NCBI RefSeq assembly: GCF_963675165.1
Contig: NC_087382.1
Span: 3,883,963-3,947,962, forward strand
DNA: 64,000 nt
Direction: 5' to 3'
Source: Halichondria panicea
Taxonomy: Eukaryota > Porifera > Demospongiae > Suberitida > Halichondriidae
Part shown: piece after piece, positions 1 to 64,000 of the stretch
How positions within the stretch are numbered: the first letter of the stretch is position 1
Layout of the letters: every line of letters starts with the position of its first letter
Notes under the pieces: model-generated
The model's input: the letters and a program-made list of their open reading frames with translations, nothing else
Databases searched by the model: none
What the model was told of the DNA's origin: nothing
Program-made: the position numbers and the translations under genes

Positions 1-113
1 GTCTTGTTTACGGTTCTCTAATAAGGTTTGCATTTCAAGTGAGGTGAAGTACATGTAACTTGCCAATAATTCTAACCAGTGTACACTTTACTTTACATCA
101 CTATTTTTCTTAG

Positions 114-827
114 CATCTCTGCCTTTGGCTACTGCTGACCTTTGTACTCTGAGAGTAGACGGGGTCTACCCTAGTCTGGAGGTGGTGGACATACAGGGAA
201 TGGGTGTGGCCAACCAACACAGCAAAGCCGCACTCTGGGCCATGCTAAATATCGACAAGTAAGACAAAATTTCCAGTACAGTATTACTGGAATGTGTTAA
301 TTTGCAAGCATCAAGATTGCTTTGCAAAACTAAAATCGCAAAACTACTGCTGGTACTTGTACCACGTATACCACGATCCTTGCCAGAACGCAAAAGTTAG
401 ATCAAATTATCAAATATTTTGCTGGTCCATTCGCAAAGGATTTTCACTAGCAAATATTCTAGTAATACGGCATGTTAAAACCTCTAATTACCTCATCTTT
501 AATTACCCTCCCCCCTAGTGTGAATGGAAGCCTTTGTGATGAGCCCTCGGATGCTGAGCTTCGTTATGCCATTGCCACTCGACACAGTATGCAGCGGAGA
601 GTGTCTGTAAGAACTAGAGCCATTGTGGACTTTGACCTTGGAGCAGCCCCCCTGAATGCTGGGAGTAGCGTGGTGCACATTATGATGGAGAACAAAGGAC
701 AAGTCCAGGCAGAATGGTGGGTATTATTTCCAGCGACGTTTACCACGTACATGCATTGTACATGTATAGATGTACCTATTGAGATGCTCTTTGTACACAT
801 GCACGCACACACACGCACGCACGCACA

Positions 828-868
<41 letters not shown>

Positions 869-3800
869 ACACCCACAGGGCATTCCAGTTCCCCAGTGAT
901 ATGCACCTGGAGCCAGAGTACTGGGCTGATAATGGACAGTTGGACGATGTGGAAAAACTCGAACTGAATATTCTCGATAACGAGTTATTCAGCGTTGATC
1001 CTAAGAGAGGCAGTCTAGAGCCTGGCGCTGTGTGTACTGTAGTGGCTAGCTTTAAACACAGTCACATTGGAACTAGCAGGCTTCCAGTTCTCCTCAAGAT
1101 CAACCGTGGGAGAGAAATACTAGTGAGATAGTTACTAGTTATAATAGTATCCTATGGAAAAATCTATAACTTTGACATGATAAAAGTCTATAAATTCAAT
1201 TATTGTAACTATAGTTATGTGAGATTGCTCTGTAAGTACCCGTATACATGCCGTATACATGTAGATTACATTTAAATGTTCTCTATCGGTGAACTTGGCA
1301 TTAATTTTGCTGTCTGTGCCCATACAGTTGAACTGGACAGGTGTGACTGTGGAGCCTGGTCGTTCCAACGTTCACTTCACCTCTCACTCGCACACTTTCA
1401 ATCCAGTCTCCATCGGATTACACGCCTACCCCAGACAGGTACAAATGCAGTGCTACTATACAGTAGTCTGTACAGAGCATAACGGTAGAATTTGCAAGAT
1501 TCCCAAATTACTTTTGTTGTTGCTTATACATGTAGTCTAGCTTGCTTAAAAATCTATGTTCAACACTTGTTATAACTTTTACAGTTTTGTATGACGGTGT
1601 GAACAAAGGGGCAATCATCAAACTGTTACATGTCTATTCTTATTATATGAGCTTTCCCCTTCCACCATGCAGGTGTACACACTGTACAACGTTGGAGAGA
1701 GTGCTGTAAGCTATGAGATTGACACCCGACCGTTGGACAGGCTGAAACAGACCAACTATTCCATGACAGTGCTGGAGTGTCTACAACCAAAGGGCCTCAT
1801 TCCTCGTCAGTCATCCGTGTCTGTAGAGTTTGTGTTTTCACCTCTGGAAGCCAAGAAATACATTGTAAGTATGTGTGGGTGGGTGTGTGTGTGGGTGGGT
1901 GTGTGAAGTTCATCAGTGTTTTATGTGCAGTGTATACAGTACATCACATTTTGTGTACTAAGCTGTGTGGTAGATTTCATTCAAACTGTCAGTACATAAC
2001 GTAGCTGCTAAACTATTTTGATCAAAACATAGTATCCATTAACAGCATAATTGTTTCCCAGGTTGACCTGCCCATTCATCTGTCTTCCGGAGACACAGAG
2101 TTTGTGAGTTTCTCGGGAGAGGGTTTGGACCTGAGCCAGGAATGCTTCGGAGTAGAAGTCAAAACAGTACAGGTACATGTACAGCCTTTTGCACTAGCTA
2201 TAACACATGCAAATTACATAAGGAAATTTATAATTTCAAAGTGAGTGTACAATATGAAGTTGAATTGTTATTACGTATTATGAGGCCAGGTTTCAATTAA
2301 GTTAATAGCGTAATGCCTCACAATTAACACACATGCACACACACACACAACAGACCGTTCCTGTCGATGGTAGCATCTCCATAGCAGGACAGTTGGCCAA
2401 GCTATCTCAACAAACGCTGAGGTTTGGACATGTCCCGCTTTTCTCTGTCGTTCGCCGCCTGGTGTTCCTGTCCAACCTCTCAGAGCACACTCTCTCGTAC
2501 CACTGGGACCTCAGCTCACAGCTCACCAGAGACGTGGGTTACCCTAGTATATACACGTAGCCACACACTCTATTGACAAACTAAACAGTGGGGGATAGTG
2601 GAGTAGAAAGGGAGATAGTGGACGATAGTGGGGAAGAGTGGCCTGTATGTGTACATAGCTAGGGGAGACATTTTGTTCATTTAGCATATTTTTTGGGGCA
2701 AAAAGTTGCAGTAACGTTTTTAGCAGTAGTATTACGTGTCTATTTAATTATAGTAACAGATGATATCTTTTACTATACTACATGTACTGTATGATTCATG
2801 ACTGTGTATTTGCTTCTCGTCAGGTGGTGTGTATTGAGCCGCTGACTGGTTATGTTCAGCCGGGGCACAGTGTTACCTGTAAGGTCACCTTCTGTTCTCA
2901 CTCCTCCCCTTCCTTCTACGATATGGACCTCCTCTGTCAGGTGACTATAGTACATCGGCACTCAAGTGCATTAGTCCCCTACCCTTATACACACAAAACA
3001 TAACAGTGTCTCGATGTATTACATTTGGTACTGCGTATAGCTTTCACACAGCCTGTCTCGGTACAGTTAGTACTGTACGTACACTGTATAGGTTATTGTG
3101 GCATGCTAATTGAATGCTATAGCTATTTCAGCCATAATTACAAACAAATTACGTGTTTATCCGTTAGCTTTCTAATACTCAATGTTGTGTCCATGTGCAG
3201 GTGGTAGATGAGACCAAGATGTTGGCCTACCATTCAGAGCTGAAAGAGTGGGAAAGAAAAGTGGAGGAAAGAAAACACCTCTTCACCATAACAGACAAAA
3301 ACAACATACCATCAAAGACCACAATTGTAAGTTTTGCGTATAATATTATACTCTCAGCTTTCATACTAAGGCCACTCTATAACTGGCTGATTATACCACG
3401 TTGCCAAGGTAATAAGGGTGTAATAAAAGTCATACAGTCCCTTCCCTGTTAAATTATTTTTATTACACGGTTACGTAGCCTCGAAGTATGGTTTGGTAAA
3501 GGGGTCATCGTGATAATAAAACACACATAGCACAAAAATCCTCGTGTTTTATGCTATCTGTATTTATACTTGTGCCACACCTCAGAGGCCTCAGAGCACG
3601 CCAAAGCTCAAATCACTTCCTGGAGCACAGACAAAGAAGTCGACTAAACGGCCTCTGACATCCGACAATGAGTTACGGGGGAAGCTATCAGCACTACCAC
3701 CCATTGGGGCAAAAGAGGAGACTTACGACGAGTGGAAGAAAAAGTAAGGCTTTAGTACACAAATTTGTGTATTATTTTATTTGGTAACCTCTTCTTTGAA

Positions 3801-5469
3801 CAAACATAATTTATTGTCATTATAGTTCATGAATTTTTTTCTGTACAGAGATTTATCAGTGAAATCAAAGACAAGACCTCGAGCTAGACAGACTAGTGAA
3901 AATGAGGTATGTTGAGCTAACAGCTTCAAATAAATGTATAATGTCTATTTTTCTTTTAGCCACCCTCTCCTCCCGAGTCGTTGATCCTTCACCTTGGCGT
4001 GAGTGCTCAGACCTCAACCATACCAGACTTTGCCTGTCTCGAGGGCCGCCTCGACCAGTTCTTCATTGACCAGCAGGCTCTCATCTCGTGTGATGGCCAC
4101 CCACCGAGCATTGAGGAGCCCGTGAGAGTTGGAGTGGAAGAGAAACAAGTGGTCGAGTGTATGCTACTGCAGATGATAAGGTACATTATACATACATGTA
4201 TGTATACGTGTGTATACATAAACTTACTCTATAAAATAATTATTATACATGTATGTATACATGTACGTACATGTAGATACATGTATGTATGCCACTTTTA
4301 CACGTAGGTTAATGCTAGTAATTGTGAGGTATATATAGTACTTGCAATGCTTTGATTTTGCTTGCCTTGCGATTAGCAATAATTATACAAAACTACACAT
4401 GCAGGGAGCTATTAGATGATGCCAACTTTCATACTGCTATCAAGAACGTTGCAGACGAACCCGTTCCTTACTTTGACCAATTCTCTACGCGAAATGAACC
4501 GAGCGACTCAGTCAGACACTCGGCAAGTCGCCACATCTATGCTTCAGGTCTTGCTTCTCTGCCATCTGGGCATGACTTTCCTCCACACCCCTCACACATG
4601 CCTCACTCCCACACATCCTCACAATCGTCACTGAGTGAAGATGTTAGAGAGATGACGGCAACACAGTCACAATGTAACGATTCTCCAGAGGTGGAAGACA
4701 CTATCGCTAAGCGGAGGAGCCAGGATCGTACCAATGCTGAAATTGAATCTAATATAAAACGGTATAAAATTATTTGTTTACATTGCTCATGCACGTGTAC
4801 TGGAAGTGTGGCCTGAATTATGTAAACATTCTATGAATCTTTTTAAGCGTGGTTTTAATAGAAAGTGACCTACATACATGTATGTATATACATGGGCAAT
4901 GGTAGCATCGTATTATTTATGTGAGTGGTCTCTTAGGGTGGTCAATAGTGTGAGGTGTATGAGTGGTACTTAATAGAGAGGTGGCCATGCATGCATCAGG
5001 GTACTCCAAATGACACTATAATATCCCGTCTATTGCCCTCTTCCTGCCATTGCTTGCTGGTCATCATGGTCAGTCATTATTGTCATTATTTTAATTTTCA
5101 TAAACATTTTTAAGCACATTGCCTGCATGTTGAGCAATGAAATTCATCGATGATGTCGCTAGTTTATAATGAATATTCATAGTAATGAATGAACGATAAT
5201 AAAGCTCCTGCTCGCATGTTTTTTACAGCAGGGGTACAGTCTAGAGTATAGTATAATTGGTTCTTATGCTGACTGCATGTGCATATCAGTAAACATCTGA
5301 TCATTTATGATCTGAATCTCGCCCCTACAGTTCTCCTGAGTTTACTGATCTGGTTGAGGGGATTCTAGAGAACACGATACTAAACATTCTCAAAGAAGCT
5401 TGTTCTGGCCAATTGAACATTACAGCTCCCATCTACACTATTGCTAAAGCTCCTGACACAAACCCTTGA
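114..5469 (+). CDS. CFAP65: CFAP65-like ciliary MSP-domain protein, C-terminal 14 exons (5' end outside window)
   Basis: Fourteen exons with GT-AG borders and compatible phases join into about 784 codons: 114-258, 519-716, 879-1122, 1328-1438, 1673-1864, 2062-2172, 2354-2533, 2824-2940, 3201-3326, 3586-3743, 3849-3906, 3960-4180, 4405-4761, 5331-5469 (stop TGA). The first exon opens in mid-codon behind an acceptor at 112-113, so the gene starts outside the window. Blocks such as VDFDLGAAP, RLPVLLKINRGREIL and FSPLEAKKY are, as I recall the family, typical of CFAP65 (CCDC108), a protein with MSP/ASH-type beta domains in the sperm flagellum and motile cilia. A charged helical stretch (WERKVEERKH), a low-complexity Ser/His linker and a short helical end (ILENTILNILKEA) follow. 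Other MSP-domain ciliary proteins (HYDIN, CFAP47, DLEC1) are less likely given the block order. No disruption seen. Confidence 0.85.
801..876. repeat. (AC)n microsatellite directly before a CFAP65 3' splice site
   Basis: An imperfect CA/CG then pure CA tract ends in the acceptor (AG at 877-878) of exon 879-1122. It replaces the usual polypyrimidine tract. Open frames through it on both strands are repeat artefacts. Confidence 0.95.
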
Positions 5470-5655
5470 GACTGTATTGTATCAAATAATTATTAGCTAT
5501 AAAATTAGTTAGCAGAACTGTATCGATTGGTTTGTGATGCATTTGTGAAAAGACATGTCCATGCAGTATTAAACGTTCCGTATAACAGCGTAATGCCACC
5601 TGTCAATCCCAAGCAAAATGATGCACCTTATCGTCATGTGTATATAAGTATATGC

Positions 5656-5661
5656 AATAAA
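5656..5661 (+). terminator. Polyadenylation signal of the CFAP65-like gene
   Basis: AATAAA lies about 190 bases after the stop codon at 5467-5469, on the coding strand. It is the first clear signal downstream. Confidence 0.6.
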
Positions 5662-5689
5662 CAGAATTGGAACTAGCTATATGCGGTAT

Positions 5690-6119
5690 ACATACTAACG
5701 TATGATCTTTACACAACAGATCAATCCATCTGTCAATTGCAAAAACTTATAATTATGCTTGGTTGAAGCAAAAATTAGATTCATGTGCCTCTATCAGTAA
5801 TATCATCTATGCAGTAAACACTAGTTGGAACTATTGTAACAATTATACATGTACATAACTTTACACAACAAATAACAACAGATCGGACTGTATCGTAAAT
5901 ATGATAACATAAACTGAAGGTCAGTGGCATTATGTACATTGATCCGTCTGTCAATCCCATAACTTTTGCTCAGTTTAAGTAAAGAGCAGATGCATTTGTC
6001 ATACATTTCAATATCATACATGACTTGTATAATTATACATTTGTCGGAAACTCATGTACGCACTATAAAAGTGATCAACTTAGAAACAGAAATAAAAACA
6101 ATTACGTTAACGTTCCAAA
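5690..6119 (+). promoter_or_regulatory. Family A promoter and conserved 5' flank
   Basis: A TATA box (CTATAAAAG at about 6063-6071) lies some 50 bases before the ATG at 6120. It is followed by GATCAACTTAGAAACAGAAATAA, which recurs before the genes at 9754 and 24061. The flank back to about 5690 also matches 9360-9753, sharing CTGTCAAT, CCCATAACTTT and GTTTAAGTAAAGAGCAGATG blocks, so the regulatory region was duplicated with the gene. Confidence 0.7.
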
Positions 6120-6833
6120 ATGAAGACAGCCATTGCTCTGATAGCACTGATCTCCCTCACCGGCAGTCTGGTGTGGGCCGCACCAAATCAGCAACAGCAA
6201 CAAGTACAGGACATTCAAGAAATCCTGGGAAATGCTCGAGACACAACAGAGCAAGACGAGGATGATGTAGACCTCCAGTCGCTACTGGCAGCTGCTCAAG
6301 ACGATGATGGCAATGATGACGATGTAAAAGAATTGCAGTCACTTATCGCCAGCGAACAAGATGAAGATGAAGATGAAGATATGTCAGCACTCAACTCCCT
6401 GATGGCTGCTGCACAAGATGACGACAATGGAGATGACGAGGATGAGAATATGAAAGCTCTGACATCGCTAAGTGCAGCTGCTGAAAACGATGAAGACGAC
6501 CAGCTATCTGAGACAGCTGCTATCACTCAAAGATCCCGAAAAAGGCCAAGGAGAAATAGAAAGCGAAGGAGTTATATAAAATACTATAGAGGGCGAAGGA
6601 GATATAGAGGACGAAACTTGGCCCGCTATTACCAGCGTTATTACAATCAGCTTTACAAGAGGTATTACAACAATTATTACGCTCGATATTACAAGCAACA
6701 TTACAACAGGCAGTATCGAGGAATTAAATCGTATGGTAATTACGGATTTAGAGTGATTAATCATGTGTACAAGTACATGAAGAGTCACTACCCCAAAGTG
6801 TATCGCAAGTACTTGTACTACAACAAGGGATAA
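6120..6833 (+). CDS. Family A secreted precursor, acidic pro-region and Tyr/Arg-rich tail (A1)
   Basis: An intronless frame of 237 aa. Residues 1-21 are a signal peptide (hydrophobic core IALIALISLTGSLVWA, cut near WAA|PN). Residues 24-140 are dominated by Asp/Glu, with repeated blocks LQSLLAAAQ, LQSLIASEQ, LNSLMAAAQ and LTSLSAAAE between acid runs. After TAAITQRSRKR the charge flips to Arg/Lys, then come YYQRYY/YYARYY-type repeats and a conserved end with KSYGNYGF, MKSHYP and a C-terminal NKG. The ATG was chosen from the TATA distance and identical starts at 9754 and 24061. Function unknown: the architecture fits an antimicrobial-type precursor, and a structural Tyr-rich protein is the alternative. 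Paralogues lie at 24061 and, as dead copies, at 11331 and 22600. Confidence 0.85.
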   Translation: MKTAIALIALISLTGSLVWAAPNQQQQQVQDIQEILGNARDTTEQDEDDVDLQSLLAAAQDDDGNDDDVKELQSLIASEQDEDEDEDMSALNSLMAAAQDDDNGDDEDENMKALTSLSAAAENDEDDQLSETAAITQRSRKRPRRNRKRRSYIKYYRGRRRYRGRNLARYYQRYYNQLYKRYYNNYYARYYKQHYNRQYRGIKSYGNYGFRVINHVYKYMKSHYPKVYRKYLYYNKG

Positions 6834-7634
6834 ACTTCATGCAGCAGCTGCAGATACAAACTTGAAGTAGCTTATGTATAGAGTCAGACTGAACAGAATT
6901 GATAGAGCACTGAAGTGCTAAACTTTCGTAGTTTCATGCCTCGTATAAAAATTTGAACAATTAAAATGTGAGTATGAAAAAATTGGCTGTACTATAATAA
7001 TTATATAGGGAGCGTGCATGTGACACCGTATATATAATATAATTATAGCCTCGAATACTCCATAATCTCAGGTACAAATCTATTTTAATGGCTCACAAGA
7101 CAAAACAAATAATTTCTTCTATGCATGCACACAAGCCCTCCGCCTATAAGATGTAATTTGATAGCATAATTTAATGTCAGAATGGAATACAACATAAATA
7201 AGGATGCATTGGTATCGATTTGTGAATGAGTATACCATAATTATAATGGTCAGTATAACTATACCTGTGAATTCCAGAGCAAAAGCAGATGTGCCTTTAC
7301 ATTTCATACAACATGCATTGGTAGGAAACTCATGCATGCATGTATACATGCATGCACTATAATTATAAGTTTACCCCTATAAAGTATATAATTATAACAA
7401 TCAGCCTATAATAGAAAATTTAAGCTTCGATTGTAAAAGGTACACCTCGACATTATATTCAATATCAAAGGTGGTTCACATAATTATAGGCAAAAAAGCA
7501 CAGCGTATATCACATGGACGCAGCTAGATGGAGGTTGTTTTCTGAACCATATATATAATGAAGAGCACTATTGAAATCAGAGTTCGTTATTTCATGCATG
7601 CTGCAGCACTTAATGAAAGCACCGCAGGTGCTGA
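6834..7634. other. Gene-free AT-rich stretch with an orphan family A promoter relic
   Basis: No coding signal found. At 7262-7375 the order AAAAGCAGATG, TTTACATTTCA, GGAAACTCATG, TGCATGCACTATAA repeats the flank of the family A genes (compare 5985-6070), with the TATA box decayed and no coding sequence behind it. It looks like a promoter that lost its gene. Confidence 0.45.
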
Positions 7635-8191
7635 TGCCTCGGTGGAGATGCAAAGCTACATAACATAAAGCTGCTACTAATAGCTTTTATGCACATGATA
7701 AAAACAATTTAATTTTGCTGCATGCAAAAACTCAGAGAGTGGGTAATGATCCACCATGATTGTTGTTAAAACGATCTATGCCAAAAGTTCAAGTCTAAAA
7801 TTAATGGCTGCCATCAGCAGAGCCTTGCAGCTCTCTTCTCACTCTTGCAGCTACCAATAGCTAGCGTTCTAGTGCAGAGCTAACTACTAAGTAGAGTAGC
7901 AACACTCGGTAAACAAGTTTGGCTACGTGCTCTTCTAAAAAGGCTGCAATGGCATTCCAAGTAAGCAAAACTAGGCATAACTCGAGAATGAAGCATTATT
8001 TTGCAAATCCACGAATTAAAATCCAAGTAAACATGACTAGAAGCCTATAGAAACTCTTACTTGCACTTGATTCATCCTTGAGCAGCTGTAGCAGTCTACA
8101 CACACAGACAGACAGACACACACACAGACACACAGACACACAGACACAGACACACTACCGTATACCTCGCTTGCGCATGCGCACCGAGGCA
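7635..8191. mobile_element. MITE-like element with TGCCTCGGTG termini
   Basis: The left end TGCCTCGGTG (7635-7644) is the exact inverse of CACCGAGGCA at 8182-8191. The interior has no coding capacity and carries a CACAGA microsatellite (about 8098-8155). A second copy at about 21611-22250 shares blocks such as GAGCCTTGCAGCTCTCTTCTC and GCGCATGCGCAC but has lost its right terminus. No clear target duplication. A short open frame across the microsatellite on the minus strand is not considered real. Confidence 0.6.
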
Positions 8192-8460
8192 TAATTTGAA
8201 CAGTAAACAGAACCACATGCATTGAACCATGCAATGCTGCAATTATCTCATAGCTGACACAACCTGACATTTCACACAATAACTCTTGTATTACAATTAT
8301 CTCATAGCTGACACATGACATTTCACGCAATAACTCTTGTATTACAGGATTGAATGATTCCCGTAAAAACTGGAATAGACAGCAAGTTTATACATGATTC
8401 AGCATACTGCATAACATAACTTAGGGCATGCACGCATGTTGCATTTTATTTTCTACTCTA

Positions 8461-8850
8461 CAAGAGAATATCTGGCAGGTTTGGGAGAAAGTCTGGCAGG
8501 TTCGGGAGAAGGTCTGGAAGAAGGATTGTGAGAAGGAGATACTGGCCTGGACAACAGTTTTAAATTGGCTGAGCTTAAATCAACTGCATGAAAAACTGAG
8601 TCGTAGAAAAACTGTGTCTGTTCAGTGTAGCACTGAATAGTTAGCTATATAATAAAATGAATCACTAATCAGAGTGAATCATATTAAATTAGTGTTGTTT
8701 AACATGTTATGGAGATCAAAAGATTGGTATATACATGCAAAATAAGCGTAATTAATGGTGCATGAGCATTATTTAGTAGCTATGGCTACGTCTTATTTGC
8801 ATGCATATAGGTTTGTACTTGTAGATATAATAATAGGCACTATACTCTAT
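8461..8850 (+). pseudogene. 3' fragment of the Arg-rich G-tail gene (copy of 10340-10735)
   Basis: The stretch TGGGAGAAAGTCTGGCAGG through AAGGATTGTGAGAAGGAGAT matches the 3' coding end of the gene at 9754. The match continues past that gene's stop into its 3' flank (ACTGAGTCGTAGAAAAACTG; TTTGTACTTGTAGATATAAT). There is no start, signal peptide or pro-region: only the tail and 3' flank were copied. A short frame running through it is incidental. Confidence 0.65.
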
Positions 8851-8883
8851 AAATTGTAGCCAGTACAAGGTTGAGCTGTATGC

Positions 8884-9240
8884 ATGGCTGCTCCCACTTT
8901 CAGTCCGCTAGACGAGAGGCAAGTCGCTTGTAAACATTATGTAGACTGTTTTGCCATGCCCCCTGTGGCCGAAACGAATATCAGAGTGAAGGTTAAGTGT
9001 TCGACATCTCGTATAGGCTCTCTTCTTTTCATTTTTGTACTTCTTAACAGCTAGTTTGCGATGCTTGAGTTTTTGTTGGGCGGAGCATGTGGGTTGAACA
9101 CCTTGACATCCAGGAGTGTATTTTCATGGCGTCCTCCCCAGAACCCTTTCACAGGGACGTCAAGTCCGGCACCATCGGATACATTGGAGCTAGGTTCTGC
9201 GAGCTAGGGTTTCACCAGTCAGAGTTTGAAGAGTTTTAAA
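8884..9240 (+). other. Coding-like GC-richer patch, unassigned
   Basis: A 55-codon frame runs from ATG 8884 to a stop ending at 9051 (start MAAPTFSPLDERQVACKHY). Two further open stretches at about 9056-9240 overlap in different frames. Composition is more gene-like than the flanks, and GTTAAGT at about 8992 could be a donor, but I could not join the pieces into one convincing product and recognise no domain. It may be a degraded gene fragment or a first exon. Confidence 0.2.
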
Positions 9241-9359
9241 ATCTCTGGTTCTGCCGAGACGTCATGGCAGATTATGGTTAATAGATCGGCATGTGTATAT
9301 AATAATTATATGCAATAAAACAGAAGTTGCATTGAAACTATGCAGTATACATAAATTAC

Positions 9360-9753
9360 ACAACAAACAACAACAGATCAATTCATCTGTCAATTATGCA
9401 TGTTTGAAGCAAAAGTACGTCATGTGCCTTTATCAGTAGTATCATCTATAAGAGAAGTTGGAACTATGAAGCAGTATATACGTAACTTTATACACATGCA
9501 ACAGGTATAGATCGAGTATATTATTATCGTATCGTGTATGTATTATTATCGTACATAAATTGGTCGGTCAGTGGGCCAGTGGCATTACATTGATCCATCT
9601 GTCATTCCCATAACTTTGGTCAGTTTAAGTAAAGAGCAGATGCATGCATATGTGTCTTACATTCCAATTGTATACATGCATGACTTGTATGCATGCATGC
9701 ACTATAAAAGTGATCAACTTAGAAACAGAAATAAGGAACAACGTTGTTTCAAA
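9360..9753 (+). promoter_or_regulatory. Family A-type promoter (duplicate of 5690-6119)
   Basis: TATA box CTATAAAAG at about 9701-9709, then the shared leader GATCAACTTAGAAACAGAAATAA before the ATG. Upstream blocks are collinear with the flank of the gene at 6120, with a local TATTATTATCGTA expansion. Confidence 0.7.
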
Positions 9754-10461
9754 ATGAAGACAGCCATTGCTCTGATAGCATTGATCTCTCTCACCGGCAT
9801 TCTGGTGTGGGCCGCACCAAATCAGCAACAAGTACAGGACATTCAAGAAATTCTGGGAAATGCTCATGATGTAACAAAGCATGACGAGGATGAAGTTGAC
9901 AAAGAGGATGCTGAAATGGAAACTTTCATTCAAGATCTGATGTCTGCCCACAAACAAGATGGGGCACAAGTCGAGGACTTCCTCCATAAACTCATGAATG
10001 AAGAGGAGGAAACAGCTTCCGAACAAAAAAGCAATGATGATGATGATGACGACGATGTTGTAGACAACCAGAGCAGCGATCTCGACGAAGTTCAAAGTGA
10101 CAATGACGACGAATTGGAGGCTGCGGTCCAAGAGCTTATACAAGATGACGATAGATCTAACGATGATAGTGATTTGGATGTTGCTGCTCTTCAAGAGCTG
10201 ATCGCCAAGTCACAAGACCCAGATGTTAAAGCTCAATTTTGGGGGGCTATTGCTCGTCTCGGGACGCGGCTAATCAGCAGGGTTGGGAGACGGTTTGGGA
10301 GAAAGTTCAGGAGAACGTCTAACAAGTTTGGGAGAAGGTCCAGGAGGTCCAGGAGAAGGCTTAGCAGGTCCAGGAGAAGGCCTAGCACGTCCAGGAGAAG
10401 GTATGGAAGAAGGATTGTGAGAAGGAGATACTGGCCTGGACAACAAATCAACCAGTGTTAA
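9754..10461 (+). CDS. A-headed secreted precursor with divergent Arg-rich tail (A-head/G-tail)
   Basis: 235 aa, intronless. The first 40 or so residues (signal peptide IALIALISLTGILVWAAPN, then QQVQDIQEILGNAHD) almost equal those of the gene at 6120. Beyond that it differs: a long Asp/Glu pro-region with LQELIAKSQDP before the junction KAQFWGAIARL, then a helix-like RLISRVGRRFGRKFRR and a run of RRS/RRR repeats. The C-terminus (GQQINQC) has one Cys and lacks the terminal Gly of the other families, so the end may have been altered by a frame change. I start at the ATG matching family A; an in-frame ATG 61 codons upstream would precede the TATA box. A fragment of its 3' part lies at 8461-8850. 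Confidence 0.8.
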   Translation: MKTAIALIALISLTGILVWAAPNQQQVQDIQEILGNAHDVTKHDEDEVDKEDAEMETFIQDLMSAHKQDGAQVEDFLHKLMNEEEETASEQKSNDDDDDDDVVDNQSSDLDEVQSDNDDELEAAVQELIQDDDRSNDDSDLDVAALQELIAKSQDPDVKAQFWGAIARLGTRLISRVGRRFGRKFRRTSNKFGRRSRRSRRRLSRSRRRPSTSRRRYGRRIVRRRYWPGQQINQC

Positions 10462-10887
10462 ATTGGGTGAGCTCAAATCAACTGGAACTGAAAAACTGAG
10501 TCGTAGAAAAACTGCAGTAGTCTGTTCATGCAGTGTATAGCACTGCATAACATTTATAATATAGCTATAGAATTAGTGTGAATTACATGTTATTGCATGA
10601 GATTATTAAAAAAATTGGTACATGCAAAATGAGCATAATTATAATATTATTTAGTAGCTAGCTATACGTATATTTATTGTTGCATGCATGGCATGGGTTT
10701 GTACTTGTAGATATAATTATAGGTACTATAAGTCTCTTGTATACTCGACCAAATTCAATCATAATTTTGATACTATAATTTTGACCTTTTACTATAGCGA
10801 ATTTTTTAAGTGTCAATCATTTCACATTGCAAAACCTATATACGTATTATACCAGTACTTGTATGACATCACGATCCTTGCCATAGT
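10462..10887. other. 3' flank of the 9754 gene, no gene seen
   Basis: AT-rich sequence whose first 270 bases are shared with 8590-8850. No AATAAA within the first 150 bases. Confidence 0.5.
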
Positions 10888-10888
10888 G

Positions 10889-11105
10889 ACCGTATATAGC
10901 GGGTATATATTTCGAAGGCATACATTTTCGCAGAAATGCCTTTAGAAAGGTTTTCGCGAATTTAATTTTCGTGGAATAGCAGCCTTTTTGCAGCATGCAT
11001 GCATGCGATATTAAATTCGCAGTTATAATTAATGTTCACGGTACATGCTTAATCTGTGAAAACCACAAAAATGTATACCCTCTAAATATATCTGCTATAT
11101 ACGGT
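10889..11105. mobile_element. MITE-like element with ACCGTATATAGC termini
   Basis: ACCGTATATAGC at the left is inverted as GCTATATACGGT at the right. The interior has the same TTTCG.GAATTTAATTTTCGTGG style as the element at 63373-63612, and a lone left end lies at about 56716. No coding capacity. Confidence 0.55.
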
Positions 11106-11330
11106 ATCGCAAAAGAGTAAACATTTTCTGCTGATTTGGCTCATTTGCATCAACATGCAAGACATATACGGCATACTTATATATATACGTACATGACACG
11201 AAATAAAAATGCTAATGTATAGCATGAATATAGTCTTTCAATAGTGCTGGTATAGGAAACTGCATGTGATTCATATACATGCAAGTGCACGAGAAACAGA
11301 AAATGAATATAGGACAACATCCAAAAATAA

Positions 11331-11473
11331 ATGAAGACAGCCATTGCTGCTCTATTATGCGGATAGTATATAGCACTGTATATACTATAGATCTTTCTCA
11401 CTGCATGGCAGCCTGCACGGTGTGGGCTGCACTGGGAAACGCCCAAAAGATGCAACAAGTTCCATGCATGTAA
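11331..11473 (+). pseudogene. Family A signal-peptide relic
   Basis: ATGAAGACAGCCATTGCT at 11331 equals the start of family A, and GTGTGGGCTGCAC further on matches its VWAAP codons. Between them are inserted bases and an early in-frame TAG. Only a few Gln-rich codons follow (ATGCAACAAGT), then nothing coding. The leader (GAGAAACAGAAA) is also partly kept. Confidence 0.65.
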
Positions 11474-11757
11474 TAGATCTAGTTATAATTATGAGAGCAA
11501 AAACATAATAATGGTAAAATTAATTCGAATATAGAGTCCTGAATTTTGTCCACCGCTACATGAACTATAATTTAAGAATACTATACTAATTATCATACTT
11601 GACATTAATTTTCTTACAATTAAACCATGCACCCTTAATTGCTACAGGTTTGAATGATTCCCGTTTAAAACTTGTTCAAAATTGACAACAAGAATATAGG
11701 CGCTATAGCTGCATTTGGTCCTCTAAACGTCAGCAAGTGCACTAGCTGATGTTACAC

Positions 11758-11763
11758 TTTATT
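11758..11763 (-). terminator. Polyadenylation signal of the family C gene at 11868
   Basis: TTTATT on the plus strand reads AATAAA on the coding strand, about 105 bases after the stop. The block TTGTAGAAAATAAAGTGCAAC is shared with the 3' flank of the gene at 20774. Confidence 0.6.
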
Positions 11764-11867
11764 TCTACAAAATGATATAATGGCTACAGCTATACTGGAG
11801 ACAACTATACTCTGTCTATACTCTGCTATATACATTGTGTTCAAGTTACTCAGACAGTTGAAACAGT

Positions 11868-12260
11868 TCAGCGGCCCCAAACGCGAACAGCTTTCTTCAC
11901 ACCACCCCATACTTTACGGCCGATTCGGTGTCTCTTCCACCAGCCCCATTGAGCATGAGCAGTCGTACCAGGAGTTTGGATGTCTGCCATAAACTTCATT
12001 AACTGAGCTTTCGTATTTTCGTCATCTCCTTCGTCCTGTTCCATATTAGCCAGCATCGACTGTAGGCTTGCCAAGTCAGCCGGCGAATCATCTTCATCTT
12101 GAATGTTTCGCATCAGAGCTTTTTTGAGAGCAGCTTGAACTTCTTCACTTTCCATAGCTTGCTCGATTACTTTCTGCATCTCAACTTCGTTTCCTCTAGG
12201 AGCTGCATACATGTAGCAGACCAGTGTAGCAAGGATTGTCACGGTGAACACAGCCTTCAT
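11868..12260 (-). CDS. Family C secreted precursor with Trp/Arg-rich mature peptide (C1)
   Basis: 130 aa, intronless. Residues 1-20 form a signal peptide (VFTVTILATLVCYMYA|APRG). The pro-region is acidic and helical (VIEQAMESEEVQAALKKAL; LASLQSMLANMEQDEGDD). The junction TPGTTAHAQ leads into a basic, Trp-rich peptide of about 27 residues beginning QWGWWKRHRIGRKVWGGVKK and ending VWGR. The C-terminal Gly-Arg could serve as an amidation signal after Arg removal. The frame stays open 17 codons upstream, but the Met before AVFTVT matches its paralogues. A small cationic antimicrobial-type peptide is the best guess; no activity can be read from sequence. Confidence 0.85.
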   Translation of the reverse strand: MKAVFTVTILATLVCYMYAAPRGNEVEMQKVIEQAMESEEVQAALKKALMRNIQDEDDSPADLASLQSMLANMEQDEGDDENTKAQLMKFMADIQTPGTTAHAQWGWWKRHRIGRKVWGGVKKAVRVWGR

Positions 12261-12344
12261 TCTCTTTTCTTTGTCGTATATGAAGTTTCTTGACAACAGA
12301 CTGAATACCAATATAGTAACTGTTATGGATATAGCTAAGGCCTA

Positions 12345-12420
12345 TTTATCGTCTTAAATAGTCGAGCCTCAAACCATGCATGTTAAAAACGTAAAGTAAA
12401 CTGCAGCTGGGCCCATGCAT
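12345..12420 (-). promoter_or_regulatory. Family C promoter with CAGCTGCAG and TATA-like box
   Basis: On the coding strand the order is CCCAGCTGCAGTTTACTTTACG, CATGCATGGTTTGAGGCTCGA, CTATTTAAGACG. The same order lies before the genes at 13225, 18190 (minus) and 20774. CTATTTAAG is the TATA equivalent, about 95 bases before the ATG. Confidence 0.6.
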
Positions 12421-12549
12421 GAGTTGATACATGAAATGAACATTGTATTTAAAAACTCAGTGAAATAAAACTAACTGCAGCTGGGACCATGGACCATGGA
12501 GCAAAAAGTTTATACTGATCCTTCAGCTGAGCAGCTGTAAAAGTCTACA

Positions 12550-12609
12550 TAGCCTCGAACAGGCCGATTAAAATTTTTTTTTGTAATCGGGCCTGGAACT
12601 GAGAACGGC
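12550..12609. mobile_element. TAGCCTCG-type short palindromic MITE, right end decayed
   Basis: TAGCCTCGAACAGGCCGATTA, a T-rich spacer, then TAATCGGGCCTGGAA. The terminal CGAGGCTA is lost on the right and no target duplication can be read. Compare 12818 and 15436. Confidence 0.6.
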
Positions 12610-12782
12610 TTTAGAATAGAGACTACAACCCCCTATATAGCTATTAGGTACTGCATCATGCATGCGTGGACCTATACCACGTTCCTTCCAAAAAGTACTT
12701 TAGGGCACACATCTTGTTAGTTTATACGCTACTAGTGTACATTGCAGAATTATTAAAAAAACAATCTGGCATAAGTTGTTTA

Positions 12783-12980
12783 AAAAAACCCGTTTGCTAT
12801 GCCAGTAGGACTGCTGCTAGCCTCGAGATTAGGCCGATTAAACGTATTTTAATCTGCCTGGATTCGAGGCTAGACTGCTGCCTAATGTGACAGTAGGAAG
12901 TGGGTTTGGCCATGGGCGGTTTTCCGGCCACCCACCTACAGCTCCAGAGCCCCGGTTTATAACCCACACCGTCTACACGG
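12783..12980. repeat. Block duplicated at 13808-13985
   Basis: CCGTTTGCTA...CAGTAGGAAGTGGG...CTACAGCTCCAGAGCCCC.GTTTATAACCCACAC is present in both places. It separates two family C genes and was probably copied with them. The short MITE at 12818 interrupts only this copy. Confidence 0.6.
12818..12872. mobile_element. TAGCCTCG-type MITE with 9-bp target duplication
   Basis: TAGCCTCGAG..AGGCCGATTA and its inverse TAATCTGCCTGGATTCGAGGCTA form a 55-bp near-palindrome. It is flanked by GACTGCTGC on both sides (12809-12817 and 12873-12881). A paralogous stretch at about 13825-13990 lacks the element, showing the uninterrupted neighbourhood. Confidence 0.85.
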
Positions 12981-13080
12981 GTGAAAACATCAGCATGAAG
13001 ATGAAACATAAGCAGCCTTCTAGGATTACTATTTACAATTCTGTTCAGTAATACAATACTCATTTTCATGTATGAACTTA

Positions 13081-13142
13081 TGCAGCTGCAGTTTGGTTTA
13101 CATTCTAACATGCATGCATGGTTTGAAGCTCGACTATTTAAT
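13081..13142 (+). promoter_or_regulatory. Family C promoter
   Basis: GCAGCTGCAGTTTGGTTTAC, then CATGCATGGTTTGAAGCTCGACTATTTAA: the same block order as at 20655-20715 and, on the minus strand, at 12345-12420. Confidence 0.6.
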
Positions 13143-13224
13143 GACGATGATAGGCCCAATTATCCATAACTATATATTTCCATTCAGCCTGTTGTCAAGA
13201 ACTTCCTACAACGAAGAAAAGAGA

Positions 13225-13623
13225 ATGAATACTGTGTTCACCGTGACAATCCTCGCTATACTGGTCTGCTACATGTATGCAGCTCCTAGAGCGGGAAACG
13301 AAAATGAAATGCAGAAAGTAATTGAGCAAGCTATGGAGAGTGAAGAAGTTCAAGCTGCTCTCAAACAAGCACTGATGCAGGGAAGCATTCAAGATGAAGA
13401 TGATTCGCCGGCTGACTTGGCAAGCCTACAGTCGATGCTGGCTAATATGGAACAGAATGAGGGAGATGACGAAAATACGAAAGCTCAGTTAATAAAGTTA
13501 ATGGCGGACATCCAAACTCCTGGTACGACTGCTCATGCTCAATGGAAGTGGTGGAAGAAACACCGAATCGGCCACAAAATCTGGCGTGGTGTGAAGAAAA
13601 CTGTTAGTTGGATTGGCCGTTGA
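13225..13623 (+). CDS. Family C secreted precursor (C2)
   Basis: 132 aa, intronless. Signal peptide NTVFTVTILAILVCYMYA, acidic pro-region (VIEQAMESEEVQAALKQAL, QDEDDSPADLASLQSMLANM), junction TPGTTAHAQ and basic tail QWKWWKKHRIGHKIWRGVKK ending WIGR. Compared with C1 the pro-region is nearly unchanged, while several tail positions differ (GWWKR to KWWKK, RK to HK, GG to RG). The open frame extends 51 codons upstream, but the start is set by paralogy and by the promoter lying inside that extension. Confidence 0.85.
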   Translation: MNTVFTVTILAILVCYMYAAPRAGNENEMQKVIEQAMESEEVQAALKQALMQGSIQDEDDSPADLASLQSMLANMEQNEGDDENTKAQLIKLMADIQTPGTTAHAQWKWWKKHRIGHKIWRGVKKTVSWIGR

Positions 13624-13756
13624 GGAATTGAGAAGTAGAGTAGACAGAAGAGTGAATTGAATGGACTTGTTTTGTGACGGCATGTACTTGTACTTGCGCA
13701 ATTTTATGTTGTGTGACGTTGACTCTTGTAGGCCTATGCTTTATTTATATAGCAAG

Positions 13757-13762
13757 AATAAA
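13757..13762 (+). terminator. Polyadenylation signal of C2
   Basis: AATAAA about 134 bases after the stop, on the coding strand. Confidence 0.55.
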
Positions 13763-14099
13763 AATACGTACATGTACACGATTGTTTCTCTTATAAATTA
13801 TTAGCAAAGCAATAATTGTTGAAAAAACCGTTTGCTACTGCCTAATGAAAGACAGTAGGGATGCTACCTAATGAAAGGTAGTAGGGCTGCTGACTGACAT
13901 AAATGAAAGACAGTAGGAAGTGGGATGACCAGTTTCCCGCCACCCAGCTACAGCTCCAGAGCCCCTGTTTATAACCCACACACTACATGGATGAACTGCA
14001 ACGTAGGAGGAAGGGATCTTTTAGCCTCGGTCTCAGGCCGCACTAAAGATGAGGCCTAGTGGGTACTACTGGGATATTACGGTATGTCTTTGTTATACT

Positions 14100-14733
14100 C
14101 AGTGGCGTAGCCAGAGGGGGGCAGAGGGTGCTCCAGCACCCCCCTCTCTGGCCTCAGACTCTGCTCCACAAGTTCCTTAGCTAAGCTACATGTAGCTAGC
14201 TAGCTTATATGAGAAAACTAGAGCCGCGATCAACTCAAAACTCCACCTCCAACTAGCTAGCTCCACCTCCAAATTTCATTCCAGCCAGTGCACATGCGCA
14301 AAGCCACGTGGGCTGAGCAGACCAAGCCCCCACAGAGTTGCAGACTATTCAGCAGCTATCACCATCATCATCATGTCACTCTTTCAGTTGAGCCCAGTTC
14401 ACAGAGCAGCACTGCAAAACTGCAAGTGGCTTGCCACCCTGTCCTGCTAATTCACAAGCAGAACCTGGTTAGCAGCTGCATGATTTAATTAATTGTCACA
14501 ACTCAAAACAATGCATTTTATAGGACATAATTCAGATGAAGATGTGGCTTAACCACCAGTACCCTCAAAGCAGCAGTACCCTCATTTTTTTAGCCAGATT
14601 GCGTTAGAATCAATCTCAGAGCATGTAACAACAAAAATTTTCTATGCGTATTTTGCACCGCTGGAGCGCACTGGTAATTCAGACAATCCATTCATCCAGC
14701 ACCCCCCTCTCTCAAATCCTGGCTACGCCCCTG
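14100..14733. mobile_element. CAGTGGCGTAGCCAG-type MITE (hAT-like ends), 5-bp duplication
   Basis: The left end CAGTGGCGTAGCCAG is inverted as CTGGCTACGCCCCTG at the right. ATACT flanks both sides (14095-14099, 14734-14738). CAGNG termini are typical of hAT elements, and some hAT groups make 5-6 bp duplications. No transposase: a 66-codon frame inside is not convincing. Confidence 0.7.
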
Positions 14734-15094
14734 ATACTCTCTGAGGATGAACACATGCATGCAGAAAACGACTGATTATAACGTACTTGGGTATCAGGTA
14801 CATGCAGTGCTAGGATGGAAAGAGTGGCAAACAGAGAAGAGGCCTACAGATTCCAAGGTACTGTATTCCGACAGTAGGCCGGTATTTAATTTATAGACAT
14901 GTATGGAGTATAGTTACATACCTGCACCCCCTCTAGCTCTCTATCGTGTGAGCGCCCCCTCAAGTCTAGGGGGTTAAGTTGTGAGGTTCATGGCTTGCCT
15001 GCTGTGTTCGACTGGAGAGCCTAGGAGTCAACGAAGGTGTATCAGAAAGTGAGTTAACTGGTTGATTTTTAATGTCGTGTCCTGGATCCCAGAA

Positions 15095-15431
15095 GAGGCT
15101 GGAACTACTTGACCTTAGCTAATTAAGGTCACTATTTCTCCAAACGTCTCTTACAGACTACTTTAATTTTAGTGTACATGTATGTATTAAAGCTTAAAAC
15201 GTTATTTTGCATTTTATTTTCGCCAATTTTGTGCAGAGATGCAGTGCTCTTGTGTTAGCCTCGAGCCTTGTTCTCGAAGTCAACCCATAGCTGGCCTCAA
15301 TACTTGTATATCTCTGCATCTGAGCAAAATTGACAAAAACAAAATTTGACCCCCCCCCCTAAAAATAACATTTTAAGCTTACAGTAGAAGTTTGGAGAAA
15401 TTCAATAATTAGGTAATGTGGTTCCAGCCTT
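15095..15431. mobile_element. Degenerate foldback element
   Basis: Arms at 15095-15250 (AGGCTGGAACTAC, TTTCTCCAAACG, AGCTTAAAACGTTATTTTG, AATTTTGTGCAGAGATGCAG) recur inverted at 15305-15431, with a poly-C run in the right arm. The arms have drifted, so it is old. A smaller inverted repeat (GCGTCCTAAATGGAGGTA / TACCTCCAATTAGACGC) follows at 15489-15584. Confidence 0.55.
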
Positions 15432-15435
15432 GATG

Positions 15436-15482
15436 TAGCCTCGAGACCAGGCCGATTAATAATCGGCCTGGATTCGAGGCTA
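15436..15482. mobile_element. TAGCCTCG-type MITE, perfect 47-bp palindrome, 9-bp duplication
   Basis: TAGCCTCGAGACCAGGCCGATTA and its inverse flank a 1-2 base centre. GCCTTGATG is duplicated on both sides (15427-15435 and 15483-15491). This is the cleanest copy in the window. Confidence 0.9.
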
Positions 15483-15694
15483 GCCTTGATGCGTCCTAAA
15501 TGGAGGTAAATGTAACCACACCCTAGCCTTGCCCACTGAAATCGAGGCAGTTAGACTACGTGGAGCTACCTCCAATTAGACGCAACATAATTTTTAAACG
15601 TCCAAAAGAAAAAAGCAACCTCTGGCAGATGTCGTAATTAAATCACTAAAATTAGTTACTATAATTCTTAATACATAATTCTCTGTTATCTAGG

Positions 15695-15945
15695 TTGCAA
15701 GCATTGGTCAGACGGCAAGCTTGTGTGTGCTCAAGTTTGTTAGAAATCCTGCAAAGCAATTTTCCTTTGATTGGAGCAAAGTGGGAGATGATGACACACA
15801 GCACCTGTTCTCAGCAAATCCAACACTGTGAGCTTCCCGAGTGTGAGAGAGGAGGACTTTGGTCATTACCAGTGTGAAGTGAAGGATGCAGCTGCTGGGA
15901 AAGTGCTCCTCACTCTCTACATAGCTCTCTACAAAGAGGACACGT
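15695..15945 (+). pseudogene. Ig-domain exon with a reading-frame shift
   Basis: One frame reads GQTASLCVLKF then FSFDWSKVGDDD, the B and C strands of an Ig domain, and ends at a TGA near 15828. A shifted frame reads SNTVSFPSVREEDFGHYQC, the D-to-F strands with the F-strand Cys. Together they make one Ig domain interrupted by a frameshift. An acceptor (ATCTAG|G) lies just before it. Given the intact Death-domain exon downstream, this may be a decayed Ig-Death receptor or adaptor gene, or a sequencing indel. Confidence 0.5.
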
Positions 15946-16315
15946 CAGTTATCTAACCTCAAGTATAACTACTTTCTTTGCTGTTCGTAATTTTATCATA
16001 TACTAAGTACTACGTATTTCTATTTACATGTATTAAAAACGCATGCAATACAGTACAAGCAATAAAATCACTATTTACGATAATTACACACTATCTATCT
16101 TACTTCCATTATTTAATCAGTTCCATCGGATTGCTATTCGAAAGCTGGAAAATACATTATCTTGATTCCTACGAGCCCGGCATTCCCCATTGTTATACAC
16201 ATGTTGTGTTGCTTATAATATTATTGTAATTATTTGTGCATTTTCTGATGCTTATTGTACCCAATTTGTCATAAAACTGGCCATTTTTCAATGCAATATG
16301 TACTTGTGTGTGTAG

Positions 16316-16674
16316 GATCGTCACAAGAGGAACCTACTAGCAGAAACCAAACAGTAGAAATTGCACAACAACAGTCGTCCATTGTTTTGACTGGAGATGA
16401 TATTTTAACAATTTTTGAGAAGCTGAGAAGTGCAAGCAAAGATTGGTTCAACTTGGGACTGGGTCTCGGAATGAAGATTACTGATTTGGAAGACATTGAA
16501 GATGAACACCGCCATAACAAACGCCCCCTAATGAAGGTGGTAGCCAAGCGTCTTGAAGTCACTGATTCAGAACATCCAATGACATGGCCTTACATATGTG
16601 AATGTCTAAGGAGGTCTACTGTTGAGCGTAACGATGTAGCCGAGGAAATTGAAGCATCAGGACTATGTGGCTAA
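16316..16674 (+). CDS. Death-domain protein, last exon (rest of gene uncertain)
   Basis: After an acceptor (TGTGTAG|GATCG) an open frame of about 118 codons runs to TAA at 16674. A Ser/Gln linker leads into a six-helix Death-fold pattern: DDILTIFEKLRSASKDWFNLG, then MKITDLEDIEDEH, PLMKVVAKRLEV, WPYICECLRR and NDVAEEIEAS. Death domains mediate homotypic assembly in apoptosis and immune signalling. Upstream is a broken Ig exon (15695-15945); no first exon or signal peptide was identified, so the piece may be non-functional. The exon itself shows no damage. Confidence 0.6.
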
Positions 16675-16916
16675 AGACGTTATCTTGAACAGGACATTAG
16701 ATACTTCTTCACACAACACAATTAGTTTGTACGTTTTTATTTTATTTTTATGCGTGTATAATAAGTATGTTTATGTTTATACAGTACAGAAATGATAAAT
16801 GAGCTGCATGATAATTATTATAACAGTTTGTTCCTGGTAAGGGATAACTTCAGTTGCGCAGCATCTTATTAGGTGTTAGTTTGACGATCCTTACCCACTG
16901 ACCATGCGGTACTAGC

Positions 16917-16939
16917 AATCGGCCTGGATTCGAGGCTAA
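16917..16939. mobile_element. Right half of a TAGCCTCG-type MITE
   Basis: AATCGGCCTGGATTCGAGGCTA without its left half. Confidence 0.6.
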
Positions 16940-17029
16940 CAAAGTACTTGCACTATATAGCACGCACTACTCGCGAGCACGGCGCTGCTATTACTAACCG
17001 TCTACTAGTACCTCAACAACACAAGTCTC

Positions 17030-17760
17030 TAGATTTGTGCATATAATTATAGCATATCAATATAGGCTCTACGTCTTGTGTTTGTTATTATTATATGAGA
17101 TTAAATTTGGGATTCGTATAAGCAAGTCTCCAAACATGTTCGGGGAACTATTTACTTTTATGATGAAAGTGAAAGTTATTAACTTAACTTGCTCTACAAA
17201 CTTGTAATATACTTATAGTCTTAACTACATGGCCTATAAAGGGAGGCAGAGTCTTCCCCTCATGCAGTTCTCGAAGTCTTGCCGCACTGCATGGTACTAC
17301 CGTTGCACCCCTTTAGATCATCATCATGTCATAAAACTAGGATCACAATAATAAATTATTATGCTGAGAATAATCCTTAATTAGACACTGATCACTGGCA
17401 TGATCTAACTTTATCTATGGTTATAGGTCTAACTTTTGGAGATGACGAAAATACGAAAGCTCGTTTATGGCAGACATGCTAACTTCTGGTACGACTGATG
17501 CATGAAACTGATACATGAAATTACAAACTCAGTAAAATGTATATTGCAGCTGGGAACACGAGCAACAAAAGTTTTTGGAGCATTATCAAAATCGCAATTT
17601 TGAAACTAATAAAAGTTCTTATATAATATATATACACTGACTCAGCATACTGCATAACAAACCATAAATGCACTTTCATTGGCATGTTGCACTTTTTTCT
17701 ACAAAATAATGATTGTGGCTACAGCTATAAGTTACTTACTCTATAACGATAACTTCTTTG
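17030..17760. repeat. Duplicated block (copy at 41715-42430) carrying a family C fragment
   Basis: Shared landmarks are ACGTCTTGTGTTTGTTAT, CATGGTACTACCGTTGC, AGGATCACAAT and GGGAACACGAGCAACAAAAG. At 17438-17510 a piece of family C coding sequence (GATGACGAAAATACGAAAGC ... GGTACGACTG) survives without start or tail. The phrase AAGTTTTTGGAGCATTATCAAAAT resembles part of the gene F tail near 20028. No intact gene in the block. Confidence 0.6.
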
Positions 17761-17803
17761 TCTACTATACATTGTTCAAATTCAGTCAGTCAGTTGAAAC
17801 AGT

Positions 17804-18190
17804 TCAACGGCCCCAAATCCTCTTTACACCACGCCAGACTTTGTGGCCGATTCGGTGTTTCTTCCACCAGCGCCATTGAGCATGAGCAGTCGTACCAGGA
17901 GTTTGGATGTTCGCCATAAACTTCATTAACTGAGCTTTCGTATTTTCGTCATCTCCTCCGTTCTGTTCCATATTAGCCAGCATCGACTGTAGGCTTGCCA
18001 AGTCAGCTGGAGAATCATCTTCATCTTGAATGCTTCCCTGCATTAGAGCTTGTTTGAGAGCAGCTTGAACTTCTTCACTCTCCATAGCTTGCTCGATTAC
18101 TTTCTGCATCTCGACTTCATTTCCTCTAGGAGCTGCATACATGTAGCAGACCAGTGTAGCGAGGATTGTCACAGTGAACACAGCCTTCAT
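17804..18190 (-). CDS. Family C secreted precursor (C3)
   Basis: 128 aa, intronless. Signal peptide and pro-region are nearly identical to C1, with MQGSIQDEDDSPADLASL and NMEQNGGDDENTKAQLMKFM. The junction TPGTTAHAQ leads into QWRWWKKHRIGHKVWRGVKR, ending IWGR. The tail is two residues shorter than C1. The usual AATAAA in its 3' flank has decayed to AAAAAA (near 17690), so poly(A) usage is uncertain. Start chosen at the Met before KAVFTVT, though the frame is open 34 codons further. Confidence 0.83.
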   Translation of the reverse strand: MKAVFTVTILATLVCYMYAAPRGNEVEMQKVIEQAMESEEVQAALKQALMQGSIQDEDDSPADLASLQSMLANMEQNGGDDENTKAQLMKFMANIQTPGTTAHAQWRWWKKHRIGHKVWRGVKRIWGR

Positions 18191-18265
18191 TCTCTTTTCT
18201 TCGTCATGTGAAGCTTCTTGATAATTAACCTGGATTGTTCTAACCAGACAAAATGAATGCATCTC

Positions 18266-18760
18266 CATTATATACTCGAGCTTCAAACGCATGTAAAGTA
18301 CTTGTAACTAAACTCCAGCTGGGGCCATGGGGCTGCTACATGAAATGAACAAGAAAGCATGTATTAAACTATCATGTTCAAACAAACGTTTTACAATCAG
18401 TGAAATATGTATTGTGATATAGGACTTGTAACTAAACTCCAGCTGGGGCCATGGGCTGTTACATGAAATGAACAAGAAAGCATGATTGTATTAAACTTTC
18501 ACATTCGATAACAAAATAATGTCTTCCGAACTCAGTAAAATGTATCTGAATAGTACAACTAAAAAGTCTAACCTGGTGCCATGACCACCCCCATGAGCTG
18601 ATACATGAAATGAACAAGAAAGCATGTATCATGTTCAATAACAAACGTCTTACAAACTCAGTGAAAGTACAACTAAAATCTATCTGAGGCCATGAGCTGA
18701 AACATGAAATGAACAAGAAAAGATGTACTAAACTATCTGTTCAATAACTTTCTGTGAAAT
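18266..18760 (-). promoter_or_regulatory. Family C promoter and tandem CAGCTGGGGCCATG repeats
   Basis: On the coding strand GAGTATATAATGG (about 18266-18278) is the TATA box. Upstream, a unit with CCAGCTGGGGCCATG, ACATGAAATGAACAAGAAAGCATG and AACTCAGTGAAA.TGTA is repeated about four times (18310-18720) with drift. The same words occur near 12400-12480 and 20640. They lie between this gene and the divergent gene at 18886, so they could act on both. Confidence 0.5.
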
Positions 18761-18885
18761 GTACATAAAGTATTTGTTCCCATGCATATAAACGTATAGT
18801 CCTCAATAGTAATCGTATGGTATGCATGCGTCCTGAGATTTATATAAGTGGCATTAACAGACAGATCCACACAAAAAAATTCACC

Positions 18886-20376
18886 ATGAAGCTCACACTG
18901 CTATTGCTATTGGTGGGTATTTCCAACTTATGTGTCAGTGCACAATCTTCTTCTGCGGAGAGTGGCATTTCGAAAAGCTTTGATCAGCAACGAAATGAGT
19001 TAGAGCCAACGGATCAAGATGAAGAGGAGCTTGCACAAGCTTTATCTTCTCTCTTGACACAAACACAGGAATACGGAGATGCTCAAGGAATTGGTGATGA
19101 GGATGTGGAAACTTTGAATGCTCTCGCTGAAATGCAGGATGAAGAATTGGAGCAAGCCTTGACTAACGCAATTGCTGATGATGATGGTGCATTCATCACT
19201 GCACTTAAGGATGTACAAAAAAAACATGGCGATGAAAATGCAAGCATACAAGATTCTGACACACCAAGCAAAGAATGGCATTCTCTGATTAACGTGATTG
19301 TAAAGACTGAAGATGAGGATGGCCGCCTAAGTAAGCAAGGACCTCACCAACTTGAAAGAGAAAGAAGAGAAGCAACAGAAGGTGGTTTCACTAACAAACT
19401 TACCGAAACTCAAAATGAAAATGATGATACAAGCATGAATGCTGAGCTTGAGAAAATAGAGCAAGACAAAGTGAGGGACAAGGAAGCTTTGCAAGTGTTA
19501 GCAAATGCTCTTGCAGAAGTACAGCAAGTAGACCAAACAGAGCAAGAACTTGAAAATGAACTAGCTTCTATTCAGTACAGCAACGAGGATGATGGAAATA
19601 TTCAAGATGGTAAACTGATTAATGAAGCTATGATGGAAAAACTCTCTGCAAAAGATGATAATACTCAAAGTCAAGACCACGATGAAGATATACAAGCAGT
19701 TTCGAATGAGCACATGCCCTCCAAGCAGGCAGCCGCAATTCAAAGAGATGAAAACGCAGCCAAGGTAGTCTCAAAATTATATTCAACGGCTAAGGTACAA
19801 TGGAGACGTCGTAGACGATGGCGACGCCCAACAAGAATCATTCGAAGATCTATCCGCAGAATTGTAAGGGTCGTTCGAAAACCAATTCGCAAAATTTCAA
19901 GGGTAATTCGAAAAGTTCGCCGCATTCGTAAACTAAAAAGAATAATTCGAAAAGCTATTAAAAAGATTCAACCTAAACGCCTAATCCGCCGGATATCAAA
20001 AGTTATCCGAAAGAGTCACCCCAAGAAAGTTTTTGGAACATTATCAAAATTGCTTAAAATGTTGAAACCAAAAACAAGCTTCTTGAAAAAGCTCATTGCA
20101 AAAGCAGGAAAATTGCTCAAGAAGGCTGTTAAGTATCCCAAGAAACTCGGCTCAAAGGCACTTCAGTACGTATTGGGCTTACTTGGTAAAGGAAAAGAAG
20201 TTACTAGCATCAAAAACAGTTCAGGAGGAAGTACAGGTGATAAAAATGGGAAATCGGGAACAAGGAGTAAAGGAAGAGGATCTTGGCTGACAAAGCTCAC
20301 TGAAAATGATGGCAACAGTTTCTTGAAGAAAATGATTGTCGTTATCAAAAAGTATGGGCGTAAACGAAAAGGATGA
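18886..20376 (+). CDS. Long secreted precursor with Arg/Lys/Ile-rich basic domain (family F)
   Basis: 496 aa, intronless, the longest of the group. Residues 1-20 are a signal peptide (LTLLLLLVGISNLCVSA|Q). Residues 25-300 are acidic with repeated LAEMQDEE, LANALAEVQQV and ELASIQ motifs. At residue 304 the junction STAKVQW switches to a basic half of about 190 residues: WRRRRRWRRP, then repeated I-I-R/I-R-K units (RKPIRKISRVIRKVRRIRK), LLKMLKPK helices, a Ser/Gly/Lys linker and a final RKRKG. CACCATGAAG fits an animal start context, and TATATAAG lies at about 18840. Internal basic pairs could yield several peptides. No homologue recognised. Confidence 0.8.
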   Translation: MKLTLLLLLVGISNLCVSAQSSSAESGISKSFDQQRNELEPTDQDEEELAQALSSLLTQTQEYGDAQGIGDEDVETLNALAEMQDEELEQALTNAIADDDGAFITALKDVQKKHGDENASIQDSDTPSKEWHSLINVIVKTEDEDGRLSKQGPHQLERERREATEGGFTNKLTETQNENDDTSMNAELEKIEQDKVRDKEALQVLANALAEVQQVDQTEQELENELASIQYSNEDDGNIQDGKLINEAMMEKLSAKDDNTQSQDHDEDIQAVSNEHMPSKQAAAIQRDENAAKVVSKLYSTAKVQWRRRRRWRRPTRIIRRSIRRIVRVVRKPIRKISRVIRKVRRIRKLKRIIRKAIKKIQPKRLIRRISKVIRKSHPKKVFGTLSKLLKMLKPKTSFLKKLIAKAGKLLKKAVKYPKKLGSKALQYVLGLLGKGKEVTSIKNSSGGSTGDKNGKSGTRSKGRGSWLTKLTENDGNSFLKKMIVVIKKYGRKRKG

Positions 20377-20654
20377 ACAAGTTAGACCGTGAACAATATT
20401 ATAGCTAGACAGCCTTATGATTATTATGCAGTTTAGTACACACAAATTTTATAACCTTACAACAGGTGATTTTTTTGTATGCAGATATGACATAATTATA
20501 CAGTCATGTAAAGGGAAGCAGGCCGAAATTGGCAAATTCATTCTCTCTCAAATAAGTTTGATGACAACTCATTGAAATTAAAGGTTAAACGTGCTCAAGT
20601 TTAGTTGATAATGAGATTGAATGCATGGTTGATTTGTTGTATCAACTCATGTAT

Positions 20655-20715
20655 GGCCCCAGCTGCAGTTTACGTTTCTAATATGATGCATGGTTTGAAG
20701 CTCGACTATTTAAGA
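20655..20715 (+). promoter_or_regulatory. Family C promoter
   Basis: GGCCCCAGCTGCAGTTTACG, GCATGGTTTGAAGCTCGACTATTTAAGAC, shared with 13081-13142. Confidence 0.6.
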
Positions 20716-20773
20716 CAATGATAGACCGTAACTATATTGCCCCATTCAGCCTTCACACGACAAAGAAAATAGA

Positions 20774-21169
20774 ATGAATACTGTGTTCACCGTGACAATC
20801 CTCGCTACATTGGTCTGCTACATGTATGCAGCTCCTAGAGGAAACGAAGTCAAGATACAGAAAGTAATCGAGCAAGCTATGGAGAGTGAGGAAATTCAAG
20901 CTGCTCTCAAACAAGCTCTGATGCAGGGAAGCATTCAAGATGAAGATGATTCGCCGGCTGACTTGGCAAGCCTACAGTCGATGCTGGCTAATATGGAACA
21001 AGATGAAGGAGATGACGAAAATACGAAAGCTCAGTTAATGAAGTTTATGGCAGACATCCAAACTCCTGGTACGACTGCTCATGCTCAATGGGGCTGGTGG
21101 AAGAGACACCGAATTGGCCGCAAAGTCTGGGGTGGTGTGAAGAAAGCTGTTCGCATTTGGGGCCGCTGA
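20774..21169 (+). CDS. Family C secreted precursor (C4)
   Basis: 131 aa, intronless. Signal peptide NTVFTVTILATLVCYMYA, acidic pro-region with LASLQSMLANMEQDEGDD, junction TPGTTAHAQ, tail QWGWWKRHRIGRKVWGGVKK ending IWGR. The tail equals C1 (11868) but for one residue, while the first codons resemble C2 (13225), so this copy combines features of both. AATAAA follows at 21276. Confidence 0.86.
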   Translation: MNTVFTVTILATLVCYMYAAPRGNEVKIQKVIEQAMESEEIQAALKQALMQGSIQDEDDSPADLASLQSMLANMEQDEGDDENTKAQLMKFMADIQTPGTTAHAQWGWWKRHRIGRKVWGGVKKAVRIWGR

Positions 21170-21275
21170 ATTGTTTCAACTATCTGACTAACTTGAACAC
21201 AATGTAGCAGAGTATAGACAGAGTATAGTTGTCTTAATAGAGTATAGCTGTATAGCCATTAATCATTTTGTAGAA

Positions 21276-21281
21276 AATAAA
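21276..21281 (+). terminator. Polyadenylation signal of C4
   Basis: TTGTAGAAAATAAAGTGCAAC, about 107 bases after the stop. Confidence 0.65.
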
Positions 21282-21610
21282 GTGCAACATGCAGTTATAA
21301 TGACATAATGTTGATATGCAGTATTCTGAGTCAGTGCACTTGCTGTCTATATATATTATAGTTCTGAACGTTTAGAGGACCAAATGCAGTGCTACAAGAG
21401 TTTCTTGTTGTCAATTTCGAGCCATATACGAGAATTGCTACACTGTACACTGTAGTGGGGAAGTCAGTATAATCCATGACTATAGAAGCCTATAATACTC
21501 TTACTTGTACTTCATTAATTTCTTGGCCCATGGTCCAAAGCCGTAAAATTATAGGGCCCCTACCAAATTTTGAACATCATTTGAAAGGACGGTCTCTTTC
21601 CTTAATCTCT

Positions 21611-22250
21611 GATGCCTCGGTGCCGGGATGTGTCAAAGCTACATAGTCTAGCTATTGCTAATAGAGACATAATTATTATGATACATATATATGATAATTT
21701 ATGATGAATTAATTTTGCCGCAGAGGAGGAAAGGAGGACCTTAAGCACCTTATTTTGGCTAAGGTTATTAATTGTGTCTGATTTTGCCACACAGGAAACT
21801 CAAAGAATGGGAAATGATCGACGATGATTGTTGCTAAAAAGGATGCCAGTCTTAATGGCTGCTATAGAGCCTTGCAGCTCTCTTCTCACTCTTGCAGCTA
21901 CGTAAGCTAACATTTTCTAGTGCAGAGCTAACTACTAAGTAGAGTAGCAACACTCACCATGGCCAAGTTTTGTTACGCACTGTTCTGAAAAGGCTGCAAT
22001 GGCATTCCAAGTAAGCAAAACTACCGGTAGGTGTAACTCGAAGCATTATTATTAATTTACAAATCTACGAATTAAAATCCATGACTAGAAGCCTATAAAA
22101 CTCTTACTTGTACTTCATTAATTTCTTGAGCAGCTCATGTCAGAGCGTAGCAGTCTACACAGACACACAGACACACAGACACACAGACACACAGACACAC
22201 AGACATTATGACCGCCGTACATTGTTTACCTCGCTTGCGCATGCGCACAA
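21611..22250. mobile_element. Second copy of the TGCCTCGGTG element
   Basis: Starts with TGATGCCTCGGTG and follows 7632-8180 block by block, including AGAGCCTTGCAGCTCTCTTC and a CACAGA tract (about 22158-22205), and ends at GCGCATGCGCAC. The right terminal repeat is missing. Confidence 0.6.
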
Positions 22251-22599
22251 CAAAGCAAAACACGGCGGTTCCAGGCCGCCCTCGAATCAAAGATGGTAAA
22301 CAATCTAATGTGCAGTAACTCCGTGGTTAATGAAGATAAAACATAAGCAGCATTCTCTAGAATTATTATATATATCAATCTACATTGTGTATCAATATGT
22401 TCAGTCTAATAGTATGCACAAATCTACTCAACTTTATGTGCAGACTGCAGCTAACATGTACATGCACTTGAAAGCTTATCGCTTGAATTTGATATCACTG
22501 TACTTCTTGTACATGTAGGGGCAGTTCCTATTCCACGTAGCGGTGGACAAAATTCAGCATCTATAGTGAAAGTTACCATATGCTTTTACTCCTTTATAC

Positions 22600-22868
22600 C
22601 AACTTGCTGTAATAGTTCTAAGTAATAGTGCCGCTTGTAATATTCCTCATAATAGCGCTTGTAATAATTTATAGCAATGACACAACCAACTGCTTTTGAA
22701 GCGTATTGGCCTTTTAATAATGGATGACACATGTTGACTGTCTTGTATAGACTAGTAGTTTTTATTGTTTTGAGCTAGTGACATCAGAGGTTTTGGTGCG
22801 GCCCACACTATAGGCTGCTGGTGGTGAGGGAGAGATCAATGCTACTAGAGTAATGGCTGTCTTATGAG
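22600..22868 (-). pseudogene. Dead family A gene, internally deleted
   Basis: On the minus strand AAGACAGCCATTAC.CT...GTGTGGGCCGCACCAAA matches the family A signal peptide, but ATG has become a non-start (CATAAGACA). Nearly all of the pro-region is gone. Remnants of Tyr repeats (ATTACAAGCG.TATTA) remain at 22620-22680. Confidence 0.7.
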
Positions 22869-22951
22869 TTTCTGACCAATGTACGTAAAGACACATCTGC
22901 TTTTGCTTCAAATTTTTGGGGACTGATAGTTGGATCTATGTGATACCACTG

Positions 22952-23008
22952 TAGACTCACCAGCCAGTCCTTCCTCTGGGTAAGAGAAAGGACTGGCTGG
23001 CGAGTCTA
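22952..23008. mobile_element. TAGACTC hairpin MITE, 57 bp, 9-bp duplication
   Basis: TAGACTCACCAGCCAGTCC and its inverse GGACTGGCTGGCGAGTCTA form a stem of about 20 bp with one mismatch. ATACCACTG flanks both sides (22943-22951, 23009-23017). It sits upstream of the dead family A gene. Confidence 0.85.
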
Positions 23009-23017
23009 ATACCACTG

Positions 23018-23995
23018 ACCTTCAAATAGTACGCAGTCATGCATCAATTTCATGGTGTCTTTGTTTAATGTAAAAGAGCAGATGTCAACTGTTGTTTACA
23101 TAGAATGATGTCGTGTTTGTTGTTGTAAACTATCTATCTGCATGTATTATCTGGCATAGCCTACCATACTGTACTATATGCATGTCAGTATAGTAACATG
23201 ATTATTGTTGTTCAAAATAGCATTTTCTAAACAATATATTCACGTATTACGTGGGAACTGAGTATTTGTGGAGCTATGCATGGTAGCAGCAAATATGTAC
23301 AAGCACTGTATTAACAAATTGGTGAATATCATGTGTGTTGTCATACTAAAGAGGTTCATCTGCATATCCCTGGGAGTATTGCATATATACAGCTCACCCA
23401 TAAAATTATTAATATATAAAGTATACCTATGCATGTCAGTATACCATGCTATGCATGTCAGTATAGCAATATGTATACAGAAATGATTATTGTATTGTGT
23501 TCAAAACAGATGCTTTCATTTTCTTAATAAACACCGGATTGTGTATATGCATGTATTTTACGACTGAGTATGTATTACGACGAATGTATTATGGACTGAG
23601 TATTTGTGAGCTATATGCATGGTATACATAGTCTAAATAAAGTAAGAACGAATATGTATGGGCTCAGATTAACATAGGACACAGATGGAGGCTGTTTACT
23701 TGAAAACAAAACATATTTCCAAAGTCATCTATGTAAACAGCAATCAGAACTAAGATGCACCTGCTCTTTTACTTTCATTGTAAACAGCAAAGCAAGTATC
23801 TCGATAAGCGCTGTATTGTAATTGAAAACACATACTCGTAATAGTATTATGTGCTGTAAAATTCTGAGATTCTATTTGATCCACCTGGCAGCTATGTTTT
23901 TTTCGAGAGTATTCCAAAAATGTTCCTTAGTTAATACATATGCATAACCAAAATTAATGTGCCTTTACATTTCAATAGCTAATAAACTCATGCAC
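23018..23995. other. Gene-free stretch with repeated promoter-flank words
   Basis: AT-rich. The words GTAAACAGC, AGCAGATG and TATGCATGTCAGTATA recur several times, similar to the family A flanks. No coding signal. Confidence 0.4.
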
Positions 23996-24060
23996 TCTAT
24001 AAAAGTAAAAGTGATCAACTTAGAAACAGAAATAATTATAAGGAACAACATTGTTTCAAA
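23996..24060 (+). promoter_or_regulatory. Family A promoter
   Basis: TATA box CTATAAAAG, then GTGATCAACTTAGAAACAGAAATAA before the ATG at 24061. Confidence 0.7.
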
Positions 24061-24798
24061 ATGAAGACAGCCATTGCTCTAATAGCACTGATCTCCCTCA
24101 CCGGCAGCCTGGTGTGGGCCGCACCAAATCAGCAACAGCAACAAGTACAGAACATTGAAGAAATCTTGGGAAAGAAACATCAAAATGCAGTCAAGCAAAA
24201 CGAGGATGATGTAGACCTCCAGTCGCTACTGGCAGCTGCTCAAGACGACGACGACAACGATTATGATGCAAAAAAATTTCAATCATTTATCGCTAGCGTA
24301 CAAGATGAAGATGAAGATATGCCAGCACTCAACTCCCTGATGGCTGCTGCACAAGATGACGACAATGGAGATGATGAAGATATGTCAGCACTCAACTCTC
24401 TAATGGCTGCTACACAAGATGACGACAATGGAGATGATGAGGATGAGAATATGAAAGCTCTGACATCGCTAAGTGCAGCTGCTGAAAACGAGGAAGACAA
24501 CCAGCTATCTGAGACAGCTGCTAATACTCAAAGATCCCGAAGAAGGCGAAGGAGATGTAGAAGGCGAAATTGGGCTCGCTATTACCAACGTTATTACCAA
24601 CGTTATTACATTCAGCTTTACAAGAGGCATTACAACAATTATTACGCTCGATATTACAAGCGACATTACAACAGGCAGTATCAAGGAATTAAATCATATG
24701 GTAATTCCGGATTTAGAATGCTGAAGCATGTGTACCACTACATGAAGAGTCACTACCCCAACATGTATCGCAACTACCTGTACTACAACAGGGGATAA
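24061..24798 (+). CDS. Family A secreted precursor (A2)
   Basis: 245 aa, intronless. Same plan as the gene at 6120. Signal peptide IALIALISLTGSLVWA, acidic region with LQSLLAAAQ, LNSLMAAAQ, LNSLMAATQ and LTSLSAAAE, one more repeat than A1. Then SRRRRRRCRRRNWARYYQRYY, further Tyr-pair repeats, and the conserved end KSYGNSGF, MKSHYPNMY and NRG. One Cys lies in the Arg run. No damage seen. Confidence 0.85.
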   Translation: MKTAIALIALISLTGSLVWAAPNQQQQQVQNIEEILGKKHQNAVKQNEDDVDLQSLLAAAQDDDDNDYDAKKFQSFIASVQDEDEDMPALNSLMAAAQDDDNGDDEDMSALNSLMAATQDDDNGDDEDENMKALTSLSAAAENEEDNQLSETAANTQRSRRRRRRCRRRNWARYYQRYYQRYYIQLYKRHYNNYYARYYKRHYNRQYQGIKSYGNSGFRMLKHVYHYMKSHYPNMYRNYLYYNRG

Positions 24799-25417
24799 AC
24801 TTCATGCAACAGTTGCAGATACAAACACTTGAAGTAGCTTATGTAGAGTCAGACTGAACAGCATTGATAAGTAGAGCACTAAAGTGCTAAACTCTCGTAG
24901 TTTCATGTCTCATAATGTGAGTATGAAAAAATACTGTTAACTGCTGGTAATGGGGATTAAGTAACAGCTTTCAGCTGGAGAAAGACTTCAAAAAAGCTAG
25001 GCACTGCTGTCCTAGAAATGGGTATAGGATCTCAACCAAAGAAGCTTAGTACAGATACAGCGCATGTAAAGCAGTTACAAAATTACAGACTTTTCTCTGA
25101 CTAATGTATAAACGCAAACCTAAGGGTGAATTAACATTAAATTAGAGACAACTCGGCCTAATTGTCATCAGTGCGCGCTGTCACAGTGATTGTGACAGCT
25201 TACAGTACTTTGCACATACACTGTGTACAAATGCATTTCACTTTCATAATAAACAAGAAGTCAACATATTGGCTTGAACACATTTTACTCATCTGCCTGT
25301 TTATGAGGAACAAGAACTCATGTAATGCTACAACAAAACCAGCAGTACATCAGATGTAATCCATGTCCAATCCAAACTCACATTTTAAGTACATGTACGT
25401 AAGTCCCACAAGCATCC

Positions 25418-25486
25418 TATATAAGAAAAGAAGCATGCCCACTATTTTTAAGGTACGGCGCTACTGCACTGAGAAATTGAAGAAAG
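25418..25486 (+). promoter_or_regulatory. Family B promoter (divergent type)
   Basis: CCTATATAAGAAAAG is a TATA box about 65 bases before the ATG. It is not homologous to the GGCTATAAATAAAG promoter of the other B genes except near the start (CTACACTGAGA..TTGAAGA). Confidence 0.5.
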
Positions 25487-26362
25487 ATGAAGGCCGCCAT
25501 TGCCCTAGTAGCACTGGTCTCCCTCACAGGCAGCCTGGTGTGGGCCGCACCAAACGAAGAATCAATAGACATACAAAGGTTCAATGATGCTCTTGAGAAT
25601 GCTCTCAGTCAAGCCCCACAAACACCACCTGATGGCACCAAGATTGATCAAGATGCGGCCAAACAAGATGATGGTGATGATATAGACTTGCAGTCACTAA
25701 TGGCAGCTGCTCAAGGTGGTGATGGTGAGGATGATGGAAATATGAAAGCTCTAAGGTCACTACTAGCAGCTGCGCAAGACGGTAGTGATGGTGATGATGA
25801 AAATATGAAAGCTCTGAGGTCACTAATGGCAGCTGAGCAAGAAGAACCGGATAATAAACTGGTTGTTAATGAACAAGATGACGACGAAGATATGAAAGCA
25901 TTCAATTCGCTAATGGCTGCTGCACAAGATGAAGGTGATAATGGAAATATGAAAGCTTTGAGATCTTTAATGGCAGCTGAGCAAGGAGATGACGATGATG
26001 AAAATGTGCAGGCTCTGAAGTCTCAAATTGCAGCTACTCAAGATGCGGGCGGTGACACACAAGAGGAGCTGCCAGCTAAATCTCAGTGGTATCGTTGGTC
26101 CTACTACAAACGGTACTATGCTCGGTACTACAGTAGATATTATGCTCGTTACTACAGTCGATACTACGCTGGGTATTACAGCAGGTATTACAGTCGATAT
26201 TACGCTCGCTATTATCATCGATACTACAACAAAAAGTTTAAAGGAGCAAAATCGTACGGTAATTACGGATTTAGTGTGATTCATCATGTGTACAGGTACA
26301 TGAAGAGTCACTACCCCAACATGTATCGCAAGTACTTGCACTATCGTAGAATTCGGGGATGA
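25487..26362 (+). CDS. Family B secreted precursor with (RYYx)n repeats (B1)
   Basis: 291 aa, intronless. Signal peptide IALVALVSLTGSLVWA, then IDIQRFNDALENALSQ, which is unique to B. Five or six acidic repeats follow, carrying MKALRSLMAAEQ or MKAFNSLMAAAQ. The junction is LPAKSQWYRW, then ten or so four-residue repeats of the type R-Y-Y-A/S. The last 40 residues hold KSYGNYGF, HVYRYMKSHYP and YRRIRG. The Tyr pairs alternate with Arg and small residues; no Cys. Such a segment could bind anionic surfaces or be cross-linked through Tyr, but its job is unknown. E and D genes follow on the same strand. Confidence 0.86.
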   Translation: MKAAIALVALVSLTGSLVWAAPNEESIDIQRFNDALENALSQAPQTPPDGTKIDQDAAKQDDGDDIDLQSLMAAAQGGDGEDDGNMKALRSLLAAAQDGSDGDDENMKALRSLMAAEQEEPDNKLVVNEQDDDEDMKAFNSLMAAAQDEGDNGNMKALRSLMAAEQGDDDDENVQALKSQIAATQDAGGDTQEELPAKSQWYRWSYYKRYYARYYSRYYARYYSRYYAGYYSRYYSRYYARYYHRYYNKKFKGAKSYGNYGFSVIHHVYRYMKSHYPNMYRKYLHYRRIRG

Positions 26363-26762
26363 TGAGTGAACCGATGAAAAAGAACTCTGAGAATTATAGT
26401 GTAGTGGAGATGATAGTTAGAGCAAACATTTAGCTAGTAAGTGAATATTGAACGCAATTTAGTCGCATAGCTATATATAATAGAACATGTATAGCAAAGT
26501 ATGTTTGTTGTATATTAGAATAAGCATTATCGACTGCATAAATTATATACATGCATGGGGGTGGGTTATTCTAACCACAAAGCACACAATGAGTATCTAT
26601 ATGGCCGAGGAAGACAGATGATACTGTTTGGATGAAAAAAAAAAAAAACTTAACATAAAAAATCAACACTGGTAATTACCATGGATGTCAATAAAAGCAG
26701 TGCATGTGAGCAAGAAGGGAAACAGAAATCCCTTCATATTTCAGAGTACCTCTTGATCGAGA

Positions 26763-27203
26763 ATGAAGCTGGTTCTCATACTCACGTTGTTTGCCCTCAC
26801 AGCCAGTGTGGCTTACACAGCCCCACAAGAGGAAGCGAACGATGAAGAAGATGGTGATGCTGAAGTGGAAGCCATGCTTGAGAAACTACTGGGACAAGAA
26901 ATGGCCGAAGAACAAGATCAGAATGGAGACGATGACAGTGACGATGACAACGACGGTCAAATTCAGGCACTCCTCTCTCAAATGCAAGACGGTGACGATG
27001 AAGAAAAAGCAGTGGCTGTTTTACAAGAGCTGTTTGCCGACAAACAAGACCCTACAACTGCCAAGATGCAATGGAGGAGGTGGAGGAGGAGGTTCAGAGT
27101 GAGAAGAATTTTTAGGAAGGTTGGCAGGTTCGTAAAGAAACACGCTCCAAAGCTTTTAAATGCTGGAAAGAAGATACTGCTTGGAGGATGCGGCAAAAAA
27201 TGA
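26763..27203 (+). CDS. Secreted precursor with helix-like basic peptide (family E)
   Basis: 146 aa, intronless. Signal peptide LVLILTLFALTASVAYT|APQ, then an Asp/Glu-rich region with IQALLSQMQDGDDEE and VLQELFADKQDP. The junction TTAKMQW leads into a basic peptide of about 44 residues (WRRWRRRFRVRRIFRKVGR ... KHAPKLLNAGKKILLGGCGKK in two parts). Helical periodicity, one Cys and a terminal Gly-Lys-Lys, a classical amidation signal, give it the most antimicrobial-like tail here. A TATA-like CAATAAAAGC lies about 70 bases upstream. Only one intact copy; traces of its 3' flank remain near 44200. Confidence 0.84.
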   Translation: MKLVLILTLFALTASVAYTAPQEEANDEEDGDAEVEAMLEKLLGQEMAEEQDQNGDDDSDDDNDGQIQALLSQMQDGDDEEKAVAVLQELFADKQDPTTAKMQWRRWRRRFRVRRIFRKVGRFVKKHAPKLLNAGKKILLGGCGKK

Positions 27204-27706
27204 GACTCGTGTACAACAAAACTCAAGTATGGAGTTAAGACTCAATTAGATTTAGTAAAAACTGATAGTTGTAGTGTTAAGACTCAATTATAGATTTAGT
27301 ATAGAACTGATACATGTAGTTGCTATTATATTTGTGTCTTTAGTTAGCTATAGTTCACACATAAAGTATGCAAATGAAGAGAATTTATTGAAGTACCCCA
27401 TGTGACGTCTGTAGCTTGCATATCTTATTGCTTGGACGGATTCAAAACGAAGCAATGCTATGCGCAGCTACTACAAGGATCACATGCACATAATTATGAC
27501 GGACAAGCACCAATGAGTACAGTATAACTGTGCAATTAAGTATTGCTATAATGGCTTCTGAAAGAGTAGCAAATGAGCAGATGGAATTGTTTATATGAAT
27601 CTACGCAACCACCCCCACAGCAGACACTCTTGTTTGCATGTTTACACCAATACAAACACTAATTCGATTAGTCTAGTACCCACACACATACACTGTAGCA
27701 TTGAGG

Positions 27707-27791
27707 GAAACTGGTCTATAAAAGAAATCTGTTGGGACCAGCTAACTATTATCCTCAACATTGAAGATCATCCAGTAACAACTTGAAGAAA
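27707..27791 (+). promoter_or_regulatory. Family D promoter
   Basis: CATTGAGGGAAACTGGTCTATAAAAGAAATCTG with TATA at 27717-27722. The same block lies before the gene at 45180 and, decayed, before the relic at 36995. Confidence 0.7.
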
Positions 27792-28229
27792 ATGAAGACA
27801 TTTCTCCTCCTAGCAACCTTGGCCTGTATCATTGGCCTGGGGCTATCAGCTCCCAGCACTGCTCAGAATGAAATTGAAATACAAAATCTCCGTTCAATGC
27901 TCGAGAAAGCCACCAAGCAAGAGGACGATATTGACATTCAGAATATCGACGATGTCGAGGGAGGTGTGGAGAACCTAGATTCTATCCTAGCTGAGATGCA
28001 AGATTTCCCGGATGATGAACAGATGAACGCTCAGCTGCACGATATGGCAGCTAACAAGCAAGCACCAGCCACAGCACAATTACGAGTCACCTATAAGAGG
28101 CTGTACAGGAGGGCTCGTACTTTTGGAAACTTAGAATACCGAATGCTGAATGCTATCACCAACTATGTCAAGAGGTACCAGGGAACAATGAATTCTTATT
28201 ACCGCTACCTCAGCAAATACAGCGGATAG
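27792..28229 (+). CDS. Family D secreted precursor (D1)
   Basis: 145 aa, intronless. Signal peptide TFLLLATLACIIGLGLSA|PST, acidic pro-region (NLRSMLEKATKQ, NLDSILAEMQDFPDDEQ), junction KQAPATAQ, then a basic tail LRVTYKRLYRRARTFGNLEY and an end NYVKRYQ..YYRYLSKYSG. The tail's last 37 residues align with those of families A and B. Residues 1-95 are identical to D2 (45180), while the start of the tail differs strongly. The ATG follows a TTG that is also in frame; ATG is preferred. Confidence 0.85.
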   Translation: MKTFLLLATLACIIGLGLSAPSTAQNEIEIQNLRSMLEKATKQEDDIDIQNIDDVEGGVENLDSILAEMQDFPDDEQMNAQLHDMAANKQAPATAQLRVTYKRLYRRARTFGNLEYRMLNAITNYVKRYQGTMNSYYRYLSKYSG

Positions 28230-28364
28230 ATGGTGCATTGGAGTTGCCAAGAAACTGAAACTGAACATGAGTAGTAGTAGTTGTAAATCGTTATTGAGAG
28301 ACAAGAATTAGTTGTACTGTTTCATAGTGCTAATAATTATGAGAGAACAGTACTAAAAATGTTG

Positions 28365-29480
28365 CCTTATTATCCAGTAACATAGCTAATATTTAAATCA
28401 TCACTAGAATGTGCCTAAACCACCAACGATCCATACCATGTGTATGCATGCTATCTTGTAAATGGTAACGTAGTTGTTACCTCACTTGCGCTTGCGCTTG
28501 TGGAAATCGGACAATTTCCAACTTCCATTTTGCAGAGTATGATGCTTTAAAAATTATGGGGAATTCTCATTTATAGAGGGGGAAATGGAGGGAAGAATAG
28601 AATCATGGCATACAAACCCTGATTTATGACGTTGTTGCACAGTAGAGGGCGGTGTCGGCTCAGTGCGCATGTGTATGAAAGAAGGGAAAGGTCGTCTATA
28701 GAACAATGTAATGGGAAAGGATCATCGTTAGAGAAAGCTGAAATTCTCTACTGCCATTCTTACTCCATTGGGAAATAATAAGTGTATGTCTTTACACAAT
28801 ATAATTCTAGGCCAAGAACAGGAATGCTCTTTCCGCCACCCCACCACCTCCACAGCTAAATGGTCCACCGTTACGTATGCAACGAAACATCTATCGTCTT
28901 ATTATCAAGAGGTGCATGCTGCACTCAGTGCAATCAAAACTGCCAAAATGGCTGATCTCGCTGCATGATAGTGATGACTGGTCCTGCACAACAGCACAGC
29001 TGTATTGTCGCAAGTAAGGCAACATTGTATATTACAACATCGTTATTATCTCTCAGTGAACGAAGCAACATGCACTGACTTTGCATGTTGCTTATACATA
29101 TTTCCCATTGATATATTTAAAGTTCAGTTTGGAACGTTTTCATTGATTATTTTACTACTTTGTCAGCCTATAGGACTCAGGGAGCTATTTACCGTGAGGC
29201 GAGCCACATGTAATCTCCACAAATCTTGAGTTGCAACAACATCTCTCTGCTATCAAGTTTAACACAGTGTAGGTTTATTGTGAGTTTATTTCGTTCCATC
29301 GTAGTTACTGAAGAAGCATAAGAGCAGAATGGTATAATTACCAGTGCTATACACTGTCACTGAGATTTTGAAGACTTAAAAATATCGATATTTGCCAGAC
29401 GAAATCGATGGAGGTATGGAGACAGCTTCGATTTATTAACTATAATGGTGACTTTTGTCTCCATCACCGCCGGTCCGACA
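28365..29480. repeat. Duplicated non-coding block (copy at 32075-33172)
   Basis: Both copies run from TTATCCAGTAACATAGCTAA through TGCGCTTGCGCTTG, TCATCGTTAGAGAAAGCT and GCATGATAGTGATGACTG to TGTCTCCATCACCGCCGGTC. The right copy is interrupted at its end by the TATGGTGGGCC element. Short frames inside (for example 28768-28968) differ between the copies and look non-coding. Confidence 0.65.
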
Positions 29481-29793
29481 ATTGGTCTCTTCATTGTTAG
29501 TTGTACTGTTCAGCTTTCACCGCCCGTATATGTGTGGGTATCATTAAGCTACTCTGTTACCAATATATTGGCATTATGTTACATGCATATACCATGCATG
29601 CAGACACATACTGCTATATGTCAGAGCAAGCAGTGCACTATATGGAGGTAGCTAAACCTAGATTATAAAAATAATTGTGAGATAGTTTTTTACTACTGTG
29701 ACAATTATAGAAAAAAAGATATTGTAAGACCATTTTGCACACAAATAATTACTGCGAAAACAATTGGCAACATACGATCGAACAATCAATAGT

Positions 29794-30734
29794 CTAAGCC
29801 AGTATGTCACAGCTTTTAGGACGAACCTTCATCTCAACGAAAGAGATAGCTACATGTGCATTCATTTCATACCATTGCATAGTATTAAAGTTTCCGTAAA
29901 ACAGGACACCACCACATCTAGCCCACCACCATCCACTAGAATAAAGCTGTGCACAGTTGCCACTGTATATATCATTATTCCTATCTTCAGTAGTAAACTG
30001 TAGAGGTCTTTTACCAACCTGATTGATATTCCCCGTAAGAGCATCAGAAGCATGTGTACCGGGAGAGCCTACAGCTTCTCCAATGTGGAGGGTGTAGTTT
30101 GTCTCCGGTTCATCAATCGTGAACAAGCCGTAGGTCCAATGGAACTTGGTTCCGTTAGTAGCTGTCAGATCGATTCTCATTTCAACTTCTTTTTGTGTTA
30201 GACAATGCATCTCTTTTAAGCCGTACCAAAATTCAGTTTCTAGGTCTCCAAATCCATTCTCATAATCTTTCCAGGTACGATCAAAATTAACTCGAGGAGA
30301 AACAGATGAATCTCTTCTGAAAACAACCATCCAACCATCATTGTCTGACTTCATATCACAACGAGCCAATCGGGAGCGACTGGATGTTTGGAATGGATCT
30401 ATAGAAGCATTGCAGCTGCTTTGAACTTGGTACATGTCAGGGGTGTGATAGTAGTCATGGTACACCTTTGAAAGCACTCTTCCCTACACAATCATATAGT
30501 ACATGTCAGTATATTAATAAATGCAAAAATAATCTGATAATAGAATTCTAGAATTCTAGAACTTACAGCACAGCAGTCATAGAATTTGGTGTCTCCACAT
30601 TCTTTTCCAAAGGAGGCAGTTTCCTGAAGGAGATCGCGATGTCTTGCTTCACATCTTGTATTGGTGTGGAAAGCTTGTACCCCTAAAAGCATGCTCAAGA
30701 TTAGAAGACAGCAAGCAACTAAGGTGCCTTTCAT
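29794..30734 (-). CDS. Secreted fibrinogen-like domain protein
   Basis: Two exons on the minus strand, 30734-30567 and 30483-29794, with donor GTAAGT and acceptor TGTAG, phase 0; 285 aa. The signal peptide (GTLVACCLLILSMLLGVQA) is followed by a Cys-bearing neck (TRCEARH, GDTKFYDCCA). The fibrinogen C-terminal domain runs to the end: DNDGWMVVFRRD, WKDYENGFGDLETEFWYGL, CAQLYSSGWWWARCGGVLFYG. FReD proteins (ficolins, tachylectins, FREPs) often bind acetylated sugars on microbes; ligand and calcium sites here are not assignable by eye. A decayed paralogue lies at 37672-38568. Both follow a D-type gene in opposite orientation. Confidence 0.88.
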
Positions 30735-30775
30735 TTTGAAATTAAGATCCAGAGATTTATGTTGTATATCAATCA

Positions 30776-31100
30776 GTAGATCTATATACTGCGGAGTACA
30801 AACCCCATACCCACTGGCTAGCCTATATAGGAACGAACATCAAAGGAAAATCTGTAGATCCATACTACAGAGTGCAAACCTCATACTCATTGGCCTCCGC
30901 TCACTGGGGAAATCTGTAGATTTATACTACAGAGTGCAAACCTCTACTCACTGGCGCATGGCATGGCCTCTGCTCACTGGGGAAATCTGTAGGTTTATAC
31001 TACAGAGTGCAAACCTCATACCCTAGGAATGAGCATCACAGGAAATCTGTAGATCTATACTATACAGAGTACAAATCACATACATCCCCTAGGGTCTATG
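30776..31100. repeat. Tandem repeats upstream of the FReD gene
   Basis: GGAAATCTGTAGAT.TATACTACAGAGTGCAAACC recurs four to five times with a spacing of about 60-75 bases. The shorter version before the dead FReD copy is at 38625-38830. They lie where the FReD promoter is expected; GTATATAG (about 30783-30790, coding strand) may be its TATA box. Confidence 0.6.
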
Positions 31101-31256
31101 GATCACAAGAAATCCCTAAAATAATTATAGTGACAGTGAGGGTTTTCTCATTGTACCCGGCCAGTCAGCTATAAACCACGAACAGGCCTATACAAGATAA
31201 GACCACTTCTTATTTGAGCTCATCTATACGAATGCATTCTTCATCACATCACATGT

Positions 31257-31330
31257 TAGCCTCAGTCCCAGGCCGATTTTTTTTAATAGAACGAAGTTGA
31301 AAAATACAACTCGGCTTGGAATCGAGGCTA
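31257..31330. mobile_element. TAGCCTCA-type MITE with 9-bp duplication
   Basis: TAGCCTCAGTCCCAGGCCGATT... and ...CTCGGCTTGGAATCGAGGCTA are inverted ends. ATCACATGT is duplicated at 31248-31256 and 31331-31339. Confidence 0.85.
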
Positions 31331-31452
31331 ATCACATGTGTGCAAGTAGAGCACAATGACATTCACATGATTATCTCAAATTAGTTATAAACATAGTAGT
31401 AGAATAACAAAAAATTATTACTGAAATGCCTACAGTGCATCCAGTAGAATAC

Positions 31453-31503
31453 TAGCCTCGAAGTTCCAAGCGGATTAAAATACACGGCCTGGAATTGAGG
31501 CTA
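31453..31503. mobile_element. TAGCCTCG-type MITE with 9-bp duplication
   Basis: TAGCCTCGAAGTTCCAAGCGG... and ...CCTGGAATTGAGGCTA. GTAGAATAC is duplicated at 31444-31452 and 31504-31512. Confidence 0.85.
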
Positions 31504-31842
31504 GTAGAATACCAAAATAGGTGAGTAGTTGTACTTAAAATTAATGTGCAAGATTGGAACATTTCTAAGAACTATTATTGTGCTGATACTGTTGTATTAT
31601 AGGTAAAGAATAAGCACAACATTATTTATTTCCCCGAAAGTTGTTGTAGTGGGAAATAATTTTAGGTGAAAATGGGGGTGATCGTAAAGAATATATAATT
31701 ATGTAACATCAATTATCTCCGGAACTATAGTATTTTCTGGACAAATTTTTTATCAAAAATTCAAGCTTACTCGATCTGTAGCCTCGGTCCCAGACTCTGT
31801 GGACCTTAGCCATAAGACTTAAAATAAATAAAATAAAATAAA

Positions 31843-32077
31843 ATAAAGACATTTCTCCTCCTAGCAACCTTTGCCTGCATCATTGGCCTGGGACTATCAG
31901 CTCCCAGCACTGCTCAGAATGAAATTGAAATACAAAACCTTCGTTCAATGCTCGAGAAAGTCACCAAGCAAGAGGACGATATTGACATTCAGAATATCGA
32001 CAATGTCGAGGGAGGTGTGGAGAATCTAGATTCTATCCTAGCTGAGATGCAAGAAATCCCGGATGATAAACATATTA
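31843..32077 (+). pseudogene. Dead family D gene lacking start codon and cationic tail
   Basis: The signal and pro-region match D1 closely, but the start ATG is ATA inside an AAAAT repeat. Just after the codons for PDD the sequence jumps into the D1 3' flank (ATTATCCAGTAACATAG), deleting the whole basic tail. Confidence 0.8.
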
Positions 32078-33172
32078 TCCAGTAACATAGCTAATATTTA
32101 TAACCGTCACTAGAATGTGCCTAAAAACCACCAACGATCCATACCATGTGTATGCATGCTATCTTGTAAATGGTAACGTAGTTGTTATCTGACTCAAGTT
32201 GCGCTTGCGCTTGTGAAAATAGGACAATTCTCAATTTTGCAGGAGTATGGTGTTTTAAAAATTATGGGGAAGTTCTCATTTATAGAGGAGGAAATGGAGG
32301 GAAGAATATAGAATCATGGCATACAATTACAAACCCATCCTCAATATGATATGGCGTTGCACAGTCGAGGGCGGTGGCTAGGCTCAGTGCGCATGTCTGA
32401 AATAAGGGGAAAGGTCATCTCTGTTTCAGCTAATTATTGTAATGGCGAATGATCATCGTTAGAGAAAGCTCTTACAGTGAGCGTTTCGGGGAAGGGTTAG
32501 TACTTCATTCTCTACTACCATATATTCTTACTCCATTGGGAAATAATGAAAGTGTATGAAAATAATATAGTTTTATACTCTTTTACACATTCTAGGCCAA
32601 GAACAGGATGCCGCCCTTGTTATCAAGAGGTGCATGCTCAGTGCAATCGAAACTGCCAAAATGGCTGATCTCGTTGCATGATAGTGATGACTGATCCTGC
32701 ACAACAGCACAGTTGTATTGTCGCAAGCAAGGCAACATTGTATATTATTCCTCAGTGAACATAATAATTATAAGCAACCTGCACAACATAAACTTATTTC
32801 CCATTGACATTCGAAGTTCAGTTTGGAACGATTTCATTGATTATTTTATTGCTTTGTCGGCCTAGGACTCAGGGAGCTATTTACCCTGAGGCGAGCCATA
32901 TGCAATCAAGACGTCTTCCGCAAAACTTGAGTTTCAACAACATCTCTCCGCTATCAAGTTTGACATGCAGTAGGTTTATTGTTAGTTCCATCGTAGTTAC
33001 TAAAGAAGCATGCATACCGACTATTATAAGTATATTCCGGTACTAATACTGAGATGTTGAAGAGACTTACAAAATGTCGATACAATTATGCAAGACGAAA
33101 TCGATGGAGGTACAGAGACAGCTTCGATTTATTATTAAACTAATGGCAGACTATTGTCTCCATCACCGCCGG

Positions 33173-34753
33173 TCTATGGTGGGCCGTTTGTTTCAAAATT
33201 CAAATGTTACATTTTCATTCAGATCACAATACATTCATTCAAGATGTGCAATTTTCATTCAAGATGTGCAATTTTCATTAAAGAGCATTCAAGATTATTC
33301 ATTCAAGATTCAAGATTTTGATGGATGCATAAACATGCATAATTTCAGATGACTTTAGCCACACTTTGTGGTTTTATTGCATGGTGTAGTTGTTTTAATT
33401 AACAGGAAATGGGGTTCACAATAATCAACTCCCTCCCTCAGTAGTGGTAAGGTGATTCCCAAACCAGAAACATGACATTGATTGACGAAAATTAACAAGA
33501 GGTCAGGGGTTCGTTGCCGACCTCCGAGTTTTGAGCATTAAGCAAATGTAGCAGAGATGCTGAACTGATGAACTCTGACTCTAACCTATGACCTATGTAC
33601 TTAAACTTTGTATGTCATGTGATGTTTTGTAGACATGCGCACCAGAGTTCTGGCCATGTGCTTCTAAGATCAATCTGAATAAGAAGTGAACAGCTGAACT
33701 ATTCAACACAAAGGACATCTCTTAAATGTTGTGTTTTAATGACTGTATATATATGCATGCATGCATGCATATCTTGAATAATTATTGTCGACTTGAATGC
33801 ATTAAAATCTTGAATGACAATTGCAGGTCTTGAATGAATACTGTATATGCATCTTGAATGAATGTATTATAATCTGAATGAAAATGTAACATTTGAATTT
33901 TGAAACAAACGGCCCACCATAGCTGTTTGTTTCAAAATTCAAATGTTACATTTCATTCAGATTACAATACATTCATCCAAGATGCATACAGTATTCATTC
34001 AAGATGTGCAATTTTCATTCAAGATTTTTAACAATTCAACAGTACTTATTCATTCAAGATTTTGGTGCATTCAATAAAGATGCACTATTCATTCAAGATG
34101 TACAGCATTCAGATTACAATCATTCAAGATATGCATGCATATACAGTCATTAAAACAAGAGATGTCATTTGCTTCAAAACTCGGAAGTCGGCAATCGAAC
34201 CCACTTGACCTCTTGTTAATTTTCGTTTGGAACTACTCAATTAAAATTCTTGTATTTTTAATAATTATCAGTGACCTTGAACCTAGAATAATTTTCGTAC
34301 GTAAGTTTTATTTTCCTCGACTTTTTGACCCTCTCGAACCTCCTCTGGGGTAGTGGAGGATACATGTATATGCAGAGATATAATGGGTGCATATCTTCCT
34401 CTAAGGCGTATATGCATGGTTATAGATAAACGAAAGAGAGGCAGAGCGATAGTGAGAGAGCAGAGGAGGATCGTCAGGGTCAAAAGTATATAAAGCTGCT
34501 TCCGGAGGACTATAATTAAATCCCACTCAGCTAGCTCAGGAGATACTAGAAGTGTAGATTAGTGGATCAATTAAAATCCTTAGAGCAGAATTTGCACATC
34601 TTGAATCGAATGAATACTGAAGGCATCTTGAATGCAAAAAAATCTGAATGAAAATTGCACATCTTGAATGAATACTGTATGCATCTTGAATGAATGTATT
34701 GTAATCTGAATGAAATGTAACATTTGAATTTTGAAACAAACGGCCCACCATAC
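33173..34753. mobile_element. Composite foldback element with TTCATTCAAGAT repeats
   Basis: TATGGTGGGCCGTTTGTTTC at about 33175 is inverted near 33920 and again at 34735-34752. Next to each end, TTCATTCAAGATG(T/C) or its inverse is repeated many times. The middle of the left half (about 33500) and of the right half (about 34180-34230) are inverted copies of one another (AGGTCA.GGGTTCG.TTGCCGAC). So two related units lie head to head. No transposase frame. Confidence 0.6.
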
Positions 34754-34758
34754 ACCAT

Positions 34759-35630
34759 ATCTAATAGGATAAAAATATTTATAGGGAACCTATAACATTC
34801 ATGCATAATAATTGTCAGGAGGAAATTCAGGAGGAAATTCAAATATTTATATTTATAGGGAACCTATAACATTCATGCATACTGCATGTGCATAGGAGGA
34901 AGTGATTAGGTTAGGGTACAGTGTCTGGCTGCATGGCTATATAAATAAAGAAGCTCAAGTTAGGAAGGGAGCCTACACTGTCAGGAGGAAATTCAAATAT
35001 TTATAATCTAATAGGATAAAAATATTTATAGGGAACCTATAACATTCATGCATAATAATTGTCAGGAGGAAATTCAGGAGGAAATTCAAATATTTATATT
35101 TATAGGGAACCTATAACATTCATGCATACTGCATGTGCATAGGAGGAAGTGATTAGGTTAGGGTACAGTGTCTGGCTGCATGGCTATATAAATAAAGAAG
35201 CTCAAGTTAGGAAGGGAGCCTACACTGTCAGGAGGAAATTCAAATATTTATAATCTAATAGGATAAAAATATTTATAGGGAACCTATAACATTCATGCAT
35301 AATAATTGTCAGGAGGAAATTCAGGAGGAAATTCAAATATTTATATTTATAGGGAACCTATAACATTCATGCATACTGCATGTGCATAGGAGGAAGTGAT
35401 TAGGTTAGGGTACAGTGTCTGGCTGCATGGCTATATAAATAAAGAAGCTCAAGTTAGGAAGGGAGCCTACACTGTCAGGAGGAAATTCAAATATTTATAA
35501 TCTAATAGGATAAAAATATTTATAGGGAACCTATAACATTCATGCATACTGCATGTGCATAGGAGGAAGTGATTAGGTTAGGGTACAGTGTCTGGCTGCA
35601 TGGCTATAAATAAAGAAGCTCAAATTATTC
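34759..35630 (+). promoter_or_regulatory. Tandem array of a 247-bp promoter-bearing unit upstream of B2
   Basis: Units begin ATCTAATAGGATAAAAATATT at 34759, 35006, 35253 and 35500. The first three look identical over 247 bp; the fourth is shorter and leads into the gene. Each carries GTGTCTGGCTGCATGGCTATA(TA)AATAAAGAAGCTCAA, with TATA at about 34937, 35184, 35431 and 35604. This is the promoter block found once before the genes at 41252 and 43051. Confidence 0.85.
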
Positions 35631-35679
35631 GATAAGAGTGAAGCATCGTAGCAAGCAACGCTACACTGAGATGTTGAAG

Positions 35680-36507
35680 ATGAAGGCCGCCATTGCCCTA
35701 GTAGCACTGGTGTACCTCACAAGCAGCCTGGTGTGGGCTGCACCAAATGAAGAATCAATAGACATACAAAGGTTCAACGATGCTCTTGAGAATGCTCTCA
35801 GTCAAGAATCCTCACAAATACCACCCGATGGCACCAAGATCGATAATCAAGATGCGGTCGAACAAAATGACGATGATGATATAGACTTGCAGTCGCTAAT
35901 GGCAGCTGCTCAAGGTGATGATAATAATGATGATGAAAATATGAAAGCTCTGAGGTCGCTAATGGCGGCTGAGCAAAACGAAGAATCGGAGAATAAACTG
36001 GTTGCTAACAAACAAGAAGATGATGAAGATATGAAAGCTTTCAATTCGCTAATGGCTGCTGCACAAGATGGCGCTGATGACGATGAAAATGTACGTGCTC
36101 TAAAGTCGGTATTTGCAGCTACTCAAGAAGAGGATAGTGAAACACAGCTGGTTGGAAATAGTGAGGAAACTGCTAAAACTGCCTGGTGGCGTCGCAAACG
36201 TCACAGGCGTAGGAGGTCGAAGTCAGCTGCTTACTATAAACGATACTACAGTCGTTACTATAGTAACTATTACAGCAAGTATTACAGTCGTTACTACAGT
36301 AACTATTACAGCAAGTATTACAAGCGATACTATGCTAGGTACTACAGCAGGTATTACTCTCGCTACTACAATCGATACTACAGCAAAAAGTTGCAAGGAG
36401 CAAAATCGTACGGTAATTACGAATTTGGAGTGTTTAATCATGTGTACAGGTACATGAAGAGTCACTACCCCAGCATGTATCGCAAGTACTTGCACTACCG
36501 GGGATGA
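35680..36507 (+). CDS. Family B secreted precursor (B2)
   Basis: 275 aa, intronless. Signal peptide IALVALVYLTSSLVWA and IDIQRFNDALENALSQ as in B1. Acidic repeats carry LQSLMAAAQ, MKALRSLMAAEQ, MKAFNSLMAAAQ and VRALKSVFAATQ. The junction is ETAKTAWWRRKRHRRRR, then about thirteen Tyr-pair repeats (SRYYSNYYSKYY), ending in LQGAKSYGNYEFGVF, MKSHYP and HYRG. Three in-frame ATGs precede or include the start; the one matching B1 is used. Fragments of its tail recur at 40641 and 42421. Confidence 0.86.
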   Translation: MKAAIALVALVYLTSSLVWAAPNEESIDIQRFNDALENALSQESSQIPPDGTKIDNQDAVEQNDDDDIDLQSLMAAAQGDDNNDDENMKALRSLMAAEQNEESENKLVANKQEDDEDMKAFNSLMAAAQDGADDDENVRALKSVFAATQEEDSETQLVGNSEETAKTAWWRRKRHRRRRSKSAAYYKRYYSRYYSNYYSKYYSRYYSNYYSKYYKRYYARYYSRYYSRYYNRYYSKKLQGAKSYGNYEFGVFNHVYRYMKSHYPSMYRKYLHYRG

Positions 36508-36994
36508 TTGAAAAAAGAACTCTGCATGAGACTTGTTATAGTGTAGTGGAGATGATAGTTAGAACAAACGTTTAGTATCAGTGAATATAATTATATTGAA
36601 CATCAATTTAGTCGCATATAGCTATAATGGAACATAATTATAGTTACGTCTACATCATGGCAATGTAATATGTGCATGAGAGTGAGTTATCTAACCACAA
36701 AGCACACACTGAGTATCTGTATGCCAGAGAGAAGACAGATGATCTTTTAAAAATAATTGCAAATGAGATAGATGGAATTGTTCATTATACACACATACTC
36801 ACAAGGCTGAAGCTCTACAAGCACACGCTTTCGTTTTGGTTAATCTGCATGTTTACTAAAGTTGCTTTATACCAATACAAACTCTAATTCGATTAGTATA
36901 ATAACAGTGCCCACACACAACACTGTAGCATTGAGGGGAGCTAGTCTATAATATATACTGAGACGACTGTATGTAGCTAACTATATACATCCTC

Positions 36995-37333
36995 AACATT
37001 GAAGACATCATTGGCCTGGGGCGCTATCAGCTCCCAACACTACTCAGAATGAAATTGAAAACAAAACTATCGTTTAATGCTCGAGAAAGCCATCAAGCAA
37101 ATGGACAGACCCGATAACTTGCAAAATGTTGATATGTATGCAAGACAAAGTTGATGAAGGTATATTGAGGAGTCAATAATGTTCACACTACTCAGAATGA
37201 AATTGAAAACAAAACTATCGTTTAATGCTCGAGAAAGCCATCAAGCAAATGGACAGACCCGATAACTTGCAAAATGTCGATATGTATGCAAGACAAAGTT
37301 GATGAAGGTATATTGAGGAGTCAATAATGTTCT
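36995..37333 (+). pseudogene. Dead family D gene with internal tandem duplication
   Basis: The 5' leader (CCTCAACATTGAAGACA) is joined directly to mid-signal codons (TCATTGGCCTGGGG), losing the ATG. The pro-region is frameshifted. A 148-bp piece (37038-37185) is repeated at 37186-37333. The decayed D promoter lies at about 36840-36960. Confidence 0.75.
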
Positions 37334-37671
37334 TAAGATACACGTTATACTCTTTCCATCAGCACAAGAGTATAATTTTTCAAGTGTGTTAAACAACATG
37401 GTGGTTGTTTGTATACTATCACTTTTCTCGTTCACAGACAAAAGACGTTAAAATCAAATGGCATTATGTTACATGTATGTATACACTATAACTATATCAT
37501 GCAGAGCAGTGTATTTTCTCAAAATAATCACTCAACTTATGGAGGTAGCTAAATTATATAAATTGTGAGACAGTTTTTTGGTGATAATTATACTATTGTA
37601 TAAAATCGTTTTTCACACAAATAATAGCTGTGAATACAATTTGCAAGGCATACAATCAAATAATCAATAGT

Positions 37672-38568
37672 CTAAGTCATTCTGTCACAGCTTTTCCTTC
37701 ATCTCAACGAAAGAGATGTTTAGAGCTGCTTTCATTTCATACTATCACATAGTATTAGAGTTTCCGTAAAACTGGACAAGACCACAACTAGCCCACCACC
37801 ACCCACTAGAATAAAGCTGTGCACAGTTACCAGTGCCATCGTATCTATCATTATCCCTGTGTTTAGTAGTGAACGTTTGAGGTCCACTACCACCATGATT
37901 GATATTCCTTGTAAGAGCATCAGGAGCATGTGTAACAGGAGACCATACAGCTTCCCCAATGTGGAGGGTGTAGTTTGTCTCCGGTCCATCGATCGTGAAC
38001 AAGCCGTAGGTCCAATGAAACTTGGTCCCGTTAGTAGCTGTCATATCGACCTCATTTCAACTTCTTTTTGTGTTAGACAACGCATCTCTTCTAAGCCGTA
38101 CCAACATTCCGCAAATCTGTTCTCATAATCTTTCCAGGTACGATCAAAATCAATTCGAGGAAAAACAGATAAATCTCTTCTAAAAGCAACCATCTAACCA
38201 CCATTGTGTGACTTCATATCACAACGAGCCAATCGGGAGTGACTGGATGTTTGGAATGGATCTATAGAAGCATCGCAGCTGCTTTGAACTTGGTACATGT
38301 CGGGGGGATGATAGTAGTCATGGTACACCTTTGAAAGCACTGTTCCCTATATATAATCATATCAGTACAATTATGACATTCAGCTACAACATAACAAATG
38401 CACATTCTGGAACTTACTGCACAGCAGTCATAGAATTTGGTGTCTCCACATTCTCTTCCGAAGGAGGCAGTTTCCTGAAGGAGATCGTGATGTCTTGCTT
38501 CACATCTTGTATTGGTGTGGAAACCTTGTGCCCCTAAAAGCACACTCAAGATTAGAGGTGCCTTTCAT
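37672..38568 (-). pseudogene. Dead fibrinogen-domain gene (copy of 29794-30734)
   Basis: Same two-exon plan and orientation. Damage read directly: a deletion of about 17 bases in the signal peptide (frameshift), TGG to TAG in the DGWMVV motif, a deletion near FGDLETEFW, and a 1-base loss at EMRID. The C-terminal half is still recognisable (YSSGWWWA-like codons). Confidence 0.85.
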
Positions 38569-40096
38569 TTTCAAGTTAAGATCCCAGAGATTTATTGTAT
38601 CAATTTGTTTTGAAAAAACATCACAGTAGATTTATATACTGCGGGAGTGCAAACCCTTATACCCATATAGGAATGAGCATCAAAGGAAAATCCGTAGATC
38701 TATACTACAAGAGTGCAAACCTCATACTCATTGGCCTCTGCTCACTGGGGAAATTATGCTATAGAGTACAAACCACATATCCCTAGGGTCTATGGATCAC
38801 AAGAAATGCTTGAAATAGTGACAGTGAGGGTGTTCTCATTGTAGCTATAAATCACGAGTAGGCCTATACAAGATATGAATACATTTTATTTGAGCTCACC
38901 TATACAATGCATTCTTCATCACACCTGTATGTGTGTAAGTAGAGCACATTCACATGATTATCTCAAGTTAGAAGTAGTGTAGTAGAATAACAATACTGAA
39001 ATGTAGTAACCTGGAGGGGACGACACAGGGCTCAGTGCGCATGTGTAATGAAATGCCTCGAATTAATGCCGCGTATTGTCTTGAAAAAACTGAAATGAGG
39101 GGAAGGATCGTCGTTAGAGAAAGCTGATACAAGGTTTTCACATTGAGATTAGGGGAAAGGTCGTCTTTAGAACAAGCTGTTTTAGCTCATTCTCCTATTC
39201 TAGCCTCTTGTCCCCCACAGGCTGAGGCCCAGGCTATATACTGCTTGCCATTGGGATAGGAAGATTTGTTGTGCAAAAGAAAAATCACATATAATTAGCC
39301 TCGATTCCAGGAGGCTAGTATATAGTGTGCCTGTTGTCAAATTTAAATGTGTGACAGACTGTATAGACATCAGATGATACGCATGCTACAGTTGTAACAT
39401 GACATTCGTCATAGTAGATCTTAGGTATTTAGTGAGGGAGCCTTAATTATTATAATAAATTACTCATGGTACTAATTAGTAATCATGACAGTGAGCTGCA
39501 TGCAGAGCTGCATGTGCACACATGCACTGTTACTATAACTATGGCTAATTGCAAAGTGTCTTGATCTGAAATCGAAACCACTTCTACATAGACCAAGAAT
39601 AATAAATATGTACTGTAATGAGATTACATTCTGCATGCCTGATTGATATATAATATTATTAAATGAGGGAGTCTGTATTATATACGGTGATATACTCGCA
39701 TGTGTAATCTACTCGTTATATCATTATTGCTAGATCTAGTTTTCATAACTGAAATGGCATGCATGCAGGGAGCCCTACTCAGCATCATACTATCAAATAC
39801 ATAAAAATAAAAACACATTCCTTACATTATGTTAAATAACTGTAGAAATGACATAAAATACGATGATGCATCTCATATAACATAATTTTATGTGTTTTTG
39901 CTGTGTACAAACCAATCTATAAATACGTGATACAGCTATCGACAGCTATCGATACGCTATGGAAGGCAATCTCGTAATTATGATTATAATTATAATTAAA
40001 TATTAAGTATTATAGCTAGCGAATAAGCAACACTCAATATAATTACCAATATATACGCACATGCAGTTGTGACATCTATTGGATATATGTAGTGCA
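38569..40096. other. Gene-free stretch between the dead FReD copy and the B/C block
   Basis: Contains the copied FReD upstream repeats (38625-38830) and a TAGCCTCG-like stump (39296-39318: TAGCCTCGATTCCAGGAGGCTAG). The rest is AT-rich with no coding signal. Confidence 0.5.
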
Positions 40097-40192
40097 CCCA
40101 GTGGCGTAGGAAGCAATTTCTCAATGGGGGGGGGCTCTAGTGTTTTGAATGGCAAAACTACGGCTATCTACATTGATATGTCACGCCACTGG
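40097..40192. mobile_element. Short CCAGTGGCGT-ended MITE
   Basis: CCAGTGGCGT at the left is inverted as ACGCCACTGG at the right, with a run of G inside. No matching target duplication, so an old or rearranged copy related to the 14100 element is possible. Confidence 0.45.
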
Positions 40193-41040
40193 TACGTGAT
40201 GTGCGTAGTCGAAAGTATCGTTAAAAATGCCAGGAATGTACGAGTTTTATCGCTTGTAGGTATTGTCTCATTAACCATAATTATTTTAGATACACTTAGA
40301 AATTAACTTGAGGGAACTATCAGATTAGCCCAAGCTGCTTCGAATGCCACCACTAGTCAGTAAAGCTCGTTTATGGCAGACATGTTAACTTCTGGTACAA
40401 CTGATGCATGAAACTGATACAAACTCAGTGAAATGTATATTGCAGCTGGGAACACGAGCAACAAAAGTTTTCGGAGCATTATCAAAATCGCGAAACTAAA
40501 AAAAGTTCTTGTATACACTGACTCAGCTTACTGCATAACAAACCATAAATGCACTTAATTGGCATGTTGAACTTTTTTCTACAAAATGATGGTTGTGGCT
40601 ATACTGTACAGTTATATTCTATAAAATAAATTATGACAACTATACAGTAGTTACTATAGTAACAAGTATTACAAGGGATATTACAGCAGTTGATATTATG
40701 CTGCATGGATACTACAAAAACATTACTCTCGCTATAAAAATTATACTACAATCGATACTACAGCAAAAAGTTGCAAGGAGCAAATCGTACGGTAATTACG
40801 AATTTGGAGTGTTTAATCATGTGTACAGGTACATGAAGAGTCACTATCCCAGCATGTATCACTGCATGGTACGTGATGTGCGTAGTCGAAAGTATCGTTA
40901 AAAATGCCAGGAATGTACGAGTTTTCTCGCTTGTAGGTATTGTCTCATTAACCATAATTATTTTAGATACACCTAGAAATTAACTTGAGGGAACTATCGG
41001 ATTAGCCCAAGCTGCTTCGAATGCCACCACTAGTCAGTAA
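40193..41040 (+). pseudogene. Mosaic of dead family C and family B pieces (first copy)
   Basis: A family C scrap (AAAGCTCGTTTATGGCAGACA, 40361-40409) is followed by inverted family C 3' flank (TTTTTTCTACAAAATGATG). Family B tail sequence runs from about 40641 to 40866: Tyr-pair codons, then GGTAATTACGAATTTGGAGTG and ATGAAGAGTCACTATCCC. Stops and indels break every frame. A 175-bp segment starting GTACGTGATGTGCGTAGTCG flanks it at both ends (40192, 40868). A second copy of the mosaic is at 42120-42843. Confidence 0.75.
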
Positions 41041-41130
41041 ACAATCATGAGCAGCATTCAGTTGAGACAGCTGTCACAAAGTGTGTATGTGCACTAAAGG
41101 AGGAAATGATTATATACAATGTTTGGCTGC

Positions 41131-41251
41131 ATGGCTATAAATAAAGACGCTCAGGTTATTCGATATAAGTTAAGCATCCTACAAGAAAGAAACATACCGA
41201 CTATTACAATAAGGCACAACAGTTCTATAGTGCTACACTGAGATGTTAAAG
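41131..41251 (+). promoter_or_regulatory. Family B promoter
   Basis: TTTGGCTGCATGGCTATAAATAAAGACGCTCAGGTTATTCGATA, with the TATA box at 41135-41143, near-identical to 42927-42970 and to the array at 34759-35630. Confidence 0.7.
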
Positions 41252-41677
41252 ATGAAGGCCGCTATTGCCCTAGTAGCACTGGTCTCCCTCACAGGCAGCC
41301 TGGTGTGGGCCGCACCTAATGAAAAATCAATAGACATACAAAGGTTCAACGATGCTCTTGAGAATGCCCTCAGTCAAGAAGCCCCACAAATGCCACCCGA
41401 CGGCACCAAGATCGATAATCAAGATGCGATCGAACAAGATGACGATGATGATATAGACTTGCAGTCACTACTGGCAGCTGCTCAAAGTGATGATGATGAT
41501 TATGAAGATATGAAAGCTCTGAGATTACTAATGATGGCAGCTGAGCAAAATAAAGAATCAGACCTGAAATCTGGTACGGCTGCTCATGCTCAATGGAAGT
41601 GGTGGAAGAAACACCGAATCGGCCACAAAGTCTGGCGTGGTGTGAAGAAAGCTGCTCGTCATTGGATTGGCCGTTGA
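41252..41677 (+). CDS. Chimeric secreted precursor: family B head, family C tail
   Basis: 141 aa, intronless. Residues 1-105 or so are family B (IALVALVSLTGSLVWA, IDIQRFNDALENALSQ, LQSLLAAAQ, MKALRLLMMAAEQ). After ESDLKSG the sequence becomes family C: TAAHAQWKWWKKHRIGHKVW, ending HWIGR. The 3' flank also starts as family C (GAACTGAGAAGTAGAGTAGACAGAAG, as after 13623). The frame is intact, the promoter is B-type and the junction lies just before the cleavage region, so the product should be processed as a C-type peptide under B-type control. Confidence 0.88.
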   Translation: MKAAIALVALVSLTGSLVWAAPNEKSIDIQRFNDALENALSQEAPQMPPDGTKIDNQDAIEQDDDDDIDLQSLLAAAQSDDDDYEDMKALRLLMMAAEQNKESDLKSGTAAHAQWKWWKKHRIGHKVWRGVKKAARHWIGR

Positions 41678-41714
41678 GGAACTGAGAAGTAGAGTAGACA
41701 GAAGTGAACTCAAT

Positions 41715-42430
41715 TAGATTTGTGCGTATATATAGCATATCGATATACGTCTTGTGTTTGTTATATAGAGATTAAATTTAGGATTCGTATAAGCAAGTCT
41801 CCAAACAATGTTCAGGGAACTACAATAATTGACTTTTATGATGAAAGTGAAAGTTATTAACTTGACTTGCTCTACAAACTTGTAATACTTATAGTCTTAG
41901 TACTATATACATTGCCTATTAAAGGGAGGCAGTGCATGCCTTTTCAGAGTCTTCTTGCACTGCATGGTACTACCGTTGCGCCCCTTTAGGTCATAAAACT
42001 AGGATCACAATACGCCCTAATAAATTATGCTGAGAATAATCTTATATAGGTATCTAAAGAAATAATTGGCGAACACTGCATGGCATCACTGCAAACACTG
42101 GGGCATGATCTAACTTGATATGGAAAACTTTAAGATGGAGGTGACGAAAATACGAAAGCTCGTTTATGGCAGACATGCTAACTTCTGGTACGACTGATGC
42201 ATGAAACTGATACATGAAATGTATATTGCAGCTGGGAACACGAGCAACAAAAGTTTTTGGAGTATTATCAAAATCGCGAAACTAAAAAAAGTTCTTGTAT
42301 ACACTGACTCAGCTTACTGCATAACAAACCATAAATGTACTTAATTGGCATGTTGAACTTTTTTCTACAAAATGATGATTGTGGCTATACTGTACAGTTA
42401 TATTCTATAAAATAAATTATGACAACTATA
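41715..42430. repeat. Second copy of the 17030-17760 block
   Basis: Collinear with the block at 17030, including the family C scrap (GTGACGAAAATACGAAAGCTC ... GGTACGACTG, 42136-42204). Confidence 0.6.
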
Positions 42431-42843
42431 CAGTAGTAGTTACTACAGTAACTATTACAGCAAGTATTACAAGGGATATTACAGCAGTTGATATTTTATG
42501 CTGCATGGATACTACAAAAATATTACTCTCGCTATAAAAATTATACTACAATCGATACTACAGCAAAAAGTTGCAAGGAGCAAAATCGTACGGTAATTAC
42601 GAATTTGGAGTGTTCAATCATGTGTACAGGTACATGAAGAGTCACTACCCCAGCATGTATCACTGCAAGGTACGTGATGTGCGTAGTCGAAAGTATCGTT
42701 AAAAATGCCAGGAATGTACGAGTTTTCTCGCTTGTAGGTATTGTCTCATTAACCATAATTATTTTAGATACACCTAGAAATTAACTTGAGGGAACTATCG
42801 GATTAGCCCAAGCTGCTTCGAATGCCACCACTAGTCAGTAAAC
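42421..42843 (+). pseudogene. Dead family B tail (second copy of the mosaic)
   Basis: Tyr-pair codons (AGTAACTATTACAGCAAGTA) and the KSYGNYEFGVF/MKSHYPSMY end are recognisable, ending at CACTGCAAGGTACGTGATG. Stops break the frame. It lacks a head. The closest live relative is B2 (35680). Confidence 0.75.
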
Positions 42844-42926
42844 AATCATGAGCAGCATTCAGTTGAGACAGCTGTCACAAAGTGTGTATGTGCACTAAAG
42901 GAGGAAATGATTATATACAATGTTTG

Positions 42927-43050
42927 GCTGCATGGCTATAAATAAAGACGCTCAGGTTATTCGATAAGTTAAGCATCCTACAAGAAAGAAACATACTGAC
43001 TATTACAATAAGGCACAACAGTTCTATAGTGCTACACTGAGATGTTAAAG
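42927..43050 (+). promoter_or_regulatory. Family B promoter
   Basis: TATA box CTATAAATA at 42936-42944 in the same block as 41131-41251. Confidence 0.7.
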
Positions 43051-43914
43051 ATGAAGGCCGCTATTGCCCTAGTAGCGCTGGTCTCCCTCACAGGCAGCCT
43101 GGTGTGGGCCGCACCAAACGAAGAATCAATAGACATACAAAGGTTCAACGATGCCCTTGAGAATGCCCTCAGTCAAGACGACACCAACATTGATAATCAA
43201 GATGCGGTTGAACAAGATGACGATGATGATATAGACTTGCAGTCGCTAATGACAGCTGCTCAAAGTGATGATGATGATGATGAAAATATGAAAGCTCTGA
43301 GATCGCTAATGGCAGCTGAGCAAGATGAAAAATTGGAAAATAAACTAAAATCTAACGAACAAGATGACGACGAAGATATGAAAGCTTTCAATTCACTAAT
43401 GGCTGCTGCACAAGATGGAAATGACGATGATGAAAATGTACGTGCTCTCAGTCTGAATTCACTATTTGCAGCTACTCAAGACGATGATGTTGACACACAG
43501 CTGGTTGGAAAAGATAAAGAAACTGCTAAAACTGCCTGGTGGCGTCGTAGACGTAGGCGGCGTCGTAGACGTAGGAGGTCGAATTCAGCTGCTTACTATA
43601 AACAATACTACAGTCGTTACTATAGTAACTACTACAGCAAGTATTACAAGCAATACTACGCTAGGTACTACAGCAAGTATTACAATCAACACTACGCTAG
43701 GTACTACAGCAAGTATTACAAGCAACACTACGCTAGGTACTACAGCAAGTATTACTCTCGCTACTACAAACGATACTACAGCAGAAAGTTTAAAGGAGCA
43801 AAATCGTACGGTAATTACGGATTTAGCGTGATTAATCATGTGTACAGCTACATGAAGAGTCACTACCCCAACATGTATCGCAAGTACTTGCACTACCGTA
43901 GAATTCAGGGATGA
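43051..43914 (+). CDS. Family B secreted precursor (B3)
   Basis: 287 aa, intronless. Signal peptide IALVALVSLTGSLVWA, IDIQRFNDALENALSQ, acidic repeats (LQSLMTAAQ, MKALRSLMAAEQ, MKAFNSLMAAAQ, LNSLFAATQ). The junction ETAKTAWWRR opens an Arg run, RRRRRRRRRRR, with tandem GTAGACGTAGGCGGCG codons. About sixteen Tyr-pair repeats include a 12-residue higher-order repeat (YARYYSKYYKQH). The end is KSYGNYGF, MKSHYPNMY, YRRIQG. Start as for B1; an ATG three codons upstream is in frame. Confidence 0.86.
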   Translation: MKAAIALVALVSLTGSLVWAAPNEESIDIQRFNDALENALSQDDTNIDNQDAVEQDDDDDIDLQSLMTAAQSDDDDDENMKALRSLMAAEQDEKLENKLKSNEQDDDEDMKAFNSLMAAAQDGNDDDENVRALSLNSLFAATQDDDVDTQLVGKDKETAKTAWWRRRRRRRRRRRRSNSAAYYKQYYSRYYSNYYSKYYKQYYARYYSKYYNQHYARYYSKYYKQHYARYYSKYYSRYYKRYYSRKFKGAKSYGNYGFSVINHVYSYMKSHYPNMYRKYLHYRRIQG

Positions 43915-45100
43915 GTGAACCGATGAAAAGAACTCAGAGACTTAATTGTGTATAGTGGAGATGATAGTTAGAACAAACATTTAGTGTGATTTAGTCGTAT
44001 ATGGAACAACATGTAGCAAAGTTGGTAGGTACATTTGAGTAGCTATAGCTGTATTAGTTGTATTCAAATAACTGGCTGTATGCAGTTTACGTCTACATCA
44101 TTGCAATGTACACGTGTGTGCATGGGGGTGGATTATTCTAACCACAAAGCATGCAAACATTCACTAACTATCAGTACCCCAAAATGAAACCAGATGTTAG
44201 ATTTAGTATTTTGTTTTTGAACTGATAGTGTAGTAATGTGCATAGTGTTTACTTTTAGTTGTGTTAATTAACTCATGTCCTGTGGTTAACTTTACTTCCT
44301 GTATTGTACTTTTCTGTTATTGTGGTTTCTGTTCGTTAGTAGGTTCTTTCTGTATAGTTGTTCTTTGTTCCCTTTGTGCCTAGCTATAGGGGCCCGCTCC
44401 AGGCGGCTCTTTGTGTATGGGAGCCTCTGCTCCACTGCCTTTTGTCTTGTACATACTTATACCTTTGTTCTTGTACATTTTATCAGTTGTTGAATACGAT
44501 TTCACTAAACTCAAATGTCTGCATGAACCTGCGACATAACAGATAGTTGCCATGGGCTTATTATTATTATGTGTCGTTATAGTTTAATAGCTAGTTTGAT
44601 TATAATATACATATGCAGTATATATAGCAGTCCCTACCATTTCACATGTGGCATGCAATGTAATTAAATTAAAGCCTCCTCACAACACACAAACAACACA
44701 CAAGTGTTGCCTACTATTTCTATATAGCTATGCAACTTATAACGTACTTATAACAAAAATGTAAGAGTATTAAAGGCATATTACTTGGACGGACTAGAAA
44801 CGAAACAATGCTATTGCGCAATTACTACAAGAAATGAAAACAATCACATGCTCACATAATGTGCATGGACATAAGGATATAAGGCAAGCACCAAAGAGTA
44901 TACAGTAACTGTACATGTATATTGTTGTAATGGCTTCCGAAAGAGTAGCAATGAGCAGATGGAATCGTTTATATGAATCTACGCAACCACCCCCAACAGC
45001 AGACACTTTTGTTTTGATAATCTACATGTTTACACCAATACAAACACTAATTCGATTAGTCTAGTGCCCACACACATACACTGTAGCATTGAGGGAAACT
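43915..45100. other. Gene-free interval between B3 and D2
   Basis: Early part shares ACCACAAAGCA with the 3' flank of B1. Near 44190-44240 a trace of the family E 3' flank (GTTAGATTTAGTATTTTG, GAACTGATAGTGTAG) suggests a lost E gene. From about 44880 it is collinear with the D1 upstream region (27480-27720). A 62-codon frame at 44358 has no supporting feature. Confidence 0.5.
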
Positions 45101-45179
45101 GGTCTATAAAAGAAATCTGTTGAGACTAGCTAACTATTATCCTCAACATTGAAGACCATCCAGTAACAACTTGAAGAAA
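45090..45179 (+). promoter_or_regulatory. Family D promoter
   Basis: GAGGGAAACTGGTCTATAAAAGAAATCTG, TATA at 45105-45110; near-identical to 27700-27735. Confidence 0.7.
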
Positions 45180-45620
45180 ATGAAGACATTTCTCCTCCTA
45201 GCAACTTTGGCCTGTATCATTGGCCTAGGGCTATCAGCTCCCAGCACTGCTCAGAATGAAATTGAAATACAAAACCTCCGTTCAATGCTCGAAAAAGCCA
45301 CCAAGCAAGAGGACGATATTGACATTCAGAATATCGACGATGTCGAGGGAGGTGTGGAGAACCTAGATTCTATCCTAGCTGAGATGCAAGATTTCCCGGA
45401 TGATGAACAGATGAACGCTCAGCTGCACGATATGGCAGCTAACAAGCAAGCACCAGCCACAGCAGAAAGGCGACGAATAAGATGGTACAGGCTGTACAAG
45501 AGGGCACGTAGTTTTGGAATGTTAGAATATCGAATGCTGAATGCTATCAACAACTATGTCAAGAGGTACCAGGGAACAATGAATTCTTATTATCGCTACC
45601 TCAGCAGATACAGCGGATAG
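45180..45620 (+). CDS. Family D secreted precursor (D2)
   Basis: 146 aa, intronless. Residues 1-95 are identical to D1 (27792), from signal peptide through KQAPATA. The tail then reads ERRRIRWYRLYKRARSFGML instead of the D1 version, one residue longer, and converges again on EYRMLNAI and YYRYLSRYSG. The 3' flank is also nearly the same as that of D1 (GATGGTGCATTGGAGTTGCC). Confidence 0.86.
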   Translation: MKTFLLLATLACIIGLGLSAPSTAQNEIEIQNLRSMLEKATKQEDDIDIQNIDDVEGGVENLDSILAEMQDFPDDEQMNAQLHDMAANKQAPATAERRRIRWYRLYKRARSFGMLEYRMLNAINNYVKRYQGTMNSYYRYLSRYSG

Positions 45621-46392
45621 ATGGTGCATTGGAGTTGCCAAGAAACTGAAACTGAACATCAGTAGTAGTAGTTGTAAATTGTTATTGAGAGACAAGAATT
45701 AGTTGTGTCACTTCATAGAGAAATAGTCAAATGTAATTGATTATGAAATTTCCAATCGCTAGAAATAGTCTCTCTAGCTGATATGAAACCCCTATAATGA
45801 TCCACATGCACGTTGATCTGGTAATCTGACCTGCGCTCGTGGAGATCAGGCAATGTCCATACCGTGTTGCTAATGATAAATAGAGTCCACACATGCCTTA
45901 GCGCGCCCAGAGGTCATCATTTCAGTCACGTGATAACTTGCAGATTTTTTTACGTGGGTGTATAAAAACAAGGCAAGGCAAAGCAAAATAATAAAGAGTA
46001 CGACAAAAACAAAAATTATACAAAAAGGAAAAATATACTTGTTAGTCCATTTGGCATAAGTGTGCCTCGGCCGACACCAAATCCATTGGTGGGATTGTCT
46101 TTATGGCACGACCACGGGAGGACCGGGAGCCTCGAACACATTGTATATACACGTGATAACATTGTATGTACACGTGATAACACCTGTAGCGCGCCGCCTT
46201 ATCTGAAAAGGTCGTCTTTAGAAAAAGCTATTTACTGAACATTGGTAGAATTTGCGCAATATCATGCAGCAAACGTCTTGGCCGGCTGTGTGGCCATAAA
46301 TAGTTTGTTCCTTGAGAGTTTCATTGGAACATTGCAGAACTGAGCAATTTCTTCAACCTCGTTTGCTCATAACCATCAAGGTGCTTGCCCTC
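45621..46392. other. Intergenic sequence after D2, no gene seen
   Basis: Contains fragments similar to the duplicated non-coding block (CTCGTGGAGATCAGGCAATG; AAAGGTCGTCTTTAGAAAAAGC). No coding signal. Confidence 0.4.
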
Positions 46393-46398
46393 CAGTCC

Positions 46399-47219
46399 TA
46401 TGGAACGCCACCTGGGTCAAAAATAGAGTATCAGCATCAAGGACCAGACTGTCAGCAATCAGTGATTCCAGGAAATCGATGCACAAGCAATCAGTGATTC
46501 CAGGAAATCGATGCACAAGCAATCAATGATTCCAGGAAATCGATGTACTAGCAATCAGTGATGCTAGGAAATGGGTGGGGCCTGCAACATCTAGACCTAG
46601 TGAATCGATGCGCCAGCAACTGATTCCAGGTAACTGATGCATCCACCCAGCAAACCAGTGATTTCAGGTAATCGGTGCTCCTCCAGTCATGGGCCTCATG
46701 GCAGATTAGTCTAGTCACATGACAAAGTTATTGCAAGACAAGCCACGGCCACGTGGCAGTTGCTCGGTTCTACCTGCAAGAGTCTCCAGACCTAATCCTA
46801 GCTCTCTTGATTTTGCCCCCGAGCTATTAGGTCTGGCCCCCAGACTAGGTTCTACCCAACAATGTCCTTCACAGAAGACCAAGCAAAAAAGCTGCAGGAA
46901 GGGATTTCATTCATTCATTCATTCCTGTCAATGGGTCACGTGACTGTAAAGCTGCAGCATTGCGACATCACTAGCCACTGCCGGTGCAGGTGTGCATCGA
47001 TTACAGGATCACAGTACTGTACTGGTAATCAATTGCAGGCCCATCCATTTCCTAGAATCACTGATTGGTAGTACATGATTTCCTAGAATCACTGATTGCT
47101 AGTACATCGATTTCCTGGAATCACTGATTGCTAGTACATCGGTTTCCTGGAATCACTGATTGCTGAAAGTCTGGTCCTTGATGCTGATACTCTATTTTTG
47201 ACCCAGGTGGCGTTCCATA
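46399..47219. mobile_element. 821-bp DNA transposon with long TIRs and subterminal repeats, 6-bp duplication
   Basis: TATGGAACGCCACCTGGGTC and the following 50 or more bases are inverted at the right end (...GACCCAGGTGGCGTTCCATA). Inside each end a unit with CAATCAGTGATTCCAGGAAATCGATG is repeated three to five times, direct on the left and inverted on the right. CAGTCC is duplicated at 46393-46398 and 47220-47225. No long protein frame inside, so it is non-autonomous. Superfamily not assigned. Confidence 0.85.
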
Positions 47220-47384
47220 CAGTCCATGCATGTCTCTCCTTTCCTTCTTGCTTGCATGATCACCATTCATTTAATTTTGACCATGCATTTGCAATTAAAG
47301 CAGGCACTAAAAACCTGGCAGGTTTGTTTGTATAATACAGTTCAGCAGGTGAGCCATTATATTATGCTTCTCACTGAAGGGGCC

Positions 47385-47412
47385 TAGCCTCGAGACCAGG
47401 CCGATTAAAATA
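47385..47412. mobile_element. Left half of a TAGCCTCG-type MITE
   Basis: TAGCCTCGAGACCAGGCCGATTAAAATAC with no right half. A (TA)n tract follows at 47438-47459. Confidence 0.65.
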
Positions 47413-47591
47413 CTTTACTAAAGGGGGCCACCCTACCTATATATATATATATATATATAGGTTCTAGAGAATGCATGGATAATCTCAGCTTATTAAATAT
47501 GAACAATCGATTAACAGCAGCCGGTAATGACAGAATAACAATGATCGAAAATGAAACTTGAAAAAATATGCAATAGTGTTCGATAGTGTTG

Positions 47592-50500
47592 CTAAGTGCT
47601 TGTTTCACTTGATTGACTGCCTTGCTTGAGTACCCTCTGGTACGGTAGATGTGGGTCCATAGTCGTAGCTTGAAGTGACTGGTAGATGTGAGGAATATTT
47701 GGGAGTGAGGATTGTCTCTTTAGTTCAATTTCTTGTTGGATGCCATAAGTGCAAAACCCAGAATCATCTTGACTACTGATGCCATCGATGCAATTCACAC
47801 GTTCTGGAGATGCTAGTAGCAATTTTGGACTTGTTGAGTTAGCGTGTAGCCTCTGCATATACATAGGATCTCTTTCGTAGTCTCCACAATATTTTGAACG
47901 ATTTGCCGAGTCTTTCTGTAGCAGTAAAGATTGCACAAATGCAGGGGGCTTACCGTGAGTGCACCCGCTATTCACTACATCCCCTACAGCTGAATGCCCT
48001 GGGGGCTCGGGGCTTAATACGTACTGAGGATCGTCGAAAACGTCTGAGGCACTGCTCATGCTTGAATCTGAGGAGAGGGATTCCGTTCGAATATAAAGAT
48101 CTGGAGAGTGACTGGGTGTTAGATGTGCAGTAGCATGTTCATTTCGAGACTCAATGGGGTGGTCTGAGAATTGAAAACGATGTATTCGTGGTCTGTTCAG
48201 CGAGGGTGAATTTTCGAGGATTTGGTACAAGTGCGGTGGTCCAATTAATCTGTCGTATGCCAGATCATTGATTGAGTCTGTGGTAAATGGTACAACTGGA
48301 GAATCTCCTGTAGATTCGGAAGCTGATAACTGCGATGCAGATTGTACACTCTCCTTCTCCAGAACGTGATACGGATGTTCTGGTATAGTTTCCAAACGTG
48401 AAATTCGATGCTCTTGAGGGAAATCAAGTGTTCCAGAAATCTCTGTTAAAGCCGAATGAATTCCAGGACTTTCTAAAGTGTGATAGGGTGGGCTGTCAGG
48501 TGGCGTTGAGAAGCTACTAGTTTCAGAGAACACCCCGGAGTGTTCCCTCACTCGAACTGGTGGTAAACCTCTCTCTAAAATGTCATAGTTTTGTGATCGC
48601 CTAGCTACGAAGTTTGCTGGCCTCGTGTTTTCTGGTAGTAGAATTGGAAGGTCGTACGGATTCTCGTATTCTGAGATTCTGTACGGATCTACTGCCCTTT
48701 CGATACTGGAATGGAAGGCCATGAATCGGGGATGGGGGTGGGGCAACGGTGGCGGATTACTGGGTTGAGGATAGCTGCTGTGTAAATGATGAAGTCTTTC
48801 ATTGTTCATTATCAGTGCTGGACCTATTTCGGCATAATCTCCAGATAAATCTCTCCTTTGCGTTCCATTGAGGGATGATTGGGTCGACTCCGGTTGATAC
48901 GGGGTGTTAGGGGGACTGGAAATCTTCGGAATGGATACCAGACCAAAATCAGTCCTGCAAAAATGATTCATTTCCTAATAATTATAGTGAACAGAATAAT
49001 GAATTGCAGTCACGTACACATCATTGCTTATAATTTTATGACCATTTAGCACATAAAATTAGGAACTTGTAATTGAGTTTTCTATGGGGGGTGGAGGGGG
49101 AAGAGTAGACTATTCAAGTGGTCTCATGGTGATATTTGCTGTTGCTTCAAAATAATTAGCTATAGATCGATAGTTAATGCAGACTAGTAATTCTCAAGTG
49201 CATAGGTTAACGGCACACACCGGGCGCATTAGATTCTGGCCACTTTGACCATAATTCAATTAGCAGAAGTTCCACAATATGAGAGGGGAGGTTGGTTATC
49301 ACGACTAATATCTTTGTTGCTAGGCTGCATAACGAGCTGTTGTTATAACTGGGAATCCAGCGGAAATCGGCTGCCTATTTGGATTATGCATCATGCAAAC
49401 AACGAAGGATCCATAAGTTACAATATTATGTTATATAATTATACTTTCTAGCTAATATGCAGTTGACAAGCTTCCTTTTACATTGTCCGTGGTCAAGCTT
49501 AGTTACCTACTTGATACATTTCGAGACATTAATCACTAAGCGACCAGTACGTCTAAAATGAGCTTACTATATGGATGCAGCTATTCAGATTCTATTAGCT
49601 GCTTTTGTTTATCCACATAATCAAATCAGGCAGGTGCCATTGTTAGCGTGCTAGCAATGCTTCCAATATACACAAGAAAACGAATACCAAGTAGGTGTAC
49701 ATGCAGGTATACAAGCCAAATAGGATTATGAATTATGGGCCAGCTTTATCAGGACTAAAGTGACAGACTTGATTTCTAATCAGCTAAGCCTTTGATGTGG
49801 TGGAGATATCGGCACAGCTGGGACTCTACTACTCCTCTATTGTTGCTTTTGAAAGGTTTCACAGTTTAAAGTGATCGATATACATTGCCAATTTTTGCTC
49901 TCGTAATAGTGAAAGAGGAGCAGGTATTAGAGGGGAGGGGGCAAATGTCTTACATGCTCTAGTTTCGAATATTCCTATTGCTTAATTAATAATAACGGGA
50001 GGATATACAATTTAAAAATACAATTAGAATACTTACTGGTTTGAGAGGTGGTCGAATGCAACAACGTCCTTATTGTCCAATCCTGTAGGTAGGTACAATA
50101 ATTATGTAATCAAGCAAGGATACACGTTTGAAGAAACAATCTATTCATATAGAAGGAGCATGGCGATTTGTAGCCAATTTGTTGATGCACAATAGGGTAC
50201 TAGATCATGTGCACGGATAATAAATGAACTGTATCAAAACCCATTTGCACATTGTCGCTCTAAGTAGCTAAACATTTTCATGAGAATGAGCGCTATTTGC
50301 ACCACATAGTTTCTGCTCCATTGAATACATTTCACTAAGAATGCAATAATAAGTTATTGTTCACATCATTATTAATGCAGACTATAACACTGCTACACAG
50401 ACACAGACACGTTGCGCATTGAAACTCTAGCTCTTATTGGACACCCTGAAGATAGAGCAACTGAGATATGAAGGCCAGACTTTTATCAGTAGAAACAGTT

Positions 50501-53151
50501 TGTGTGATCAGGAGTACATGAATTCCTGTTTGTATAAAGCAACCTCTCAACAAAGGCCACCTCTTACAGGGTTCCATGTACTTTTAATTATCAACTGCAA
50601 GTATAATACGGTACTCACCATTTGCATTCACGTCCTGACATCGTCTACGACAGAGGAGCGCAATTACCATACCCAGTGCAACACAGACAATCCCAAGGAA
50701 TCCGACAAGCCCCAGAACAACATAGAGAATAAATTGTGACTCACTGACACCCACAGGGCCGGGGGATGTGTGGGTGGTGAAATCAGTCGATACAACGGTT
50801 GAGGTGGTTTCTTGGTTAGTGACGAATAGTAGAGTTTGTGAGGGTGTAGGGTGTGGTGAAGTCTCAGGGAGTGTAGGGTGGGGTGTAGTCTCAAGGGGTG
50901 TGGTCTGTGGTAGAGTGGTGAGGGGTGGGGCTTGAGTGGTCGTACCACTAGATATCCGAATGATTGAAGCACAAGTGGTAGTAGAACGACGCAATATATT
51001 GTCGCACGCAATGGGAAAGTAATTATCTTCGTCAAACAGTTGAAATACATCACTTGACGTGAGTGAACTGTCCGGTACAACTCCTTGGCACCAGTAAGAG
51101 CCCATATCTTCAGCTACATTCAAGTCACGAACAGTCAATTGTACACCAGTATTGCCATTATTTCTATGAGGTGTGAGTGTGTATTTTGTAGAGTTCATTA
51201 GAAGTGTCGCATTTGTTTGTGAGTTAGAGGAAGAAAAGTACCATCTTATTTCAATCACATCTTCTCCGACAATTTCACAGTCCAGTTGCAACAAACGTCT
51301 GTTATAGGGACTGCATACTGAATCTGCAGGGGGTTGCTGAGTATACAGGTAGTCATCCGGGCACACTGGAAGGGAGGAGAAGGAAGGTAAGCTCAATTAA
51401 AAAGAGGACATTATGCAGTGCACAAGTGACTATTATAGTAGGCAACTGAATAAATAGACTTGGTATGAACCAGGTACGTATATCTATTGTGATGTAAGTT
51501 CTGTAGAAAACACCTGGGGACATCTAATTTAAAATACACTATAGATAGTAATCTGATCTCTATTGACTCTGAAGGAGAACAAAAGTTTCTCTATTCATAT
51601 GCATTGACCATTGCGTTAACACCTAATACAAGATAGCACAATATTAACATCTGTTGCATATGATTAATGCTAGAAAAAGTTATACAAACTGATGAGTGGT
51701 GACTGACTGAATGATGAGAAACAATGATAAGATTAAACCAGCATGGGTACTCAATTATAATACAGGGTTCATTAATAATCAGCTAAAGTTTTAATCAGCT
51801 AAAGTTTTAATCAACAATGGCTGAACTCTTATTTAGCACGCAGACTGGTAGACTGCTTAGCTTGCACCCCATATACTAAAATATTCTGTGCCTCAGGCAG
51901 TTATAAAACAGTGCATGGTTGTATCAGAGTAGAGGGCATCAGTGGCGGATCCAGACAGGTTCCATGGGTTCCATGGAACCCCCCCCCCCTTCACACAAAG
52001 AAAACACTGGAGATCAACTTACAACTCAGCTTGTGATCTGTAGTTACTAGGCTGATTTCATGCAATTCATATGTGGGCAGGGCTCTCTAATAATGCGCAT
52101 GCTCATTGCTTATGACTTTTTTTACTGTTTTGGAACCTCCCTCTCAACATTCCTGGATCCACCACTGGGCATGCATATAGCTATTGTATACCAGCTCTAA
52201 TGCTTGGAGTGCATGAGTATTGTGTCTAATATAATATAGCTATCCCCTCTCAGCATATAATGCATGTCTCTACATGCACCATGCAGTACACAACGGAAAC
52301 AACACTTCTCAATGATCGAGTACTAAACCGAGCTTCAAAAGACAGTGTTTTAAAGTTTTACCTTGAAATCCATTACAACTAGATCACTGAAGTGCCGGCT
52401 AAACCCTCGCCGGTTTTACGTCTCACATATATAGACTTTTGTACAAATAATGTGAAAAACATGGAACCTAACCCTATTAAACTAGGCTATCCATGCTGTA
52501 AACGTAGTGCTATAATGGCAGCCAAGTAAGAAGACTTAGAATACATGCACAAAGAAACCAGACCGGGTTACTATAAAACCTGGGGTCACCGACGTACCTC
52601 GGACTACAATAACCTGAGACCACTCAAGCGCCTCGGAATAATAATATCATCTTATTATAGTGCCATGGAGAATACATAACTGGTTAATAACTGGTTAATA
52701 ACCGGTTCTAACTGAGAATATGGTAACCAATGTAACCAGTGTATTGACCAATTTTTGCTTGGTAATGTCTGCAGTTGAATTAGCAGTGGTTAATTTGCAA
52801 GACAAATTCCACAATGGAAGACATATAGGTGGACTACACACATGTCTTAACACATGCATGCATCTCTTTGGTCAATGCTCAAGGTCATCCTTGTGGAGGA
52901 GCCCAGTCCTGCTAAAACCATTGCTGTATTTGTGCATTTTTTTTAATCGACTAAACAGTACAATTAATATTATCCGCACAATTATGTTTAAGCTTCCGAC
53001 TCCACAGAATTCAGAAGCATGGAGCTAGATATATTATACCACACACAAATGTACTCAACAAGAACTTACTTGGGTTCTCTCCAGTTGCAATTCCCATCAG
53101 CAAAAACAATCCAGTTGCAAATAGCAGAAGAGGATAAATCCATACCACCAT
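47592..53151 (-). CDS. Single-Ig-domain membrane receptor with YxxL-rich cytoplasmic tail
   Basis: Four exons on the minus strand: 53151-53070, 51365-50619, 50082-50037, 48954-47592; phases fit and total 745 aa. Residues 1-24 are a signal peptide (WIYPLLLFATGLFLLMGIATG). One Ig domain spans about 30-135, with Cys57 (LQLDC), Trp69 (IRWYF) and Cys120 (GSYWC). A Thr/Pro-rich stalk covers about 169-227 and one membrane helix about 239-265 (LYVVLGLVGFLGIVCVALGM), then RRRC. The 480-residue tail has YAEI332, YDIL415, YHTL449, YHVL487, YDRL525, YQIL535 and YQSL716. Such YxxL/I sites recruit SH2 proteins (ITIM/ITAM-like) or clathrin adaptors. No kinase domain. Orphan receptor; ligand unknown. Confidence 0.82.
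48955..50036. other. Intron 3 of the Ig receptor, no feature seen
   Basis: AT-rich intron between the tail exon and the 46-base exon 50037-50082. A 68-codon frame on the plus strand has no supporting signal. Confidence 0.5.
51940..52167. mobile_element. CAGTGGCGGATCCAG-type MITE, 5-bp duplication
   Basis: CAGTGGCGGATCCAG is inverted as CTGGATCCACCACTG. GGCAT flanks both sides (51935-51939 and 52168-52172). Lies in intron 1 of the Ig receptor. Same termini style as 14100-14733. Confidence 0.7.
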
Positions 53152-53422
53152 GGTTGTTGTGTATTTACTACTGGTGGGGTGTGCAGAGGATAATTATGAT
53201 GAGGACTTGCATCAAGGGCAGAACTTGTCTTGCAATTTCTTTCAAGCTTGATCTAGTAGACACATGGCATGCAGAGAGACAACTAAAGCCGGGCAGTGCA
53301 CATTTCATTTACATAGTGCAAGTGGACTTGCCAGACAGTGGAAGGAAAATGGGATGTATTATTGTGACGTTGATTCAGCCCTGCCCCTCTTTCCTGCATG
53401 AGAATTAATTGTGGTTGACAAA
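53152..53422. promoter_or_regulatory. Divergent promoter interval between the Ig receptor and MPND
   Basis: The start codons of the minus-strand receptor (53151) and plus-strand MPND (53423) are 271 bases apart, so both promoters must lie here or within 5' leaders. No TATA box. Confidence 0.5.
53211..53402 (+). pseudogene. Ig-domain relic in the divergent promoter
   Basis: In one plus-strand frame GQNLSCNFFQA (B strand with Cys) is followed by a TGA. Further on the same frame reads QWKENGMYYCDVDS, an F-strand with Cys. The domain is broken by the stop, and no splice site explains it. It does not read the same strand as the intact receptor. Confidence 0.4.
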
Positions 53423-63292
<9,870 letters not shown>

Positions 63293-63372
63293 GTGGGTGG
63301 AGCTTGTTGCTACTGGATACCTAGCTGTGTGTATATGCAGAACATGCAGTCAATATTCATAGCGTTTTTAGT

Positions 63373-63612
63373 ACCGTATAGCGCAAAATGTTCGAGGCAC
63401 TTATATTTCGTGGATTTTGCCTCTAAAAGCATTTCGTTGCACAATTTTCGTAGAATAACTACTTACCGGAAGCTACGCCTTTAAATCTTTGCACGTTATA
63501 GCAGATAATTCTAATTAAAGAACAATTTTTATGAACTTAATTTTCGTGTAGGATTGCTAACCCACGAAATCTGCGAGATTAAGCCCCTTGAAAATTTCGC
63601 GCTATACGGCAT
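63373..63612. mobile_element. MITE-like element with ACCGTATAGCGC termini
   Basis: TACCGTATAGCGCAAAAT at the left is inverted as ATTTCGCGCTATACGGCA at the right. The interior carries inverted ATTTTCGT words. Related to 10889-11105. Located after the last visible MPND exon. Confidence 0.6.
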
Positions 63613-64000
63613 GTAGAGTGTGGGATACGTGCACTTGTACTTCCTGAGCTGTACGTAATAAAGCAAAAACAATGTGTTATTGAATGTCCACTGCTTTGTG
63701 GGGTGTTAATCAATCCAAGTGTACATGTTACCTTTAATTAGGTCTGTGATATGTACTGATAGTTGAGTGTACCCCAATTAAGGGGGTGCTCCTGCTAGCT
63801 GGACCCATTGCCATATACCCCTCTGACACCATGTATCAGTCTTCTTGTAGTTAGATAATTATTTTTGTTGTTATAAGGACTCTAATGCTCCTGCATATAT
63901 AGGAGATTGGCTAGTGCACATTATATACACTGCGTTTTACATTGTTATGGTCAGGTGTGTATTCATACAGTACACATCAGGGTGTCATACAGCAGGGGAG

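Follow-up and report, generated by a model that had tools for sequence, protein, structure and literature searches.

The gene cluster at positions 6120 to 45620 of the window, the 64,000-nucleotide stretch of the Halichondria panicea genome analyzed here, probably belongs to a superfamily of sponge host-defense (antimicrobial-type) peptides, made as latent precursors that would be released and amidated. The original prediction had offered an antimicrobial role as a guess; amphipathic tails, a match to the antimicrobial peptide 1FRY, and the amidation signal lend it support. The Gly or Gly-basic C termini, the [AV]xxQ-Trp junction, the balance of charge, and two head/tail chimeras were new relative to that prediction. 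Sister clusters outside the window, also absent from it, have tails that make the antimicrobial reading clearer.

Genes and relics in the window

The interval contains 15 intact intronless ORFs, each uninterrupted from ATG to stop. A mechanical filter over the window, which required a hydrophobic start, an acidic middle, and a basic last 30 residues, returned the same 15 ORFs and no extras.

6120..6833, + strand: Y1, Tyr-pair/Arg tail precursor (237 aa); C terminus ...NKG; TATAWA at -56
9754..10461, + strand: R1, chimera of Y1-like promoter and head with a pro-region and Arg-run tail of the R2 type; lacks C-terminal Gly
11868..12260, - strand: W1, Trp/Arg helix tail; C terminus ...VWGR
13225..13623, + strand: W2, Trp/Lys helix tail; C terminus ...WIGR
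17804..18190, - strand: W3, Trp/Arg helix tail; C terminus ...IWGR
18886..20376, + strand: I1, long Ile-Arg tail (496 aa); C terminus ...RKG
20774..21169, + strand: W4, Trp/Arg helix tail; C terminus ...IWGR
24061..24798, + strand: Y2, Tyr-pair/Arg tail precursor; C terminus ...NRG
25487..26362, + strand: Y3, Tyr-pair/Arg tail precursor; C terminus ...IRG
26763..27203, + strand: G1, amphipathic Arg/Lys tail; C terminus ...CGKK; of the window members, nearest to the cluster A/B families
27792..28229, + strand: T1, short tail; last ~40 residues common to Y tails; C terminus ...YSG
35680..36507, + strand: Y4, Tyr-pair/Arg tail precursor; C terminus ...YRG; in-frame ATG 3 codons upstream
41252..41677, + strand: WY, chimera of Y5-like promoter and head with W2-like tail and 3' flank; C terminus ...WIGR
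43051..43914, + strand: Y5, Tyr-pair/Arg tail precursor; C terminus ...IQG
45180..45620, + strand: T2, T1-like precursor; C terminus ...YSG

The predicted cluster of intronless genes stands, with its count corrected from at least 14 to 15. All 15 genes conform to the proposed plan of signal peptide, acidic pro-region, junction, and basic tail, and the claim that strongly differing tails share one precursor plan was borne out. Several dead copies had also been expected, and five relics were left in the window once the intact genes were masked.

8456..8557, + strand: R-type tail relic (45.8% to R1, E = 3e-7)
22500..22793, - strand: Y-type tail relic with stops (33.7% to Y6, E = 4e-8)
31843..32076, + strand: T-type head relic (88% to T1); Ile replaces Met at the frame start
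40637..40859, + strand: Y tail relic in two pieces, within a duplicated block upstream of WY
42429..42660, + strand: Y tail relic in two pieces, within the copy of that block upstream of Y5

The family beyond the window

Outside the window, the genome contains at least 23 further members, 22 on the window's own chromosome (C6) and the rest on C4, so that 38 genes were counted in total (15 in the window plus at least 23 outside).

C6:4061911-4099406: family members
C6:4371635-4377852: family members
C6:4519324-4519983: I2, related to I1
C4, one place: family member(s)

The cluster had been described as lacking recognized relatives. This did not hold: 60 relatives were retrieved, of which 43 are not identical to genes of this genome, and the family has its largest share outside the window. 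The accompanying view of an expanding family fared better, with growth by duplication supported. The WY protein (P0052) is present on three contigs. Profile A1, run once against bacterial and archaeal genomes and once against viral contigs, gave pattern matches and zero confirmed relatives. Silicatein was rejected as evidence of a sponge source: of the 68 Peptidase_C1 hits listed, the four inspected retain Cys.

Architecture of the precursors

An amidation signal, consisting of a Gly either at the very C terminus or followed there by one or two basic residues, ends 34/38 family genes (all except R1, R2, D2, and M1), compared with 4/68 background ORFs. The junction in most members reads [AV]xxQ and then Trp or Gly-Trp. 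With the junction position placed by eye, the Gln is present in 33/36 genes (absent from Y4, Y5, and T2), the P2 residue is Ala, Leu, Val, or Thr in most, and a Trp falls no more than two residues past the Gln in 29/36; the pro-regions hold 1 Trp in 3337 residues. A dibasic site before the tail is not part of the junction motif in these 36 genes.

Pro-region charge and tail charge are anticorrelated (rho = -0.85, n = 36; rho = -0.76, p = 0.0015 among 14 representatives), and the net charge of the precursor is near neutral. Each precursor carries one strongly cationic tail of 23 to 191 residues, with zero or one Cys (35 tails). The helical moment exceeded that of shuffled sequences (p < 0.05) in 25/35 tails; the 10 tails without a significant moment include all six Y tails, which are built of YYx[RKN] repeats with a spacing of 4. 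Upstream, TATAWA occurs 41 to 90 bases before the ATG in 31/36 genes examined (not in W1, W4, G1, WY, or Y5), compared with 2 to 9 genes for every remaining complete 50-base bin as far as -690. The count of kappaB-like sites in the 36 upstream regions (0 versus 0.6 expected) says little.

The same genome encodes a bifunctional amidating enzyme (PAM). At this locus (C7), PHM exons match 1opm (E = 5e-24) and dopamine beta-hydroxylase (E = 3.8e-5), PAL repeats match 3fvz (E = 1e-40), and one exon encodes a transmembrane segment. As far as sequence can indicate, two features of amidated secretory peptides are found together here: the C-terminal Gly in 34/38 genes and a PAM gene.

Chimeras and divergence of heads and tails

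Sequence comparison identifies R1 and WY as chimeras, with the promoter and head of one subfamily on the tail of another. R1 is Y1-like across -468..+147 and R2-like across +142..+927. WY is Y5-like across -786..+321, with upstream identity of 97 to 100%, and W2-like through the tail (90 to 93%). An apparent upstream identity between T1 and G1 was rejected, as it merely reflects the overlapping flanks of the two genes.

Pro-region dN/dS was 0.18 for W, 0.30 for K1-K5, and 0.36 for K1-K9, which places the pro-regions under purifying constraint where substitutions suffice. By the same measure, the tail is less constrained than the pro-region in W and K; in Y3-Y5 and R, the two parts did not differ. 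Tail dN/dS was not reliably above 1, and diversifying selection was not demonstrated.

Database and structure searches

Searched against all PDB sequences, the K2 tail from a sister cluster matched 1FRY, a myeloid antimicrobial peptide (E = 5.4e-5), with 14/22 aligned residues identical, including an unbroken GVKKYGPT. A profile of eight K-type tails matched the same entry (3.4e-5), and the reversed K2 tail gave zero PDB matches. Among five single tails, K2 alone gave a significant match to an antimicrobial peptide (K9 hit 1FRY at 0.64; K7, W1, and E1 gave no such match). We take 1FRY to be sheep SMAP-29, a cathelicidin.

In a scan of six tails plus two precursors (K7 and L1), Styelin (PF17562) was the sole Pfam match for 4/6 tails, at 13.6 to 19.1 bits (best for the E1 tail), below the cutoff of 27. 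Pfam and NCBIfam indicated no credible family for the 10/15 window precursors searched. A single Pfam match exceeded its cutoff, GET2 for G1 (27.8 bits; cutoff, 25.5); spanning residues 21-116, largely within the acidic stretch, it was rejected as compositional. A cathelin-like pro-domain gave zero matches at E ≤ 1 in these 10 precursors and none in those of K7 and L1, and the frog-skin peptide signal/propeptide domain had zero Pfam matches in the same set. AlphaFold2 modeling of T1 with Y/T relatives was unusable (mean pLDDT, 43.7); for G1 (mean pLDDT, 65.1), a helix was predicted at residues 97-141, at 74 to 87 per block, with the rest poor.

Proposed mechanism and alternative explanations

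We propose that the precursor would be secreted with its acidic pro-region canceling the charge of the cationic tail. The tail would be freed by a cut at the conserved [AV]xxQ motif, immediately ahead of the Trp or Gly-Trp, with cleavage either after the Gln or before it, the latter leaving pyroglutamate. Removal of the basic C-terminal residues would expose the Gly for PAM to turn into an amide, and the freed tail, a predicted amphipathic helix in most subfamilies, would act on microbial membranes. In this reading, leaders are conserved as tails diverge fast, and recombination has attached units of promoter and head to different tails with no introns involved. More tentatively, and we consider this extension doubtful, the family could form a recombining modular arsenal: promoter-head cassettes would set place and time and swap effector tails, repertoire and expression would vary between individuals and help choose symbionts, and the [AV]xxQ cut would leave a Trp, Gly-Trp, or pyroglutamate start, perhaps with a sponge-specific modification as in aculeines.

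The Tyr-pair tails are the least certain part of the host-defense reading and may have a different job, such as agglutination, adhesion, or cross-linking. It is unlikely that the family as a whole consists of structural or matrix proteins, whose polycationic tails, mainly the Tyr-pair/Arg repeats, would bind silica, collagen, or mucus, perhaps with Tyr cross-links, and whose acidic part would confer solubility until deposition. The regularly spaced Y repeats, lacking a significant helical moment, fit such a role, and H. panicea is a siliceous species. Sponge long-chain polyamines are also linked to spicule formation (a reference cited in the accessible part of PMC12029483). A matrix role leaves unexplained why other subfamilies have amphipathic tails, as well as the 1FRY match and the fast divergence of W and K tails. 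On skeleton formation, which the original prediction had raised, no evidence either way was found apart from the unusual Tyr/Arg tails.

The same plan and helices would also serve cytolysins or toxins whose targets are animals or other eukaryotes, whether predators, competitors, or foulers, with antimicrobial action secondary. The accessible parts of PMC13418204 and PMC9655573 describe the aculeines of the sponge Axinyssa aculeata, assigned to Halichondriidae by one source, as disrupting membranes and bearing an N-terminal residue derived from Trp. The three disulfides given there for aculeines contrast with the zero or one Cys of the tails here, and no Pfam toxin family matched among the members scanned; we regard a primary toxin function as quite unlikely. 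Amidated, neuropeptide-like signaling in this nerveless animal would account for the amidation signal, the possible pyroglutamate start, and the PAM gene. It is very unlikely, however, given the single, long, strongly cationic tail per precursor, the many near-duplicates with diverging tails, and a junction motif without a dibasic site. That the precursors stay uncut and act whole as zwitterionic secreted proteins seems extremely improbable. Their near-neutral net charge would suit this, M1 shows that an acidic-only product can exist, and low-confidence models suggest helices throughout; however, the Gly or Gly-basic end and the Gln-Trp boundary are kept across unlike tails and diverged relatives, which makes sense only with processing.

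Comparison with known systems

The sponge peptides ASABF, barrettides, asteropsins, stryphnines, and aculeines are, in the accessible parts of their descriptions, likewise sponge-encoded and secreted, but they are cysteine-rich, unlike the tails here. The available text of PMC13418204 and PMC9655573 gives stryphnine precursors signal, intermediate, and C-terminal peptide regions, as here, cites tests in which stryphnines and barrettides A and B had no antibacterial activity, and reports that the N-terminal Trp residue of aculeine B is modified. Trp at or beside the predicted tail start in 29/36 genes invites comparison with aculeines, although such a modification would be invisible in DNA. In the accessible parts of two reviews (PMC12466427 and PMC10608444), ASABF is the characterized ribosomal sponge antimicrobial peptide, with cyclic peptides, depsipeptides, and barrettides alongside, and neither names a linear helical sponge family. 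We recognized no published description of the present family in the literature searched, with most subscription journals outside the search. H. panicea has already been used in bacterial-challenge and proteomic work (PMC8242945 and PMC12345144, accessible parts).

Cationic secreted peptides with a charge-canceling acidic leader are a type of defense little described in sponges. If our interpretation is true, this family of 38 genes, with its amidation signals, would constitute a frog-scale peptide arsenal in a nerveless animal without adaptive immunity, and host control of the sponge microbiome would become testable peptide by peptide. Joining of promoter-head units to tails without introns would be demonstrated, as would a clear convergence on a mammalian antimicrobial motif.

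Cathelicidins share with the sponge family a conserved leader and a variable cationic tail, and the K2 tail resembles 1FRY. In contrast, the sponge precursors scanned lack a cathelin domain, have an acidic low-complexity pro-region instead, and are intronless. Because such tails vary freely in cathelicidins, a 1FRY-like tail is no criterion of membership, and the K2-1FRY resemblance is best read as convergence. In styelin precursors, the acidic part comes after the peptide. The styelins of tunicates resemble the sponge tails as linear cationic helices with a Gly-Trp start, and the accessible part of PMC10608444 describes them as amidated. The sponge tails nevertheless score below the Pfam cutoff for that family. 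In frog-skin precursors of the dermaseptin type, each gene yields a single peptide, and a conserved signal and acidic pro-region precede an amidated tail that is hypervariable. The sponge precursors have the same layout, with amidation predicted, but their junction is [AV]xxQ-Trp rather than Lys-Arg and their coding part has no introns. On the best reading, the sponge family works like frog-skin or cathelicidin precursors and is a member of neither.

Family Size and Genomic Context

All 15 family genes of the window are uninterrupted ORFs, and a mechanical ORF filter recovers the same set; five relics were left once the intact genes had been masked. The family has at least 38 members in the genome, 23 of them outside the window. 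This tally, from searches of the genome with five window members (W1, Y5, G1, T1, and I1) and from reading of fetched stretches, is a lower bound, as those stretches cover part of the genome. The loci are as follows:

G000:C6:3883963-3947962, the window
C6:4061911-4099406, sister cluster of 18 members
C6:4371635-4377852, sister group of 3 members
C6:4519324-4519983, the single member I2
C4, the single member E4

Of 36 genes, 31 have TATAWA between -41 and -90. One member of the sister cluster, M1 (C6:4079741-4080859), lacks a basic tail: the family signal peptide and head lead into a long acidic region (350 acidic residues). It is possibly a free acidic partner. Relatives P0007, P0008, and P0012, retrieved by profile search, carry the NCBI name "uncharacterized protein" (Halichondria panicea). 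The available parts of two H. panicea immunity and proteomics papers do not mention the peptide family (PMC8242945, PMC12345144).

Other features of the window, and one array elsewhere, were recorded:

472-1906, CFAP65-like exons encoding Ig domains, upstream of the cluster
29794-30734 and 37745-38044, minus strand, fibrinogen-domain (FReD) gene and truncated second copy within the cluster (Pfam PF00147)
34759-35548, 3.2 copies of a 247-base unit (100% identity), directly upstream of Y4
37037-37332, 148-base unit repeated twice, resembling a T-type head by eye and possibly a further relic
54190-55110, minus strand, retroelement reverse-transcriptase fragment (PF00078)
61998-62312, JAB/MPN exon of the ubiquitin-protease type, downstream of the cluster
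G000:C8:493345-521186, Peptidase_C1 genes in a tandem array, intronless and with long open frames

Immune lectins are common among fibrinogen-related proteins.

Precursor Anatomy

The junction reads [AV]xxQ, usually followed by Gly-Trp or Trp. Excluding M1 and I2, Gln is present in 33/36 members, with Trp no more than two residues later in 29/36, versus a single Trp among 3337 pro-region residues. Cleavage would fall before or after the Gln. Because junctions were placed by eye using the motif, the Gln and Ala/Val counts are biased toward it, the Trp contrast less so. Pro-region and tail charge are inversely correlated (rho = -0.85, n = 36, precursors of 115 to 496 residues), with length adding to the correlation; among 14 representatives, rho is -0.76 (p = 0.0015).

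Gly, Gly-basic, or Gly-basic-basic forms the C terminus of 34/38 members (all except R1, R2, D2, and M1), compared with 4/68 nonmember window ORFs (60 aa or longer). Because the members are related, the binomial p of 1e-36 (33/37 members) is overstated. Such ends occur in at least one member of 10/12 subfamilies, after unlike residues, and in 26 of the 43 relatives not identical to genes of this genome, several of the remainder being visibly truncated; 9 of 11 tabulated relatives retain one (exceptions, P0041 and P0051). A PAM-like gene is present in sponges, according to the available part of one report (PMC6529398). Here, a locus on C7 combines exons for PHM with PAL repeats and a transmembrane exon; once joined, its exon pieces give far stronger matches to PAM structures than to dopamine beta-hydroxylase. 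PF01082 has 18 matches genome-wide, the evidence for PAM coming from the C7 locus only. A separate array of Cu-monooxygenase exons (PF01082/PF03712) lies at G000:C1:14862957-14916655.

Tail Properties

The best 18-residue helical moment exceeded that of shuffles (p < 0.05, uncorrected for multiple tests) in 25 of 35 tails, a set leaving out E5 and I2; it did not in Y1 to Y6, T2, D2, E2, and E4. Y tails consist of YYx[RKN] repeats with a spacing of 4 and share an end of ~40 residues with T1 and T2.

Five single tails were searched against the PDB. K2 matched the myeloid antimicrobial peptide 1FRY significantly (E = 5.4e-5), and K9 did so without significance (E = 0.64); no antimicrobial peptide was matched by K7, W1, or E1. 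A profile from eight K-type tails also matched 1FRY (E = 3.4e-5); the reversed K2 tail had no PDB match. No meaningful match came from the complete W1 precursor. Among six tails searched against Pfam, Styelin was the sole match for K9, K7, C1, and E1, always below the cutoff; W1 had none and I1 three weak, unrelated matches.

Constraint, Divergence, and Chimerism

dN/dS by subfamily set (pro-region/tail)
W: 0.18/0.56
K1-K5: 0.30/1.08
K1-K9: 0.36/0.70
E: 0.41/0.57
D: 0.35/0.43
T: 0.12/0.62
C: 0.15/0.19
Y1-Y2: 0.40/0.45
Y3-Y5: 0.32/0.29
R: 0.46/0.47

Signal regions showed no clear constraint (dN/dS of 0.91 in K1-K9 and 1.17 in E). In 8/10 sets (exceptions, K1-K5 and C), the pro-region has diverged less at synonymous sites than the tail has, which suggests conversion among leaders. 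The first 35 residues of K6, K7, and K8 are identical, and their tails are unlike.

Similarity of tail versus leader in the most diverged relatives (%)
P0053: 72 vs 40
P0033: 68 vs 56
P0057: 51 vs 33
P0043: 60 vs 55
P0044: 64 vs 53
P0046: 55 vs 48

In none of these relatives is the tail less similar than the leader, so the tail types are old. P0043 retains the motif KKYGPT. Among closer relatives (e.g., P0018, P0024, and P0032), similarity is often lower in the tail.

Two chimeras each combine pieces from different subfamilies. In WY, the segment from -786 to +321 resembles Y5, and the sequence through the tail and 3' flank resembles W2. In R1, the segment from -468 to +147 resembles Y1, and that from +142 to +927 resembles R2. 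The block common to the WY and Y5 upstream regions contains a relic Y tail. The WY protein occurs on three contigs of the protein collection, which argues against an error confined to this assembly.

Functional Interpretation

Judged from sequence, the anatomy is that of predicted latent, amidated cationic peptides, and the best-supported function is probably defense against microbes. The sponge family belongs to none of the known families tested; it would work in the same way as the precursors of frog-skin peptides and of cathelicidins.
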